64,000 nt of DNA from Dromaius novaehollandiae (lineage: Eukaryota; Chordata; Aves; Casuariiformes; Dromaiidae): positions 30,890,501-30,954,500 of the forward strand of contig NC_088106.1 in assembly GCF_036370855.1 (NCBI RefSeq). The letters are read 5' to 3'. The position numbers and the translations under genes are program-made. Positions 1 to 64,000 of this stretch are shown one piece after another. A model generated the notes under the pieces. The model worked only from the letters and a program-made list of their open reading frames with translations. It made no database searches and had not been told where the DNA came from. Numbering within the stretch: the first letter of the stretch is position 1; each line of letters begins with the position of its first letter.

Positions 1-9
1 GCCAGGAAG

Positions 10-285
10 GGCTTTGTGGAGGAGTCTCCCTCAGCCTCCCCTCCATGCACACAGCCCCAGGACACACCTGGGGCCAGAGCACGGCCAGCAGTGAGAAGCC
101 ATCTCTGCTCACCCTCTGGCCCTTCCCATGCTCTGCCTCGGTGCCCTGCTGCCCTCCAGCTCCCGCCCTGCCCGCGCTCAGCCCCGGCTGGCTGCGGGCA
201 GGCCGAGGGGCTCCAGCCCCCGCAGCCATGCCGGGCAACCCAGCTGCCACACTGCCCCCAGAACAGCTCCAGCCACGGGCCCCAC
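10..285. repeat. Inverted repeat flanking gene A, left arm
   Basis: This 276-base stretch is the reverse complement of 3,894-4,169, with no gap and about nine mismatches (about 97 % identity). The arms bracket the promoter, first exon and coding exon of gene A. The same arrangement is seen in unit 2 at 12,702-12,981 and 16,590-16,865. Confidence 0.9.
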
Positions 286-289
286 CGCT

Positions 290-470
290 GGAAGGTCCCT
301 CCCCACAGCAGCCTGACAGCAGGCTCCAGCCCTCGGCACTGGCTTCAGCCCTTTCTCCCTGGGGCTCTTGCTGCTTGGGACTGCGCCAGGCTTCACGCTG
401 CCTTCACTGGCAGTCGGGGGCTGATGTCTGTGCACACCTCCGACTTGCTGGGTTAAATGTGCCCCCTGTC
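290..470. repeat. Diverged inverted copy of the gene A upstream region
   Basis: Read on the minus strand, this stretch resembles 1,160-1,345, the region just upstream of the gene A promoter. Shared blocks include the run around TGCTGCTTGGG and CACTGGCAGTCGG. Similarity is clearly lower than for the 276-base arms, so this inversion is older. The unit 2 counterparts are about 12,986-13,166 and 13,856-14,041. Confidence 0.65.
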
Positions 471-609
471 TTGAGGAAGGGAACAAAGAGGGTGCAGGCA
501 AGGACATGCCCGCGCCTTGTCTGCACTCCTAGGCCTCCATGGCCTGCAGCAGCCTCACCTGGGGCCTCCCCCACACCCTGCCCACGGGCCCCGGAGCCCA
601 GTTCAGCTT

Positions 610-975
610 ACCCCGGGAGCATCTCTCCTCTGAGGACAGGCTGAGGGAGCTGCCACTGTTGAGGGAGAGGCTAAAGAGGACGGGGCCAGGCTCTTTGCAG
701 TGGCCCAGGCACAGGACGAGAGGCAGCAGGCACCAACACAAACATAGGCACTTCCGTCTGACCATGAGGAAAGCCTTTCTCACTGTGAGGGCAACTGAGC
801 TCTGGTTGCCCACAGAGCTTGGGGAGTCTCCAGCCTTGGAGCTATTCAAATGCCACCTCGACAGCTCCCGGGGCAATGTGCTCTAGGTGACCCTGCTTGA
901 GCACGGGGGTGGCACTCCATGACCTCCACAGGTGCCTTCCAACCTCAACCGTTCTCTGACCCCGTGACTGTGAAA
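610..975 (+). mobile_element. CR1 LINE 3' fragment, sense (unit 1)
   Basis: The stretch reads as the 3' part of a CR1 LINE: a block on dropping a leading CR1 line of sequence with GCCTGGAG-like Gly-rich text, then the typical tail describing gaccctgcttgagca and GACCTCCACAGGTGCC with CCTTCCAACCTCAACC near the end. It is 5' truncated, as CR1 copies usually are. It lies between the left inverted-repeat arm and the gene A promoter. Confidence 0.8.
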
Positions 976-1394
976 ATAGTGCCCCAACTCCTCAATGCCG
1001 CACATGCGTTTTATGGCCCAGGCTTTGTGGGGGTGGGTGGAGGAAAGGCAGGGAAGGCGGTCCTGTTCTCCTGGGCAGAAAACATTGTGCGGTTCACCAA
1101 CACAACTCTGGCTGAATTTGGTCACCCTGACGGTTGGCAGCATCCAGCTTGAACTCCACTGAAAGAGGAGAAGAGGAGAAATAACTCGGCAAGTCTGAGC
1201 TTTGCACTAACATCCAGCCTCCGACTGCCAGTGCAGCCAAGGCAAAGCCGGGCACAGCCCCAAGCAGCAACAGCCCCACGCGGAAAGAGCCCAAGCACAC
1301 GCCGAGGGCTGAAGCCTGCTCTCCAAGGGACTTTGCAAGCCCAGGGCTGCTCCTGCAGCCTGGGCGTCTTTGGGGTGTGGCCCCGAGAGCCCTG

Positions 1395-1433
1395 TGACGT
1401 CACCAGAGAGTTCCTGTGACTCCCGTGACATCA
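1395..1433. promoter_or_regulatory. Paired CRE-type sites upstream of gene A
   Basis: A perfect palindromic cAMP response element, TGACGTCA, lies at 1,395-1,402 and a one-base variant, TGACATCA, at 1,426-1,433. Both are about 370-400 bases upstream of the first-exon donor at 1,801. The gene C promoter keeps only the variant site (about 10,650), because about 110 bases including the palindrome are absent there. CRE sites are bound by CREB and CREM; testis-type expression would be one inference. Confidence 0.6.
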
Positions 1434-1639
1434 CCGCTTGGAGGCAGCCGCACAGTGGGGACCCCCGCACTTAGCCCCAAGCTCCGCGCTGGGTGGCACG
1501 CGAGGCGTCCAGGGCCCAGCAGGGTCACGGCTTTGCGTTTGGGGCTTTGCTCTGCGGCCAGCAGCAGCTCTGCCTGGCTGACTCGGGGGCTGTGGACCCC
1601 GCGCGGCTGCTGTCCCGCGGCCGGGGGCGCCCAGAGGGT

Positions 1640-1800
1640 GCCAAGAGCGTTGGGGAGCCCTGAAGGCTCACGGGGTGTTCCCTGTTGTGCACGGACTGAC
1701 GTCTGCAGGTGAGCTGTGCTGCTGCAAGGCAGGCAGGCAGCGTGGGCGGCAATGGCGGGTGTGGGCACTGCTTGGGTCCGCCTTGATGCAGCGCTTCAGG
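1640..1800 (+). other. Noncoding first exon of RING gene A
   Basis: A block shared by all six family members runs from about the GGGGTGTTCCC motif to a GT donor at 1,801 (context TTCAGG before GTGAGG). A second possible donor is at 1,709 (GCAG before GTGAGC). The intron would end at the AG at 2,131-2,132, after a pyrimidine-rich tract. The transcription start is not visible from the sequence and the left limit is approximate. Counterparts are about 7,630-7,757 (B), 10,880-11,025 (C) and the same positions in unit 2. Confidence 0.6.
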
Positions 1801-2135
1801 GTGAGGCTGGGGGAGAAGAAGTCCCCCTCACCCCGTAGCCCGTAGCCCACCCGGTGCCTTTTCCCCAGCCTTCCTTGCCCTCGCTGGCTGGCAACGCCCT
1901 TCCCCCAGGACCTCCCCTGCTCCAGGGGAAGCATTGCTGGGCAAAGCCAGAGCCGGAGGGGAGTCTTTTAGGGGGGCCTTTACACTGCCTCGCAAATGGG
2001 GCTTCTGCTGCTTCCTTGCAGCCTTCAAGAAGCCTGGGCAGCTCTTTGGCTCTCCACCTCCACAGCTTTCCTGCTTTCTCCTCCCTTTGTCTCCAGGAAA
2101 GGTCCCGAGCTCCAGGTCTCTTTCCTTTGTAGAAC

Positions 2136-3260
2136 ATGACAGCAGAAGAAGACTTTCCAGGCGGCAGCGGCAGCGCCAGCTCTTCCTCTGGTGCCAGCAC
2201 CAGCCGGCTGCCTCAGGCAACACCACCGGATGCCTCTGAAGACCTGCTGTGCACCATCTGCCTGGACACAGTGGACAACGCCGCCTACGTCGCCTTCTGC
2301 ATGCACAGGTTCTGCTTTGGCTGTATCCGGCAGTGGTCAGCCACCAGAGCCCAGTGCCCGCTCTGCCAGCGGCCCTTCAGCTCCATCCTCCACACCGTGC
2401 GAGCTGACGACGACTTCCAGGAGTACCGCGTGCAGCGCTCCGACAGCAGCTCATCCCATGGCCGGCGAGGAGGGAGATCGGGTTCCCGCTCTGCGGCAAG
2501 GAGGCGGCACCGCTCGTCAGCGCCCCGGCACAGCAGCTCCTCCTCCAGCAGCTCCTCCTCCAGCAGCGATGGTGGCCACGCTGGGTCCCCTGAGAGGGCC
2601 CGAAGCAGGTCTCCAAGGCATGATCACCATGGCCACAACTGGCTTCAGCATGTAGCGAGGGGCTACGACTTCCCCAGGAGGAGCAGGCTGCGACAGAGCG
2701 GGGCTCAGGCTGCTGCTCCTGCCAGCCCTTGGGAAAGATCCCGAGCCGGGGGCCGATTGCGGCGCAGGTCACGCAGCACTGGTGGCAGCAGGAGATGGGA
2801 AGCAGCTGCTGCAGGCTGGCACCAGCATGCCTCCCCGTCGTGGGGCCACCAGGTCCCCAGGCAGGAGGACGCTCCCGGGCCCTCCTACGCCAGCTCTGCT
2901 CAGGCTCCTGTGCCAACAGCTTCTCACAGGCAAACCTCCGAGAGCTCTGCCCAGGAGCCAGCCAGCTCTGCCCCCGCAGCGCACACCCTGCCCCCGGCGC
3001 GGGGCCAAGCACGGCAGGAGCAGCAAAGGGGCCGCAGCAGCAGAAGGCAGCACAGAAGACGCGTGGAGCCTTCGCCTGCCCGGGAGAGCCACCGCAGCAG
3101 GTCCCCCAGGCGAGGCGATGAGCAGGTGCCCTCGGGGAGCACCGAGCGCCGTCAACGGGGACAAGTGCACGAGAGATGGGATTACTCCAGGGAAAGGCAC
3201 GGAGCAAGGCGCTCATCCCGGCGGAGGTCCCGCAGCCGGCCCAGGCGCAGGGGCTGGTAG
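2136..3260 (+). CDS. Topors-like RING-finger protein, gene A copy 1 (374 aa)
   Basis: The predicted protein has an N-terminal C3HC4 RING with every zinc ligand present (C39, C42, C55, H57, C60, C63, C74, C77). A poly-Ser run follows near residue 140, then a long Arg/Ser-rich tail with SRSPRR-type motifs that ends in RPRRRGW. The RING and the short block after it (RADDDFQEY) resemble Topors, a nuclear E3 ubiquitin and SUMO ligase, but Topors is about 1,000 residues, so this is a short relative. The whole frame is one exon. It starts three bases after a splice acceptor (2,132) and has an upstream noncoding exon. Nuclear location and ligase activity are inferred from the family. It has near-identical and diverged sisters at 14,832, 11,530 and 24,200. 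It is probably a real gene; expression is not shown. Confidence 0.8.
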   Translation: MTAEEDFPGGSGSASSSSGASTSRLPQATPPDASEDLLCTICLDTVDNAAYVAFCMHRFCFGCIRQWSATRAQCPLCQRPFSSILHTVRADDDFQEYRVQRSDSSSSHGRRGGRSGSRSAARRRHRSSAPRHSSSSSSSSSSSSDGGHAGSPERARSRSPRHDHHGHNWLQHVARGYDFPRRSRLRQSGAQAAAPASPWERSRAGGRLRRRSRSTGGSRRWEAAAAGWHQHASPSWGHQVPRQEDAPGPSYASSAQAPVPTASHRQTSESSAQEPASSAPAAHTLPPARGQARQEQQRGRSSRRQHRRRVEPSPARESHRSRSPRRGDEQVPSGSTERRQRGQVHERWDYSRERHGARRSSRRRSRSRPRRRGW

Positions 3261-3374
3261 CACACCGTGCAAAAGGAGCAACCCCAAAGCTTGCCCCTTG
3301 CCAGCGCACTTCAGGGCACTGCAGTGAGCCCTGGGAAAGAAAAGGATCCTTCATGCCCCTACCAGTAAACAGGG

Positions 3375-3740
3375 TTTTCCTTGAGCTTCAGAGGAATTGC
3401 TTGTGTTCCATCATGCGCCCCTTGCCTCTTGTGCTGTCCCTGGGCACCGCTGGGAAGAGTCTGGCCCCGTCTTCCTAACCCCCCAGCCCCCAGCAGGGAT
3501 TTCTGCACCTGGAGAAGATCCCCCGGAGCCTCCTCTTCTCCAGCCTGGACTCTCCCAGCTCCCTCAGCCTCTTCTCGGGCAACCGAGGCTCCAGGCCCTT
3601 CATCAGCTGCGTGGCCCTTGGCTGGACTCGCTCCCGTTCGACCACGTCCCCCTTGTCCTGGGAGCCCAGAACTGCTCCTAGGACTCCTGTCATGGTCTCC
3701 CCAGTACTGTCGGGGCAGGTGCTGCCAGGGGGGCTCCAGC
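3375..3740 (-). mobile_element. CR1 LINE fragment, antisense (unit 1)
   Basis: Read on the minus strand this is CR1 3'-region text, with the blocks around GAGAAGAGGAGGCTC and GGTGCCCAGGGACAG. It is truncated at both sides. It sits downstream of gene A and inside the right inverted-repeat arm, in opposite orientation to the CR1 at 610-975. Sequence differences show it is a separate insertion, not the inverted copy of that one. Confidence 0.75.
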
Positions 3741-3893
3741 ACATCAGCCCCCTCCCAAGCTGGCCCTGGGTGCCTCCCCCTACCCCGGGCCCCGGGGTTT
3801 CTTGAGCAGGGAGAGGGCAGTGGGGCCTGGTGCTGAGAGCGTGGGGGGACAACCGTGGGGAGCTGAACTGCTGTGGGGTGGGGCGAGGAGGCC

Positions 3894-4169
3894 GTGGGGC
3901 CCGTGGCTGGAGCCGTTCCGGGGGCAGTGCGGCAGCTGGGTTGTCCAGCATGGCTGCGGGGGCTGGAGCCCCTCGGCCTGCCCGCAGCCAGCCGGGGCTG
4001 AGCGCGGGCAGGGCGGGAGCCGGAGGGCAGCAGGGCACCGAGGCAGAGCATGGGAAGGGCCAGAGGGTGAGCAGAGATGGCTTCTCACTGCTGGCCGTGC
4101 TCTGGCCCCAGGTGTGTCCCGGGGCTGCGTGCGTGGAGGGGAGGCTGAGGGAGACTCCTCCACAAAGCC
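3894..4169. repeat. Inverted repeat flanking gene A, right arm
   Basis: Reverse complement of 10-285 at about 97 % identity over the full 276 bases. It lies downstream of gene A, beyond a minus-strand CR1 fragment. Long open frames on both strands here come from GC-rich sequence and are not supported as genes. Confidence 0.9.
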
Positions 4170-4640
4170 TCTTACAGCCTCTCCTGGGCAAAGAGCCACT
4201 GGCAGCGTTTGGGGAAAGCCCCCAGCCCTCTGCGGGCTCTGCACCCTCGCTGGGGCCACCCAGGCGGCCGCGCTGCCCCAAGGGTGCAGGGGCATTTGAG
4301 GCAGGAGCTCCCGTGTCCCTGCAGGGCACACTGGGGACGAAGCCTCGGGAAGGGTCGCTCCCCACCTCTTTCTTGTGGCAGAGCTCCGATCCCGTCGTGG
4401 AGCGGCTGCAAAGGGAGCTGGGGAGATGGCGGCTCATCTCAGCCCTCTCCAGTGCTGGCCGGGGCGGTTTCCTGGGGCTAAAATCCCAACTGCAGCAGGG
4501 ACACTCGCGGCAATGGAGAGACCCTGGAAGATGCTTGACCTGGGAAGTGAAGAGGTACTTGAAGGAGCAAATTATCACCACACCTTCTGCATGTTGGGCT
4601 GTATGCATATATATACACAGACACATGCATGGGTAGATAT
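4170..4640. other. Unique unit sequence without a recognised gene
   Basis: GC-rich sequence between the right inverted-repeat arm and the microsatellite. Several long open frames overlap on both strands, but none shows a known domain, and their openness fits the high GC content. The unit 2 counterpart is 16,866-17,335. Confidence 0.5.
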
Positions 4641-4649
4641 GTAGATGTT

Positions 4650-4650
4650 T

Positions 4651-4707
<57 letters not shown>

Positions 4708-4760
4708 TGCGTGTATATACATACATACATACATACACGTATATATATATATATATGTAC
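4650..4760. repeat. TG/CA and TA microsatellite (unit 1)
   Basis: A run of about 24 TG dinucleotides is followed by short TATG/CATA units and a run of TA. The counterpart in unit 2 (17,350-17,435) is shorter in the TG part. Confidence 0.95.
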
Positions 4761-4769
4761 ACGCACCCT

Positions 4770-5204
4770 CCTGCCCCCTGGGAACAGGGTGCGGCCTCAG
4801 CCCGATGCTGCATGTCGCCCGTCCATCCCCAGTGCTGGGAGCGCTTCACCTGCGGCGGGTCGGAGCCGCGGTCGGCAGCACGGCAGCAGTGAGGGCTGTG
4901 CCGCAAAGGGCTGGAGAACCCGTGTTTCAGCGAGGCCAGGCCGTGCCGCGCCGTACCGCACCACGCAGTGCAGTGCCGGGGGCAGACTTTTGGCGGCTGT
5001 TACGCCAAGTGGTGGTTCAGCTGTCCCGATGAACTGGGGCCGGTTCAGTTTGGGCCCTGTGCAAAACTGCCACGTGCCCCGGAGACCGCCCTGTCAAGAG
5101 GCGTGCCCCTGCCCTGTCAAGAGGTATTATTCACCTCGACTCCCAGATCCCCAGCCCCAGGCAACAGCCAGCCCTTGCTGCAGCACAACGCTACACACCA
5201 CTCA
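4770..5204. other. Unit sequence with no recognised gene; contains a 27-base repeat
   Basis: No domain is recognised. Positions 4,990-5,016 are identical to 7,031-7,057 further along the unit. From about 5,025 on, the sequence also recurs at the array border (25,358 on). The unit 2 counterpart is 17,445-17,880. Confidence 0.5.
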
Positions 5205-5440
5205 GGCTCTCCTTGAGGACTGCGAAGGCCGTGGAGCAAATCATCGTGGCCACCAGCTGCAAACATATGAAGGAGCACAAGCCGTTTGGGAGTAGTCAGC
5301 ATGGGGTTAGCATGGGGAAATCCGGCCTGACCACCCTGATAGCCTTCTGTCGTGGGATGCCTGGCTGGGTGGAGGAAGGGAGAGCAGTGGGTGTTGTTGG
5401 GTGTTGTTTCCCTTGAATTCAGCCTGGCTTTTGGTGCCTC
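5205..5440 (+). mobile_element. CR1 LINE reverse-transcriptase fragment, sense (unit 1)
   Basis: The text around GTAGTCAGCATGG, GGGAAATCCGGCCTGACCA and CTTGAATTCAGCCTGGCTTTTG is the part of CR1 ORF2 just before the reverse-transcriptase core. It stops abruptly at about 5,440, where unit-specific GC-rich sequence begins. In the border copy the same CR1 continues for over a kilobase. Confidence 0.75.
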
Positions 5441-5499
5441 CATGGCCAGCAGTCTGCTGTTTACCTCAATGGGACCACCTCGATGTTGGGTGGCGCTGC

Positions 5500-6330
5500 C
5501 GGTCGCTCCGGATGCCCAGGGGCCTGGGGGGAGGCCCTCGAGCGCCGCCCCTCCATCGCGGGCCCAGCCGGGCACGGAGAGCAGCGAGTGCTCGTGTCTG
5601 TGAGGCGGCTGCCCCTGCGGGACGAGAGCTGGGGGGTCACGGCGGGGCCCAGCTCCCCCCACCGTGCTGCCTGCACCCGGGGCCACCGCCTCTCCCTCGC
5701 ACCACGGCCTGGTCTCCTCATGGCCCCCGGTGAGCCCCGTGTGCCCCCCAAGGCCTGCTCGTCCCCCCGGAGCCTTCCATGGCCTGCTTGTCCCCCCAAC
5801 CGCCCCCCAAGGCCCGCTGCCCCCCACAAGGCCTCCTCGCCCCCCCCTCGCCTTCCCCAACGGCCCGGCCCCACCCGCCGCGTCCCGGACCGGCCCCCCG
5901 GCGCGGCGCGGCGCGGCGCCACCCGGCGCCACCCAGCAGTTGAGGCGGCGGACGCCATCGAGGGCGGCGGCCTCGGCGCGGCCCAGCACGGCCGCCCGCG
6001 TCAGCCTCAGGGCGCCGCCGCCGAACCGCCGCCGTCACCGTCGCCAGGGCCGCGGCCGCCGTCGCCAGGGCCGCCGTCGCCAGGGCCGCCGTTGCCGCTG
6101 CCGTCGCCAGGGCCGCGGCGGCCGCGCTCCGCCCCCGGGCCGGGCCGGGCCGGGCCGGGCCGGGCCGAGCCGGGCCGGGGCGGCCCCGAGCCGCCTGCAG
6201 CGGCGCCGCGCCGGGCGCCCTCGGCCTTCCCGTCCCGCTCTCCGGCCTCAGCGCCTCCCCGGGGCCGTGCGGGAGTCTCGGGGGCTCCGGGTCGCTTGTG
6301 CTGAACTCGGGAGATCGTCGTGTGCCAAGG
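5500..6330. promoter_or_regulatory. CpG island with GGGCC repeats (unit 1)
   Basis: CpG is very dense, most strongly from 5,860 to 6,300. A 15-base tandem repeat (core GTCGCCAGGGCCGCC) runs at about 6,045-6,120 and a GGGCC tract at 6,136-6,180. The tract has four or more G-triplets with two-base loops, which fits a G-quadruplex motif. A good GT donor context (GCCAAG before GTGAGAG) lies at about 6,331, so a first exon could end there. No downstream exon partner was identified. The long frames here are low-complexity and I do not call them genes. Confidence 0.6.
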
Positions 6331-7560
6331 TGAGAGTTGGTTAGAGCCAAGAGGTTAGAGCAAAGCTGAGAATAGAGAGATATGTATCAGAGCTCCGCGG
6401 TTCAATCACGGGTGCCCGGGACGAGGACGGCTCTCGCCCTTCCCTTGAGGGCCACCCCTTGGGTAGAGCCTGCCCAGTTTCCCCAACAGCGGGCGCCCGG
6501 CACAGCGACGGCTCCCGCCCCTTACGGGCCCCCTTTCGGTCTGATTCCCCGGCTTCTCCTCACCACGCTGGTGACATCCGGGGCGTCCCCGCTGCCAGGT
6601 GGGTCCTGGGGTCCACAGGGCCGCTGACCGTGGGCCCGAGCCCCCACCGAGCCCCCACCAAGCACGTGTGCCTTGGTCCCTGTTACACCCGGGCCGAGCA
6701 ACGCCAGCCCACGGCCGTAGCAAGGCCGCGGGCTCCAGCCGGGACCAGCGTGCGCATCAGCAGGTGACTGGTGCTCAGCCCACACGCTGCGCAGCGGGAA
6801 GCAACACGCCCATTAGCAGGTGGCTGTGCCGGCAATGGCTCCACAGCGCCGAGATGTCCGTGCTGTGGGTCTGCGGTGTCGCTTCTCCCTGGTCTGCACT
6901 TGTCAATCACGGGTTCGTTACAGGGTGTGCCAGCAGGCTGTTGCAACCCCACAGCGTGGCGGCCCAGCCTTGGTGCACCCGGGCTTCCTTAACACTTGGG
7001 AAGCACCCCAGAGCAAGCCCCTCTACAGCCTTGGCGGCTGTTACGCCAAGTGGTGGTCCACAACTGCTCTCGGGTCCTTCGGCTCCTGTGGCAGGGGCAG
7101 CTGGGAAGGAGCTTTCAGCGCTTGTGTCTGTCAGGGCAGAAATGTCTGAGCCTGCGGATGGCTGTGCCCGTCGCTGGGGCTCCCCGACCACCCGCGGCTC
7201 CCCAGGGCTTGGTCTCAGGGGCACCGCTGTGCTTGCTGCACAAGGCTGGCTCTGTTTGTTAGCGATCTCGGTGTGGTGCTCAGCATGCAGCTGGGTCCCC
7301 TGCTGCTGCCTTCTGGGTGCTGCCAGGCAGGTCGTTCTGGGGAGCCGCTGGCATCCTTGGCCCCTCCACGGCAGACAGCCAGGTCCCCGCCAGCGTCTGT
7401 CAGGTGGCAGTTGGCAGGGCTGCAGCCTGACCGGGGAGCTGAGGCGCCGGCGAGAGCCGTCTTGGTCGTGCCCCAGGTCTGCTCTCATTCACCCACAAAC
7501 CGCTCTTCTTCTTCAGCACAGGCACCGCTGTGTGCTTGCGAGGGAGCGTGAGGCGCCCCG
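6331..7560. other. Unit sequence between CpG island and gene B, no recognised gene
   Basis: No protein domain or RNA gene is recognised. The stretch contains two similar GC-rich blocks near 6,400 and 6,490 and the 27-base repeat at 7,031-7,057. The unit 2 counterpart is 18,997-20,226. Confidence 0.45.
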
Positions 7561-7953
7561 GGCGAGGAGCCCAGCTCGCCGATGCGGGCAGCACGGGAGG
7601 ATGCAGGCGACGGGAGGAGCTGTCGCGCAGGATGTTCCCCGTTGTGCACGGACTGACGTGTGCAGGTGAGCTGTGCTGCTGCAAGGCAGGCAGGCAGTGT
7701 GGACAGCAGTGGCGGGTGTGGGCACTGCTTGGGTCTGCCTCGATGCAACGCTTCAGGGTGAGTGAGGATGGGGGAGAAGAAGAAGACACGAGGGGGACCC
7801 CTTTCCCCACGCAGACCAGAGGCCAGGCCTCAGCTGTCGTCCCTGCCTGGTTCCTCATCACGCCCTAGCCCACCCATTCCCTCTTTCTGCTTTCTCCTCC
7901 TTTCGTTGCCAGGACAGCTCACACAAGCTCTCTGTCTCTTTCCTTTCTAGCAC

Positions 7954-8208
7954 ATGATGTCTTCAGAAGAGGACTTTCCAGAGGATGCCAGCTTTTCCTC
8001 CGGCATCAGCACCAGCCGGCTGCAGCAGGAAATGCCGCCAGATGCCTCCAAAGACCTGCGGTGCTCCATCTGCCTCAACACACTTGACGACACCGCCTAC
8101 ATCACCGTCTGCATGCACCGGTTCTGCTACGGCTGCATCCGGCAGATATGCAGGCGACGGGAGGAGCTGTCGGGTGAGTGCCCCCCAGCAGCGAGGGAGC
8201 AAAGCTAA
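7954..8208 (+). pseudogene. Topors-like RING gene B copy 1, broken inside the RING (84 aa)
   Basis: Gene B has the family layout: a noncoding first exon with a donor at 7,758, an intron, an acceptor at 7,950, and an ATG three bases into the coding exon. The RING starts normally (C37, C40, C53, H55, C58, C61). After the residues CIRQ it leaves the family sequence and stops 20 residues later, losing the last zinc pair and the Arg/Ser tail. The replacing sequence contains 25 bases (8,148-8,172) that are identical to part of this gene's own upstream region (7,601-7,625). A GT donor-like site follows at about 8,174, so splicing to a distant exon cannot be excluded, but none was found. Most likely a pseudogene made by a local rearrangement before the tandem duplication. 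Confidence 0.75.
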
Positions 8209-8559
8209 AGCCCGAGGTGGCACGGGGGGGCCTGAGCAGCCTGCTCCCAGGGCCTCGGCTGTGCCTGCGGTGTGCGCAGCAGGGGGTCCCCCAGCGGTGC
8301 CTTCCTCCTTCTGGAGGCATGGTGGCCCTGGGAGCATCTGCAAAGCCCCAGGTCCAAGGTGGTTGGAGGGGGGCTGTTTCTGGGGCTGTGCAATGGGTGC
8401 AGGTGCTGCGCTGCAGAGGCAGCAGCTGGCGCATGCTCCACCCACAGGAAAGGCCCGTGCGCTCAAAGAAGCAGGAGCGCAGTTACAGCTGAGCTCCGGG
8501 GTGGGCCAGCCTCAGGGACATCCCCTCTGCTGTCCCTCTGCCCGGAGATGCTTTGGCAA
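8209..8559. other. Sequence between gene B and the CR1, no recognised gene
   Basis: I see no family sequence and no domain here. Any lost 3' part of gene B is not visible. The unit 2 counterpart is 20,879-21,229. Confidence 0.4.
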
Positions 8560-9735
8560 ACCACAGGATCACCGAATCACCAAAGAATGGTTGGGGTTGG
8601 AAGGGACCTCCGGAGAGCCTCTAGTCCAGCCTCCCTGCTCAAGCAGGGTCCCCTAGAGCAGCTTAGTCAGCACCCTGTCCAGGTGCCTTTGCAATAGCTC
8701 CAAGGATGGAGCCTCCACAACGTCTCTGGGCAACCTCTTGCAGTGCTCTGGCACCCTCACACGAGGAAAGTTGTTCCTTCTGTTCAGACGCAACTTCCTG
8801 TGTTTCGCTTGGTGCCCGCTGCCTCTCGTCCTGTCCCTGGGCACCACTGAAGAGAGCCTGCCACCATCCTCTTTACACCCTCCCCTCAGTTATTTATCGG
8901 CATCGATAAGATTCCCCCATCAGTCTTCGCTCCTCCAGGCTCCACAGGCCCAGCTCTCCCAGCCTTTCCTCACAGCAGAGATGCTCCAGTCCCTTCCTCC
9001 TCTTCGGAGCCCTTTGCTCCACTGGCTCCACATCTGTCTTGTACTGCGGAGCTCCGAACTGGACACAGTACGCCAGGGCTGGCCTCAGCAGGGTGGCTGA
9101 GGAGAGCACATCACCTGCCTGGACCTGCTGGCAAGGCTCTGCTCTTCCTAATGCAGCCCAGGATGCCATTGACTGCCCTTGCCGCAAGGGCCCATTGCTG
9201 GCTCATGGTCCACTTGTTGCCCCCCAGGACTCCCAGGTCCTGCTCGGCAGAGCTGCTTCCCAGCAGGTCGGGCCCAGCATGTCCTGCTGCCTGCGCTTAG
9301 TCCTCCCCAGGAGCAGGACTCTTCTGCGCTTCCCTTGAGTGAACTTCAGCAGGGTCCTCTCTGCCCATTTCTCCACACGGGCGAGGTCCCTCTCAATGGC
9401 AGCACAGGCCTCTGCTGCATCAGCCACTCCTCCCAGCTTTGCCCAACCAGCAAACTTGCTGAGGGTACACTCTGTCCCTTCGTCCAGGGCACTGATGAAC
9501 AAGTTGAACAGCATGGCACCCAGCAGTGACCCCTGGGGTACACCGTGCGCTACAGGCCTCCAGCTAGACTTTGCGCCATGGATCCCAACCCTCTGAGCTC
9601 TGCCACTCAGCCAGTTTTCAAGCCACCTCACTGTCTTGCCTGTGAGCATGGTACAGCAGAAGTGTCAAAAGCCTTCCGGAAGTTGTCAGGAGCAACAGAC
9701 ACCGCTCTTGCCTCGTCGACCAGCACAGTCATTTC
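8560..9735 (-). mobile_element. CR1 LINE, antisense, with reverse-transcriptase remnant (unit 1)
   Basis: The 3' end of the element is at the left (GAATGGTTGGGGTTGGAAGG is the hallmark, read antisense). The minus-strand frame 9,203-9,649 encodes a decayed reverse-transcriptase segment with VPQGSLLG, LFNLFI and ALDEGTECTLSKFA. The catalytic FADD-type motif reads FAGW, so it is inactive. The left part is the CR1 3' region and untranslated sequence. The 5' part of the element is missing. Confidence 0.88.
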
Positions 9736-10310
9736 ACCCCAGAAGGCCCTCAGGTGGGAGGGGGCCAGGGCGCTTGGGGCAGGGCACCACAAAGGCCTTG
9801 GGCCAAGCATGCTTGCAAGGAGGGAGAAAAGGCAGCGTGGACAGGAAAGCCTTGGCAGGACCTGCCGAGTCCTCTGCCTTTTGCCCAGGCCTCTTCCCAC
9901 GCCCAGGAGGCCAAGGTTGGTGTCAGCCGCAGAGGGGCACAGGAGCACATGGCTCCCCAGATGGGTCGGACCTGCCAGGAGGAAAACACACAGGCGCTGC
10001 TGGAGGTCTCTGTAGCGCAGCCACCGCTGGAGCAGCCCAGGGAGCCGGGAGCTTCTGGAGATGAGGCCAAGTGCCACCGGGCAGCTCTGAGCCCCCCAGC
10101 AGCCCCTGTTTCATCGTGCCCTGCCCCGTCGTTCCCAGGACATGGGCCAGGCACCTCCATCAGCAGGCTGTGCCAGGCAATGCTGCTGGAGGCCACTTGA
10201 GATCTGTCCTGCCCTCCCCATCTGCACACTTCTGACGTCCCCTAGGGAGGCTTTGGCTTTTCCCCTCTTGTGTCCAATACACCCGCAGGCACTTGCCGAG
10301 TTGTGCTTCT
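9736..10310. other. Sequence between the CR1 and gene C, no recognised gene
   Basis: Open frames occur on both strands but none shows a known domain. The unit 2 counterpart is 22,406-22,980. Confidence 0.4.
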
Positions 10311-11025
10311 GCACAACAAGCAACACACCCCAACTGCTGAATGCAGAACAGGCTTTTTTATGGTGCTGGGCTGGGGGGTGGAGGAAAGAGAGGGAAGGTT
10401 GTGCTGGACTCTTGGGCAAAAAAAGCTGTCCACTTCACCACCACGACTCTGGCTGGATTTGGTCACCCTGACAGTTGGCAGCGTTTGACTTGACCTCTGC
10501 CGAAAGAGGAGAGGACGAGAAATAACTGCACAACTCGGAGACCTGCACTAACATCCAGCCTCCGACTGCCAGTGCAGCCAAGGCAAAGCCGGGCACAGCC
10601 CCAAGCAGCAACAGCCCCACGCGGAAAGCAGAGAGTTCCTGTGACTCCCGTGACATCACCGCTTGGAGGCAGCCGCACAGTGGGGACCCCCGCACTTAGC
10701 CCCAAGCTCCGCGCTGGGTGGCATGCGAGGCGTCCAGGGCCCGGCAGGGTCACGGCTTTGCGTTTGGGGCTTTGCTCTGCGGCCAGCAGCAGCTCTGCCT
10801 GGCTGACTCGGGGGCTGTGGACCCCGCGCGGCTGCTGTCCAGCGGCCAGGGGCGCCCAGAGGGTGCCAAGAGTGTTGGGGAGCCCTGAAGGCTCACGGGG
10901 TGTTCCCTGTTGTGCACGGACTGACGTCTGCAGGTGAGCTGTGCTGCTGCAAGGCAGGCAGGCAGCGTGGGCGGCAGTGGCGGGTGTGGGCACTGCTTGG
11001 GTCTGCCTTGATGCAACGCTTCAGG
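10310..11025 (+). promoter_or_regulatory. Upstream region and noncoding first exon of gene C
   Basis: This region is related to the gene A upstream region (about 995-1,800), which shows that A and C arose by an older local duplication. It lacks about 110 bases of the A promoter, including the palindromic CRE, but keeps TGACATCA near 10,650. The first exon ends at the GT donor at 11,026; an alternative donor lies near 10,934. Unit 2 counterpart: 22,980-23,695. Confidence 0.6.
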
Positions 11026-11529
11026 GTGAGGATGGGGGAGAAGAAGAAGACGCGAGGGGGCCCCTTTCCCCATGCAGACCAGAGGACAGGCCTCAGCTGC
11101 CGTCCCTGCAGAGAGCCTGGTTCCTCGGCACGCCTTAGCCCACCCGCTCCCTCTGCCCTGGGCTTCCTTGGCCTCACTGGGTGGGGAGCACCTTTCCCCT
11201 GGGACCGTCTCTGCTCAAGGGGAAGTGTTCTTGGGGGGAAACCCAGGCCTTGTTGTCTGCCTTGACTTCAGGAAGGCTGCGCTGTACCTCAGCGGTCAAG
11301 ATGGGCCCCAGTCCTGTTCAACACAACCTCAGCCCTTCTGGGACTCTCTGATTGTCAGAGTCGGGGGGGCTCTCGCATGACTTGCTAATGGTGCTTGTGC
11401 TGCTTCCTCGCAGCCCTGAAGAAGACTGGGCAGCTCCTTGGCTCTTGACTCCCACAGCTTTTCTGCTTTCTCCACCCTTCATTGCCAGGACAGCTCACAC
11501 AAGCTCTCTGTCTCTTTCCTTTCTAGCAC

Positions 11530-12291
11530 ATGATGTCTTCAGAAGAGGACACCAGCTTTTCCCCTGGTGCCAGCACCAGCCGGCTGCAGCAGGAAATGCC
11601 GCCAGATGCCTCCAAAGACCTGCGGTGCTCCATCTGCCTCAACACACTTGACGACACTGCCTACGTCACTGTCTACACACACCGGTTCTGCTACGGCTGC
11701 ATCCAGCAGTGGTCAGCCACCAGAGCCGAGTGCCCGCTCTGCCAGCGGCCTTTCCACTCCATCCACATGGGGCCACCTGACCACAGCTCCCAGGCGGATG
11801 GCACCAGGCGCTCCTTGGCCGGCCAGCGACGAGGGAGAGTTCATTCCCGCTCTGCAGCGAGCACAGCCCGAAGCAGGTCCCCCAGGGGCAACCGCGATGG
11901 CCCTAGCAGGCTTCCGCGCCAGAGGGGCTACGACTCCCCAGCGAGGAGCAGGCGGTGGCCGAGCAGGGCTCAGGCAACCGCTCATGCTGACCGCTGGGCA
12001 AGACCCCCAGCCAGGGGCCGATTACGGCAGAGGTCCCGCAGCACCCGCGGCAGCAGACGGGAAGCACCTTCTCCAGGCTGCCACCGCAGCAGGTCCCCCA
12101 GGAGAGGCAACGACCTCCACGAGGGATTTATGCTCGTGGAGGTCTGCCAGCCCCCAGCTTGCTGGGGGAGGCAGAGGAGCATGGCTCACAGCGACATGCC
12201 ACCTCCTAGCGTCGAAATGGAAGTGGTGGCCGTATTTCTTACATTCTTGTGCAACATTCTGTTATTTTTCCATTTCCACAGGTTCTTCTAG
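11530..12291 (+). CDS. Topors-like RING-finger protein, gene C copy 1 (253 aa)
   Basis: Gene C has a noncoding first exon (donor 11,026), an acceptor at 11,526 and an ATG at 11,530. The RING has C33, C36, H51, C54, C57, C68 and C71, but the third ligand, Cys in A and B, is Tyr49, so zinc binding at one site is doubtful. An Arg/Ser-rich tail with SRSPRR motifs follows. The last 30 residues end in a hydrophobic run (VVAVFLTFLCNILLFF) just before the stop. Either this is a real hydrophobic tail, or the frame runs into an intron that ends at the AG at about 12,281 (pyrimidine-rich tract and CACAG), with a 3' exon up to the AATAAA at 12,471. Likely expressed family member; ligase activity is uncertain. 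Confidence 0.7.
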   Translation: MMSSEEDTSFSPGASTSRLQQEMPPDASKDLRCSICLNTLDDTAYVTVYTHRFCYGCIQQWSATRAECPLCQRPFHSIHMGPPDHSSQADGTRRSLAGQRRGRVHSRSAASTARSRSPRGNRDGPSRLPRQRGYDSPARSRRWPSRAQATAHADRWARPPARGRLRQRSRSTRGSRREAPSPGCHRSRSPRRGNDLHEGFMLVEVCQPPACWGRQRSMAHSDMPPPSVEMEVVAVFLTFLCNILLFFHFHRFF

Positions 12292-12470
12292 AACCCCCCA
12301 CTTCCAGCAGCTGCCTGGGGCCTCGGGGCAGATCCGGACGAGGGCAGCAGGAGCTGCAGTGCCCATCGCTGGCAAACACCAGGCTGAAACAACGCAGCAG
12401 ACTCGAGCAGACAGCCTGGGTGCCTGTGAGCCTCCTGTGCCTCCTGCTGTGTTGGGCCAGGTGCTTAATT

Positions 12471-12476
12471 AATAAA
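12471..12476 (+). terminator. Polyadenylation signal of gene C copy 1
   Basis: AATAAA about 180 bases after the stop codon of gene C, kept in unit 2. Confidence 0.65.
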
Positions 12477-12701
12477 AGGCAGGCAGCACCCGCTGCCTGC
12501 AACCAACACCCTTGCCTCTGTGCTGACTTTGTTCAACCCTCGGCTCACAGACAAGAGCGACCAGCCTTGAAAAAGCCCCAAGGCGGCGCTGGCAGAGAGA
12601 GCTGCCCGGGCCTCCGCACTGGCCTCCAAACTCTGGAAATACAGATTTTATCCCGCCAAGGGCAGCTGTGCCCTGCAAAGCCTCCGGCTCCTGCCAGGAA
12701 G

Positions 12702-12981
12702 GGCTTTGTGGAGGAGTCTCCCTCAGCCTCCCCTCCACGCACACAGCCCCAGGACACACCTGGGGCCAGAGCACGGCCAGCAGTGAGAAGCCATCTCTGC
12801 TCACCCTCTGGCCCTTCCCATGCTCTGCCTCCCTCGGTGCCCTGCTGCCCTCCAGCTCCCGCCCTGCCCGCGCTCAGCCCCGGCTGGCTGCGGGCAGGCC
12901 GAGGGGCTCCAGCCCCCGCAGCCATGCCGGGCAACCCAGCTGCCACACTGCCCCCAGAACAGCTCCAGCCACGGGCCCCAC
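12702..12981. repeat. Inverted repeat flanking gene A copy 2, left arm
   Basis: Unit 2 counterpart of the left arm at 10-285. It carries a 4-base insertion near 12,829 and pairs with 16,590-16,865. Confidence 0.88.
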
Positions 12982-13305
12982 CGCTGGAAGGTCCCTCCCC
13001 ACAGCAGCCTGACAGCAGGCTCCAGCCCTCGGCACTGGCTTCAGCCCTTTCTCCCTGGGGCTCTTGCTGCTTGGGACTGCGCCAGGCTTCATGCTGCCTT
13101 CACTGGCAGTCGGGGGCTGATGTCTGTGCACACCTCCGACTTGCTGGGTTAAATGTGCCCCCTGTCTTGAGGAAGGGAACAAAGAGGGTGCAGGCAAGGA
13201 CATGCCCGCGCCTTGTCTGCACTCCTAGGCCTCCATGGCCTGCAGCAGCCTCACCTGGGGCCTCCCCCACACCCTGCCCACGGGCCCCGGAGCCCAGTTC
13301 AGCTT

Positions 13306-13671
13306 ACCCCGGGAGCATCTCTCCTCTGAGGACAGGCTGAGGGAGCTGCCACTGTTGAGGGAGAGGCTAAAGAGGACGGGGCCAGGCTCTTTGCAGTGGC
13401 CCAGGCACAGGACGAGAGGCAGCAGGCACCAACACAAACATAGGCACTTCCGTCTGACCATGAGGAAAGCCTTTCTCACTGTGAGGGCAACTGAGCTCTG
13501 GTTGCCCACAGAGCTTGGGGAGTCTCCAGCCTTGGAGCTATTCAAATGCCACCTCGACAGCTCCCGGGGCAATGTGCTCTAGGTGACCCTGCTTGAGCAT
13601 GGAGGTGGCACTCCATGACCTCCACAGGTGCCTTCCAACCTCAACCGTTCTCTGACCCCGTGATTGTGAAA
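13306..13671 (+). mobile_element. CR1 LINE 3' fragment, sense (unit 2)
   Basis: Unit 2 copy of the CR1 fragment at 610-975, differing by only a few bases. The copy arose by duplication of the whole unit and is not an independent insertion. Confidence 0.8.
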
Positions 13672-14090
13672 ATAGTGCCCCAACTCCTCAATGCCGCACA
13701 TGCGTTTTATGGCCCAGGCTTTGTGGGGGTGGGTGGAGGAAAGGCAGGGAAGGCGTTCCTGTTCTCCTGGGCAGAAAACATTGTGCGGTTCACCAACACA
13801 ACTCTGGCTGAATTTGGTCACCCTGACGGTTGGCAGCATCCAGCTTGAACTCCACTGAAAGAGGAGAAGAGGAGAAATAACTCGGCAAGTCTGAGCTTTG
13901 CACTAACATCCAGCCTCCGACTGCCAGTGCAGCCAAGGCAAAGCCGGGCACAGCCCCAAGCAGCAACAGCCCCACGCGGAAAGAGCCCAAGCACACGCCG
14001 AGGGCTGAAGCCTGCTCTCCAAGGGACTTTGCAAGCCCAGGGCTGCTCCTGCAGCCTGGGCGTCTTTGGGGTGTGGCCCCGAGAGCCCTG

Positions 14091-14129
14091 TGACGTCACC
14101 AGAGAGTTCCTGTGACTCCTGTGACATCA
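14091..14129. promoter_or_regulatory. Paired CRE-type sites upstream of gene A copy 2
   Basis: The palindromic TGACGTCA at 14,091-14,098 and the variant TGACATCA near 14,122 are both kept in unit 2 at the same spacing. Confidence 0.6.
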
Positions 14130-14831
14130 CCGCTTGGAGGCAGCCGCACAGTGGGGACCCCCGCACTTAGCCCCAAGCTCCGCGCTGGGTGGCACGCGAG
14201 GCGTCCAGGGCCCGGCAGGGTCACGGCTTTGCGTTTGGGGCTTTGCTCTGCGGCCAGCAGCAGCTCTGCCTGGCTGACTCGGGGGCTGTGGACCCCGCGC
14301 GGCTGCTGTCCCGCGGCCGGGGGCGCCCAGAGGGTGCCAAGAGCGTTGGGGAGCCCTGAAGGCTCACGGGGTGTTCCCTGTTGTGCACGGACTGACGTCT
14401 GCAGGTGAGCTGTGCTGCTGCAAGGCAGGCAGGCAGCGTGGGCGGCAATGGCGGGTGTGGGCACTGCTTGGGTCCGCCTTGATGCAGCGCTTCAGGGTGA
14501 GGCTGGGGGAGAAGAAGTCCCCCTCACCCCGTAGCCCGTAGCCCACCCGGTGCCTTTTCCCCAGCCTTCCTTGCCCTCGCTGGCTGGCAACGCCCTTCCC
14601 CCAGGACCTCCCCTGCTCCAGGGGAAGCATTGCTGGGCAAAGCCAGAGCCGGAGGGGAGTCTTTTAGGGGGGCCTTTACACTGCCTCCCAAATGGGGCTT
14701 CTGCTGCTTCCTTGCAGCCTTCAAGAAGCCTGGGCAGCTCTTTGGCTCTCCACCTCCACAGCTTTCCTGCTTTCTCCTCCCTTTGTCTCCAGGAAAGGTC
14801 CCGAGCTCCAGGTCTCTTTCCTTTGTAGAAC

Positions 14832-15956
14832 ATGACAGCAGAAGAAGACTTTCCAGGCGGCAGCGGCAGCGCCAGCTCTTCCTCTGGTGCCAGCACCAGC
14901 CGGCTGCCTCAGGCAACACCACCGGATGCCTCTGAAGACCTGCTGTGCACCATCTGCCTGGACACAGTGGACAACGCCGCCTACGTCGCCTTCTGCATGC
15001 ACAGGTTCTGCTTTGGCTGTATCCGGCAGTGGTCAGCCACCAGAGCCCAGTGCCCGCTCTGCCAGCGGCCCTTCAGCTCCATCCTCCACACCGTGCGAGC
15101 TGACGACGACTTCCAGGAGTACCACGTGCAGCACTCCTCCAGCAGCTCGTCCCATGGCTGGCGAGGAGGGAGATCGGGTTCCCGCTCTGCGGCAAGGAGG
15201 CGGCACCGCTCGTCAGTGCCCCGGCACAGCAGCTCCTCCTCCAGCAGCTCCTCCTCCAGCAGCGATGGTGGCCACGCTGGGTCCCCCGAGAGGGCCCGAA
15301 GCAGGTCTCCAAGGCATGATCACCATGGCCACAACTGGCTTCAGCATGTAGCGAGGGGCTACGACTTCCCCAGGAGGAGCAGGCTGCGACAGAGCGGGGC
15401 TCAGGCTGCTGCTCCTGCCAGCCCTTGGGAAAGATCCCGAGCCGGGGGCCGATTGCGGCGCAGGTCACGCAGCACTGGTGGCAGCAGGAGATGGGAAGCA
15501 GCTGCTGCAGGCTGGCACCAGCATGCCTCCCCGTCGTGGGGCCACCAGGTCCCCGGGCAGGAGGACGCTCCCGGGCCCTCCTACGCCAGCTCTGCTCAGG
15601 CTCCTGTGCCAACAGCTTCTCACAGGCAAACCTCCGAGAGCTCTGCCCAGGAGCCAGCCAGCTCTGCCCCCGCAGCGCACACCCTGCCCCCGGCGCGGGG
15701 CCAAGCACGGCAGGAGCAGCAAAGGGGCCGCAGCAGCAGAAGGCAGCGCAGAAGACGCGTGGAGCCTTCGCCTGCCCGGGAGAGCCACCGCAGCAGGTCC
15801 CCCAGGCGAGGCGATGAGCAGGTGCCCTCGGGGAGCACCGAGCGCCGTCAACGGGGACAAGTGCACGAGAGATGGGATTACTCCAGGGAAAGGCACGGAG
15901 CAAGGCGCTCATCCCGGCGGAGGTCCCGCAGCCGGCCCAGGCGCAGGGGCTGGTAG
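14832..15956 (+). CDS. Topors-like RING-finger protein, gene A copy 2 (374 aa)
   Basis: Same length and architecture as the gene at 2,136-3,260: an intact C3HC4 RING at residues 39-77, a poly-Ser run and an Arg/Ser-rich tail. The RING is identical between the copies. Just after it, a stretch of about 20 residues differs at several positions: R to H twice, D to S and R to W, then A to V a little further on. The flanking DNA is nearly identical. The conserved acceptor at 14,828 and the shared upstream noncoding exon support the ATG chosen. Function as a nuclear E3-type ligase is inferred from the RING and from likeness to Topors. Confidence 0.8.
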   Translation: MTAEEDFPGGSGSASSSSGASTSRLPQATPPDASEDLLCTICLDTVDNAAYVAFCMHRFCFGCIRQWSATRAQCPLCQRPFSSILHTVRADDDFQEYHVQHSSSSSSHGWRGGRSGSRSAARRRHRSSVPRHSSSSSSSSSSSSDGGHAGSPERARSRSPRHDHHGHNWLQHVARGYDFPRRSRLRQSGAQAAAPASPWERSRAGGRLRRRSRSTGGSRRWEAAAAGWHQHASPSWGHQVPGQEDAPGPSYASSAQAPVPTASHRQTSESSAQEPASSAPAAHTLPPARGQARQEQQRGRSSRRQRRRRVEPSPARESHRSRSPRRGDEQVPSGSTERRQRGQVHERWDYSRERHGARRSSRRRSRSRPRRRGW

Positions 15957-16070
15957 CACACCGTGCAAAAGGAGCAACCCCAAAGCTTGCCCCTTGCCAG
16001 CACACTTCAGGGCACTGCAGTGAGCCCTGGGAAAGAAAAGGATCCTTCATGCCCCTACCAGTAAACAGGG

Positions 16071-16436
16071 TTTTCCTTGAGCTTCAGAGGAATTGCTTGT
16101 GTTCCATCATGCGCCCCTTGCCTCTTGTGCTGTCCCTGGGCACCGCTGGGAAGAGTCTGGCCCCGTCTTCCTAACTCCCCAGCCCCCAGCAGGGATTTCT
16201 GCACCTGGAGAAGATCCCCCGGAGCCTCCTCTTCTCCAGCCTGGACTCTCCCAGCTCCCTCAGCCTCTTCTCGGGCAACCGAGGCTCCAGGCCCTTCATC
16301 AGCTGCGTGGCCCTTGGCTGGACTCGCTCCCGTTCGACCATGTCCCCCTTGTCCTGGGAGCCTAGAACTGCTCCTAGGACTCCTGTCATGGTCTTCCCAG
16401 TACTGTCGGGGCAGGTGCTGCCAGGGGGACTCCAGC
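16071..16436 (-). mobile_element. CR1 LINE fragment, antisense (unit 2)
   Basis: Unit 2 copy of the fragment at 3,375-3,740, with a handful of base differences. Confidence 0.75.
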
Positions 16437-16589
16437 ACATCAGCCCCCTCCCAAGCTGGCCCTGGGTGCCTCCCCCTACCCCGGGCCCCGGGGTTTCTTG
16501 AGCAGGGAGAGGGCAGTGGGGCCTGGTGCTGAGAGCGTGGGGGGACAACCGTGGGGAACTGAGCTGCTGTGGGGTGGGGCGGGGAGGCC

Positions 16590-16865
16590 GTGGGGCCCGT
16601 GGCTGGAGCCATTCCGGGGGCAGTGCGGCAGCTGGGTTGTCCAGCATGGCTGCAGGGGCTGGAGCCCCTCGGCCTGCCCGCAGCCAGCCGGGGCTGAGCG
16701 CGGGCAGGGCGGGAGCCGGAGGGCAGCAGGGCACCGAGGCAGAGCATGGGAAGGGCCAGAGGGTGAGCAGAGATGGCTTCTCACTGCTGGCCGTGCTCTG
16801 GCCCCAGGTGTGTCCCGGGGCTGCGTGCGTGGAGGGGAGGCTGAGGGAGACTCCTCCACAAAGCC
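16590..16865. repeat. Inverted repeat flanking gene A copy 2, right arm
   Basis: Unit 2 counterpart of 3,894-4,169, in reverse complement to 12,702-12,981. Confidence 0.88.
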
Positions 16866-17349
16866 TCTTACAGCCTCTCCTGGGCAAAGAGCCACTGGCA
16901 GCGTTTGGGGAAAGCCCCCGGCCCTCTGCGGGCTCTGCACCCTCGCTGGGGCCACCCAGGCAGCCGCGCTGCCCCAAGGGTGCAGGGGCATTTGAGGCAG
17001 GAGCTCCCGTGTCCCTGCAGGGCACACTGGGGACGAAGCCTCGGGAAGGGTCGCTCCCCACCTCTTTCTTGTGGCAGAGCTCCGATCCCGTCGTGGAGCG
17101 GCTGCAAAGGGAGCTGGGGAGATGGCGGCTCATCTCAGCCCTCTCCAGTGCTGGCCGGGGCGGTTTCCTGGGGCTAAAATCCCAACTGCAGCAGGGACAC
17201 TCGCGGCAATGGAGAGACCCTGGAAGATGCTTGACCTGGGAAGTGAAGAGGTACTTGAAGGAGCAAATTATCACCACACCTTCTGCATGTTGGGCTGTAT
17301 GCATATATATACACATAGACACATGCATGGGTAGATATGTAGATGTTTA

Positions 17350-17350
17350 C

Positions 17351-17386
<36 letters not shown>

Positions 17387-17435
17387 GCGTGTATATACAT
17401 ACATACATACACACACGTATATATATATATATGTA
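17350..17435. repeat. TG/CA and TA microsatellite (unit 2)
   Basis: Same compound repeat as at 4,650-4,760, with about 13-14 TG units before the first interruption. Confidence 0.95.
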
Positions 17436-17876
17436 CACGCACCCTCCTGCCCCCTGGGAACAGGGTGCGGCCTCAGCCCGATGCTGCATGTCGCCCGTCC
17501 ATCCCCGGTGCTGGGAGCGCTTCACCTGCGGCGGGTCGGAGCCGCGGTCGGCAGCACGGCAGCAGTGAGGGCTGTGCCGCAAAGGGCTGGAGAACCCGTG
17601 TTTCAGCGAGGCCAGGCCGTGCCGCGCCGTACCGCACCACGCAGTGCAGTGCCGGGGGCAGACTTTTGGCGGCTGTTACGCCAAGTGGTGGTTCAGCTGT
17701 CCCGATGAACTGGGGCCGGTTCAGTTTGGGCCCTGTGCAAAACTGCCACGTGCCCCGGAGACCGGGGAACTCAGGACACACCACCTCCAGGCCCCTGCCC
17801 TGTCAAGAGGTATTATTCACCTCGACTCCCAGATCCCCAGTCCCAGGCAACAGCCAGCCCTTGCTGCAGCACAACG

Positions 17877-18126
17877 CTACACACCACTCAGGCTCTCCTT
17901 GAGGACTGCGAAGGCCGTGGAGCAAATCATCGTGGCCACCAGCTGCAAACATATGAAGGAGCACAAGCCGTTTGGGAGTAGTCAGCATGGGGTTAGCATG
18001 GGGAAATCCGGCCTGACCACCCTGATAGCCTTCTGTCGTGGGATGCCTGGCTGGGTGGAGGAAGGGAGAGCAGTGGGTGTTGTTGGGTGTTGTTTCCCTT
18101 GAATTCAGCCTGGCTTTTGGTGCCTC
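17877..18126 (+). mobile_element. CR1 LINE reverse-transcriptase fragment, sense (unit 2)
   Basis: Unit 2 copy of 5,205-5,440, with the same abrupt right end. Confidence 0.75.
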
Positions 18127-18185
18127 CATGGCCAGCAGTCTGCTGTTTACCTCAATGGGACCACCTCGATGTTGGGTGGCGCTGC

Positions 18186-18996
18186 CGGTCACTCCGGATG
18201 CCCAGGGGCCTGGGGGGAGGCCCTCGAGCGCCGCCCCTCCGTCGCGGGCCCAGCCGGGCACAGAGAGCAGCGAGTGCTCGTGTCTGTGAGGCGGCTGCCC
18301 CTGCGGGACGAGAGCTGGGGGGTCACGGCGGGGCCCAGCTCCCCCCACCGTGCTGCCTGCACCCGGGGCCACCGCCTCTCCCTCGCGCCACGGCCTGGTC
18401 TCCTCATGGCCCCCGGTGAGCCCCGTGTGCCCCCCAAGGCCTGCTCGTCCCCCCGGAGCCTTCCATGGCCTGCTTGTCCCCCCAACCGCCCCCCAAGGCC
18501 CGCTGCCCCCCACAAGGCCTCCTCGCCCCCCCCTCGCCTTCCCCAACGGCCCGGCCCCACCCGCCGCGTCCCGGACCGGCCCCCCGGCGCGGCGCGGCGC
18601 GGCGCCACCCGGCGCCACCCAGCAGTTGAGGCGGCGGACGCCATCGAGGGCGGCGGCCTCGGCGCGGCCCAGCACGGCCGCCCGCGTCAGCCTCAGGGCG
18701 CCGCCGCCGAACCGCCGCCGTCACCGTCGCCAGGGCCGCGGCCGCCGTCGCCAGGGCCGCCGTCGCCAGGGCCGCCGTTGCCGCTGCCGTCGCCAGGGCC
18801 GCGGCGGCCGCGCTCCGCCCCCGGGCCGGGCCGGGCCGGGCCGGGGCGGCCCCGAGCCGCCTGCAGCGGCGCCGCGCCGGGCGCCCTCGGCCTTCCCGTC
18901 CCGCTCTCCGGCCTCAGCGCCTCCCCGGGGCCGTGCGGGAGTCTCGGGGGCTCCGGGTCGCTTGTGCTGAACTCGGGAGATCGTCGTGTGCCAAGG
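18186..18996. promoter_or_regulatory. CpG island with GGGCC repeats (unit 2)
   Basis: Copy of the island at 5,500-6,330, with fewer GGGCC units at about 18,822-18,847 and the same donor-like site at about 18,997. Confidence 0.6.
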
Positions 18997-20623
18997 TGAG
19001 AGTTGGTTAGAGCCAAGAGGTTAGAGCAAAGCTGAGAATAGAGAGATATGTATCAGAGCTCCGCGGTTCAATCACGGGTGCCCGGGACGAGGACGGCTCT
19101 CGCCCTTCCCTTGAGGGCCACCCCTTGGGTAGAGCCTGCCCAGTTTCCCCAACAGCGGGCGCCCGGCACAGCGACGGCTCCCGCCCCTTACGGGCCCCCT
19201 TTCGGTCTGATTCCCCGGCTTCTCCTCACCACGCTGGTGACATCCGGGGCGTCCCCGCTGCCAGGTGGGTCCTGGGGTCCACAGGGCCGCTGACCGTGGG
19301 CCCGAGCCCCCACCGAGCCCCCACCAAGCACGTGTGCCTTGGTCCCTGTTACACCCGGGCCGAGCAACGCCAGCCCACGGCCGTAGCAAGGCCGCGGGCT
19401 CCAGTCGGGACCAGCGTGCGCATCAGCAGGTGACTGGTGCTCAGCCCACACGCTGCGCAGCGGGAAGCAACACGCCCATTAGCAGGTGGCTGTGCCGGCA
19501 ATGGCTCCACAGCGCCGAGATGTCCGTGCTGTGGGTCTGCGGTGTCGCTTCTCCCTGGTCTGCACTTGTCAATCACGGGTTCGTTACAGGGTGTGCCAGC
19601 AGGCTGCTGCAACCCCACAGCGTGGCGGCCCAGCCTTGGTGCACCCGGGCTTCCTTAACACTTGGGAAGCACCCCAGAGCAAGCCCCTCTACAGCCTTGG
19701 CGGCTGTTACGCCAAGTGGTGGTCCACAACTGCTCTCGGGTCCTTCGGCTCCTGTGGCAGGGGCAGCTGGGAAGGAGCTTTCAGCGCTTGTGTCTGTCAG
19801 GGCAGAAATGTCTGAGCCTGCGGATGGCTGTGCCCGTCGCTGGGGCTCCCTGACCACCCGCGGCTCCCCAGGGCTTGGTCTCAGGGGCACCGCTGTGCTT
19901 GCTGCACAAGGCTGGCTCTGTTTGTTAGCGATCTCGGTGTGGTGCTCAGCATGCAGCTGGGTCCCCTGCTGCTGCCTTCTGGGTGCTGCCAGGCAGGTCG
20001 TTCTGGGGAGCCGCTGGCATCCTTGGCCCCTCCACGGCAGACAGCCAGGTCCCCGCCAGCGTCTGTCAGGTGGCAGTTGGCAGGGCTGCAGCCTGACCGG
20101 GGAGCTGAGGCGCCGGCGAGAGCCGTCTTGGTCGTGCCCCAGGTCTGCTCTCATTCACCCACAAACCGCTCTTCTTCTTCAGCACAGGCACCGCTGTGTG
20201 CTTGCGAGGGAGCGTGAGGCGCCCCCGGTGAGGAGCCCAGCCCGCCGATGCGGGCAGCACGGGAGGATGCAGGCGACGGGAGGAGCTGTCGCGCAGGATG
20301 TTCCCCGTTGTGCACGGACTGACGTGTGCAGGTGAGCTGTGCTGCTGCAAGGCATGCAGGCAGGCAGTGTGGACAGCAGTGGCGGGTGTGGGCACTGCTT
20401 GGGTCTGCCTCGATGCAACGCTTCAGGGTGAGTGAGGATGGGGGAGAAGAAGAAGACACGAGGGGGACCCCTTTCCCCACGCAGACCAGAGGCCAGGCCT
20501 CAGCTGTCGTCCCTGCCTGGTTCCTCATCACGCCCTAGCCCACCCATTCCCTCTTTCTGCTTTCTCCTCCTTTCGTTGCCAGGACAGCTCACACAAGCTC
20601 TCTGTCTCTTTCCTTTCTAGCAC

Positions 20624-20878
20624 ATGATGTCTTCAGAAGAGGACTTTCCAGAGGATGCCAGCTTTTCCTCCGGCATCAGCACCAGCCGGCTGCAGCAGGA
20701 AATGCCGCCAGATGCCTCCAAAGACCTGCGGTGCTCCATCTGCCTCAACACACTTGACGACACCGCCTACATCACCGTCTGCATGCACCGGTTCTGCTAC
20801 GGCTGCATCCGGCAGATATGCAGGCGACGGGAGGAGCTGTCGGGTGAGTGCCCCCCAGCAGCGAGGGAGCAAAGCTAA
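20624..20878 (+). pseudogene. Topors-like RING gene B copy 2, broken inside the RING (84 aa)
   Basis: The coding frame is identical to that of the copy at 7,954-8,208, with the same break after CIRQ and the same 25-base piece of upstream sequence. The break therefore predates the duplication of the unit. Six of the eight zinc ligands remain. A 4-base insertion lies in the noncoding first exon near 20,355. Confidence 0.75.
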
Positions 20879-21229
20879 AGCCCGAGGTGGCACGGGGGGG
20901 CCTGAGCAGCCTGCTCCCAGGGCCTCGGCTGTGCCTGCGGTGTGCGCAGCAGGGGGTCCCCCAGCGGTGCCTTCCTCCTTCTGGAGGCATGGTGGCCCTG
21001 GGAGCATCTGCAAAGCCCCAGGTCCAAGGTGGTTGGAGGGGGGCTGTTTCTGGGGCTGTGCAATGGGTGCAGGTGCTGCGCTGCAGAGGCAGCAGCTGGC
21101 GCATGCTCCACCCACAGGAAAGGCCCGTGCGCTCAAAGAAGCAGGAGCGCAGTTACAGCTGAGCTCCGGGGTGGGCCAGCCTCAGGGACATCCCCTCTGC
21201 TGTCCCTCTGCCCGGAGATGCTTTGGCAA

Positions 21230-22405
21230 ACCACAGGATCACCGAATCACCAAAGAATGGTTGGGGTTGGAAGGGACCTCCGGAGAGCCTCTAGTCCAGC
21301 CTCCCTGCTCAAGCAGGGTCCCCTAGAGCAGCTTAGTCAGCACCCTGTCCAGGTGCCTTTGCAATAGCTCCAAGGATGGAGCCTCCACAACGTCTCTGGG
21401 CAACCTCTTGCAGTGCTCTGGCACCCTCACACGAGGAAAGTTGTTCCTTCTGTTCAGACGCAACTTCCTGTGTTTCGCTTGGTGCCCGCTGCCTCTCGTC
21501 CTGTCCCTGGGCACCACTGAAGAGAGCCTGCCACCATCCTCTTTACACCCTCCCCTCAGTTATTTATCGGCATCGATAAGATTCCCCCATCAGTCTTCGC
21601 TCCTCCAGGCTCCACAGGCCCAGCTCTCCCAGCCTTTCCTCACAGCAGAGATGCTCCAGTCCCTTCCTCCTCTTCGGAGCCCTTTGCTCCACTGGCTCCA
21701 CATCTGTCTTGTACTGCGGAGCTCCGAACTGGACACAGTACGCCAGGGCTGGCCTCAGCAGGGTGGCTGAGGAGAGCACATCACCTGCCTGGACCTGCTG
21801 GCAAGGCTCTGCTCTTCCTAATGCAGCCCAGGATGCCATTGACTGCCCTTGCCGCAAGGGCCCATTGCTGGCTCATGGTCCACTTGTTGCCCCCCAGGAC
21901 TCCCAGGTCCTGCTCGGCAGAGCTGCTTCCCAGCAGGTCGGGCCCAGCATGTCCTGCTGCCTGCGCTTAGTCCTCCCCAGGAGCAGGACTCTTCTGCGCT
22001 TCCCTTGAGTGAACTTCAGCAGGGTCCTCTCTGCCCATTTCTCCACACGGGCGAGGTCCCTCTCAATGGCAGCACAGGCCTCTGCTGCATCAGCCACTCC
22101 TCCCAGCTTTGCCCAACCAGCAAACTTGCTGAGGGTACACTCTGTCCCTTCGTCCAGGGCACTGATGAACAAGTTGAACAGCATGGCACCCAGCAGTGAC
22201 CCCTGGGGTACACCGTGCGCTACAGGCCTCCAGCTAGACTTTGCGCCATGGATCCCAACCCTCTGAGCTCTGCCACTCAGCCAGTTTTCAAGCCACCTCA
22301 CTGTCTTGCCTGTGAGCATGGTACAGCAGAAGTGTCAAAAGCCTTCCGGAAGTTGTCAGGAGCAACAGACACCGCTCTTGCCTCGTCGACCAGCACAGTC
22401 ATTTC
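21230..22405 (-). mobile_element. CR1 LINE, antisense, with reverse-transcriptase remnant (unit 2)
   Basis: Unit 2 copy of 8,560-9,735 with the same decayed reverse-transcriptase frame (21,873-22,319) and the same changed catalytic motif. Confidence 0.88.
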
Positions 22406-24199
22406 ACCCCAGAAGGCCCTCAGGTGGGAGGGGGCCAGGGCGCTTGGGGCAGGGCACCACAAAGGCCTTGGGCCAAGCATGCTTGCAAGGAGGGAGAAAA
22501 GGCAGCGTGGACAGGAAAGCCTTGGCAGGACCTGCCGAGTCCTCTGCCTTTTGCCCAGGCCTCTTCCCACGCCCAGGAGGCCAAGGTTGGTGTCAGCCGC
22601 AGAGGGGCACAGGAGCACATGGCTCCCCAGATGGGTCGGACCTGCCAGGAGGAAAACACACAGGCGCTGCCGGAGGTCTCTGTAGCGCAGCCACCGCTGG
22701 AGCAGCCCAGGGAGCCGGGAGCTTCTGGAGATGAGGCCAAGTGCCACCGGGCAGCTCTGAGCCCCCCAGCAGCCCCTGTTTCATCGTGCCCTGCCCCGTC
22801 GTTCCCAGGACATGGGCCAGGCACCTCCATCAGCAGGCTGTGCCAGGCAATGCTGCTGGAGGCCACTTGAGATCTGTCCTGCCCTCCCCATCTGCACACT
22901 TCTGACGTCCCCTAGGGAGGCTTTGGCTTTTCCCCTCTTGTGTCCAATACACCCGCAGGCACTTGCCGAGTTGTGCTTCTGCACAACAAGCAACACACCC
23001 CAACTGCTGAATGCAGAACAGGCTTTTTTATGGTGCTGGGCTGGGGGGTGGAGGAAAGAGAGGGAAGGTTGTGCTGGACTCTTGGGCAGAAAAAGCTGTC
23101 CACTTCACCACCACGACTCTGGCTGGATTTGGTCACCCTGACAGTTGGCAGCGTTTGACTTGACCTCTGCCGAAAGAGGAGAGGACGAGAAATAACTGCA
23201 CAACTCGGAGACCTGCACTAACATCCAGCCTCCGACTGCCAGTGCAGCCAAGGCAAAGCCGGGCACAGCCCCAAGCAGCAACAGCCCCACGCGGAAAGCA
23301 GAGAGTTCCTGTGACTCCCGTGACATCACCGCTTGGAGGCAGCCGCACAGTGGGGACCCCCTCACTTAGCCCCAAGCTCCGCGCTGGGTGGCACGCGAGG
23401 CGTCCAGGGCCCGGCAGGGTCACGGCTTTGCGTTTGGGGCTTTGCTCTGCGGCCAGCAGCAGCTCTGCCTGGCTGACTCGGGGGCTGTGGACCCCGCGCG
23501 GCTGCTGTCCAGCGGCCAGGGGCGCCCAGAGGGTGCCAAGAGTGTTGGGGAGCCCTGAAGGCTCACGGGGTGTTCCCTGTTGTGCACGGACTGACGTCTG
23601 CAGGTGAGCTGTGCTGCTGCAAGGCAGGCAGGCAGCGTGGGCGGCAGTGGCGGGTGTGGGCACTGCTTGGGTCTGCCTTGATGCAACGCTTCAGGGTGAG
23701 GATGGGGGAGAAGAAGAAGACGCGAGGGGGCCCCTTTCCCCATGCAGACCAGAGGACAGGCCTCAGCTGCCGTCCCTGCAGAGAGCCTGGTTCCTCGGCA
23801 CGCCTTAGCCCACCCGCTCCCTCTGCCCTGGGCTTCCTTGGCCTCACTGGGTGGGGAGCACCTTTCCCCTGGGACCGTCTCTGCTCAAGGGGAAGTGTTC
23901 TTGGGGGGAAACCCAGGCCTTGTTGTCTGCCTTGACTTCAGGAAGGCTGCGCTGTACCTCAGCGGTCAAGACGGGCCCCAGTCCTCTTCAACACAACCTC
24001 AGCCCTTCTGGGACTCTCTGATTGTCAGAGTCGGGGGGCCTCTCGCATGACTTGCTAATGGTGCTTGTGCTGCTTCCTCGCAGCCCTGAAGAAGACTGGG
24101 CAGCTCCTTGGCTCTTGACTCCCACAGCTTTTCTGCTTTCTCCACCCTTCGTTGCCAGGACAGCTCACACAAGCTCTCTGTCTCTTTCCTTTCTAGCAC

Positions 24200-24961
24200 A
24201 TGATGTCTTCAGAAGAGGACACCAGCTTTTCCCCTGGTGCCAGCACCAGCCGGCTGCAGCAGGAAATGCCGCCAGATGCCTCCAAAGACCTGCGGTGCTC
24301 CATCTGCCTCAACACACTTGACAACACCGCCTACGTCACTGTCTACACGCACCGGTTCTGCTACGGCTGCATCCGGCAGTGGTCAGCCACCAGAGCCCAG
24401 TGCCCGCTCTGCCAGCGGCCTTTCCGCTCCGTCCACACGGGGCCACCTGACAACAGCTCCCAGGCGGATGGCACCAGGCGCTCCTTGGCCGGCCAGCGAC
24501 GAGGGAGAGTTCATTCCCGCTCTGCAGCGAGCACAGCCCGAAGCAGGTCCCCCAGGGGCAACCGCGATGGCCCCAGCAGGCTTCCGCGCCAGAGGGGCTA
24601 CGACTCCCCAGCGAGGAGCAGGCGGTGGCCAAGCAGGGCTCAGGCAACCGCTCATGCTGACCGCTGGGCAAGACCCCCAGCCAGGGGCCGATTACGGCAG
24701 AGGTCCCGCAGCACCCGCGGCAGCAGACGGGAAGCACCTTCTCCAGGCTGCCACCGCAGCAGGTGCCCCAGGAGAGGCAACGACCTCCACGAGGGATTTA
24801 TGCTCAGGGCGGTTCGCGAGACCCCAGCTTGCTGGGGGAGGCAGAGGAGCATGGCTCACAGTGACATGCTAGCTCCTAACGTCAAAATGGAAGTGGTGGC
24901 CTTATTTCTTATATTCTCATGCAACATTCTGTTATTTTTCCATTTCCACAGGTTCTTCTAG
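24200..24961 (+). CDS. Topors-like RING-finger protein, gene C copy 2 (253 aa)
   Basis: Same layout as the gene at 11,530-12,291, including Tyr in place of the third RING ligand. The two copies differ at several RING and post-RING residues (D to N, Q to R, E to Q, H to R, I to V, M to T, H to N) within about 150 bases. They also differ strongly over about 140 bases before the hydrophobic tail, although the flanks are almost identical. The tail stays open and hydrophobic here as well (VVALFLIFSCNILLFF). An intron ending near 24,951 is the alternative reading of this end. Confidence 0.7.
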   Translation: MMSSEEDTSFSPGASTSRLQQEMPPDASKDLRCSICLNTLDNTAYVTVYTHRFCYGCIRQWSATRAQCPLCQRPFRSVHTGPPDNSSQADGTRRSLAGQRRGRVHSRSAASTARSRSPRGNRDGPSRLPRQRGYDSPARSRRWPSRAQATAHADRWARPPARGRLRQRSRSTRGSRREAPSPGCHRSRCPRRGNDLHEGFMLRAVRETPACWGRQRSMAHSDMLAPNVKMEVVALFLIFSCNILLFFHFHRFF

Positions 24962-25140
24962 AACCCCCCACTTCCAGCAGCTGCCTGGGGCCTCGGGGCA
25001 GATCCAGACGAGGGCAGCGGGAGCTGCAGTGCCCATCGCTGGCAAACACCAGGCTGAAACAACGCAGCAGACTCGAGCAGACAGCCTGGGTGCCTGTGAG
25101 CCTCCTGTGCCTCCTGCTGTGTTGGGCCAGGTGCTTAATT

Positions 25141-25146
25141 AATAAA
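25141..25146 (+). terminator. Polyadenylation signal of gene C copy 2
   Basis: AATAAA in the same position as at 12,471 in unit 1. Confidence 0.65.
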
Positions 25147-25357
25147 AGGCAGGCAGCACCCGCTGCCTGCAACCAACACCCTTGCCTCTGTGCTGACTTT
25201 GTTCAACCCTCGGCTCACAGACGAGAGCGACCAGCCTTGAAAAAGCCCCAAGGCGGCACTGGCAGAGAGAGCTGCCCGGGCCTCCGCACCGGCCTCCAAA
25301 CTCTGCAAGGGCTGCAAGCGCTGACGAGCCAGCTTTCCGGCAGGAGCTAACATCTGT

Positions 25358-25770
25358 CCCGATGGACTGGGGCCGGTCCAGATTTGGCTCTGTGCAAAAC
25401 AGCCACGTGCCCCAGGGACCGGGGAACTCAGGACACACCACCTCCAGGCCCCTGCTCTGTCAAGAGGTATTATTCACCTCGACTCCCAGATCCCCAGCCC
25501 CAGGCAACAGCCAGCCCTTGCTGCAGCACAACGCTACACACCACTCAGGCTCTCCTTGAGGACTGCGAAGGCTGTGGAGCAAATCATCGTGGCCACCAGC
25601 TGCAAACATATGAAGGAGCACAAGCCGTTTGGGAGTAGTCAGCATGGGGTTAGCATGGGGAAATCCGGCCTGACCACCCTGATAGCCTTCTGTCGTGGGA
25701 TGCCTGGCTGGGTGGAGGAAGGGAGAGCAGTGGGTGTTGTTGGGTGTTGTTTCCCTTGACTTCAGTCTGG
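25358..25770. repeat. Partial third copy of the B-side module at the array border
   Basis: This stretch matches 17,700-18,110 in unit 2 and 5,022-5,425 in unit 1. The first 70 bases are clearly diverged. From about 25,420 it is almost identical to unit 2, including the stretch that unit 1 lacks. In the two units the match leaves CR1-derived sequence near 5,440 and 18,125. Here the CR1 continues to about 26,665, so this copy keeps the ancestral CR1 junction and marks the right limit of the array. Confidence 0.8.
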
Positions 25771-26665
25771 CTTTTGATGCCTGTCTCCCTCCTAAGATCC
25801 TCCTAGAAAAGTGATGAAGTACGGGTTAGGGAAATGGAGAGTGAGGGGGCCTGAAACCCAGCTGAGCTGCAGGGCTCAGAGGCTTCAGATCAGTGGCACA
25901 AAGTCCACCTCAAGGCAGTTGCCAGTGCAGGACCCCAGGGGTCAATACTGGGGCTGATGCCGATGAACACCTTCCTTAATGACCTGGAGGATGGGACAGA
26001 GTGCAAGTCTGCAGAGGATAGTAAACAGGGAGGAGGGCTTGAGGCACCCGCTGGCTGTGCTGCCATTCAGTAGGCCCTTGACAGGCTGGAGAAACAGGCT
26101 GCCGGGAACCTCCTGAAGTCGAGCTCAGGGAAATGCCAAGTCCTACCCCTGTATCTCCCAGAGTTCTCTCCACCCTGGAAGGAGGTGGTTAGTCCCCTCC
26201 CCTCAGCACTGAGGAGACCACGTCTGGAGGTCTGTACCTAGTCCTGGGGTCCCAGGACAAGAGAGACATTGTTGAACTGGAGCATGTCAAGCCAAGGCCC
26301 CAAATTTGACTGAGGGACTGGAGCCTCTGTAGCCTGAGGAGAGACTGAGAGCCTGGAGAAGAGGAGGCTCAGTGGATCTTCTGCATGTGTCCTTGTCCAT
26401 GTGCTGGGGGTAAAGACAGAGCCAGGGTCCTTTCAGCAGTGCCCAGTGACAGGACCAGAGGCAATGGCCACCCAGTCACCACACAATACTTCAGTACAAG
26501 AAATTCCTTTGAAACACAGGGAAAACCCTTTTCATTCTGAGGGTGATCAAACACTGCAACAGCTTTCCCAGAGAGGATTTGCAGTCTCCCTCCTTAGAGC
26601 CATTCAAAACCCACCTGGACACTGCCCCAGGCAGACTGCACTAGCTGACCTGGCTTTGAGTAAAG
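25550..26665 (+). mobile_element. CR1 LINE, sense, old copy crossing the array border
   Basis: The sequence follows CR1 ORF2 from the stretch around GGGAAATCCGGCCTGACCA, through the reverse-transcriptase core (GGGGTCAATACTGGGGCTGA, then the AATGACCTGGAGGATGGGACA block), into the 3' region with GTGCCCAGTGACAGGACC and AAAACCCACCTGGACACTG. The reading frame is broken by many changes, so it is inactive and old. Its left third is shared with both array units. The rest is present only here. Confidence 0.82.
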
Positions 26666-29600
26666 GGGTTGGTAGTCTTGGCAAGAGTCTGTGGGTGTAT
26701 TTGACACAAGGAGAAAAAAGCCAAATCCTCCCGGGCAAAGTCAGAAGTGCACAGACAAGGTGGCAGGGCAGATCTCAAGTGACCTCCAGCAGCACTGCCT
26801 GATGCAGTGGCTTGTGCTGGCTGCAGGCAAAATGCTGCTGTGACCCGGAAAGTCCTCCCTCCTCTGCCGACAGTACATCCTGGAAAGGACCAAGCTGCAC
26901 GGCTGATGCCAGCAGCCAGAGGGGGCCCAAGAGCCAGGCTGCATTGCAAACTCCCCACGCACCTCCTCCTGCACTGCAAGCAACCCCACTGCTTGAGGGA
27001 GCCCCCGGTTCAGCCCCAAGGTTGCTGCTGTCGTGCCAGGATGTATTCACGTCCTGCAATGGCCCCAGGTCCTGCCCAGCTTTGTGTCAGGATGAGGAAG
27101 AAGAGGGAGATGTGATCCTGTCCTGTTACAGTCCTGACCCCCAGGGCAGGGCAGCTTCCCACATTGCCACACCAGAAGCAGCAGAAGAGTTCAGGGTTAT
27201 GATTCTGGCTAGGTCTTGGCTTACCAGTACCTCCAGCCTCCAGCACTGGGGCTGCAGCAACAGCCAGGGCCAGCCAGCTGCTCCTATGTGGCTAAGCATC
27301 TCCCTGGGCCAGGAGGGACAAGGCTGTGTGGGGCAGCACCAGGGTTGCAGCAGGAGGGCCAGAGGCAGGGCAGCTGCCCAGTGCTGCCATCTGAGCTACT
27401 GGGCACTGCCAGCCTAGAAAGCAGGGGGAGAGGGCTGTGATATGACAGGACCCAGGCTCCCTCTTCTCCCTGAGCCTGGGTGTGTGAGATGCCTGTAGAA
27501 GAGCCCTAACACTTCCCCTCCAAACTCAGGGTCCTTCCTGCCTCCCCTCTGACTGGCAATGACATGGAGGGGGTGCCCCAGCACTCCCCATGGACAATGC
27601 AGCGTGAAGGGGCAGCACTGTGGGACAGGTGCCAGACCCTCACTGCTGGCCTGGTTCAGCCCCAGCCTTGCTCAGTTCATCCCATCCCTGAGGTTCAGTA
27701 GCAGAGGAGCACTCAGCATGCAGGGCCAAGCTGGGGGCTGCCTGCTCCCCCAAGGCAGGACACCAGCCCTGAACACCTACCTGCACTGCAGCACCAAACC
27801 ATCCCTGCACATGACAGTGGGGAAGCCAGCAATAGCTCCCTCTAGCTCTATCCCAAAAATCAAGAAGAATCAAGAGCCCTGAGCCTGAGCTTAAATGGAG
27901 CCCCTGTACCAATGAGCTGCAGGTGGTGAGAGGGTGGGGGTCCCAGGTGAGGCTGATCAGCAGAACGAAGGCCTCTTAGAGCCCTCAGGGTCTGGGCAGG
28001 TGGATGCAATGAGGTAAACTTCATGGAGATTTATCTCAGAAACCAATCCCAGTGACTCTGGTATTCTGCATCACTCTGGCCAGAGTATGAGGTGTCCCTC
28101 CCCAGCACCCCATCTGTAAGCTAAAGCAATCACCTGGCTAGCAGATCACTGTCAGCCACCTCTGTGGTGGGGGTGACAGCTGTCTTCTTGCTCAGACATC
28201 CCCACCCCTGCTCTATCACTCTTTCCCAGGTACCCACAAAGCCAGTGTTTGCCCAGACAGTGTCCCCGGGGACATGTATGTACCCCCACCACCCTGGCAG
28301 GAGTGTGCTATCCCAGGGCTGTAGCTGCCATTGAAGGCAAGCAGGAGGAAGTGCTTCTTCATGTACAGGTGGCAGATGGTGGAGGATCTCACAGGAGGAG
28401 AGGGGGGCTGTGAGAAGTTGGCATGGGTACAGGGGTGAGCAGACCAGTTCTTCCATTAGTGTGGATAAGGCTTTGGACTTCTATGCCATATTGGTTCAGC
28501 ATAAGGTATTCTAGGACCTGAACTACCATTGCAGAGGTGGACCATTGCCTATACCACTGTGGCCATTCATACCCACCAGGCATCTTTAGGAAGGAGTGAT
28601 TTCTTTGGGCCATTGTAGGAGGGAGAGAAGGGTTGGGAATGGGAAGCTGGTGGAGGTAGAAATGGAGCACATGGGATTGCCCAGCACATTTCCAGAAGCA
28701 TTTCCAGAGACCGAAAAAAATAATTATTGCTGCTTTGGTACTTGATAAAGACTCCCTTTCAGTAACATCCGCTTGTCATAGGTTCCAGGCCTTGCTGGGT
28801 TTGGAGGTGATCTTTTCTGTCCTTCACCCAAGCTTAATATGGGAGAGGGGACCAGGAGGCAGGATGTTTGCAAGCTGGTTTCTGGTATCTGGAGGAAAAG
28901 CTGACCCCCTACAGTGCTTTTGGCAAAATCCCCCCTTTGCACGGAAGCTGGCAAACCTTCAGCTCTCACCCTCTGCACTGGGAACAAGACTTGAGAGGGC
29001 TCATGTGCGGCTCATGTCACGGCTTGTGACACCTGTCCAGTTAACCTGAGACACGTAGCGCCTTCTGCATCAGGCCGTGTTCCCGTGTTTCATACTACAT
29101 CCCCCATGAATATTGCAGGATGCATTGCTGTCTCCAGGCCAGCCAGCACAGTGCAGCCCGCTCTCACAGTGAGCAGAGTCCTGCATTGGCGGGGCATGGT
29201 CTCACAATGACCAGCCCAGCCAGTTCACTGCTCTTTGAGGTCTTCCAGGAAATATACTCATGAATTTGGGCTTTTTGAAGACATTGGGACTGGTTTTACA
29301 GGCTCAGAGCCATTTCTCTGGCTGATGTAAATCAAGATGGCTTTTTCAAGCACTGGCACTCTGTTGATGGAAACTAGCTGAAGATTGGACCAAATGATCC
29401 AAAGAAACAAACCAAGAACAACAAGACCAAAGTTCTGTTTTGGGACGCTTGTGTTATGGCTGTATTTCAGGGTGAAATCAGATAATTCTCCTATGGTCCC
29501 TGTAGTTCCTACGGTTTCATAGTAGCTGCTCTGATTTAGGTCATTAAATAGAAACTTTGGCACCAATCTTTATGTCAGGTTTGGGCATCTTGGCCAGTAC

Positions 29601-32600
29601 TTGCTCCCATCTCCCTCCAAGCCCCCATGAGCAGAGGAGAGGAGCAAGGTGCTCTGCATTTTTGAACTTTTACTACTCTGGGACTTATGTCACCAGAATA
29701 GCACCTGTCCCTTCAGTCCAAGGGCACTGTGGCCATGGAGCAGCACTGGGCAGACGGCCTGGCTTGAGCCTGACCAAGCCTGAGTGGGAGAGCTCTGAGA
29801 CTGTGCAGAGAGCAGGGATGTGTCCCCCCAAGCAAGAGCAGGGGGACAGCAGCTTCAGGGAGCCTGATCTCCCACTGTATCAGCCTGCCTGGGCCAGGGA
29901 GAGATTAGACACTGAATCTGTAATGGAGCCTCGCAGGGTGATTAGCGTTTAAAGGCTTTGATCTCCTGCTTCTTGATTTTATTCCAACCCCTCGATTGAA
30001 TTTCTCTCATGTAACTGAGCTCCACTAATCCATTCTGTCCATATATAATGGATGGAGGTTGAGTGAAGAAACACAAACACATCACTGAATATCAGTAGCA
30101 AATGCTAGGGAAGCAATGAGACAGATCCCTCTGCTGAAGATCCCTTCCTGCCCTGCACAAAGGGAAAGGAAACTCAGCTGGTGCCTGCTGTCCTTGCTGG
30201 CCAATGCAAAACGGTTCCTATATTGCTCAGGCTGTTATGTGGACATAACTTGCCTCCCCAGCAGCAGTAACAGCCCCCAGAACTGAGTTGTGGCTGCAGA
30301 GCAAGGACCTGATCTTGCAAACAGGAGGTTGATGGGACCGTGCCTATGATTACAGGCATTGATGTAAATGTATGTGTCCATGGATGCCAGTGTATTGTGT
30401 CCAGCAAACAGTGGGAGAAGGAAGGTGGCGGATGAGCCTGGGTGAGCCCTGTGTAGCAGCCATGCCATGATCTGTCCCCCCTGTCCTGCTGACAGGGATG
30501 GAGGCACCGTCCCAGGGAGGCCTCGGATCTCCTGTGTCCTGTCTTCTCCCATCTGGCCACTATGCAGGGCCTGTTTGCTAGTCTGGGGATGCCCTGAAGA
30601 CTAGGCAGAGCTGAGCCCCAGAATCTCTTGCTGAGACTCCTCAGCTTAAGGACGTGGTACTCCTAAAAGGATGGGGCTGGCAGGGAGCCAGGGATGTATC
30701 TCAGCCAAGGCTTTGTGATCAGAAAATCATTTTTGTATGAAATGCCTCATCCAGTCTCAAATGTGACAGGGCCATTTCCCACAGGGCCATTTCCCACAGG
30801 CCCAGGGAGCTGGAGGGACAAGGGGAGCGAGGCAGGATGAGGATCAGAGCAACTCTATCGAATGATGGTTTCCTGTAAAAGTGCCAGTCCCACCCACTGG
30901 GCATGGCATTGCCACTTGATGCCCCTCCGTCAAATATTAATGTGATGTTAATTGTGCTCTCTGCCCTGCCCTCCTACAGCTTCAAACGCACTCCTCGCTC
31001 AGCTCCAGCAGCCAAGCCAGGCCAGGCTCTCCAGCCCCTCGGACCTCTCTCTTACCCCCAGGATCCCTGCTTCGGATGGTCCCCAGATGGGGCAGGAGGA
31101 CCACACTGGGTACTTATTGCTCTCTGCACAGGACATTTGGTGAGGTGAGCTGCATTAAGCACCCACATTTTGTTATTGTCTTGGTGCTACTAGCATGCCC
31201 TGACTGTGGAGAAGATGGGGTTCAGCATTTCCCCGGGTGAATGGGTAGGGTGCTGTCCCCCTGGGCAGGGCAGGCAAGGATCCCTCAGCACTTGGCTTTT
31301 CAAACTCAGCCTACCTGGGGAATTTCTTCTCTAGCTTTTTTCCCTTCCTCTGTGGACAGCTCAGATGTAGATATGTTCAGACACAAGTCCTCGGCAGCTG
31401 CATTTCTTCTTTTCAACCTGAATCTGCTGCTGAGCATTGAGGTTGGCTACGTCAGGGCAGTTATTGCCACTCTTTGCAGTGCTTTGGCTGTCTTTCATCT
31501 TCATCTCAAACTACTCCTGCCAAACCTCTCTGCCTTGGTCCTATTGGTGAAGAGACCTCCGCTGCCCAGCAGCTCAGGCCTCTTCTCCGTCATCAGCTCC
31601 CACATCCAGAGGTGTGGCAAAAAGCAAGAAAAACTACGGGGCTTGTGGAGAAAAGAGGAGCTGAGCGAGACCTTGTTGGAGAGAGTGCAGCACACTCTTT
31701 GGCACAAACTAAATCTTTTCTTCCCCTCGTGCAAAGAAATACTTCTGGTTCTCCGTTGGCCTTTCTGGTGCACCTGATGGTGCCGTGGGAGGGCAGGGAT
31801 CCAGCCGCCTGGTCTTGCAACATGATCCTTGCCGGCATGGCTGAAGGGCTCAGGGATGCACTGCTGCAGCGTATCACGTTGCCCAGCCCTGTGAAGGCCA
31901 GTATCAGCCAGATCTTTGGCTCGGGAAAAGCCATCTGCTAGCAGTGGAAATGGGTTAGCTGCAGATCCTGCCTAACACATTTGCTTCACTAATGAGACTT
32001 ATGCTTCTAAAGGTAACACCCTGAGGGAGCGAGCGGGCAGTGGTCTCTAGTTGCTTGGGTTTCACCGGGCCATAGGTGCAGGGAGAGCTGAGCTCGCAGC
32101 GCAGTGTTTCCCGGGGCCTGGGGACCCCAGCACGCTGGCTCAGCACTGTGCCCTGCCACGACCGGTGCTGCCAGCAGCAATTCCCAGCAGCAGGGCCACG
32201 GGGCGGTAAGGAACCTCCTGCTTCATTTGGGGGTGTCCCACAGGTGCCGGGTGCAGGTAGCTCCCATTGCCCTGGAACGTGCTGCCGAGAGAAAGAAAAG
32301 GAAAGGAAGTCAGCTCCTCGGCTGAGCCTCTCCCCACCGCTGCGCCCTGCAGCCCCATGAGCAGATGTCCGGTGGGGACGGAGCGCCACAAGGCACGCGG
32401 ACGCCCAGCAGCAAAGGCGTACGGCAGCACTCCTCGTCGCGCCCGTTCAGAGGCGCTGGGCTCAGCTTGATGGTGTCCTGAGAAAACGCTTCTCCCTGCG
32501 GAGAAGGGAAGGGCAGCCAGGTAAGCTTTGGGCACTGGGAGAGGGTCTCACGGTGCAGGGAAGAGCCCAACAGGGCTGCAAACGCAGGTGCCTCGCTCGG

Positions 32601-33747
32601 TCCTCACCATACCGCGGCTCCGCAAGTGTCTGGGGCCTCTGCGGTCCTTCCCTCCCTTTCTGTGCCTTTGAAGGGAGCATCCATGGCTTTTCCACGGGGG
32701 TTTCCCTGCAAGCGCCTGCAGGCAGGGCGGAGACTGGGAGGATCGCCCGTGCGCAGCTGGTCTCGGACGCAGCTGGTCTCGGGCTTCGTTTGCAGTATCA
32801 TCACCTTCGGTCTGAGATAAGCTGGTGTGCAAGTGTGGGTAAAATCAGTAGAGTCATTTTATCAGGGGAAAAAAAAGGGGAAGAAAAGAGGGAATGTGGA
32901 TAAGTTCAAATGTGACCTTTCAGTTTTCCCTTCAGACCATTTTGTCTTTGTCCTTACATTCAGCAAGATGGGTTTAAAAGACTCTGCAAATTTAAACAAG
33001 ATGTTCCATTTCAGACTGAAAAGCCAGTTCCACCCTATCTGGACCTGCTCCGGCTCTGATTTTTCATTTCAGGGAGGGGACAGCCGCTTTTTTTTCCAGG
33101 TTGCCTTGAAACTGGAAGCACGCACATGCTCCCCGCTTTGCCGAGGGCGCTGAAGGGCTACTCGTGTGCCAGCTGCGACGGGGCCGGCGGCGGCACTGCA
33201 AGCCTGGCGCCTGCCCAACCAGGTCAGGAAAGCAGATCTGGTAGCCGCGGTCGTGCCGACTATGCAAGGACACCCTGGCTTGGCGGGGTAGGAAACCTGC
33301 CAGGCAATTGGCAGGCAAAGCCAAGGCCTCCTTCGCCTGAGCTGTAAGCAAAGCGCAGTGGTGAGTCACCCGCTGTCCCCTGCAAAACCTGCCCAGGGCT
33401 TGAGGACTGTGCTGACCTTGCCAGCTGCGTGCTCTGGCCATGCCTGGGGCCAGGCTGGGTTTTGCACCGTGCCCTGCATGTGTGAAAATGCAGGTGTCTT
33501 CGGGGGTGGGAAAGGGTTGTAGTTCCCTATGAAAAGGGCCTCTCGAACGCGTCCCGGTGAGGGCTGTGGGCTGGGAGGATATTGCTGAGCATCCTCCGCG
33601 ACAGCCCGGGGCAGATGCGGGGACATGGGATGGGGGAACCTCACCTTGCCACAGCGAGTCTTCCCCTGGCAGAGGAGGCAGCTGGCAGTGCTGGGGGTGG
33701 CTTGCACCACCCGGTGGCCCCTCTCACCTTCCCTGTGCCCCCCCCAG
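26666..33747. other. Intergenic stretch, no gene recognised
   Basis: No ankyrin-type exon, other protein domain or RNA gene was recognised. Open frames are short and uninformative. One strong-looking acceptor (a T-rich tract then CAG) lies at about 33,100, followed by an open stretch to a weak GT donor near 33,223. It could be an upstream ESPNL exon, but its phase does not fit the next candidate exon. Confidence 0.5.
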
Positions 33748-33841
33748 GCTTGCCAGCGAATGAGTCCGCAGCGACCGCGCGCAAGCCGCCCACCCGCCAC
33801 CCTGCGAGAAGGGGCCATCCCTGCACGGCGGCCCGCAGCCA
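33748..33841 (+). other. ESPNL: Possible upstream exon of ESPNL
   Basis: A pyrimidine-rich tract with a C-run and AG lies before 33,748, and a GTGAGT donor follows at 33,842. One frame, with a split ATG codon across the junction, joins the WH2-type exon at 34,196 in frame. The predicted residues are Arg/Pro-rich and not diagnostic. It could also be chance splice-site matches. Confidence 0.35.
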
Positions 33842-34195
33842 GTGAGTCCTCTTCACCCCAAACCCCTGGGGGACATGCCGGGGCTCAGGGCCCTGCCGGC
33901 AGCCAGCCTGGAACTGGGGCGGGGAGGTGGCGATGCTGCGGCAGCATCGGCTGAGGGAACTGTTGGCAGCCCAGACTGCTCAGCTGAGACCACGTGGATA
34001 AAACCGGAGGAGTGCAGAGTTGTGCTGACAGACACGTCTGCAGCTTTTCCCAGTTCTGCTCACTTGCTTTTGCTAGTACAGGAAGAAATGGCGTGGGTGT
34101 CCGCGATGTGCAAAACCTGGCCTCCTCCTGCCGCACTCTGCCGATGTCCCCCTGCGTGAACGCCTAACGAAGGCCTGTCCCTCTCTCCTCACCAG

Positions 34196-36297
34196 TGACC
34201 AAGTCTTGCGGGATGATGAAGCCCAGCGAGTCCAGTGGATCCCTCCTGGCAGAGCTGAAGATCAGGAGACCCACGCAGCGGGCCAGGATCCCAGCACCAT
34301 TCACAGACCCCGTACGTCCCCCGCACCTCCTGCGGCGCCGTGCTTGGTCTGGCGCTTTCCCCCCTCTGCCCTTTTGCTCTCCTTCTCATCCGCCCTGGGG
34401 CCATCACGGAGGGGTGCCTGGGTGTCCCTGGGCAGCAAGGGGGAGCACCCCCCAAAACCCCACACGGAGGAGTACCAGGGCGAGCTGGAGTGGCTGGCGC
34501 AGAAGCTGCACGCCCTTCTGCCCTCCCCGCTGCTCAGCATCACCGTGCCCCCCACGCAGGCCGTGACACCGGAGCCGGCAACACCCCGCCACGGGAGCCC
34601 ACCCCCGCCCCGGCCGGACCCGGCAGACGTCGACGCCCTGGTGCCCACGCACGACGAGCACGGCCGCCCCATCCCCGAGTGGAAGCGGCAGGTGATGGTG
34701 CGGCGGCTGCGGGCCCGCCTGGCAGCAGACGACACCCCGGGAGGCGAGGTAGGGCGCGAGGGCCAGCGGGTGCCCACCGCTTGCCCTGGCTTTGCTTTCC
34801 CACGCCGGGGCCGCACGAGCCTCTCACGGCCCCTTGCCACAGGGCCTGGGCACGTGGTGCTTCTCGCCGGCCTGCGACGCCATGCTGGGCCCGTTCGGGG
34901 AGCTGCTGACCGAGGCGGACCTGGCACAGCTGGAGTGGCAGGTGGAGAGCCTGCGCCTGCGGCGCCGGGGCGAGAAGTACCAGGGCGAGCTGGAGCGGCT
35001 GGCGCAGGAGCTGCGCGCCCTCCTGCCCTCCCCGCTGCTCAGCATCACCGTGCAGAGCCCACCGCCGGCACCGGGCCAGCCGCTGCCCCTCTGGTGCGGC
35101 CGCCTGGCTGGAGTGGTGAGCAGCCTGGCCCTGCTGCTGGCCAACGCCGAGGGGACCCGGGCCGGGCCATCCCCGCCACCCGCCGCCCCCGCCCAGCCCC
35201 GGGCCCCCACTGGCAGCGTGGCCCAGCGGGAGATCCGGCAGTGCGGTGTCTCCGTCCGCAGCCTCCGTGGCGCCTTCGAGGCCCCAGCGCCCGGCCCAGC
35301 CTCGGGGACCCCGGCGGCGGCAGCGGGGCAGTGCGGGAACAGGGATGCAGGACCATCTCGGGAGGCGCCACATGGCCTCAGAGAGCTGGCTGGAGGGGAA
35401 AGCGAGTCTGGCGGTACGGGGGCAGCCAGTGACTCAGGGATCAGCTGCGAAGAAGGGCTTTCCGACGCCAGTGGGTCGCCGGTGCCGGTGCTGGAGTCGG
35501 CGAGCCTCAGGAAGGAGCGGATCGTGATGCTCTTCCTGAGCCACTGGAAGCGATCTGCCGAGAGCCCATCCCTGCGTGCCGTGGCCAGGAAAACGCTGGA
35601 GTCCCAGCGGGCCCAGAGGGAGGGCACTGGGGGCCCCAAAGCGGATGAGGCGTCCGCGGAAAAGACACCGGGAGAGATGACCAAAGCAGGCCACTTGGTC
35701 CTTCAGAGAAATGCCATCCAGGAGCTCATCAGCACCTGGAAGGACGTTGCCTCCTACGGCCCCGCACAGCAGCAGCAGCGTGGCACCTACTCCCCAGAGC
35801 AGTTCCTGCCCCACGTCGATGGAGCGCCAGTTGACTACGACAGCCTCACACTGGACCTCTTCATGCTGGGCTATTTCCGCATCTTGGAGCAGGACCTTTC
35901 CCCAGAAGAGCGCCGGGGCCGGCACCTGCTCTGCTTCGAGGTGTTTGACCACCTGGGCCGGCACAGCTGGGAGGCAGTGCGTGCCTTCCACCGGGCCGTG
36001 ACAGATGAGATCGACGCCGGCCGGAGAGGCTGGAAAGACAGCTTCGAAGATATCAAGGCAAGGTATTTTGGCAGCACCAAGGGCTCTGTGTGCTGGCTGG
36101 GGTCGGGCCGGGGCATCACGGGAAGCCCTCGGCAGCCGGCGGCCAGCACGCTGGCACAGAACCCACCGCCCCGGCATCACCCGGGCTGCGGGGCCGCTCT
36201 CGCTGGTGTCAGCAACGAGGAGATTTGCAGGTACATCGACCGCAGCTTCGCCTTCTGGAAGGAGAAGGAAGCGGAGATCTTCAGCTTCGAGGAGTAA
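34196..36297 (+). CDS. ESPNL: Espin-like protein, C-terminal exons
   Basis: Four exons fit in phase: 34,196-34,311, 34,560-34,748, 34,843-36,062 and 36,213-36,297. The first encodes a WH2-type motif (SGSLLAELK, as in espin LLAEIK). The second carries the espin-family signature [19 protein letters not shown]. The third is a long exon with [21 protein letters not shown] and, later, [13 protein letters not shown]. The last encodes [19 protein letters not shown]. Espins bundle actin in stereocilia, and ESPNL binds class III myosin in hair cells (family knowledge). Its place next to KLHL30 matches other vertebrates. The N-terminal ankyrin repeats expected of the family were not found in the 8 kb upstream. 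The 150-base stretch 36,063-36,212 is open and in frame, so it might also be retained. Confidence 0.78.
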
Positions 36298-36766
36298 GGC
36301 TGGCAGCCCTGAGGTGCCGGGTCTGCAGCGCTGCCCCAGGGGTGGCTGGGGCAGTTTCAAAGGCAAAAACTGCCTCGACGGTGGGGGGTATTTCCCCTGC
36401 CGTGCCTTTCCCGCACGGAAGTAAATGGGCAGAAAAACGACTCTGAGACACCTTCATTCTCACAAGAGGGCTGGGCACCAGCAGGGACCTTCTCTGAGGC
36501 ACTCCAGAACTACAGGCTCCCAGGGATTTAGGTACCCCCTGCTTTCAGGGCCTTTAGCAGCCTTTCCTAGACTGCTGCTTTTCCTGCTATTTTGGTTTTT
36601 TGCAAGGCAGACAGCAGATGAAGCGCTCGCCATGAGATGGCTGGCAGGAAGAGGGAAGAGGCCGTGGTTTACATCTGCGTATTTTCTACCAGAGCTCCTT
36701 CTCCCATATCCTTTTTCTCCCACTGCCTTTTGCAAAGGGCTCAGTTTCCATGGGGCCTGCGGGCTT

Positions 36767-36772
36767 AATAAA
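36767..36772 (+). terminator. ESPNL: Polyadenylation signal of ESPNL
   Basis: AATAAA about 470 bases after the ESPNL stop codon, before any KLHL30 feature. Confidence 0.6.
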
Positions 36773-37194
36773 AGCATTTTGGTGTTGTCTTGTGGGGAAA
36801 AAAAAATATATCACTGCAGACCGAATGTCTTTCTGAGGTGGTTCAAGGCTTCTGGGGTGATGGAGAAAGCTGGAGGATCACCCCACCCTTCCCAGCCCAA
36901 AAGCCCAGACACCCATGTCCTCCTCTGCCAAGGGAGAAGCCAGCAATATCCACCTGAGGCACAGGGATGGCATCACCGCCCCGAGCACTGGCTGTGCCTG
37001 AGGTAGAGACAGAGATGGGCACAACCTGGGGCCAACCCTGCCCTCACGCCACAGTGGCACCCCGCCGCCTTGGCCCCTGGCCCCTGGCCCCAGCTCTCAG
37101 CTGGGTACTGGGGAGACAGCTGCTGTGATTTATTTGCAGCCACTCCAGTGGAGGGCTGGGAGAGCCGCTCAGCACTAAGGCGCAAGATAACGGC

Positions 37195-37204
37195 CTATAT
37201 TTAG
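37195..37204. promoter_or_regulatory. MEF2-type site upstream of KLHL30
   Basis: CTATATTTAG fits the MEF2 consensus (YTA, four A/T, TAR). It lies about 1.6 kb before the KLHL30 start codon, with an E-box (CAGCTG) about 75 bases upstream near 37,119. KLHL30 is known as a muscle-expressed gene, so a muscle enhancer role is a reasonable inference. Confidence 0.5.
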
Positions 37205-37637
37205 CAGCCAGCGTCACCAGCCACAGATAGTGGGAGAAAAGGAACATCTCTGGAAGTGGAAGTGAGGGGTGGGATGGACACAGGGAGCATTTGCCCCTGC
37301 ACTCCCTCTTACGCACATGCAATGGTGTCACTGGTCCTGCTGCCCCAGGACACCCGAGGGTGTCCCTGTGAAAAGCAGCACAGCCTGGCAGTTATTCTTG
37401 CACTCGGCCTTGCACGCCTGTGTGATCCTGGGGCTGCCAAGCCACGGTCCACAGGTTTCCCAGCCCCTCTCCAGCACAGCAGAGCCCATAGCAAAGCCTG
37501 ATGCCATCAAAGCACTGTCCCAGCTCAGGGACACCACGAGGTCATGCAGGCTGGGCAGCATCAGGGCAGCTCTGCCTGCTGCCCTGAGGGCGCCTTTAAG
37601 AACAAGTGGCTGGGGAAGATCAATGTCCCAGAGCTGG

Positions 37638-37647
37638 CTAAATATAG
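37638..37647. promoter_or_regulatory. Second MEF2-type site upstream of KLHL30
   Basis: CTAAATATAG also fits the MEF2 consensus and lies about 1.1 kb before the KLHL30 start codon. Confidence 0.5.
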
Positions 37648-38582
37648 CCCCCCTGGCCCAGCCCCAGCTGCCATCCCATCTCTGACTGGGACGTCGCTCC
37701 CCAGCCCACGGACACCAGCCACCTCACTCCCTGGCTGCATGGGACCGGCAAGGCAGCGTGTGCTCTGAGGGGTGCATAGCCCAGGTAGGAGCAGGGCAGC
37801 GGGGTGCTGTGCGAGGGGCAACTGTGGGAGGAAAGCACGAGCCGGACTCTGGCTGGAGGCTGAGCATAACCCGTGGGGTGGGGAGAGTGGGGGCACGGGG
37901 ACCCGGCCCTCCCATGCTGGGCAGCCATGTCAGACACCAGACAGCGCATCTGGCCATGGAGTGGATGCTTTCAGGAGCGTGGCGAGTTGCTGCGGGGTTT
38001 CGCTACCTGTGGGCTCCCTCCGGACACCACAGGGGATACAGGCATGCTCTGCACCATCCAGCGCGTGCCCCCGTTCAGCCCAGACTCACCACGTGAGCTG
38101 GAGCACACCGCCCTGCTGGGGTGAAAGCCGAGGCTGGCACGGGGCTGCACATCCCCTCCTGCATGCACGCCCGCGCCTGCGCTGCCCAGCTGCTGCTCCC
38201 AGTGCTAACGGGGTCACAAAACGTGTTTTGCACCAGCCAAAAGCCTGGCCCTTCATATTTTCACACATTGGTTGTCTCTCGCCATCCCCAGGCTCGCTGC
38301 CCACCAAGGCAGTGGGTCACGGCCACCTTCCTCCAGGCAGAAAGGACTCACGTCTCGGAGAGTCCCGGGGCCGGACCCCAGGCTGTGGTCTGACGCAATG
38401 TCAAACCCACCCTCCTGCCTCTCTCCACCCTCCTGAAAAATAGGTCATGGCAGCAGCCAGGCCACCCAGAATGTGCTGGAGTGTGACTCAGCCCCATGAC
38501 TCAGGCCACAGGGTGCTCAGGCAGAGAACTAGTCTAGGGTGCACAGCTCATTGCAAACACTCACCCTTTCCCAGCTGGTGCC

Positions 38583-38595
38583 TATAAATCACGTG
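38583..38595 (+). promoter_or_regulatory. KLHL30: TATA box and E-box before KLHL30
   Basis: TATAAA at 38,583-38,588 is followed at once by CACGTG at 38,590-38,595, about 200 bases before the start codon. The spacing allows a short 5' untranslated region. The true start site is not known. Confidence 0.4.
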
Positions 38596-38786
38596 GGCTA
38601 CTTTAGGAGGGCACATGCATGCTCAGAGGGAGGGACTTGTCATCGCCTTTTCCTCACAGGGCCACCCTCGTCACGCTCATCTGCTGCTCCCTGGGCTCAT
38701 TACACCAGTATCAGCCCACGGTTTCCCAAGCAAGGCCTCCCGGGTGCCCCCACACCAGCACAGCTTTGGCCACCGAGCCGGGCACC

Positions 38787-41700
38787 ATGGTGAGGAACGT
38801 GGACGACTTCGACTTCTGCCTCGCATCACATGCCCAGAGCGTGCTGGAAGGGCTGCAGCGCCTGCGCGCCAACCCCAAGCTCTCGGACGTGACACTGCTG
38901 GTGGGTGGCCGGGAGTTCCCCTGCCACCGCGGCGTCCTGGCCCTCTGCAGCCACTACTTCGATGCCATGTTCTCTGGCGACTTCGTTGAGAGCATCACCG
39001 CCCGGGTAGAGATCAAGGAGGTGGACCCCAGCGCGCTGGAGACACTGCTTGACTTCGCCTACACAGGGAAAATTACCATCAACCAGGCAAACGTGGAGGG
39101 GCTCATCCGCACCTCAAACCAGCTCCACTTCCCCACCATCCAGAAAGTCTGCAGCCGCTACCTCCGGCAGCAGATGGATGCCACAAACTGCCTAGGTATC
39201 TGCGAGTTTGGAGAGAGCCACGGCTGCCCCGAGGTGTCCTCCAAGGCTTGGTCTTTCTTGCAGGAGAACTTCGAAGCTGTTTCTCACCAGGAGGAGTTCC
39301 TTCAGCTCTCCAAGGAGAGGTTGGCCATCTACCTCTCCAATGACCAGCTGCAGGTGCAGGAGGAGCAGAGCCTGGCCGAGGCTGTGCTGCGCTGGGTGCG
39401 CTACGATGTGGGGCCCAGGTCCCAGTTTCTGCCCGAGCTGCTGGAGCTGGCCCACCTCGTCTCGCTGCCGGACCAGTACCTGCAGAACCTGCTCGCTGCC
39501 GAGCCGCTTGTCCGTGACTCGGATGCCAGCAAGGCCGTTGTCACCAGATACCGCACCACGGTCAGTGACAACAGGCTTCCCCTCGCTGCCTGGCCAGGGA
39601 GCATGGGAGTGTGGGAAGGGGCAATGCTTTTAGCTGAAACCTGGTGAGGAATGGGTAAAGGCATAAATGCTTGTCCAGGAGAACACAAGTGTCCAAAGAG
39701 CAGGGGGGGGATGTGGGAGGTGTCGGTGCTGAAGGTGTTATTGTCCTTAGCCCCGTGGCTGGACGCGCACTGGGGAGTGATGAGTCGGGGAGCAATAAGC
39801 CAGGAGCAGGGTTTGGAGCCTCACAGCGCTGTCCTGGCCTCTGCCGTCAGGGGGGAAGCAGCTCCAGCACCCAGAAGAGGCCCCTCGCCCTGCCGCAGAA
39901 GCTGGAGGAGGTGCTGGTGGTGGTCGGCGGCCGGGTCCTGGAGGAGAATGAGGATGATGACGGCAGGGTGGACACGCCGGCCACCCCCAGGAACTTCGCC
40001 TTCTACAACCCCAAGAGCAGTAAGTGCTTGTGGCGGGGCAGAGGGCATCCGAATCCACCCACACTTGGTGGCTTAATTAACCCCACAGTCTGCCCCACAT
40101 CAACCTCCTGGCCCAGACCCCGCTGTAGAGCAGACCAGTGTGGTTTCCCAGCTCCTTCCCACTCAGACCGAGCTCCGGCATGGCTGGAAGCAGCATCTGC
40201 CTGCCCAGCTTGCCCTTCCCAACAGCAGCCCACCAGCCACTCTTCAGGAGGAGACAGTCTCACATTTCACCCAGACCCCATAGCGCCTCTGACTGCACAA
40301 CAGCAATGAATAAATAAAGCAAACAAGATCAGGAGGCCCTGAGATTTGAGCCCAGTTGCAGTTTCCAAGTCTCTAAGCCCCCCATCATGATGTGACACTG
40401 GGTGTCCCAAGGCCATGGCTTTATCACTTGCATTTGCTGTGTTTCAGGGAGATGGATGGCTCTGCCTGACTTCCCAGATTACAACAAATGGGGCTTTTCC
40501 CTGGTGGCTCTGAACAACGACGTGTATGTCACAGGTAGGTGTTAGGAACTCCCAGCTGAGTCAGGGAGACCCTGAGTATCTTCTCAAGGAGCAGGTGCTG
40601 AGACTCACACTGGGGCCAGGAGGGCAGAGAGTGGCGCATGTGGCCAGGGTGCTGGTGTGGGGCCAGGGGTGCCCTCCAAAAGTGCACATCCCTCCAGGCC
40701 AGCATGGGTGTGATGTGGGTCCCAGCAACTCCCCAAGTAGAGCAGAAACACCAGTGCCTCTCCCCAAGGCTGCTGGGAGCAGACCTTTGCAAGCAAGAGC
40801 CCTCTCCTTGCTTTTCTCTTGGATGGATTTGATGACTCAGGAGGGATGCCCAGGAGACACATGCATTCAGAGGGGATCCCAGCAAGCCCAGCCTGACCCT
40901 GTCCCTCCCCATGGCCGGGCGCTTCCCTCTCTAGGTGGCTCCCGGGGGTCCCAGAACGACACGTGGTCGACAACCCAGGCCTGGCGCTTCTGCCTCAAGG
41001 ACGGTGCTTGGAAGCCCATCGCTTCGATGCTGAAAGCCCGAACAAACCACACCAGCGCCATCCTCAATGGCGAGATCTATGTCATTGGTGGTAAGGCAGT
41101 GTGGGCGCTCGGAGCTCCAGATGCTGTGAGCGATACAAAGAGCCCCTGGATGCTGCCAGGGGCTCAGAGGGCGCAGGGCATCCTCCCGCGCCCATTGCTC
41201 TGGGCCGAGGTGGACCACAGCGTCCCTGTCACCCCACAGGTACCACGGTGGACGTCGTGGAAGTGGAGTGCTATGATCCCTACAACAAGAGCTGGTGCGC
41301 CATTAGCCCAGCCCTCAAGTACGTGAGCAACTTCACAGCTGCTGGCTGCCTGGGGAAGCTCTACCTCATCGGCTCCTGTGCCGTTAAGTACAACGCCCTG
41401 ACCCTGCAGTGCTACAACCCCGTCAGAGGTATGAGTGGGGTCCCACATCGCTGTCTCTCATAAAGCACTCAGAGAGCAGCCAGCGCACGGCCATGCCAGG
41501 AGCCAAGGGTAGCCCAGCACAGGCAGTGCCCCCAGCAATGGGACACAATCCCACAGGGTATGGACGGGTTGGGCATCACCTAGTGCTGCTAACGAGTCCA
41601 GCACTAGCCCTGGACATGGCAAGGGGATGGATTGGGTCCAGGGTCCATCTTGAGAGTCCAGTCAGGAGCAGCAGGAGACGGAGCCAGAGGCGGAGCTGGA

Positions 41701-43472
41701 GACAAAGCTACTGTGGTGGTCCAAGGCCATCTAGAAGATTTCAGCATCTGGCCTACACGCTGGGCCCAGCCTCTCTCCCTGAGGTGGCTCCAGTCAGCTC
41801 CTCAGCCAGGGAGGGAAAAACTAAAAGAAACACTTTGACAAAAGGTACCTCCTCAGGCAGCTCCTGCTCAGCCCCATGGTGGTTGCTACCATCTCATGCC
41901 ACTGGTACAAACAACTCCCTGCTTATTTTATACAAGAAAATTGTCTTAGATGGTGGTGAAGGTGCCCCCCTGCCTGGCCAGTCTGGGTCCTCTCTTTTTA
42001 GCACTCTCTTCAAATAACTGTCCGTGCTGAATTTTTTGGTCACTGAGACATAGCTGCATTAATAGCCAGGCGTCTGAAGCACTTTAGCGTGATGCTGACG
42101 GCTGTTCCTTGCAGATTTGTGGAGTGTAATTACATCCCCGTTCATCCCAAAGTACCTCTCGGCCCCACGCTGCGCCTCCCTGCATGGGCTAATCTACCTC
42201 ATTGGTGACAACACGAAGAAGGTTTATGTGTACGACCCGGAGGCAAACATCTGGCAGAAGGTACAGCTGCACAGGACCCAGCTAGCCTCACTCTCCCGGG
42301 AGCTCAGGGATGGGGGCACTAGACCAATCTGCACTTTGCCAGGTCCAAATGCAGAGGGTGACTTTTAGCCATCCATTAAGATTTAGGTACCAAACCTCTA
42401 CAGACTTTTACTCTCTCTGAGGAAACTGAGGCCTGAGTGAAGGAGAAGATGAGAGGGCTTCTAGGGCCAACCTTGGGAAGGCAGGCAGAGAAATGCAAAG
42501 TCTCATGCCTCAGCAAGAGGGTGGAGAGGGTTTGTCCCAGCCTGTTTGGGATTTGGCCAGTTCATGGCCAGGCCATCCTTTCCCCCACAGCGCTGAGGCT
42601 TTCAGATGTCCATCAACCTCCAAGCTTCTGGGAAGCCCTGGGAAAGCGGCTGGGTGACTGGTCGCCCAGGGAGCTGGCCACACCAGCTGAGCCCCTGCAA
42701 ACTCATTTCCTCCAGCTGCTTGAGGCAGCAGTGGAGAGCCCTGCTGAGGCGTGGGCACCCTGAGGCATAGCCGGGTGAGCTCCGCTGGGTGCCGGGAGCC
42801 AGCCCGGCTTGGGTTACAGGACTGGTGTCGGGCTCTTCCTGCAGCTGTTGGCTTGCCCGGCGCCACGCAGTGGAAACGGCCTCCCTCGGCTCCCCGGCCA
42901 GGCGCCAGCATGCCTCCCTCTCCCTCCCAGCAAGTTGCTCAGCCCTGCTCACCCCATCGCTCTGTTAACCCCTGCAGAGCTGAATCCACCCCCCATCCTG
43001 CCTTGTCCGCCCCAGCACTGGCCCTATGCTTGCTACCTCTGCACCTAGATGTGTGGCCTTTGTTCTGGTGAAAAATCATACCGGGTTATAGTTTTAAGCA
43101 AAGTTTATGCTCACCACGGAGGGCCCTTTCCCATGCAACGCCCACCCGTGGGACGTGTGGGGCTCCCGCGCCCGGGTGCAATGCACTGGGAGCTCTGCAG
43201 CTGGTGCGTCCCTGCCACAGGTGCAGCTGCTCCACACGCTCCACGAGAACGGCGGGATGGTACCGCTGGGCGACCGGCTCTTCGTCACAGGAGGCCACTG
43301 GAAAGGCATGGACGGCGACTACCGGGTGGAGATGGAGGTGTACGATTGCGCCAAGGACCGCTGGACGAGGGAGGGCCCCCTGCCCTGCCTCTGGCTCTTC
43401 CACAGCTCTTCCTCCATCTTCATGGACACCTCAAAGTGGACAGAGGCGTTTGAGGGTGACCATGGGTGGTAG
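38787..43472 (+). CDS. KLHL30: Kelch-like protein 30 (590 aa, seven coding exons)
   Basis: The coding exons are 38,787-39,560, 39,851-40,019, 40,448-40,534, 40,935-41,090, 41,240-41,428, 42,115-42,260 and 43,221-43,472. Together they make 1,773 bases in frame. The start [12 protein letters not shown] matches mammalian KLHL30 closely. Exon one holds the BTB domain (about residues 25-130, with [16 protein letters not shown]) and the BACK domain (with CLGICEFGE). The other exons encode the kelch propeller with motifs such as [21 protein letters not shown] and [16 protein letters not shown]-kelch proteins usually serve as substrate adaptors of Cullin-3 ubiquitin ligases; the KLHL30 substrate is not known to me. 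The length is close to the mammalian 578. The gene looks intact. Confidence 0.96.
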
Positions 43473-45041
43473 CAGAGCCCGGCGCCTGCGGCTTGAATGA
43501 GCTCATCCACCATTTGGGAGGGGAAGGGCTGGTCCGAGGGTATTTTGTGGGTTAGTTTTCTATATACAGGCACAGTATTTCTGCACTGCTCGGGCCAAAC
43601 CCTCTTCCTAAAATCTGCAGCTCCCTGCAAGGGCCATGAGCTGTTCAGCGTGGATGCGAAAGCCAGGCTTGCTCTTGGGCCCATCTGCCAGGAGGGGTGA
43701 AGTCTCGAATACCCAGTTAAATGCAGCTGATGATGGCTGTGGGCTCTGCTCCCCTCCGGAGGGGGCGGTCAGCGATGCCATCTCCCCGGAGGGCAGCGCC
43801 GGGGGGGGGGCTTACTGTACTGTCACGCGATCAAGCCGAGCTCTCCTGTCGCTCTCACCTCTCTCCCGCCTCTTCCAGACGTGAAATAGACTGCTTGAGG
43901 GGGGGAGCCAGGCTTTTCCTTACAAACACCCCTTGGTTTGGTTATTGTTGTTTTTGTACGTTTGTTTTTTCTCCCCCTCTCCAAAACCGAAAGCTTTTAG
44001 GGTATTTACAAGGGGAACATCCCTCAAAGTTTGGCCCATAACACCAGAACCCAGGAAATGACATTTCTTCTCAGGTGGCTGCTCTGCTGCTTCCAGCAGC
44101 CCCATCCCCAATTGCTTTGATATCCAGAATCTGGGGAAATCAGGATGACTGGGGGAAATTTTCCAACACCCAGTGATGTGTTTGGTGCCTGGTCAAGCCC
44201 TGGTTCGCGGGGCTGAATCACCAGGCCCAGTTTGGCTCCCTGAGGCAGGAGATAAACAGCTCTCGCCTGCTCTGCCGTGGCCTGTGCATGTCGGGTACCG
44301 GCGCGGCGGGCTGCTGCCGGGCCCTCAGTGGGGCTTGCTCTCGCCCACGCAGGAGCGACCCCCAGCAGCGGGGCCTCCCCACGGCGGGGGAGCGCCCCCG
44401 GCACCCCCGCAGCAGGAGCTCTCAGCTTGGGGGCTCCTTCCCCGGCTCGCCATGCTCCCGCGCTCGGATCGGGCAGCCGCCGGAGCGACCCCGCGGCGCT
44501 GCTGGGGGAAGCCCAGGGACGGGGTGAGCACGAGGCGGCGCCTCCCCAGCAGCGCATCCGGCCGCCTGAGCCCGACCCTCCGCATTTCATAGCTTTGCAA
44601 GGAGAGTTTTTTCCTTAAGCTGTTCTGCATGATTCTTTTCTGTATGTTTTTGGCGACCATTAAACACCCACAAGAAAGCCTTGTGCAGTCTGCCGGTGTG
44701 CCGTGGCCGAACCCCCGCGGCTTGCTCAGAGCCTGGCTCCGGGCTCATTGCACGTCCTGGAGCAGAAGAGGTGGCAAACCACCGACCCGGCTGCTCTCCG
44801 CGAGCCGCGCACCGAACCCCCCTTCCTCGGCCGTTCCTTTCCTAAGCTAAAGGGTCCTGGCCCATTCCTGGCACGGGAGACGGACTTCTCCCGGCCGGCC
44901 GGCGCGGACGGCCGGGCCGGGGCGGGGCCGCCCGCGGGGCCGGGCCGGGCCGGGGCCGGGCGCGCCGCGGGGCCGCCCCTGCCTGTGCTGCGCCGCGCTC
45001 CCCTCCCGCGGCGGCGGCGGCGGCGGCGGGGCCGGAGCGGG
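43473..45041. other. KLHL30 3' region and ERFE promoter region
   Basis: After the KLHL30 stop there is AT-richer sequence, with a C/G homopolymer run near 43,800, and then GC-rich sequence from about 44,280. No further gene is recognised. Confidence 0.5.
44659..44664 (+). terminator. KLHL30: Possible polyadenylation signal of KLHL30
   Basis: ATTAAA, the common variant signal, lies about 1.2 kb after the KLHL30 stop codon and just before the ERFE CpG island. No better signal was seen closer to the stop codon. Confidence 0.35.
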
Positions 45042-45280
45042 ATGCGGTGCCGCCGCCGCCGCCTGGCCGGGCTCTGCCTGGCGCTGCTCTGCGCCGCCGC
45101 CGCCGCCTGCCTGGGAGCCGCCGCGGCGCCCCGGTCGCTGCCGGCCGCCTCCGCCGCCCCCGGCATAGCGGGGGCCAAGCGGGCCGGCGGCGTCGACCCC
45201 CGCGACGCCTGGACGCTGCTGGTGAAGCGCTCCGAGAGCGGCAAGGCGCGGGACAGGGCCAAGGGCAAGAAGGGGCAGGT
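44880..45280. promoter_or_regulatory. ERFE: CpG island at the ERFE first exon
   Basis: Dense CpG with GGCCGGG and CGG repeats covers the start of ERFE. This is the likely promoter; no TATA box was seen. Confidence 0.65.
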
Positions 45281-48200
45281 ACGCCCGGCACCGCGGGGCA
45301 CCCCGCAGCCCTGCCTGCCGGCCCCGGGCTGGTTTGCTCCAACTGCGTGCAACTGCACCCCAAACCACATCTTCTCTTGCTGGTCTCCAGGTCGGCATGC
45401 CAGGCGCTCCCGGTCCCCAGGGCCCCCCTGGGGTGCAAATGACAGCAGAGGAGCTGCTGAGGGAACTGCAGCGCCTGCTCAAAGGTACCGATAAAGCACC
45501 ACGGGCTCATTTGGGCGTCCGCCTGGGCTGGGGAGGTCGCTCGTGGGCCATGGTGAGGGGGGCCGTGAAGGAGCCCAAGGGGGAGGTAACTTGGCCCACG
45601 TGTGCAAGAAGGAAAAGCTGTGGTGGGCCTGGAGCAGGGCATAGTGTGGGTTATGCGAGCGTGAGGAGGGATGGGGGAGCAGGCCAGGCTGTGCCAGCAA
45701 GGACTAGACACCACAGGAGCAGGGTGGCAGAGAGGAGTTACCTTTTACTGGGATACCTGGCTAGGAAATTGAGGAAACTTTCAGCACCGATGAGAGACCC
45801 AAAGAAGGAATTATGTGTTTGAAAAGAAATAAATACAACTGCCTACATGTGCATCTGGACTGACTTTGCAGGTCATCAGAGGGGGGTTGTTTGTATGAGC
45901 ATGGCAGGGGATCTCTGAAAAATTTGGAAATCAAGCCCTAGCATTCATCCTGGGCAATGCTGTGAGAGTTGTCAGCCCCTGCTCTTCAAACCAGCTGTAA
46001 AAAGCCCATCTGCTGTATCAGGCATGGGCCTAGTAGAGCACCCAGCTGAGCCTGACCCACAGCAGTGCCCGTGGCTCAGCTCTGGAGGATGCTGCCATCA
46101 TACTGGAGGCAGCTGTGGCAATGAAGCAGCTCCAGGCAAACCCTAGGTGGACTAAGGATTCCTAAACCCAAGTCTCCGGTTTGATTCAGGCACAGCAAAG
46201 GAGCAGCAGAAGATAAGCACGAAGGCCTGTGAAGGGCGCGAGGAAGACAAGGCAAGTGGTGAAGACAACATCCTGGCCTTCGTCCCCAGCCCCTTGGCAA
46301 GGAACGGGCCTCATCGCGTGGAAGCAGCCTTCCACTGCCGGACCCGTAGAAACATCTCTGTGGAGCAGAGATCGCTGCAGGAGCTGCAGATCTACTACAT
46401 AGTAAGTGACAGAGGAAACGCAGGAAGCTGAGCTCAGCCCTCACACCGGTGTTTTTCTTGTCCTGCCACTGCCTGATCTGAAGAGGGAGGAGGAGGAGTC
46501 CCCATGAGTGACTGCAAAGCACATTCTTGCTCTGAGCCCTCAAAGCGTAAGGCCTCAGCTTTTCAGTCTAGCTCGAGGTCACAGCAAGCTTTATGGAGCT
46601 GTGGCCAAAGGGCTCACTTGTCCGCTGGGTTCCGGCTCTGCCACCGGCTCTCGAAGGGTGCAGTGACATGCCTGCAGGCAGGGCATCTTCCTGGCCAAGG
46701 TGGCAACCAGCCCCTGCAGCCCAGAGGAAGGTCCCCATAACAAGGGAAAAACGAACAGGTGCCAAAGAGAGCTAAGGCAGCTCAGTATGAAAACAGGACC
46801 ACAGAGCCAGGGTTAAATAACAACATCCAGGGCAGGAGGGCACAGCTAAGGTGCGTCAGGATGCTATTTGAGAACTAGGATTTTTTTTTTTAATTTACCA
46901 TTTTGTTTTGCCTTTTCTGTTCTTTCTGCTCCTGGGGTCATGGCAGGGGGAGTTCCATGCTGAGGGGATTACAAGCAAAAACACCTAGCCAAGAAAAATT
47001 GCCATTGCTTATCCTTTCCCAAGCAAGAAGCCAAAGCAGAGAGGTGAGGAAGAACACCCAAGGCCTCTCAGGAGGACAGGGCCTGCTTCCAGCAGCGAGA
47101 GGCATTTGAAGGCATTAATGGTGCCCCCAGTTTCAGCCACTTCTTGCAGTGCCCATATGATCGTTCCCTAACGCGCGGGCCTTTCTCTGTCCCCAGCCTG
47201 AGACAGAAGGGATGTTCCACCGTGGCCTGGGGCTGAACCTGACCAGCGGCCAGTACACAGCACCCGTCACAGGCTACTACACCTTCACAGCCACCCTACA
47301 TATCGGTGAGCTCCCAGTCCCGTCCCCCCCCCCCCAGCCTTCCCCTTGCTCCTCCAGGCGAGGGGACGAACCCACGGCTGGTGAGGCTTCGACCCCACTC
47401 GTGCCCCTCTCTGTTGCAGTGCACAAAGACCACCAGAGGAAGGGGCAGCAATGCGCTCGAAATCGCCTGCGGGTGCTGATCTGCGTGCAGTCCCTCTGCC
47501 AGCACGACAGGTAAGTGGGCCGCAGTCCCTCCGGCGCGTGGGGCAGATTGGGGCAGTGAGGCCGCGGTCTCTCCAGCCCACCAGGCAGCTCAGGAGAGGC
47601 CCTGCAAGGCAAACCTGAGCAGCTGTGGCTGTGCTGGACCTGGCTCGTGGAGAGCACTCCCTGCCTGTTTTCAGACACACAACCTTGCTAACATCAAGTG
47701 AGTGCCTACCAGCACAGCCTGGTGCAAGGCTGCCAGAAAGGCAACAACAGTTCCTACTACCTGCTTACACGCATGAGGGAGAGGTCACCCCGCAGCTGGG
47801 GAGGGGAACGAGGCCAGCATCCCCCGGCGGGAGGAGGGACGCACTCTTCACGGCAGTGCTCTCACTTTTCCACAGCTCTCTGGAGACAGTGTCCCGGCTG
47901 GAGAGCAGCGGCAACCTCTTCACCGTCTCCGTCAATGGAGTCCTGTACCTGCAGGTGAGTGGTGCTGGGTGACTGGGCCAGTGCCTCCTGGGACACGCGG
48001 GCAGCAGCAAGGTGCCCTCGTTGCCTGGAGCCTGCCGCACAGCAGCAGAGGGGTGGGAAGGGGGCAGCAAGGTGTCCTCTGCATCTCCCTGCTCTGGGGC
48101 TGCGCAGCCCCAGATCTCTCCTTTGCCCAGCCAGACTGCACAATGCCAGGAGGAAGGACCTGTCCCCGTCTTATTAAGCCTTCTCCTTCTCTTTCAGGCT

Positions 48201-48296
48201 GGGCAGTACGCCTCTGTTTTCGTAGACAACGCTGCACACTCTCCCCTCACTGTTCAAAGTGGCTCAGATTTCAGCGCTGTCCTGCTGGGGGTGTGA
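45042..48296 (+). CDS. ERFE: Erythroferrone / myonectin (306 aa, seven exons)
   Basis: The exons are 45,042-45,278, 45,391-45,484, 46,190-46,401, 47,197-47,305, 47,420-47,510, 47,876-47,954 and 48,198-48,296. They total 921 bases in frame. The protein starts with an Arg-rich n-region and a Leu/Ala signal peptide (about residues 1-28). [15 protein letters not shown] then matches the N-terminal region of mammalian erythroferrone. A short collagen-like stretch (residues 81-93, [13 protein letters not shown]) and a C-terminal C1q/TNF-type domain (from about 152, ending FSAVLLGV) follow. Sequons lie at N165 and N195. It is a secreted hormone of the C1QTNF family. In mammals the N-terminal part traps BMP2/6 and so lowers hepcidin. 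It is shorter than human (354), mainly before the C1q domain. Confidence 0.94.
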
Positions 48297-48497
48297 AAAG
48301 GCTCAGGGCACTGCACACGCATCCAAGCCTCTCTGCCAGGACCCATGAGACCCTTCAGTCTGCCAACAACAGCTCCACCTCCCCTTCTCACCGCCAGGCC
48401 CAGGAAAGACCTTCCGCTACAGCAGGAGCAGTCAGCTGGCCAGAGCCTACCACAGGACCCAGCCATCTGAAGCCAGAATTGTCGGTGAGGAAAGGAA

Positions 48498-48503
48498 AAT
48501 AAA
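48498..48503 (+). terminator. ERFE: Polyadenylation signal of ERFE
   Basis: AATAAA, the first of a short AAAT tandem run, lies about 200 bases after the ERFE stop codon. Confidence 0.65.
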
Positions 48504-51500
48504 TAAATAAATAACCCCCCAAAACTCGCAATGAACTAGAGTTCACTTTAATCTAAAGGCTAGGGCTGGAAGTTTATCCTGAAAAGCAATGTTGATGACT
48601 TCTACAGTGGTCTAGTTTCCCTGCAGGGATCTGCTCCCCCCCACTCCAGGCAACTGCGTTTATGATAAAGGAAGTAGAGGAAAGCCCCAAGTCCCCATTT
48701 TCTCTCTTAGCAGATTTCCCTGCCCAGCTTCTCAGCAGCTGAAAACAGATTATTTATATCACTAACTTCCCTGTAATTTATTAGCAGTTAGTATTTCCTG
48801 ACAGAAGCCAGCGTCCTCTGAAGTTAATCTTCAAAGCAGAGCAGGGTCCTGATAATTCAGCACGTTCAATTAAAGCAAGTTACTGTCCCCTGACTTCCCA
48901 CTTCTGAGACCTCGTGTCCTGGGCCAGGTGTTCGCTGCCTATGGCACAGGGCCCAGGCCATGGGCAGTGCAGATACGCTCTTTGCTTTGGCCCTGATAGT
49001 CTAAACCAAGGGATGGGAGCAGGGCTACGTGCCTGAGGGAGGGCTGCAGGATAGGTACCCGAGCAGGCTGGGTGTGGGGCAACGAAGCTGCACGTTTTAT
49101 TTCTTAGTAGCACGTAGCGCGCTGGGGAAGCTGTGCCAGCGGCGCAGCGAGATAGCCTGCAACTACACCCAGCCCCACCTTCCCCAGAGGACCCGAGCAC
49201 GTAGGCAAGGGGCAGGGCAGCCTCCTCTGCTGCTACCTCGGCCACAGGGCTTTCCTTGCTCTGTCTGGCCTACTCCGCAGGCACAGGCTGCGTCTCTCCT
49301 AGGAGAAGTAGCTGAAGTAGCTGTCGCTACAATTCTTGGTGGTGGATGGAGGGGGTTAGATGCTGGAGAAAGCTCTGTTTTTGCGGTCTTAACTCTGAGT
49401 TCTTCCTGGTGGTAGAGGAGAGTTTGTCCCTAAAAGGCTGCATCTCACAGGGAGGAAAAAAAACCCAAAAAAACCAAAAACAAAGAAAAAACCAACCTGT
49501 TTTTACACCAACTGAACTAGTGGGCAGCAGCATCCTGGCAGAGACAAGCCTTCGCAGCTCTCACTGAGCTGAGGGGCTCAACCCAGAAAGCATTTTCCAG
49601 TTACCACACGTGACCACCATCAGCCAAGTTAGCCTTGCTCAGATTAGCCAACTTCTTTTCCTACCAAACACACCCAAGCCTACCAAAGGATTCACTTTTG
49701 GAGAACAGGGCTTGCCAAGCTGATAAGCTGTCCTCTGCCGGTGAGCATATGAAGAGCCCAACGCACTTCTGAGAACACAAAATCGAAAGAGTGAACTCTG
49801 TCAGAGCTATTGGGGCTGGAAGCTGTCAGCCCGAAGAAGAGGAAGCGCAGACAGAGCACTTCTGCACGGGCCATCCCAGGGTGGCCGTAGTCTCAGGGCT
49901 CCCCACAGTAGCAGGATGCTGCTGAACAACGTGGCCGAGTTTATTTTCAGGAAACTTTTTGCTAACCCCACCACTACCAGGAAATGCAAGCAGATAGTTT
50001 CTTGACTTCCATTAAGGCTAGGGTTGAACCTGCCTATCAAACGGGCTCACTGCTTTTCTCCTAAGCTTGGTAAAACTTGCTCCACAGTGCTTCATTCTGC
50101 CCCCCACCCTGATGAGTATTTCCATAAAATGCATTATACCATACATTTATTGATGTTATGTAACACTATGTATTATGTTCCTAGCTGGAATTATGCTTTC
50201 CATATTCTTTCTAAAAGGAAGGAAAGAATATTTGTAAGAAAGGGAGGGAGGGGTAAGAGAAGGACAAACTGACACTTCTTCAGCTCTTGCACTGAAAGGA
50301 AGAGATGCCTCCTCCTGGAGGGAACACCAAAGAGACTGATGCATGGCTCAGCTCTAGCAGCCCACCACAAAGCTCGGCCCAGTGCAAGAGCTGTGAAAAG
50401 CAGGGAATGAGACAGGAGGGCGAGTTGTTTTTCTGAGATATGTTATCAGGGTTTCTTTTGCCATGGACTGCATAAACTAAGTGCTACTTGTCTCGGCTGC
50501 AGCCGTCTCCAAATTTGGCTTTCAAGAACTGAAATGACGGAGCATGTTGCTAACGTGCATGATTCCCCCTCAGCTCTTCCAGCAGCGCAATGCTACGTCA
50601 GGCTGTGCAGAAAAACAGCCTGCAGCAGAACAAGCTGGCAGAGGTGAATACTGCCCAACATACATGCCGGAGGCCCGCTCACTTCCTCAGTGTTCTGCAG
50701 AGGCATGTAGCAGTTAGCCTGAGTTAGGCCTGCTTAGCGTAACTGTTGGCATATGCCTGTGAACTTTAATAGACTTTTTCCTATAGTAGATGAAATGTAA
50801 TCAACCACCTGTCCCAGATACAGAATGGTTTTGGTGTGCTCAAGGAAACGGACAGCCCAACTATGCAAACAATCTGTTAATCATCAAAAAGCGCAGAAGT
50901 GTCCGGAGGTGTTCAAACAAGCAGACTGTGAGCGCCAGCAATGGCAACAAGTCAGGGAACAGCAGCACAATTTGAACAGACTAATCAATGAGGTATTCTC
51001 TACCTAATCCTACAACTAAAGACACTCAAGAGTACTGGTGTAACCAAGAGTTTCTGAAACTCAGAGGAGAGAAGAAGCCCCATGAGCCTGCACCAGGATC
51101 CAGGACCATCTTTCCAACCTCCAGGGATTGCAGAGAGCAGAAAAAAGCCCAGGGAAACTTCACAGTCCCACACCAGGATTACACACACACGGTAGGAACC
51201 ACCACACCAGTCCAACCAATCTCTCTCTGAGACTATGCCATCTCTCCTGCGGAGCAAGGAGGTTGTGTAAGAAACCACTACGCTAACCCACCCAGCTTAT
51301 CTCCCGCACTGCACCATCTTGCCCGCAGGTCAGGCAAGTCATGTAATTTGTAAAATGGTACATATCTGATTCAAGTGCTTTGGTATCCAAATACATTTAG
51401 CCTCCTTGCTGTCATGCAAATCTTAAACCACCACAAGGCATTAAGGAATGTGAGATATAGTTCTTTCTGAATGGCTGTCTGGAAAAAGCATCACGTGCTC

Positions 51501-52101
51501 TCTGCACCAACAGCTGGTAGAGGAATGAGTAAAGGTTAAGAAAAATATCAAACAGCAACTAGTACCTAAAACAAGATGCCTGTTCCTTGGACAGCACAAA
51601 GACCAGAACTAGAGACAAGTGCCAAGCCTGCCCTTATCTTAACTTTGTGGCAGGTCCATTTGGTGAATCTTTTTGAAAATGCTTTCTTGGTTACAAATGT
51701 ATGAAGTATCAGGAATAAACTCCAGGCACTTTTGCTGTGTCAATAACTGGGATGAAAACAGTGTTTTCTACAAGCAGACAGAAGGCACGCTGCTGCTCTG
51801 CAAGCTGTGTTTTTATCACTTGGCTACATGCAACCTCAAGAACCAGTTCCAGAACTGAACAATTTATTTCCCAGCACTAAGAACATAGCTAACACTGGGT
51901 TCCAGACAGAGGGCCTAGGGTACTGCACAACCCACACGGTACAGCCAGACCTGGAGCTCCCACCAGGTGCTGAATGCTCAAAACACTCCCAGGGCCTCAT
52001 ACAAAGCATAAGGAAACAAACAACAAAACTGCCACCATTTTGAACGGGTGGTAGTTCAAACGCAAAGATGCCTGCTCTTGCCAGCACCTTTACCAAAAGG
52101 A
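48504..52101. other. ERFE-ILKAP intergenic region (tail to tail)
   Basis: No coding exon or RNA gene is recognised. The genes on either side point toward each other, so promoters are not expected here. Confidence 0.5.
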
Positions 52102-52237
52102 TTTATTTGGTTTGTCATGACATTCACAGCGGGGATGGACAAGACAAGAGATTTCCCCACAGGCTGACCCACTGTGGCAGCCTTTGCCATTTATAAAACA
52201 CTGCTGGCCAAATGAACTAAAACTATTAGAAAAGACC

Positions 52238-52243
52238 TTTATT
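52238..52243 (-). terminator. ILKAP: Polyadenylation signal of ILKAP
   Basis: AATAAA on the minus strand about 120 bases after the ILKAP stop codon. A second AATAAA lies at 52,102-52,107 and could give a longer 3' end. Confidence 0.6.
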
Positions 52244-52363
52244 TACACTGAAGAGCATCCAAGAGGACCCTCCCTCCCCCAGCCACACACGCACGCACAC
52301 TGACTTCTCCCTTCCTTACATCCGCCAGAAACAGCTTGGGATCCCGCAGCTGCACCTCATCGC

Positions 52364-55300
52364 TCAGTGCTCTATCCGGACCACCATGACTGTAACGTTG
52401 TCTGCCGACCCTCGCTGCACTGCCTTGTTGGCCAGTCTGTTACACGCAGCTTCGTATCTAGCGTCTGCTTCTAGTTTCCCTTCTCTCGTCTGGATGTTCT
52501 TATCCTGTTGGAACGAGGAAAGATGACACTGATTGCTCCCAGCAAAGTATGTAGGCACAAGCACTTGAGAATTTCCGAGCACGGAGAAGCAAAACAATTA
52601 AGGACAACCCCAGATATATGAAACAGCCCTGCAGAGCTTCACATAGCTCTCATCAGCCCCAGCAGAAGTGCATTTCTGTGCCACACGCTCATTGCTCAGC
52701 TTGTTTTTAGCCTGGAGGAAGCAAGTCACATCCTATTTCATGCCTCCTGCACTGATGAAAGAGTACACAAGTAAACCAACACCCTCAAGTTGCCTTCTCC
52801 TCACCTCCAGGCAGGACACAATGAAGTTCACAGCTTCTTCCGGTGTAAAGACCTTGAAGAGGCCATCACATGCTATCAGGATGAACCTGGAAATGAAACA
52901 GAGCCAGGTTGTAAGGCTGAATCTTTGACTCCCTAGCTGCAGCAAAATCCCTCCAGCCTATTTTATGAGCAGCCACACTCCAATCCAAAGGGAAGAGGCC
53001 ATTAAGCTCATCTGAAAAATCCCTTGGGGCACCAGGAAGTCCCCTGATATTCCAGAACTTACTATTCATAGAGCTGAGGCAGTTCAAAATACATGAAGTT
53101 AGACAAGCAACGTCAGACCTATATCAGGATATCCTGAGGGACCTACTGACAGCGCACAGTCATCCAAGACCATATACAATGTCCCTGGGCCCTGCTGGAA
53201 AGCTCCGTTATTCCTTTAGAAACTGCTTCTTCCCTCTGAGTCCTTTTCAATTGCATATTTTACCTGCAAAGTAGCTAGCGCAAGGAAACAGAGGCATACA
53301 GCAGGCTTAACGCATTAAGTGCATCCCTTTAAAGAGAGTAGCAGGTGTCCCTGAGGATCCTTTCAGGGCCTGACATGCAGAGTATCTTTACAAATATTTT
53401 AGTGCATCTCTTGATATGGAAACACTAATGAAGTGCAAAAAGTGGCAGTAGTGGGTTACATTCTCACTTCAGCAGAGAACCTTCAGGGCCGCATTGACCT
53501 GAAAGCTCACAGCAATTTATCATTGCCAATCACTTATTAGGAAAGCATCTCAAATCTTCAAAATCAAAGCTGAATGCAGTGGTGTATGCACGCATCAAGG
53601 TTGCTAGAAATGGCACATGGACAAGATAGGGAACCAAGGATTCAAGCCTTACCAACTGTTTGAACACCAGCACGTGAAGTTATCCAGAGCAAGCAGGAAG
53701 TCTAAGGCTTATGTATGTCATCGTTACTGTGAGGCCCGTTTATTCAACACAAGCCTTCACAGTAACTTGGCAGAGTGAGGCAGCAGCACTATCCACACTA
53801 CACTGATAAGGAATTAGAGCAAAGAGACCGAATCAAGAGCATCTTTTAATTCTGTGTAATTAGTCTGAAATGCCTCAGCCCTAACAGCAAGGCACATGGG
53901 GTCGCGCAGCTTGTGCTGCTTCTGAGCAAGAGCAACCCCCTTTTGTTTGGGCACGCTTTACCTGTCATTGTGTGTGAGTTGGCAGCGTTTGATATCTGGC
54001 ACAGAGATAACACCACAGCGTTTGTACTGGCCATCTCCAATGGAGCGGGAAACCTCCAGCACTCCCAGGACTCTTCCATCCCTGGATAAGGAAAGAAAAT
54101 ATCGAGAGCCCCCCATGCGTGTGCAGAGCTCCTTGCTGCACCGCCTGATAGGGTGCTCTTCTCCAGGGTGTTTAGCTGCCTTGTACCAATCCTGCCACAC
54201 TTCCCAGGCAAGTTCAAATCTTCCCTTCCAAGTCTCCACCACTTTCTGCATGTTTCCCAATGCTTCACACAAACAAATGGAGGAGGGGAGGAAGAAAAGA
54301 AGACAAGAGAATTCAAGGTTGTTTTCTTTCTCCCTGCCCTAACTCAAGTCCTGCCCAGCCTAGCAAGCCAGGGAAGTAAGATTTACATGCTGAGCTGGAA
54401 GCAGAGGCTTGAATCTACAGATTAGCTTTTAGTAAGATATTTAGTAAGTACATTTCAACAGAAGCTTTAAATGACAAAAAGTAACACCAGGACTGAGCTA
54501 GTAGCCCCTCCTGCGCTTGCCTGTCAGAACACCAACACCTGTAGATTGGTTCAACAGCCAAACATTGAGGAGTGAAAGCCATGGCACTTTCTCCTGATCA
54601 CTTGATCTTTACTACACACTGATCACAACAACCGCTCCTGAGAAACCCAAGTACCAAAACATCCTGGGGAGCGATTTTGTTTGTTAAACTTTTTTAATTA
54701 AGCCAGTGCTGCCCCCTCCCCGCACAGACAGCTTCCCGCACTCCACCTTCCCAACAATCAAGCATCTTCTCCCCTCACAAGGCTACTGTGCGCAGTCTGG
54801 AAGGACGGAGTCTTGTCCATCTCCTAGTCCAACCACCCCTGTGAGCGTAGAAGCAAGGCACTTCCCAGAGAGCAGATCTGATGCTCACACACTGCCTTTC
54901 TTCACTCCTTATCTCTTGGGTCCAAAATATTGAACTACTACCAGTGGGAGAGGCTCCCAGGCAGCTGGGGAGATGTTCCCTCAGTTCTGAAAAGAGCTAA
55001 TAGACTAGCCCATCTTTCTTGTGTGCAAAGATAGATCAGTGCTAAACATTAGAAGTGGCATGTGCTGTCTGGAGATAAAGGAACACGGCTCTCCAGGCAT
55101 GGCAACACGACAGGACTCAGCCCACCCCTTCTCAGCCCAGGGGGCATTCTACCTCTGCAGCAGAGAGCAGGCTATAAAAACAGAAGACACTTCACCTGCA
55201 CTGAGCCCCTCCTTGAGAAGATGCCACTAACCAGAGTATGTATCGAGTCCAGAAATGGCCTTCAAAGAAGGGAGAAAACCTAACCAGGGAAATCAGATAC

Positions 55301-58300
55301 AGCTGCTGCATTTAGCACCTGCTGCCCAAACAGCCATACACACACACCTACGCACACAGCAACATTAAGATGACCCCACTCCAGCTCCAGAAACCTCCCT
55401 TCTACTTCTAACAGCCTCAGCACAGCAGCTAACCCCCAGAGGAACTGCACCAACTGCAGACTGCTCCCTGCTGAGGAAGGCGACAGAACAGGGAAAGCAC
55501 TGCCATGGGGACAGACACGTGGGGCCACTCATGTTCTCTGAAATGCTCCCCCTCTTTCAGGACAAGGGGGGAAAACATGCTGCAAGTAGGAAATGAACTG
55601 TGTTCAATATCACAATGCACAGCAAACAATATTTTCTGAAAAATAAAATAAAAAACCCACCAAGACAAGTATTTAGCTCAAGTTTAAGCATGCCCGTGCT
55701 TGTATTACAATGTCAGGCTTTCATGCGGGTAGAGCACTAGGTTCAGCTTCCTGCCTTTGCAGTACAGCACCCTGTTGCCATTGTAAATTCCTGGGAAATG
55801 AGCCTCCCGCTGACCCACTCAGTCACTGAATCCTTAGACATATCAGGGATCACTGTGCCTCCAGCAGGCAGCAAGCGATTCCTTTTGGGCTCTCACTAGC
55901 AAGCGTGTGGGCTCACCTAACACTCCAGAAACTCAGTGTTCAGGCACCCAAAGCTGGGCCTGGGTTTAGATTTGCTCACTCATCACCTTTGAGCACTTAC
56001 CTGACATTTCCTCCAGCTTTCTGTATCCTCATACGCTCCTCATACTGTGTGGGGTTGTGCTCCTTACTAAGGCTTAAGGCTGCGTATTTTTGACTCTCTT
56101 CATTGTAACGACACAGAATCGCCTGTGCTGACAAAAGACCTTTGTGAGTAAACAACAGCAAAAATGCAGCAAAAAAATGGCTTGAGAGAGCTTTAAGTTC
56201 CCAGGTCAGGCTCTCCGCACATATAAAATGAAAACTAGCTTAAACATGTAATGGTAACTTTGATCTCGCTGGTATGGAGTACATAGGGATTGCAACGGCT
56301 TCCCTGAATTAATTGCCTGTAAACATGACAGAAGGCAACAGTAGTGGATACTGTGAGATATTTAGCACCACCCACAGAGAGCTAACACACAGTTGTTTTG
56401 CACTAGAGGAGACAACACAGAGGAGTTTCCCCCTCCAAAGAAGCTGCTTTGTAGGAACCATCGGGGAGCTAACAGGAACTGGGAACATCTCATGAGACCA
56501 CCACCTTGCCCTTCAGAGTTAATAAGGCTCTCGGAAGAATCAAGGTGCCAGCTGTGAACTTCTCTGTTCCACTTACCCGGCTGTCCCCAAGGTTGGCTAT
56601 GTAGAGAGTATTGTCAACAGCCAGGACACAAGTAGCTGTGGAGCCATCTTTCCACGCTGGCTTCCTGAAGGCAGCAAAAATAAGATTACTAAGGGGGAAA
56701 ACAGTTTTTAAGAAATTAGTTACAGAGTGCTCCTGAAGACTCAGAGAGGCACACACTGACGTTCAGCAGTCGGCTAGCACAAGCTCCCAGCCACAACCTG
56801 GAAGTTAATGCTGTGAGTGAGCAGCTAGGGAAACTGTTGGCCATAAATACCAAGCTGGATAAACATGGAGGAGCTACATAAAGCACCAGCTTCTAAATGT
56901 GCTGACGCTCTGTTCTGCTTCTCAAAGGGCCAGGGCCCAAATTGCTCCAACTATTGCCAGCCATGCTCCCCACATCACTCTTCCTCTCTCCACACTTCGC
57001 TCCAGGGAAAGCTCATTTGTAGATGGAAGAGGTTCAGCCCCCAAACAAGCAACCCAAATCCCTCCTCGGGAGGCTCCTTCTTTGCAGAAAAAGGAAGGAA
57101 CAGTCAGGACTTGAGCAGAGTTTTATTCTTCATTCTCTTCCTTTGTCCCTCAGTACATCTGCTTACATGCTTCAGTCCTCAACACCCCACCTTACTAGCA
57201 ATACCACTAGTTTAGTCACTCTCCTGATATTTCACTTACTGTAGTTAAGCTTGTACCTGTAGAGCTCTGGGTAAAATGAGAAGTGTTTCTCAGATTACAG
57301 CTGCCAAACTGGTCCTTCCCATAATTAAGCCCAGCTATGATGCCATTCTTTACTGAAACTAGCTTTGAGAGACTGAAGTCTAGAAATTTTTTGTCCTTTC
57401 TTTCCTATTTTGAAGGTGCAGCTGAATGAATACCATTCACTTCTTTTGATGCCATCAATACAGCTATCACTAGCAATCCTGTAATAGCAGTTTTGTCGTA
57501 AGTCATGTTTCTGACCAAATGGAGACTAGTTTGGGAATGATACTGCTTTAATAGATTCAAGGAACCCTTTTCCCTTTGCCTAGTCAATCTTGTTTAACTC
57601 ATTAGGTTTAAGAGATTAAGACAGTTTTTAATTTACTTAAAGTTGAAAGTCTGCAGGGAATCTCAGAACTAGGTGTATCAATAGTCTCTCCAGCTGTGTT
57701 AGAGGTGACACTGTGAAATAGGGGGGAAAAAATGTAAAAGGCCAGTAATAAAGTGATAGTACTCTAACCCAATCTGCATCTTCCTTAGTCCTAAACCATA
57801 GTTAGTACATCAGTTCAGCAGAGACTGAGAAAAGGTAAGCGTGTTTGCACTCAAACCCCAGCTGGGAGATCAGCTGGCATTACTCCCACAGAAAGTAGTT
57901 CTTTCTTTTAAAACAAAGCAGAAAAGTTAATCAGAAACAACTTTAAGATGAGAGATACTTTTCACCAACACACCTATTTTCAAAAGTAGTGAAGAAAGAA
58001 AGATTAAGCTTAATTTGGGAGGCTATCTTTCAAAAGGTGGCATTGAAAACGCCACTTCAGGGATGTGCTCCAGCCTGGTGTGCACATAATTGCTCACACA
58101 AAAGCAACTCTGAGGAAGGCCACGCGCAATAGCCTGCAAAGTACTGCTCTACAAATACCCTCCGTCACACTTTGATGTCATCAACAGAGACAGACACCCT
58201 GTTTCATGCAGTATGGGAAGTGTCATTTCAGCAATGTGTTAAGTCTTTAAAAAGAAGGAATAAAAGATGTTTTGGTAAGATTCTTGGTCATGTTTTGGTC

Positions 58301-61300
58301 CCTTCTTTTACCATGCAACATGTATTAGGCATGCAATAGTCCTAAAGACCCTGTAGCACAGAATAAGATTAGAGCACATGGTAATCAAACTCTAGCAGAC
58401 ACCCAGCCAGCGGGCAGAGTTACAGGCTGGCACAGCTATGCTGTATGTGACCAACTGAGGTCTCACCAAAGCATAGATACCACTCCAAGTTCCCTTTGCC
58501 CCACTCGAAACAGGCCTGTGAGATGCAGGCTACGAAATACAAACGCATGTGAAGCATTTACACTTACTGGCTGGATGCCTGCTTTAGAAATTCTTCATCT
58601 GTATGTTTAAAGGTGTCCAAAAGGCATCTCTTCACAGTTTTCTCCACGCTGACTACCTCACCTGTCAGACAAGGAAAACAGCAACTATGGTCCTGCTAAA
58701 ACATCTCTGACCTATGCTAATCCCATCCTTCCCTCATCCAATGTTAAATATGGTAGTATCTCTCTCAAACCCTGCGCAGAGCTGCCAGTGTACATCCTGG
58801 GCTCACACTACAGAAGACCTGCATGCTAACAAGCGCAGAGTTTATGACACCACATCCCTCTTCCCTAGGGGACTACTTTTATTCTTCCTCTCATGAAGTG
58901 GCACTCCTGAGACTGGTAGAGCACATCTCAACACTTGCATAGCGTTTCACACCTGGCTACTTATACCCTCGTGCCAAAAGGCTTCCAACCCTCTTCCACA
59001 GGACAAAGCATGGTCTCTAGGCACACAAGCCTCTTTGTGACAAGCAGTGGGAACTTTAGAACTGTGTTCAAACAAATTAATTTCCCCAAGTGACAGCCAC
59101 AAAGTCAAGGCATAAAAGATGATGATTGTCCCACACTCCCCTATTCCACTCCTCTCACCTTTAGGAAATTTCTTAATCAGGTTTTGGTGCAGATTCTGTG
59201 CTGCAAATTTTGAGGCTCGGACTCCCCCGTGGCCATCAAAAACAGCGAAGTATGAGACACGTGTGCTGTGAAGGAGCAAATAGTAATAAAAAGTGGCTAA
59301 GAAAGCCTGTTAGCCGGAAGATAAGATTGAGAATGTTTGTTTCCCTAATACCCTGTCCTGCTTGAGCTAAAGGGAAAGAGACACTGCACTGCAAGTCATA
59401 AACAAAAGTTGTAGGTGCCTAGGCTCGCACATTTAAGCATTTACCTGATTTACATGTACAAGTACTAAAAACTTTCTCCTAACTTCCCCACCTGGAAGTG
59501 AAGGACAGAAGACAGAAGGACAGACCACAGCTTGGCATAGGAGCAGCTAAAGACTTCACATCGAGGGCACTGCAACTCCCCAGTACTATGCAGACATCAG
59601 TCTAATGGATCCTACAGCTTTGCATGTCTGAAACTTGTTGCAACGATGCTGCAGACAAGAAACTCAGATCCCTCAGCAAACAAAGCTCTCAGGAGCTTTA
59701 ATTTAGAAGCTAAATACAGCATCAGGATGATGCTTCAGAGTGTTCCTTTAAAACATATATTATTTGCTAAGAGATTTAAACTCATTAAATGAGAAAGTTT
59801 TGACATTCATGTTTCTCTTCTTCAAGTATCCATGTTCTCCATTGCCACAATTAGCATTTTACCCACTATGAAACCCCAAAGGCAAGGACCCATTAGCTAT
59901 AATTAAACTGAGGGTCTCTAAATGTCCATGCTTAAGTTCAGACAACAGAGGCTCAATATTCAGAGTTATCAGGCCATCACAATCCTTGTGAGGTCAGTGG
60001 TGCTCAGTAATTCAGTAACTCAAAGGGAGATACAGAATGAGATTATAAATGAGTAATTAGCTCAGGAACACAGAGACAGGCTAAGGATTCAATTCAGGTC
60101 TCCCAGACAAGAAGCCTGACATACACACACACCACAAAGCAGGTTAGAGTCAAGAGTATCAGCTGCAAAGAGTATCAAAGCAAAAAGGATCAGTATCGCA
60201 GCTTAGCTGTGACAGCTTAGCTCCAGCAAACTGGAACTCTTTCACCTCCTTGTGATGGCTGCAATCCACAGCTTGATTCTCCGGCTTTGAAAGTCTGGAC
60301 CCACTTACATTTGGGCGGGCAGAGGCTGGCATTCCTCAGTGATATCATTTAAGATGACGTGTGCATCCTGCATGTCTTCTCGTTCACCTTTCCTCTCTGC
60401 CACATAGCCCTTCAGTCCAAGAAGGCCCACTGACCCTAATGGGGAACAAAGCAGACACATGCACACAAAATCAAACTCCTTCATCAGCTCAGGCTAAGAA
60501 GCAACAAATCAGCAATCACTTTTTAGCTTTCAGAATAACTCCCAGCATTGCAGCAAAGTGTACCCCTTGCCTTGTAACAGCACACCTGGCACCTTCTGCC
60601 AAACACGGTATACTTCGTAACATGAGTTTTTAAGTGCCTGCAAGGTCAGCAGCTATAAAAGCAGTTTGCCCCTATTGTGACAGGCAGCTGTGTCCACGCA
60701 ATACTGCAAGGCATCAGACTGGGCTCTTGTCAAAAGGGAGATGCAGGGCACCAAAAAGGAATGCATGGCACTGAAACTGCAGATTAAACAAGCACAGCCT
60801 TAAAGAGAAGGCTTAGAATAAGAAAGCAAAGTTCACTGTTTCTAAAAAACTTAGTTTCATTTGCACCACTGAACACATCCTATTCCCAAAGCCGAGCATA
60901 ACACACGGGCATGTGCACTGATGTCAAACGCGCTACATGCGAAAGCGAGTCTCTCTGGCTTTCTTAGCAGCCCCTCAATGGAGAGATTTGTGGATCTCGC
61001 AGAAGAAATTGGTCTGGATTGATCCTTCCAGTAGTTTCATAACCAATCCCTCTACGGGCTGCACAGGAACTTACACTCTGAACGCCAGCACGCCCGCTAC
61101 TCAACTTCTGTGACTCTGGGCCACTTCGGCAGGACAAGTTAACTTTAGCAGGACGGGTAAGAACCCTCAGATAAGAGAGGCAGAGAGTGCCAGAGAACTC
61201 AAGGGGCTTTCACAGACCACCACAGCAGTTTGTTCCCTGAGAGGCTGAAACTGCAAGCATACTGAAGAACCAAAGCTTAGCTTTGATCTGGACTTACTCA

Positions 61301-63105
61301 GCCCAATGTCAAAAGTACAAATTGAGTACATTTGTTTTCAAACTGTCTGAAAACCTTTACAAACTTTCTTTTCCACAAGCTCTTCCCTGCCATTCTTCTC
61401 TTCCTCCAAGGACTTCCTCTTCTCCCCTTTTCCAGGGCTCTCTATTGAGACCTGCTCAGTAGCACAGGAAGCTGAAAGGGAACAGAAGTGCAGACAGCTG
61501 AAGACTTCTAGTTTTGTTTTATTTGCAGGAATTCAGCAGCTATTGCTTTGATATCAAAGCACTCTCCCAGGCATGCAGATTCACAAGCTTGCACAATATT
61601 AGATGACCGAGTTATTACTTTTCAACCGAAACATAGTAACTGACCACAAATGCACGAAAAACTTCCTGCAGGCACAAAACAAAATACACCAGGCTGGAGA
61701 GACTTAAGCTAAAGCATTTTCCTTGCCCCATACATTACTGTCTAATCTCCCAAGCACTGATCTGATCACTTAAAATTGTGCAACCACACATGAGCAACAG
61801 TAGGGACAAGTCTGACTGGCAGGTGGTCGATTTTCCCCACCAACCTGTCATTCATTTCTTAGCTACCAGCTCTTATTATGGTTAACTACTAAGGATGTTA
61901 ACACTTCGTTCATATTGGAAAATTTCTAAGTTTTTATGATTATTATTTGCTCCAAAAAATCGTGGCCGCAATGCAAGGAACGATATTTTATTGCTCTGAA
62001 GTACATAATGTAGTTAGGGATTTCAGAAGACAGGTTATAAATTAAAGCTAGGAAGTAAAATATGATTCCCATGACATCAGAACCCAAGGTTTTTCCATCA
62101 GGAGACTTGCTCCCACATGATACACTGAATTATCTGGTCTCCTCCCAGTTGCTAACAAACATTTGTTCAAACATGGAAAGCCTTGCCAGACCAACAGTCG
62201 GGGTTTTTGAAGAAATTCACGGCTAGTAACTGGAGGCAATTTGCACCCATGGGAGAAAAGCAGTAAGAGTCAAGGCAGTGCTAACATTCAGCCAGCACTG
62301 TCTTCACTCTTAGCAAGCATACATTTACTTTCACTTCCACAGCAGGTAGCTCTCAGGCACAGATATCAGGGGATCACTTGGAAGACATCTGATGGATGTA
62401 CTTCTGAGACCAGATCTAAATAATCAGGGCACATACAGATGACCACTACCAGCAGAGAAGAGGTGAAAAACTGCCAACCCTGCCCTGAATTAACTCACCA
62501 CCTTCCCAATACAACAAGCTCTATCAGCGCATTTTATTGAGAAGGGCAGGTCAGCAGAGATTTGGGCAGGCTGACAAAGGTCCTTACCTGCGTCACCACT
62601 GCTGGCTGGTGGGAGATCATCAAAAAGTAAAGATCCTCCTTTTCCTGGGGCACAATAAAAAGGTGAGAAGAACTAAAAACCTCTGTTATGTTAAAAGAAC
62701 AGTTCTCTGTATGCCCCTCGCCAGGTGCAGCAACTATACAATGCCAGTCTAGCAAATCTAGCCAAATTTCAACTTCTGTTACTAGGCAGTGAGGGCAGTC
62801 TCAGTCCTTACACCAACATTTGTTTCGGGGAATACTTATGTGGAATGCCTGTAAGGTTCTGGTTATCTGAAAAACACAAGATGAGGAAAGCAAACATTCT
62901 GCACACAAGCACTGATAACCTGAATGTCCTTATCCTATTTAACAAAGAAAAGAGTTTATACAAGTTTCAGCTAAGAGATGCTGATGCAAAACACAGGAAG
63001 CCAAACTAAATGCAGAAACCAGGAACAGAGCACCCATACCTGAGTCAGCACTGCTAGCTGGCGGGAGATCGTCAAAAAGCAGAGGCCCTTTCTGGGCTTC
63101 TTTCC
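52364..63105 (-). CDS. ILKAP: Integrin-linked kinase-associated phosphatase (PP2C type), first exon outside the window
   Basis: Eleven minus-strand exons, in transcript order, are 63,105-63,040, 62,644-62,588, 61,471-61,355, 60,435-60,309, 59,265-59,159, 58,661-58,568, 56,664-56,577, 56,122-56,001, 54,081-53,962, 52,886-52,805 and 52,504-52,364. All phases match and total 1,121 bases. Adding the first exon expected right of 64,000 would equal the mammalian length of 392 residues. PP2C motifs are all present: SYFAVFDGHGG (metal site), NLGDSRAILC, VLEVSRSIGDGQYK, LIACDGLFKV and GSADNVTVMVVR at the end. The enzyme is a Mg/Mn-dependent Ser/Thr phosphatase that restrains integrin-linked kinase signalling. 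The first two visible exons encode near-repeats of LLFDDLPPASS. It looks intact. Confidence 0.96.
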
Positions 63106-63403
63106 CTGTAAAATATCAGGGCAGAGTCAAAAACCTGCTGCAGGTACTCAGGGGATAGGTTTCTGGAAGGACTATCCCAAGGGAGCACAGGTGAGAGAAC
63201 AGAAAAAAGCTGTGTCTATCCTTCTTCCATCTCTAATCTAAGCAGTTCCCACACAAGCAAAACCACTTGCCTGGCAATGATTTGAACTTTAATCTCAAAA
63301 AACAGTGATTTTTTGCTAGGAATCCACTCAACTTCTGTTAACTACTATCAGAAGCCCAATCAACGCGTTATAGGACAGGAGGGGCCCAAACCATCAAACT
63401 ATT
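63106..63403. other. First-intron sequence of ILKAP
   Basis: No feature is recognised between the second ILKAP exon and the unassigned minus-strand frame that begins upstream of it. Confidence 0.4.
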
Positions 63404-63671
63404 TCAGATAACACTGTTACAAATCTCCACAGATCCACGATCCACAGCAGCACAGGGGCGGTGAGGGGCAATGGGCTCAGTGTAGCCTAAACTGCACTGA
63501 TAACACTCCACATCTAAGCACATCTGAGAAGGAAAGAGTAATTGCAATTTCTCCAGTGGTTTTGGCACTTCTACAGATGCTCGTTCAACTACCCTTCTCA
63601 GCTCTTCCTGTCTATCTTCCAAAGTCTGCAAGACCTTAGCCCTCACCACTGCCAAGTGGATGCACTCCCTT
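63404..63671 (-). other. Unassigned open frame in ILKAP intron 1
   Basis: A minus-strand open frame begins just after an acceptor-like site (TTGTTGCAG) at about 63,672. It reads through CIHLAVVRAKVLQTLEDR, a charged helical stretch (QEELRRVVERASVEVP) and a Cys-rich part (MCLDVECYQCSLGY, then APHRPC) to a stop. The composition looks protein-like, unlike nearby intron sequence, but I do not recognise a family. It could be an unannotated exon, a decayed retrocopy or chance. Confidence 0.3.
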
Positions 63672-64000
63672 CTGCAACAATTCAGTGTTATGCAGTTAAG
63701 AGCCGAGATTTACCATTATATTCAAAGTGTTACTGGAAACATCAACTTAAAGCTTTGCCATGGACATACATGAACTTCCTGGCCTGTCAGAATTCATTCC
63801 TGAAAATAAGCTGTTCAAAGTCAGGACCAGCTATCTAGTTAAAAAAAAAAGGGCTTCTCCTGCTCTTTACAGCTGCTGTGCTGCCTTTCAGCAAGTTAAT
63901 TACTAATTACATAAAGTGCTGTCATAGCTCAGGCCACAAAGCAAGAAATCACCCTAATGCCTAGTTATTTCTGCAGCAACTAAAAAAAAAGCGCTTCAGC
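63672..64000. other. Right edge, ILKAP first-intron sequence
   Basis: AT-rich sequence with a poly-A run near 63,841. No exon is recognised. The first ILKAP exon lies beyond the window. Confidence 0.4.

Follow-up and report, generated by a model that had tools for sequence, protein, structure and literature searches.

The human USP17/DUB genes, carried in the RS447 macrosatellite, are described in a passage of PMC2874809 as showing many intact frames and independent expansions. For birds, excerpts of PMC9974502 describe testis-expressed amplicons of the chicken, in which genes are arranged in arrays, together with a HINT1W array of 52 copies and a unit of 5,648 bp, and an expansion of PHF7 in turkey and chicken is recorded in part of PMC10360393. 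TOPORS, from which the genes considered here descend, is an E3 ligase and, according to a section of PMC11402782, has been reported to act as a SUMO-targeted ubiquitin ligase.

The TOPORS-derived arrays found in the 1.47 Gb assembly of Dromaius novaehollandiae are most likely arranged like human USP17/RS447 or the chicken amplicons. They resemble the former in being tandem repeats that bear a ubiquitin-system gene with many intact frames and that expanded independently, although that gene is of ligase type and not a deubiquitinase, it is probably preceded by an intron and a noncoding exon, and each unit of the first array holds two or three unequal paralogues. As with the chicken amplicons, HINT1W and PHF7, bird genes have been amplified into a multicopy array, but whereas those lie on dot chromosomes or the W, the arrays described here occupy 30.4-32.4 Mb of a 36 Mb contig (C9).

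The window, which is the whole stretch of 64,000 nucleotides that was analysed, sits at the right-hand end of the first of these arrays. A first-pass annotation had recorded within it six related short Topors-like loci, denoted A, B and C in two successive units, and all six were found where it had placed them. The features are as follows.

1..12635, forward strand: penultimate A-B-C unit of array 1, extending leftward beyond the window; it is 98.8% identical to 12693..25305 (100 substitutions and 7 indel events)
1395..1402, forward strand: TGACGTCA octamer upstream of A1, with a copy at 14091; absent from C
1404..1708, forward strand: putative A1 promoter and noncoding exon 1, as far as the stronger donor at 1708/1709; no ATG inside
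2133..2138, forward strand: AAC-ATG immediately following the A1 acceptor AG, an arrangement shared with TOPORS on contig C35
2136..3260, forward strand: A1 coding exon, 374 codons, with TOPORS-type N-terminus, intact RING, Arg/Ser-rich tail and no lysine
2250..2366, forward strand: A1 RING core, C39-C77 (first to last zinc ligand), with 8/8 ligands present
7630..7665, forward strand: remnant of the B1 exon-1 region, bearing the same CAG/GTGAGC donor as A1
7954..8208, forward strand: B1 truncated copy, 84 codons, ATG at 7954; homology to A and C stops at 8145, mid-RING
10629..10933, forward strand: C1 promoter and exon-1 region, by sequence comparison
11530..12291, forward strand: C1 coding exon, 253 codons, with Tyr replacing the third zinc ligand; belongs to a set of four C copies whose identity to C2 is only 92%
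12693..25305, forward strand: final A-B-C tandem unit, with array 1 ending at about 25305
14100..14404, forward strand: A2 promoter and exon-1 region, by sequence comparison
14832..15956, forward strand: A2 coding exon, 374 codons, the second A gene; RING identical to that of A1
20624..20878, forward strand: B2 truncated copy, ATG at 20624; coding DNA identical to B1
23299..23603, forward strand: C2 promoter and exon-1 region, by sequence comparison
24200..24961, forward strand: C2 coding exon, 253 codons, the common C type; Tyr at the third zinc ligand

An AG acceptor lies 3 bases before the ATG in all six loci, and upstream exon-1 DNA is shared among A, B and C, both as had been claimed. The description of six genes with a RING was wrong, because the RING is intact in A only: C lacks the third zinc ligand and B stops inside the RING. 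Similarly, the Arg/Ser-rich tail ascribed to all six is present in A and C and missing from B. The donor proposed earlier, at 1800/1801, is the weaker of two, since that at 1708/1709, reading CAG/GTGAGC, is nearer to the consensus (8/9 against 7/9). A2 differs from A1 by 10 substitutions, 8 of them counted as nonsynonymous and all beyond codon 97. A and C are only 76-80% identical over the alignable stretches of their coding exons, and the A/B/C split must therefore predate the doubling of the unit, in the order suggested by the first-pass annotation; the scale is quite different, and the counts of "six" and "doubled" reflect an edge effect.

In contrast to the coding exons, a 418-bp tract at 10629-11046 of C1 is 97.8% identical to A1. 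Between A, C and array 2, few stretches of DNA are better kept than this promoter and exon-1 tract, while among array-1 A copies it is as variable as the flanks. The sequence upstream of A1, TGACGTCA, is the cAMP-response-element octamer, and it was set aside as too weak, with about one such octamer expected by chance in 64 kb. Neither AATAAA nor ATTAAA occurs within 1.5 kb of the A stop.

The assembly contains 188 copies of a 21-base RING-core signature (184 forward and 4 reverse; control 0). Tallying the genes gives the same total: 54 of type A and 56 of type C in array 1, which covers about 470 kb at C9:30.44-30.92 Mb, and, on the same contig at 31.66-32.38 Mb, 78 A-like genes in two further blocks (2a and 2b). 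Array 1 continues to the left of the window, with a C gene at C9:30889187 and an A gene at 30886395. Among its 55 C-to-C spacings, 35 are of 6.09-6.35 kb, 19 of 12.5-12.95 kb and one of 3.6 kb, whereas the spacing is mostly 7.33 kb in array 2a (two of 10.24) and 4.73-4.74 kb in array 2b. The tandem arrays span about 150 to 470 kb and consist of kilobase units with an open frame per unit, and are thus macrosatellites of the RS447/D4Z4 kind. Every full-length C match listed falls in array 1, and only A-type genes seem to be present in array 2. From array 1 we read 36 of the 54 A and 25 of the 56 C copies, and from array 2 four of 78. Similarity is greatest between neighbouring copies (Mantel p 0.001 in both A and C), and the promoter, intron and RING tracts have been homogenised patchwise. 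Conversion from A was considered as the source of the 28 coding-exon substitutions separating C1 from C2 and rejected, since four C copies, C1 included, are only 92% identical to C2, for which older C diversity is the likelier source.

The Topors-like identity proposed by the first-pass annotation is strongly supported by comparison with the TOPORS gene of the same genome, at C35:16.54 Mb (L045); this 86 Mb contig probably represents the Z. A descends from TOPORS by copying at the DNA level. Both have the acceptor placement AG/AACATG, 3 bases before the ATG at the start of the RING exon, and A matches TOPORS with 47% identity over 145 aa (E 2e-37), sharing an N-terminal segment S..ASTS.L.Q..P.DAS, the C3HC4 RING and a downstream SI.HTVRA.DDF.EY block (HTVRA.DDF.EY at its core), as well as a second collinear block, PGPSY...TSES (E 1e-6), and an Arg/Ser-rich tail. 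C and B likewise have the acceptor and N-terminal part of a TOPORS-type exon. A differs in having 374 codons against the open frame of 1004 and in being tandemly amplified; its central domain is gone, residues ~105-330 in the numbering of the TOPORS C35 exon having no clear counterpart. A pattern of the SUMO-interacting (SIM) type, [VIL][VIL]x[VIL] or its reverse, is absent from all 36 A copies and lysine from 33 of the 36. Judged by its sequence, A is TOPORS minus the central domain and SUMO-interacting-type motifs.

Further Topors-like genes occur on C18 and C17 of the same genome, with more matches on C1 and C35. The RINGs of the C17 and C18 genes carry LDT.DN.AYV and FCFGC, as does A, but the copies on all four contigs differ from A in that they match the TOPORS central domain and keep the RING lysines, and they are scattered in the genome, several having stops. 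Residues of the TOPORS RING core survive more often in A than in C (4 against 0), a difference that is not significant (0.125). The name "E3 ubiquitin-protein ligase Topors-like" appears in a passage of PMC7563548 as the annotation of a chicken gene. In PMC9643717, topors is one of the genes checked by qPCR in the embryonic gonads of ducks, and PMC11439032 places TOPORS in bird-brain gene sets; either may or may not concern this family. A literature search on TOPORS terms gave no paper on this amplification among the matches listed, which says little about other literature.

The A RING scores 36.4 bits against Pfam PF00097 (cut-off 21; E 4.6e-9) and 36.7 bits against PF13639 (cut-off 27.3), and its eight zinc ligands are intact, in C3HC4 order, in all 36 A copies read. 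C also scores above the RING profile cut-off, yet without one ligand, the third being Tyr in 25 of the 25 copies read (of 56), those of the window included. SR/RS pairs in the A1 tail show no excess over composition (475 of 2000 shuffles reach the count), whereas those of C2 do (1 of 2000), and C2 has two SIM-type matches near its C-terminus. A1 has no lysine against 7.9 expected in a codon-position test. Near-absence of lysine is shared with the lysine-desert ubiquitin-system proteins of which PMC10665810 gives an account in part, with the caveat that A, being Arg/Ser-rich and G+C-rich, may have lost lysine for compositional reasons. The predicted structure of A is of low confidence (mean pLDDT 41, pTM 0.13; four window sequences).

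We favour, at somewhat better than even confidence, a family of macrosatellite-borne, TOPORS-derived RING ubiquitin ligases expanded by unequal exchange and gene conversion. The main competitor, a reading with a substantial but clearly smaller chance, is that a shortened TOPORS duplicate is simply a passenger in a repeat expanding by unequal crossing-over, with selection blind to the proteins and the frames looking intact only through the youth of the array and its constant homogenisation. The patchwise homogenisation and likeness of neighbours described above fit this, as do the stops in other TOPORS duplicates and the presence of C, zinc site broken, at full copy number. It is opposed by the state of the frames. 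No internal stop occurs in the 36 A and 25 C copies fetched, and a genome search listed none for array 1 as a whole (54 A, 56 C). In these 61 copies we saw no disabling change against about 7.3 expected (P about 7e-4, the statistical tests here treating variants as independent), namely 4.0 stops, derived from codon content, and 3.3 frameshifts, derived from a noncoding density of 5 gap events per 1,915 bp (exon 1, intron and 3' flank), a count that leaves out the upstream stretch because gaps there fall at alignment ends. The indels seen in A are in-frame (+34 and -12 codons), and an apparent A stop variant relative to the consensus reflects two changes together in a single copy (codon 221, CAG), no copy having a stop.

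Substitution patterns bear on both sides. Those in the A tail (N:S 36:17 against a neutral 36.7:15.1) and throughout C (40:16 against 39.0:15.3; RING 7:4) look neutral, as expected of a passenger. Over the 66 codons of the A RING, in contrast, 36 copies carry no nonsynonymous variant, where about 9 would be expected at the density of the tail (29 copies of the 374-codon form), and the RINGs of arrays 1 and 2 show no nonsynonymous difference against about 10.8 expected (four of 78 array-2 copies read), while the A tails differ between the arrays at ~7% of nonsynonymous sites. However, synonymous differences between the array RINGs are absent too (3.8 expected, P 0.02), and the intron beside the array-1 A RING has 4 variants against ~26 expected. 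Selection alone was therefore rejected as the cause of the invariant RING, the adjoining intron being just as uniform, and conversion or a recent sweep must explain at least part of it.

In array 2, one genome search showed TGA in 52 of 56 rows. Of the four copies read, two have the stop, late in the frame (codons 320 and 334) and beyond the RING, and the view that it inactivates array 2 throughout was rejected. Nevertheless, in rows 31841266, 31855924 and 31659253 the TGA lies inside the stretch matching residues 10-123, so that the RING or its surroundings may be disrupted in some copies of array 2, which again favours the passenger reading.

Two further readings give C a part. In one, which we consider improbable, an enzyme and decoy pair would have grown as a unit through germ-line dosage conflict, with the active type separately expanded about 1 Mb away; the 54 A genes, lysine-free, SUMO-blind and taken as active, stand beside 56 zinc-site-defective C genes with near-identical promoters. 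In the other, to which we give a marginally lower chance, A would be an active ligase and C a co-amplified competitor or dominant-negative partner tuning it. C does have nearly the N-terminus and RING surface of A, minus one zinc ligand, its Tyr is constant and all 56 C frames listed are open, and the two types share promoters far more closely than coding exons. Their maintenance at 54:56 in array 1 would also suit a pair, but co-duplication of the unit yields a ratio near 1:1 automatically; C codons vary neutrally, RING included, and the confinement of listed full-length C matches to array 1 leaves array 2 seemingly to A alone.

Roles as DNA, chromatin or RNA have been proposed for some human macrosatellites, and we regard it as very unlikely that the repeat matters here in such a way, with its open frames incidental: the unit-sized tandem organisation and the well-kept promoter and exon-1 tract would suit it, but every A copy read has retained its frame, and the indels of A are in-frame. 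That A was captured from a virus, as a RING gene resembling herpesvirus ICP0, is scarcely credible and was dropped after comparison with TOPORS, which shares with A the acceptor, the N-terminus and the second block outside the RING, the one point in its favour being that 1chc, the RING of an equine herpesvirus, is the best solved-structure match of A (E 3e-12), and it may win by default because no TOPORS-named molecule is among the 40 structure-match sequences.

Under the favoured explanation, that of a RING ligase family borne on a macrosatellite, a TOPORS-derived gene cut down by loss of the central domain would have become the coding content of the repeat, and unequal exchange and gene conversion would have built the three tandem arrays on C9. 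The A RING would then bind a ubiquitin-charged E2 and mark nuclear targets met through the Arg/Ser tail; lacking SIM-type motifs, A would not read poly-SUMO, unlike TOPORS, and lacking lysines it may resist self-ubiquitination. With so many copies, dosage would be high and restricted to certain tissues, germ cells being the likeliest, and C would be catalytically weak or dead. A germ-line or conflict role, as raised in the first-pass annotation, may apply.

Gene-bearing macrosatellites are hard to assemble and seldom examined, and this bird assembly shows one with a stripped-down TOPORS content and 188 RING-core copies. If the proteins are made, the bird would have more than 100 genes for a ubiquitin ligase without the SUMO-reading part of TOPORS, alongside dozens of zinc-site-defective relatives, and would offer a natural test of how RING dosage acts in nuclei and of what makes such arrays grow. 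Should the proteins not be made, the arrays would be a clear case of homogenisation preserving open frames.

All six short Topors-like loci proposed at 2136–24961 (A1, A2, B1, B2, C1 and C2, representing three gene types) are present in the window. The first-pass annotation described a local family of six; in a whole-assembly search (1.468 Gb) the window, C9:30890501–30954500, proved to be the edge of a much larger array. The amplification is real and large. Among the matches listed for the A protein (110 of 10,047 candidates scored), 54 A copies fall in array 1 at C9:30.453–30.906 Mb, on a contig of 36.19 Mb; they carry frames of 375 codons, stop included (42 copies), 409 codons (11) or 363 codons (one), and none of these 54 has an internal stop. 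The C protein (150 of 392 candidates scored) yielded 56 full-length copies among the matches listed, all in array 1 and none with a stop. A-like copies, 86–87% identical, constitute array 2, for which the matches listed include 42 forward copies at 31.68–31.99 Mb, spaced mostly at 7.33 kb, 32 forward copies at 32.23–32.38 Mb, spaced at about 4.74 kb, and four further copies on the reverse strand. A 21-base RING pattern, allowing at most one mismatch, occurred at 184 forward and four reverse places in the whole genome, and at none for the reversed control. This independent count equals 54 + 56 + 78; the places printed were the first ones only, all in array 1, and from the matching totals the remainder would lie in array 2.

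Array 1 extends from near 30.445 Mb to window position 25305. Its 55 C-to-C spacings comprise 35 of 6.09–6.35 kb, 19 of 12.5–12.95 kb and one of 3.6 kb and, in the 200 kb of the array that were read, B was present in all seven long spacings and absent from the 15 others. Within the window, 12693–25305 repeats 1–12635 at 98.8% identity, with 100 substitutions and seven indel events. Other features of the unit and flank are:

7–288 and 3891–4173: inverted repeat, 283 bp, 96%, in each unit
9203–9649, minus strand: reverse-transcriptase-like fragment (PF00078, E 3.5e-5, below the Pfam cut-off), in each unit
38619–43472: BTB-BACK-Kelch gene, right of the array

The second of these is probably a CR1 retrotransposon remnant, and we take the flanking gene order to suggest the ESPNL-KLHL30-ERFE region.

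The AG acceptor placed three bases before the ATG was found at all six loci. Exon 1, earlier ended at 1800, is better ended at the donor 1708/1709 (CAG/GTGAGC), which fits eight of nine consensus positions against seven for 1800/1801 and also occurs in B and C; no ATG was found between 1404 and 1708 in the A1 exon-1 region. The RING attributed to all six genes is complete only in A (374 residues in A1 and A2), with all eight ligands. C1 and C2 (253 residues), like all 25 C copies read of the 56, carry Tyr at the third zinc ligand (VYTH versus FCMH in A). B shares its start with the other loci (ATG at 7954 in B1 and 20624 in B2) but ends mid-RING, homology being lost at 8145 and the frame closing after 84 codons. 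Thus, A is the only type that qualifies as an intact RING gene. An exact 25-base repeat flanks B1 (7601–7625, 8148–8172) and B2 (20267–20291, 20818–20842), resembling a target-site duplication around an inserted C-type gene piece with a shortened intron. C1 carries a perfect hairpin at 12113–12143, ACCTCCACGAG..CTCGTGGAGGT; clustered base differences separate C2 from C1 here, and this looks like a template-switch change.

The Topors-like identity is borne out by the genome's own TOPORS, an open frame of 1004 codons on C35 (86 Mb) that is 76% identical to a human TOPORS fragment. TOPORS is Z-linked in chicken, and C35 is therefore probably Z. The RING exon of TOPORS starts TTTTGTAG/AAC ATG ACT TCA GCA GAG and the A coding exon CTTTGTAG/AAC ATG ACA GCA GAA GAA. 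Two stretches of A align with TOPORS in collinear order: the N-terminus plus RING, at 47% over 145 aa (E 2e-37), and a PGPSY..TSES block (A 222–284, TOPORS 332–394), at 33% (E 1e-6). Given the common exon start and the two collinear matches, A is best read as TOPORS with the central domain deleted internally, copied as DNA including the intron boundary. Other Topors-like genes match the central domain (C18:2472019 and C17:18298278), with weaker, partly broken matches on contigs C1 and C35, and several of these genes and fragments carry stops; repeated duplication of TOPORS has taken place in this bird. The A RING is 56% identical to that of TOPORS and 57–59% to the C17/C18 type, so either may have been the direct parent.

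The uniformity of the copies may reflect selection, homogenisation or both. The 66 RING codons of 36 array-1 A copies contain a single variant, which is silent, and no residue is altered. Among 29 copies of the 374-codon form, variant density in the RING is 5 per kb (12.8 variants expected, P 4e-5), whereas the tail has 65 per kb, the promoter/exon-1 tract 79 and the 3' flank 77. With 4 variants where about 26 were expected, the 335-bp intron is just as uniform, and RING uniformity therefore stems in part from a homogenised block. Comparison of array 1 with the four array-2 copies read (of 78) gave no nonsynonymous (10.8 expected) and no synonymous (3.8 expected) difference in the RING, which reflects conversion, either by itself or together with purifying selection. 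Nonsynonymous:synonymous ratios are neutral in the A tail and throughout C. Internal stops are absent from all 36 A and 25 C array-1 copies read, although codon content and the density of noncoding indels predict about 7.3 disabling events (P 7e-4), and the A indels observed, +34 and −12 codons, are in frame. Copies are most alike among neighbours (Mantel p 0.001 for A and C each), as expected under unequal exchange. In a 418-bp promoter/exon-1 tract, A (1404–1821) and C (10629–11046) share 97.8% identity, against 76–80% in their coding exons, and C shares 96.9% with array 2 (L041:2796–3213, a stretch of that array), pointing to patchy homogenisation across paralogues and arrays.

In two of the four array-2 copies read, the frame closes late, beyond the RING, at codon 320 or 334, and TGA occurs in 52 of 56 array-2 rows among the matches listed for A. 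In three array-2 rows among those listed for C, TGA lies within the stretch matching residues 10–123, so some copies may be broken. These two late stops appear to be characteristic of one sub-array each (stretches L042 and L043); given open frames of 320, 334 or 369 codons among the matches listed, each late stop seems to have spread with its own sub-array. In a unit of the 31.68–31.99 Mb block, a second partial A-like stretch (L041:181–396, similar to window 2275–2509, 82.6%) lies upstream of the full copy.

A1 consists of 18% Arg and 18% Ser and contains no lysine, against 7.9 expected from codon-position composition; 33 of 36 A copies have none and three have one, as does each of the four array-2 copies read. 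Lysine deserts are known among ubiquitin-system proteins (PMC10665810) and A may be spared from self-modification, although a compositional cause is possible. A belongs to the TOPORS family by descent, but it lacks the central domain and the region linked to SUMO reading, and a pattern search of A1 and 36 A copies found no SUMO-interacting motif; it should therefore be named neither TOPORS nor a SUMO-targeted ligase. Judged from sequence, A is predicted to be a ubiquitin ligase that would have lost the reading of SUMO.

The gene kind is already known; a limited literature search on TOPORS terms found no description of this amplification. The arrangement resembles that of the human RS447 repeat with its USP17 genes (PMC2874809). 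In chicken, amplified genes on dot chromosomes are described as testis-biased on 7 of 10, and HINT1W has a 5.6 kb unit with 52 repeats (PMC9974502); turkey and chicken both have an expanded PHF7 (PMC10360393). A germ-cell or genetic-conflict function is plausible only by analogy. The main rival explanation is a passenger macrosatellite.
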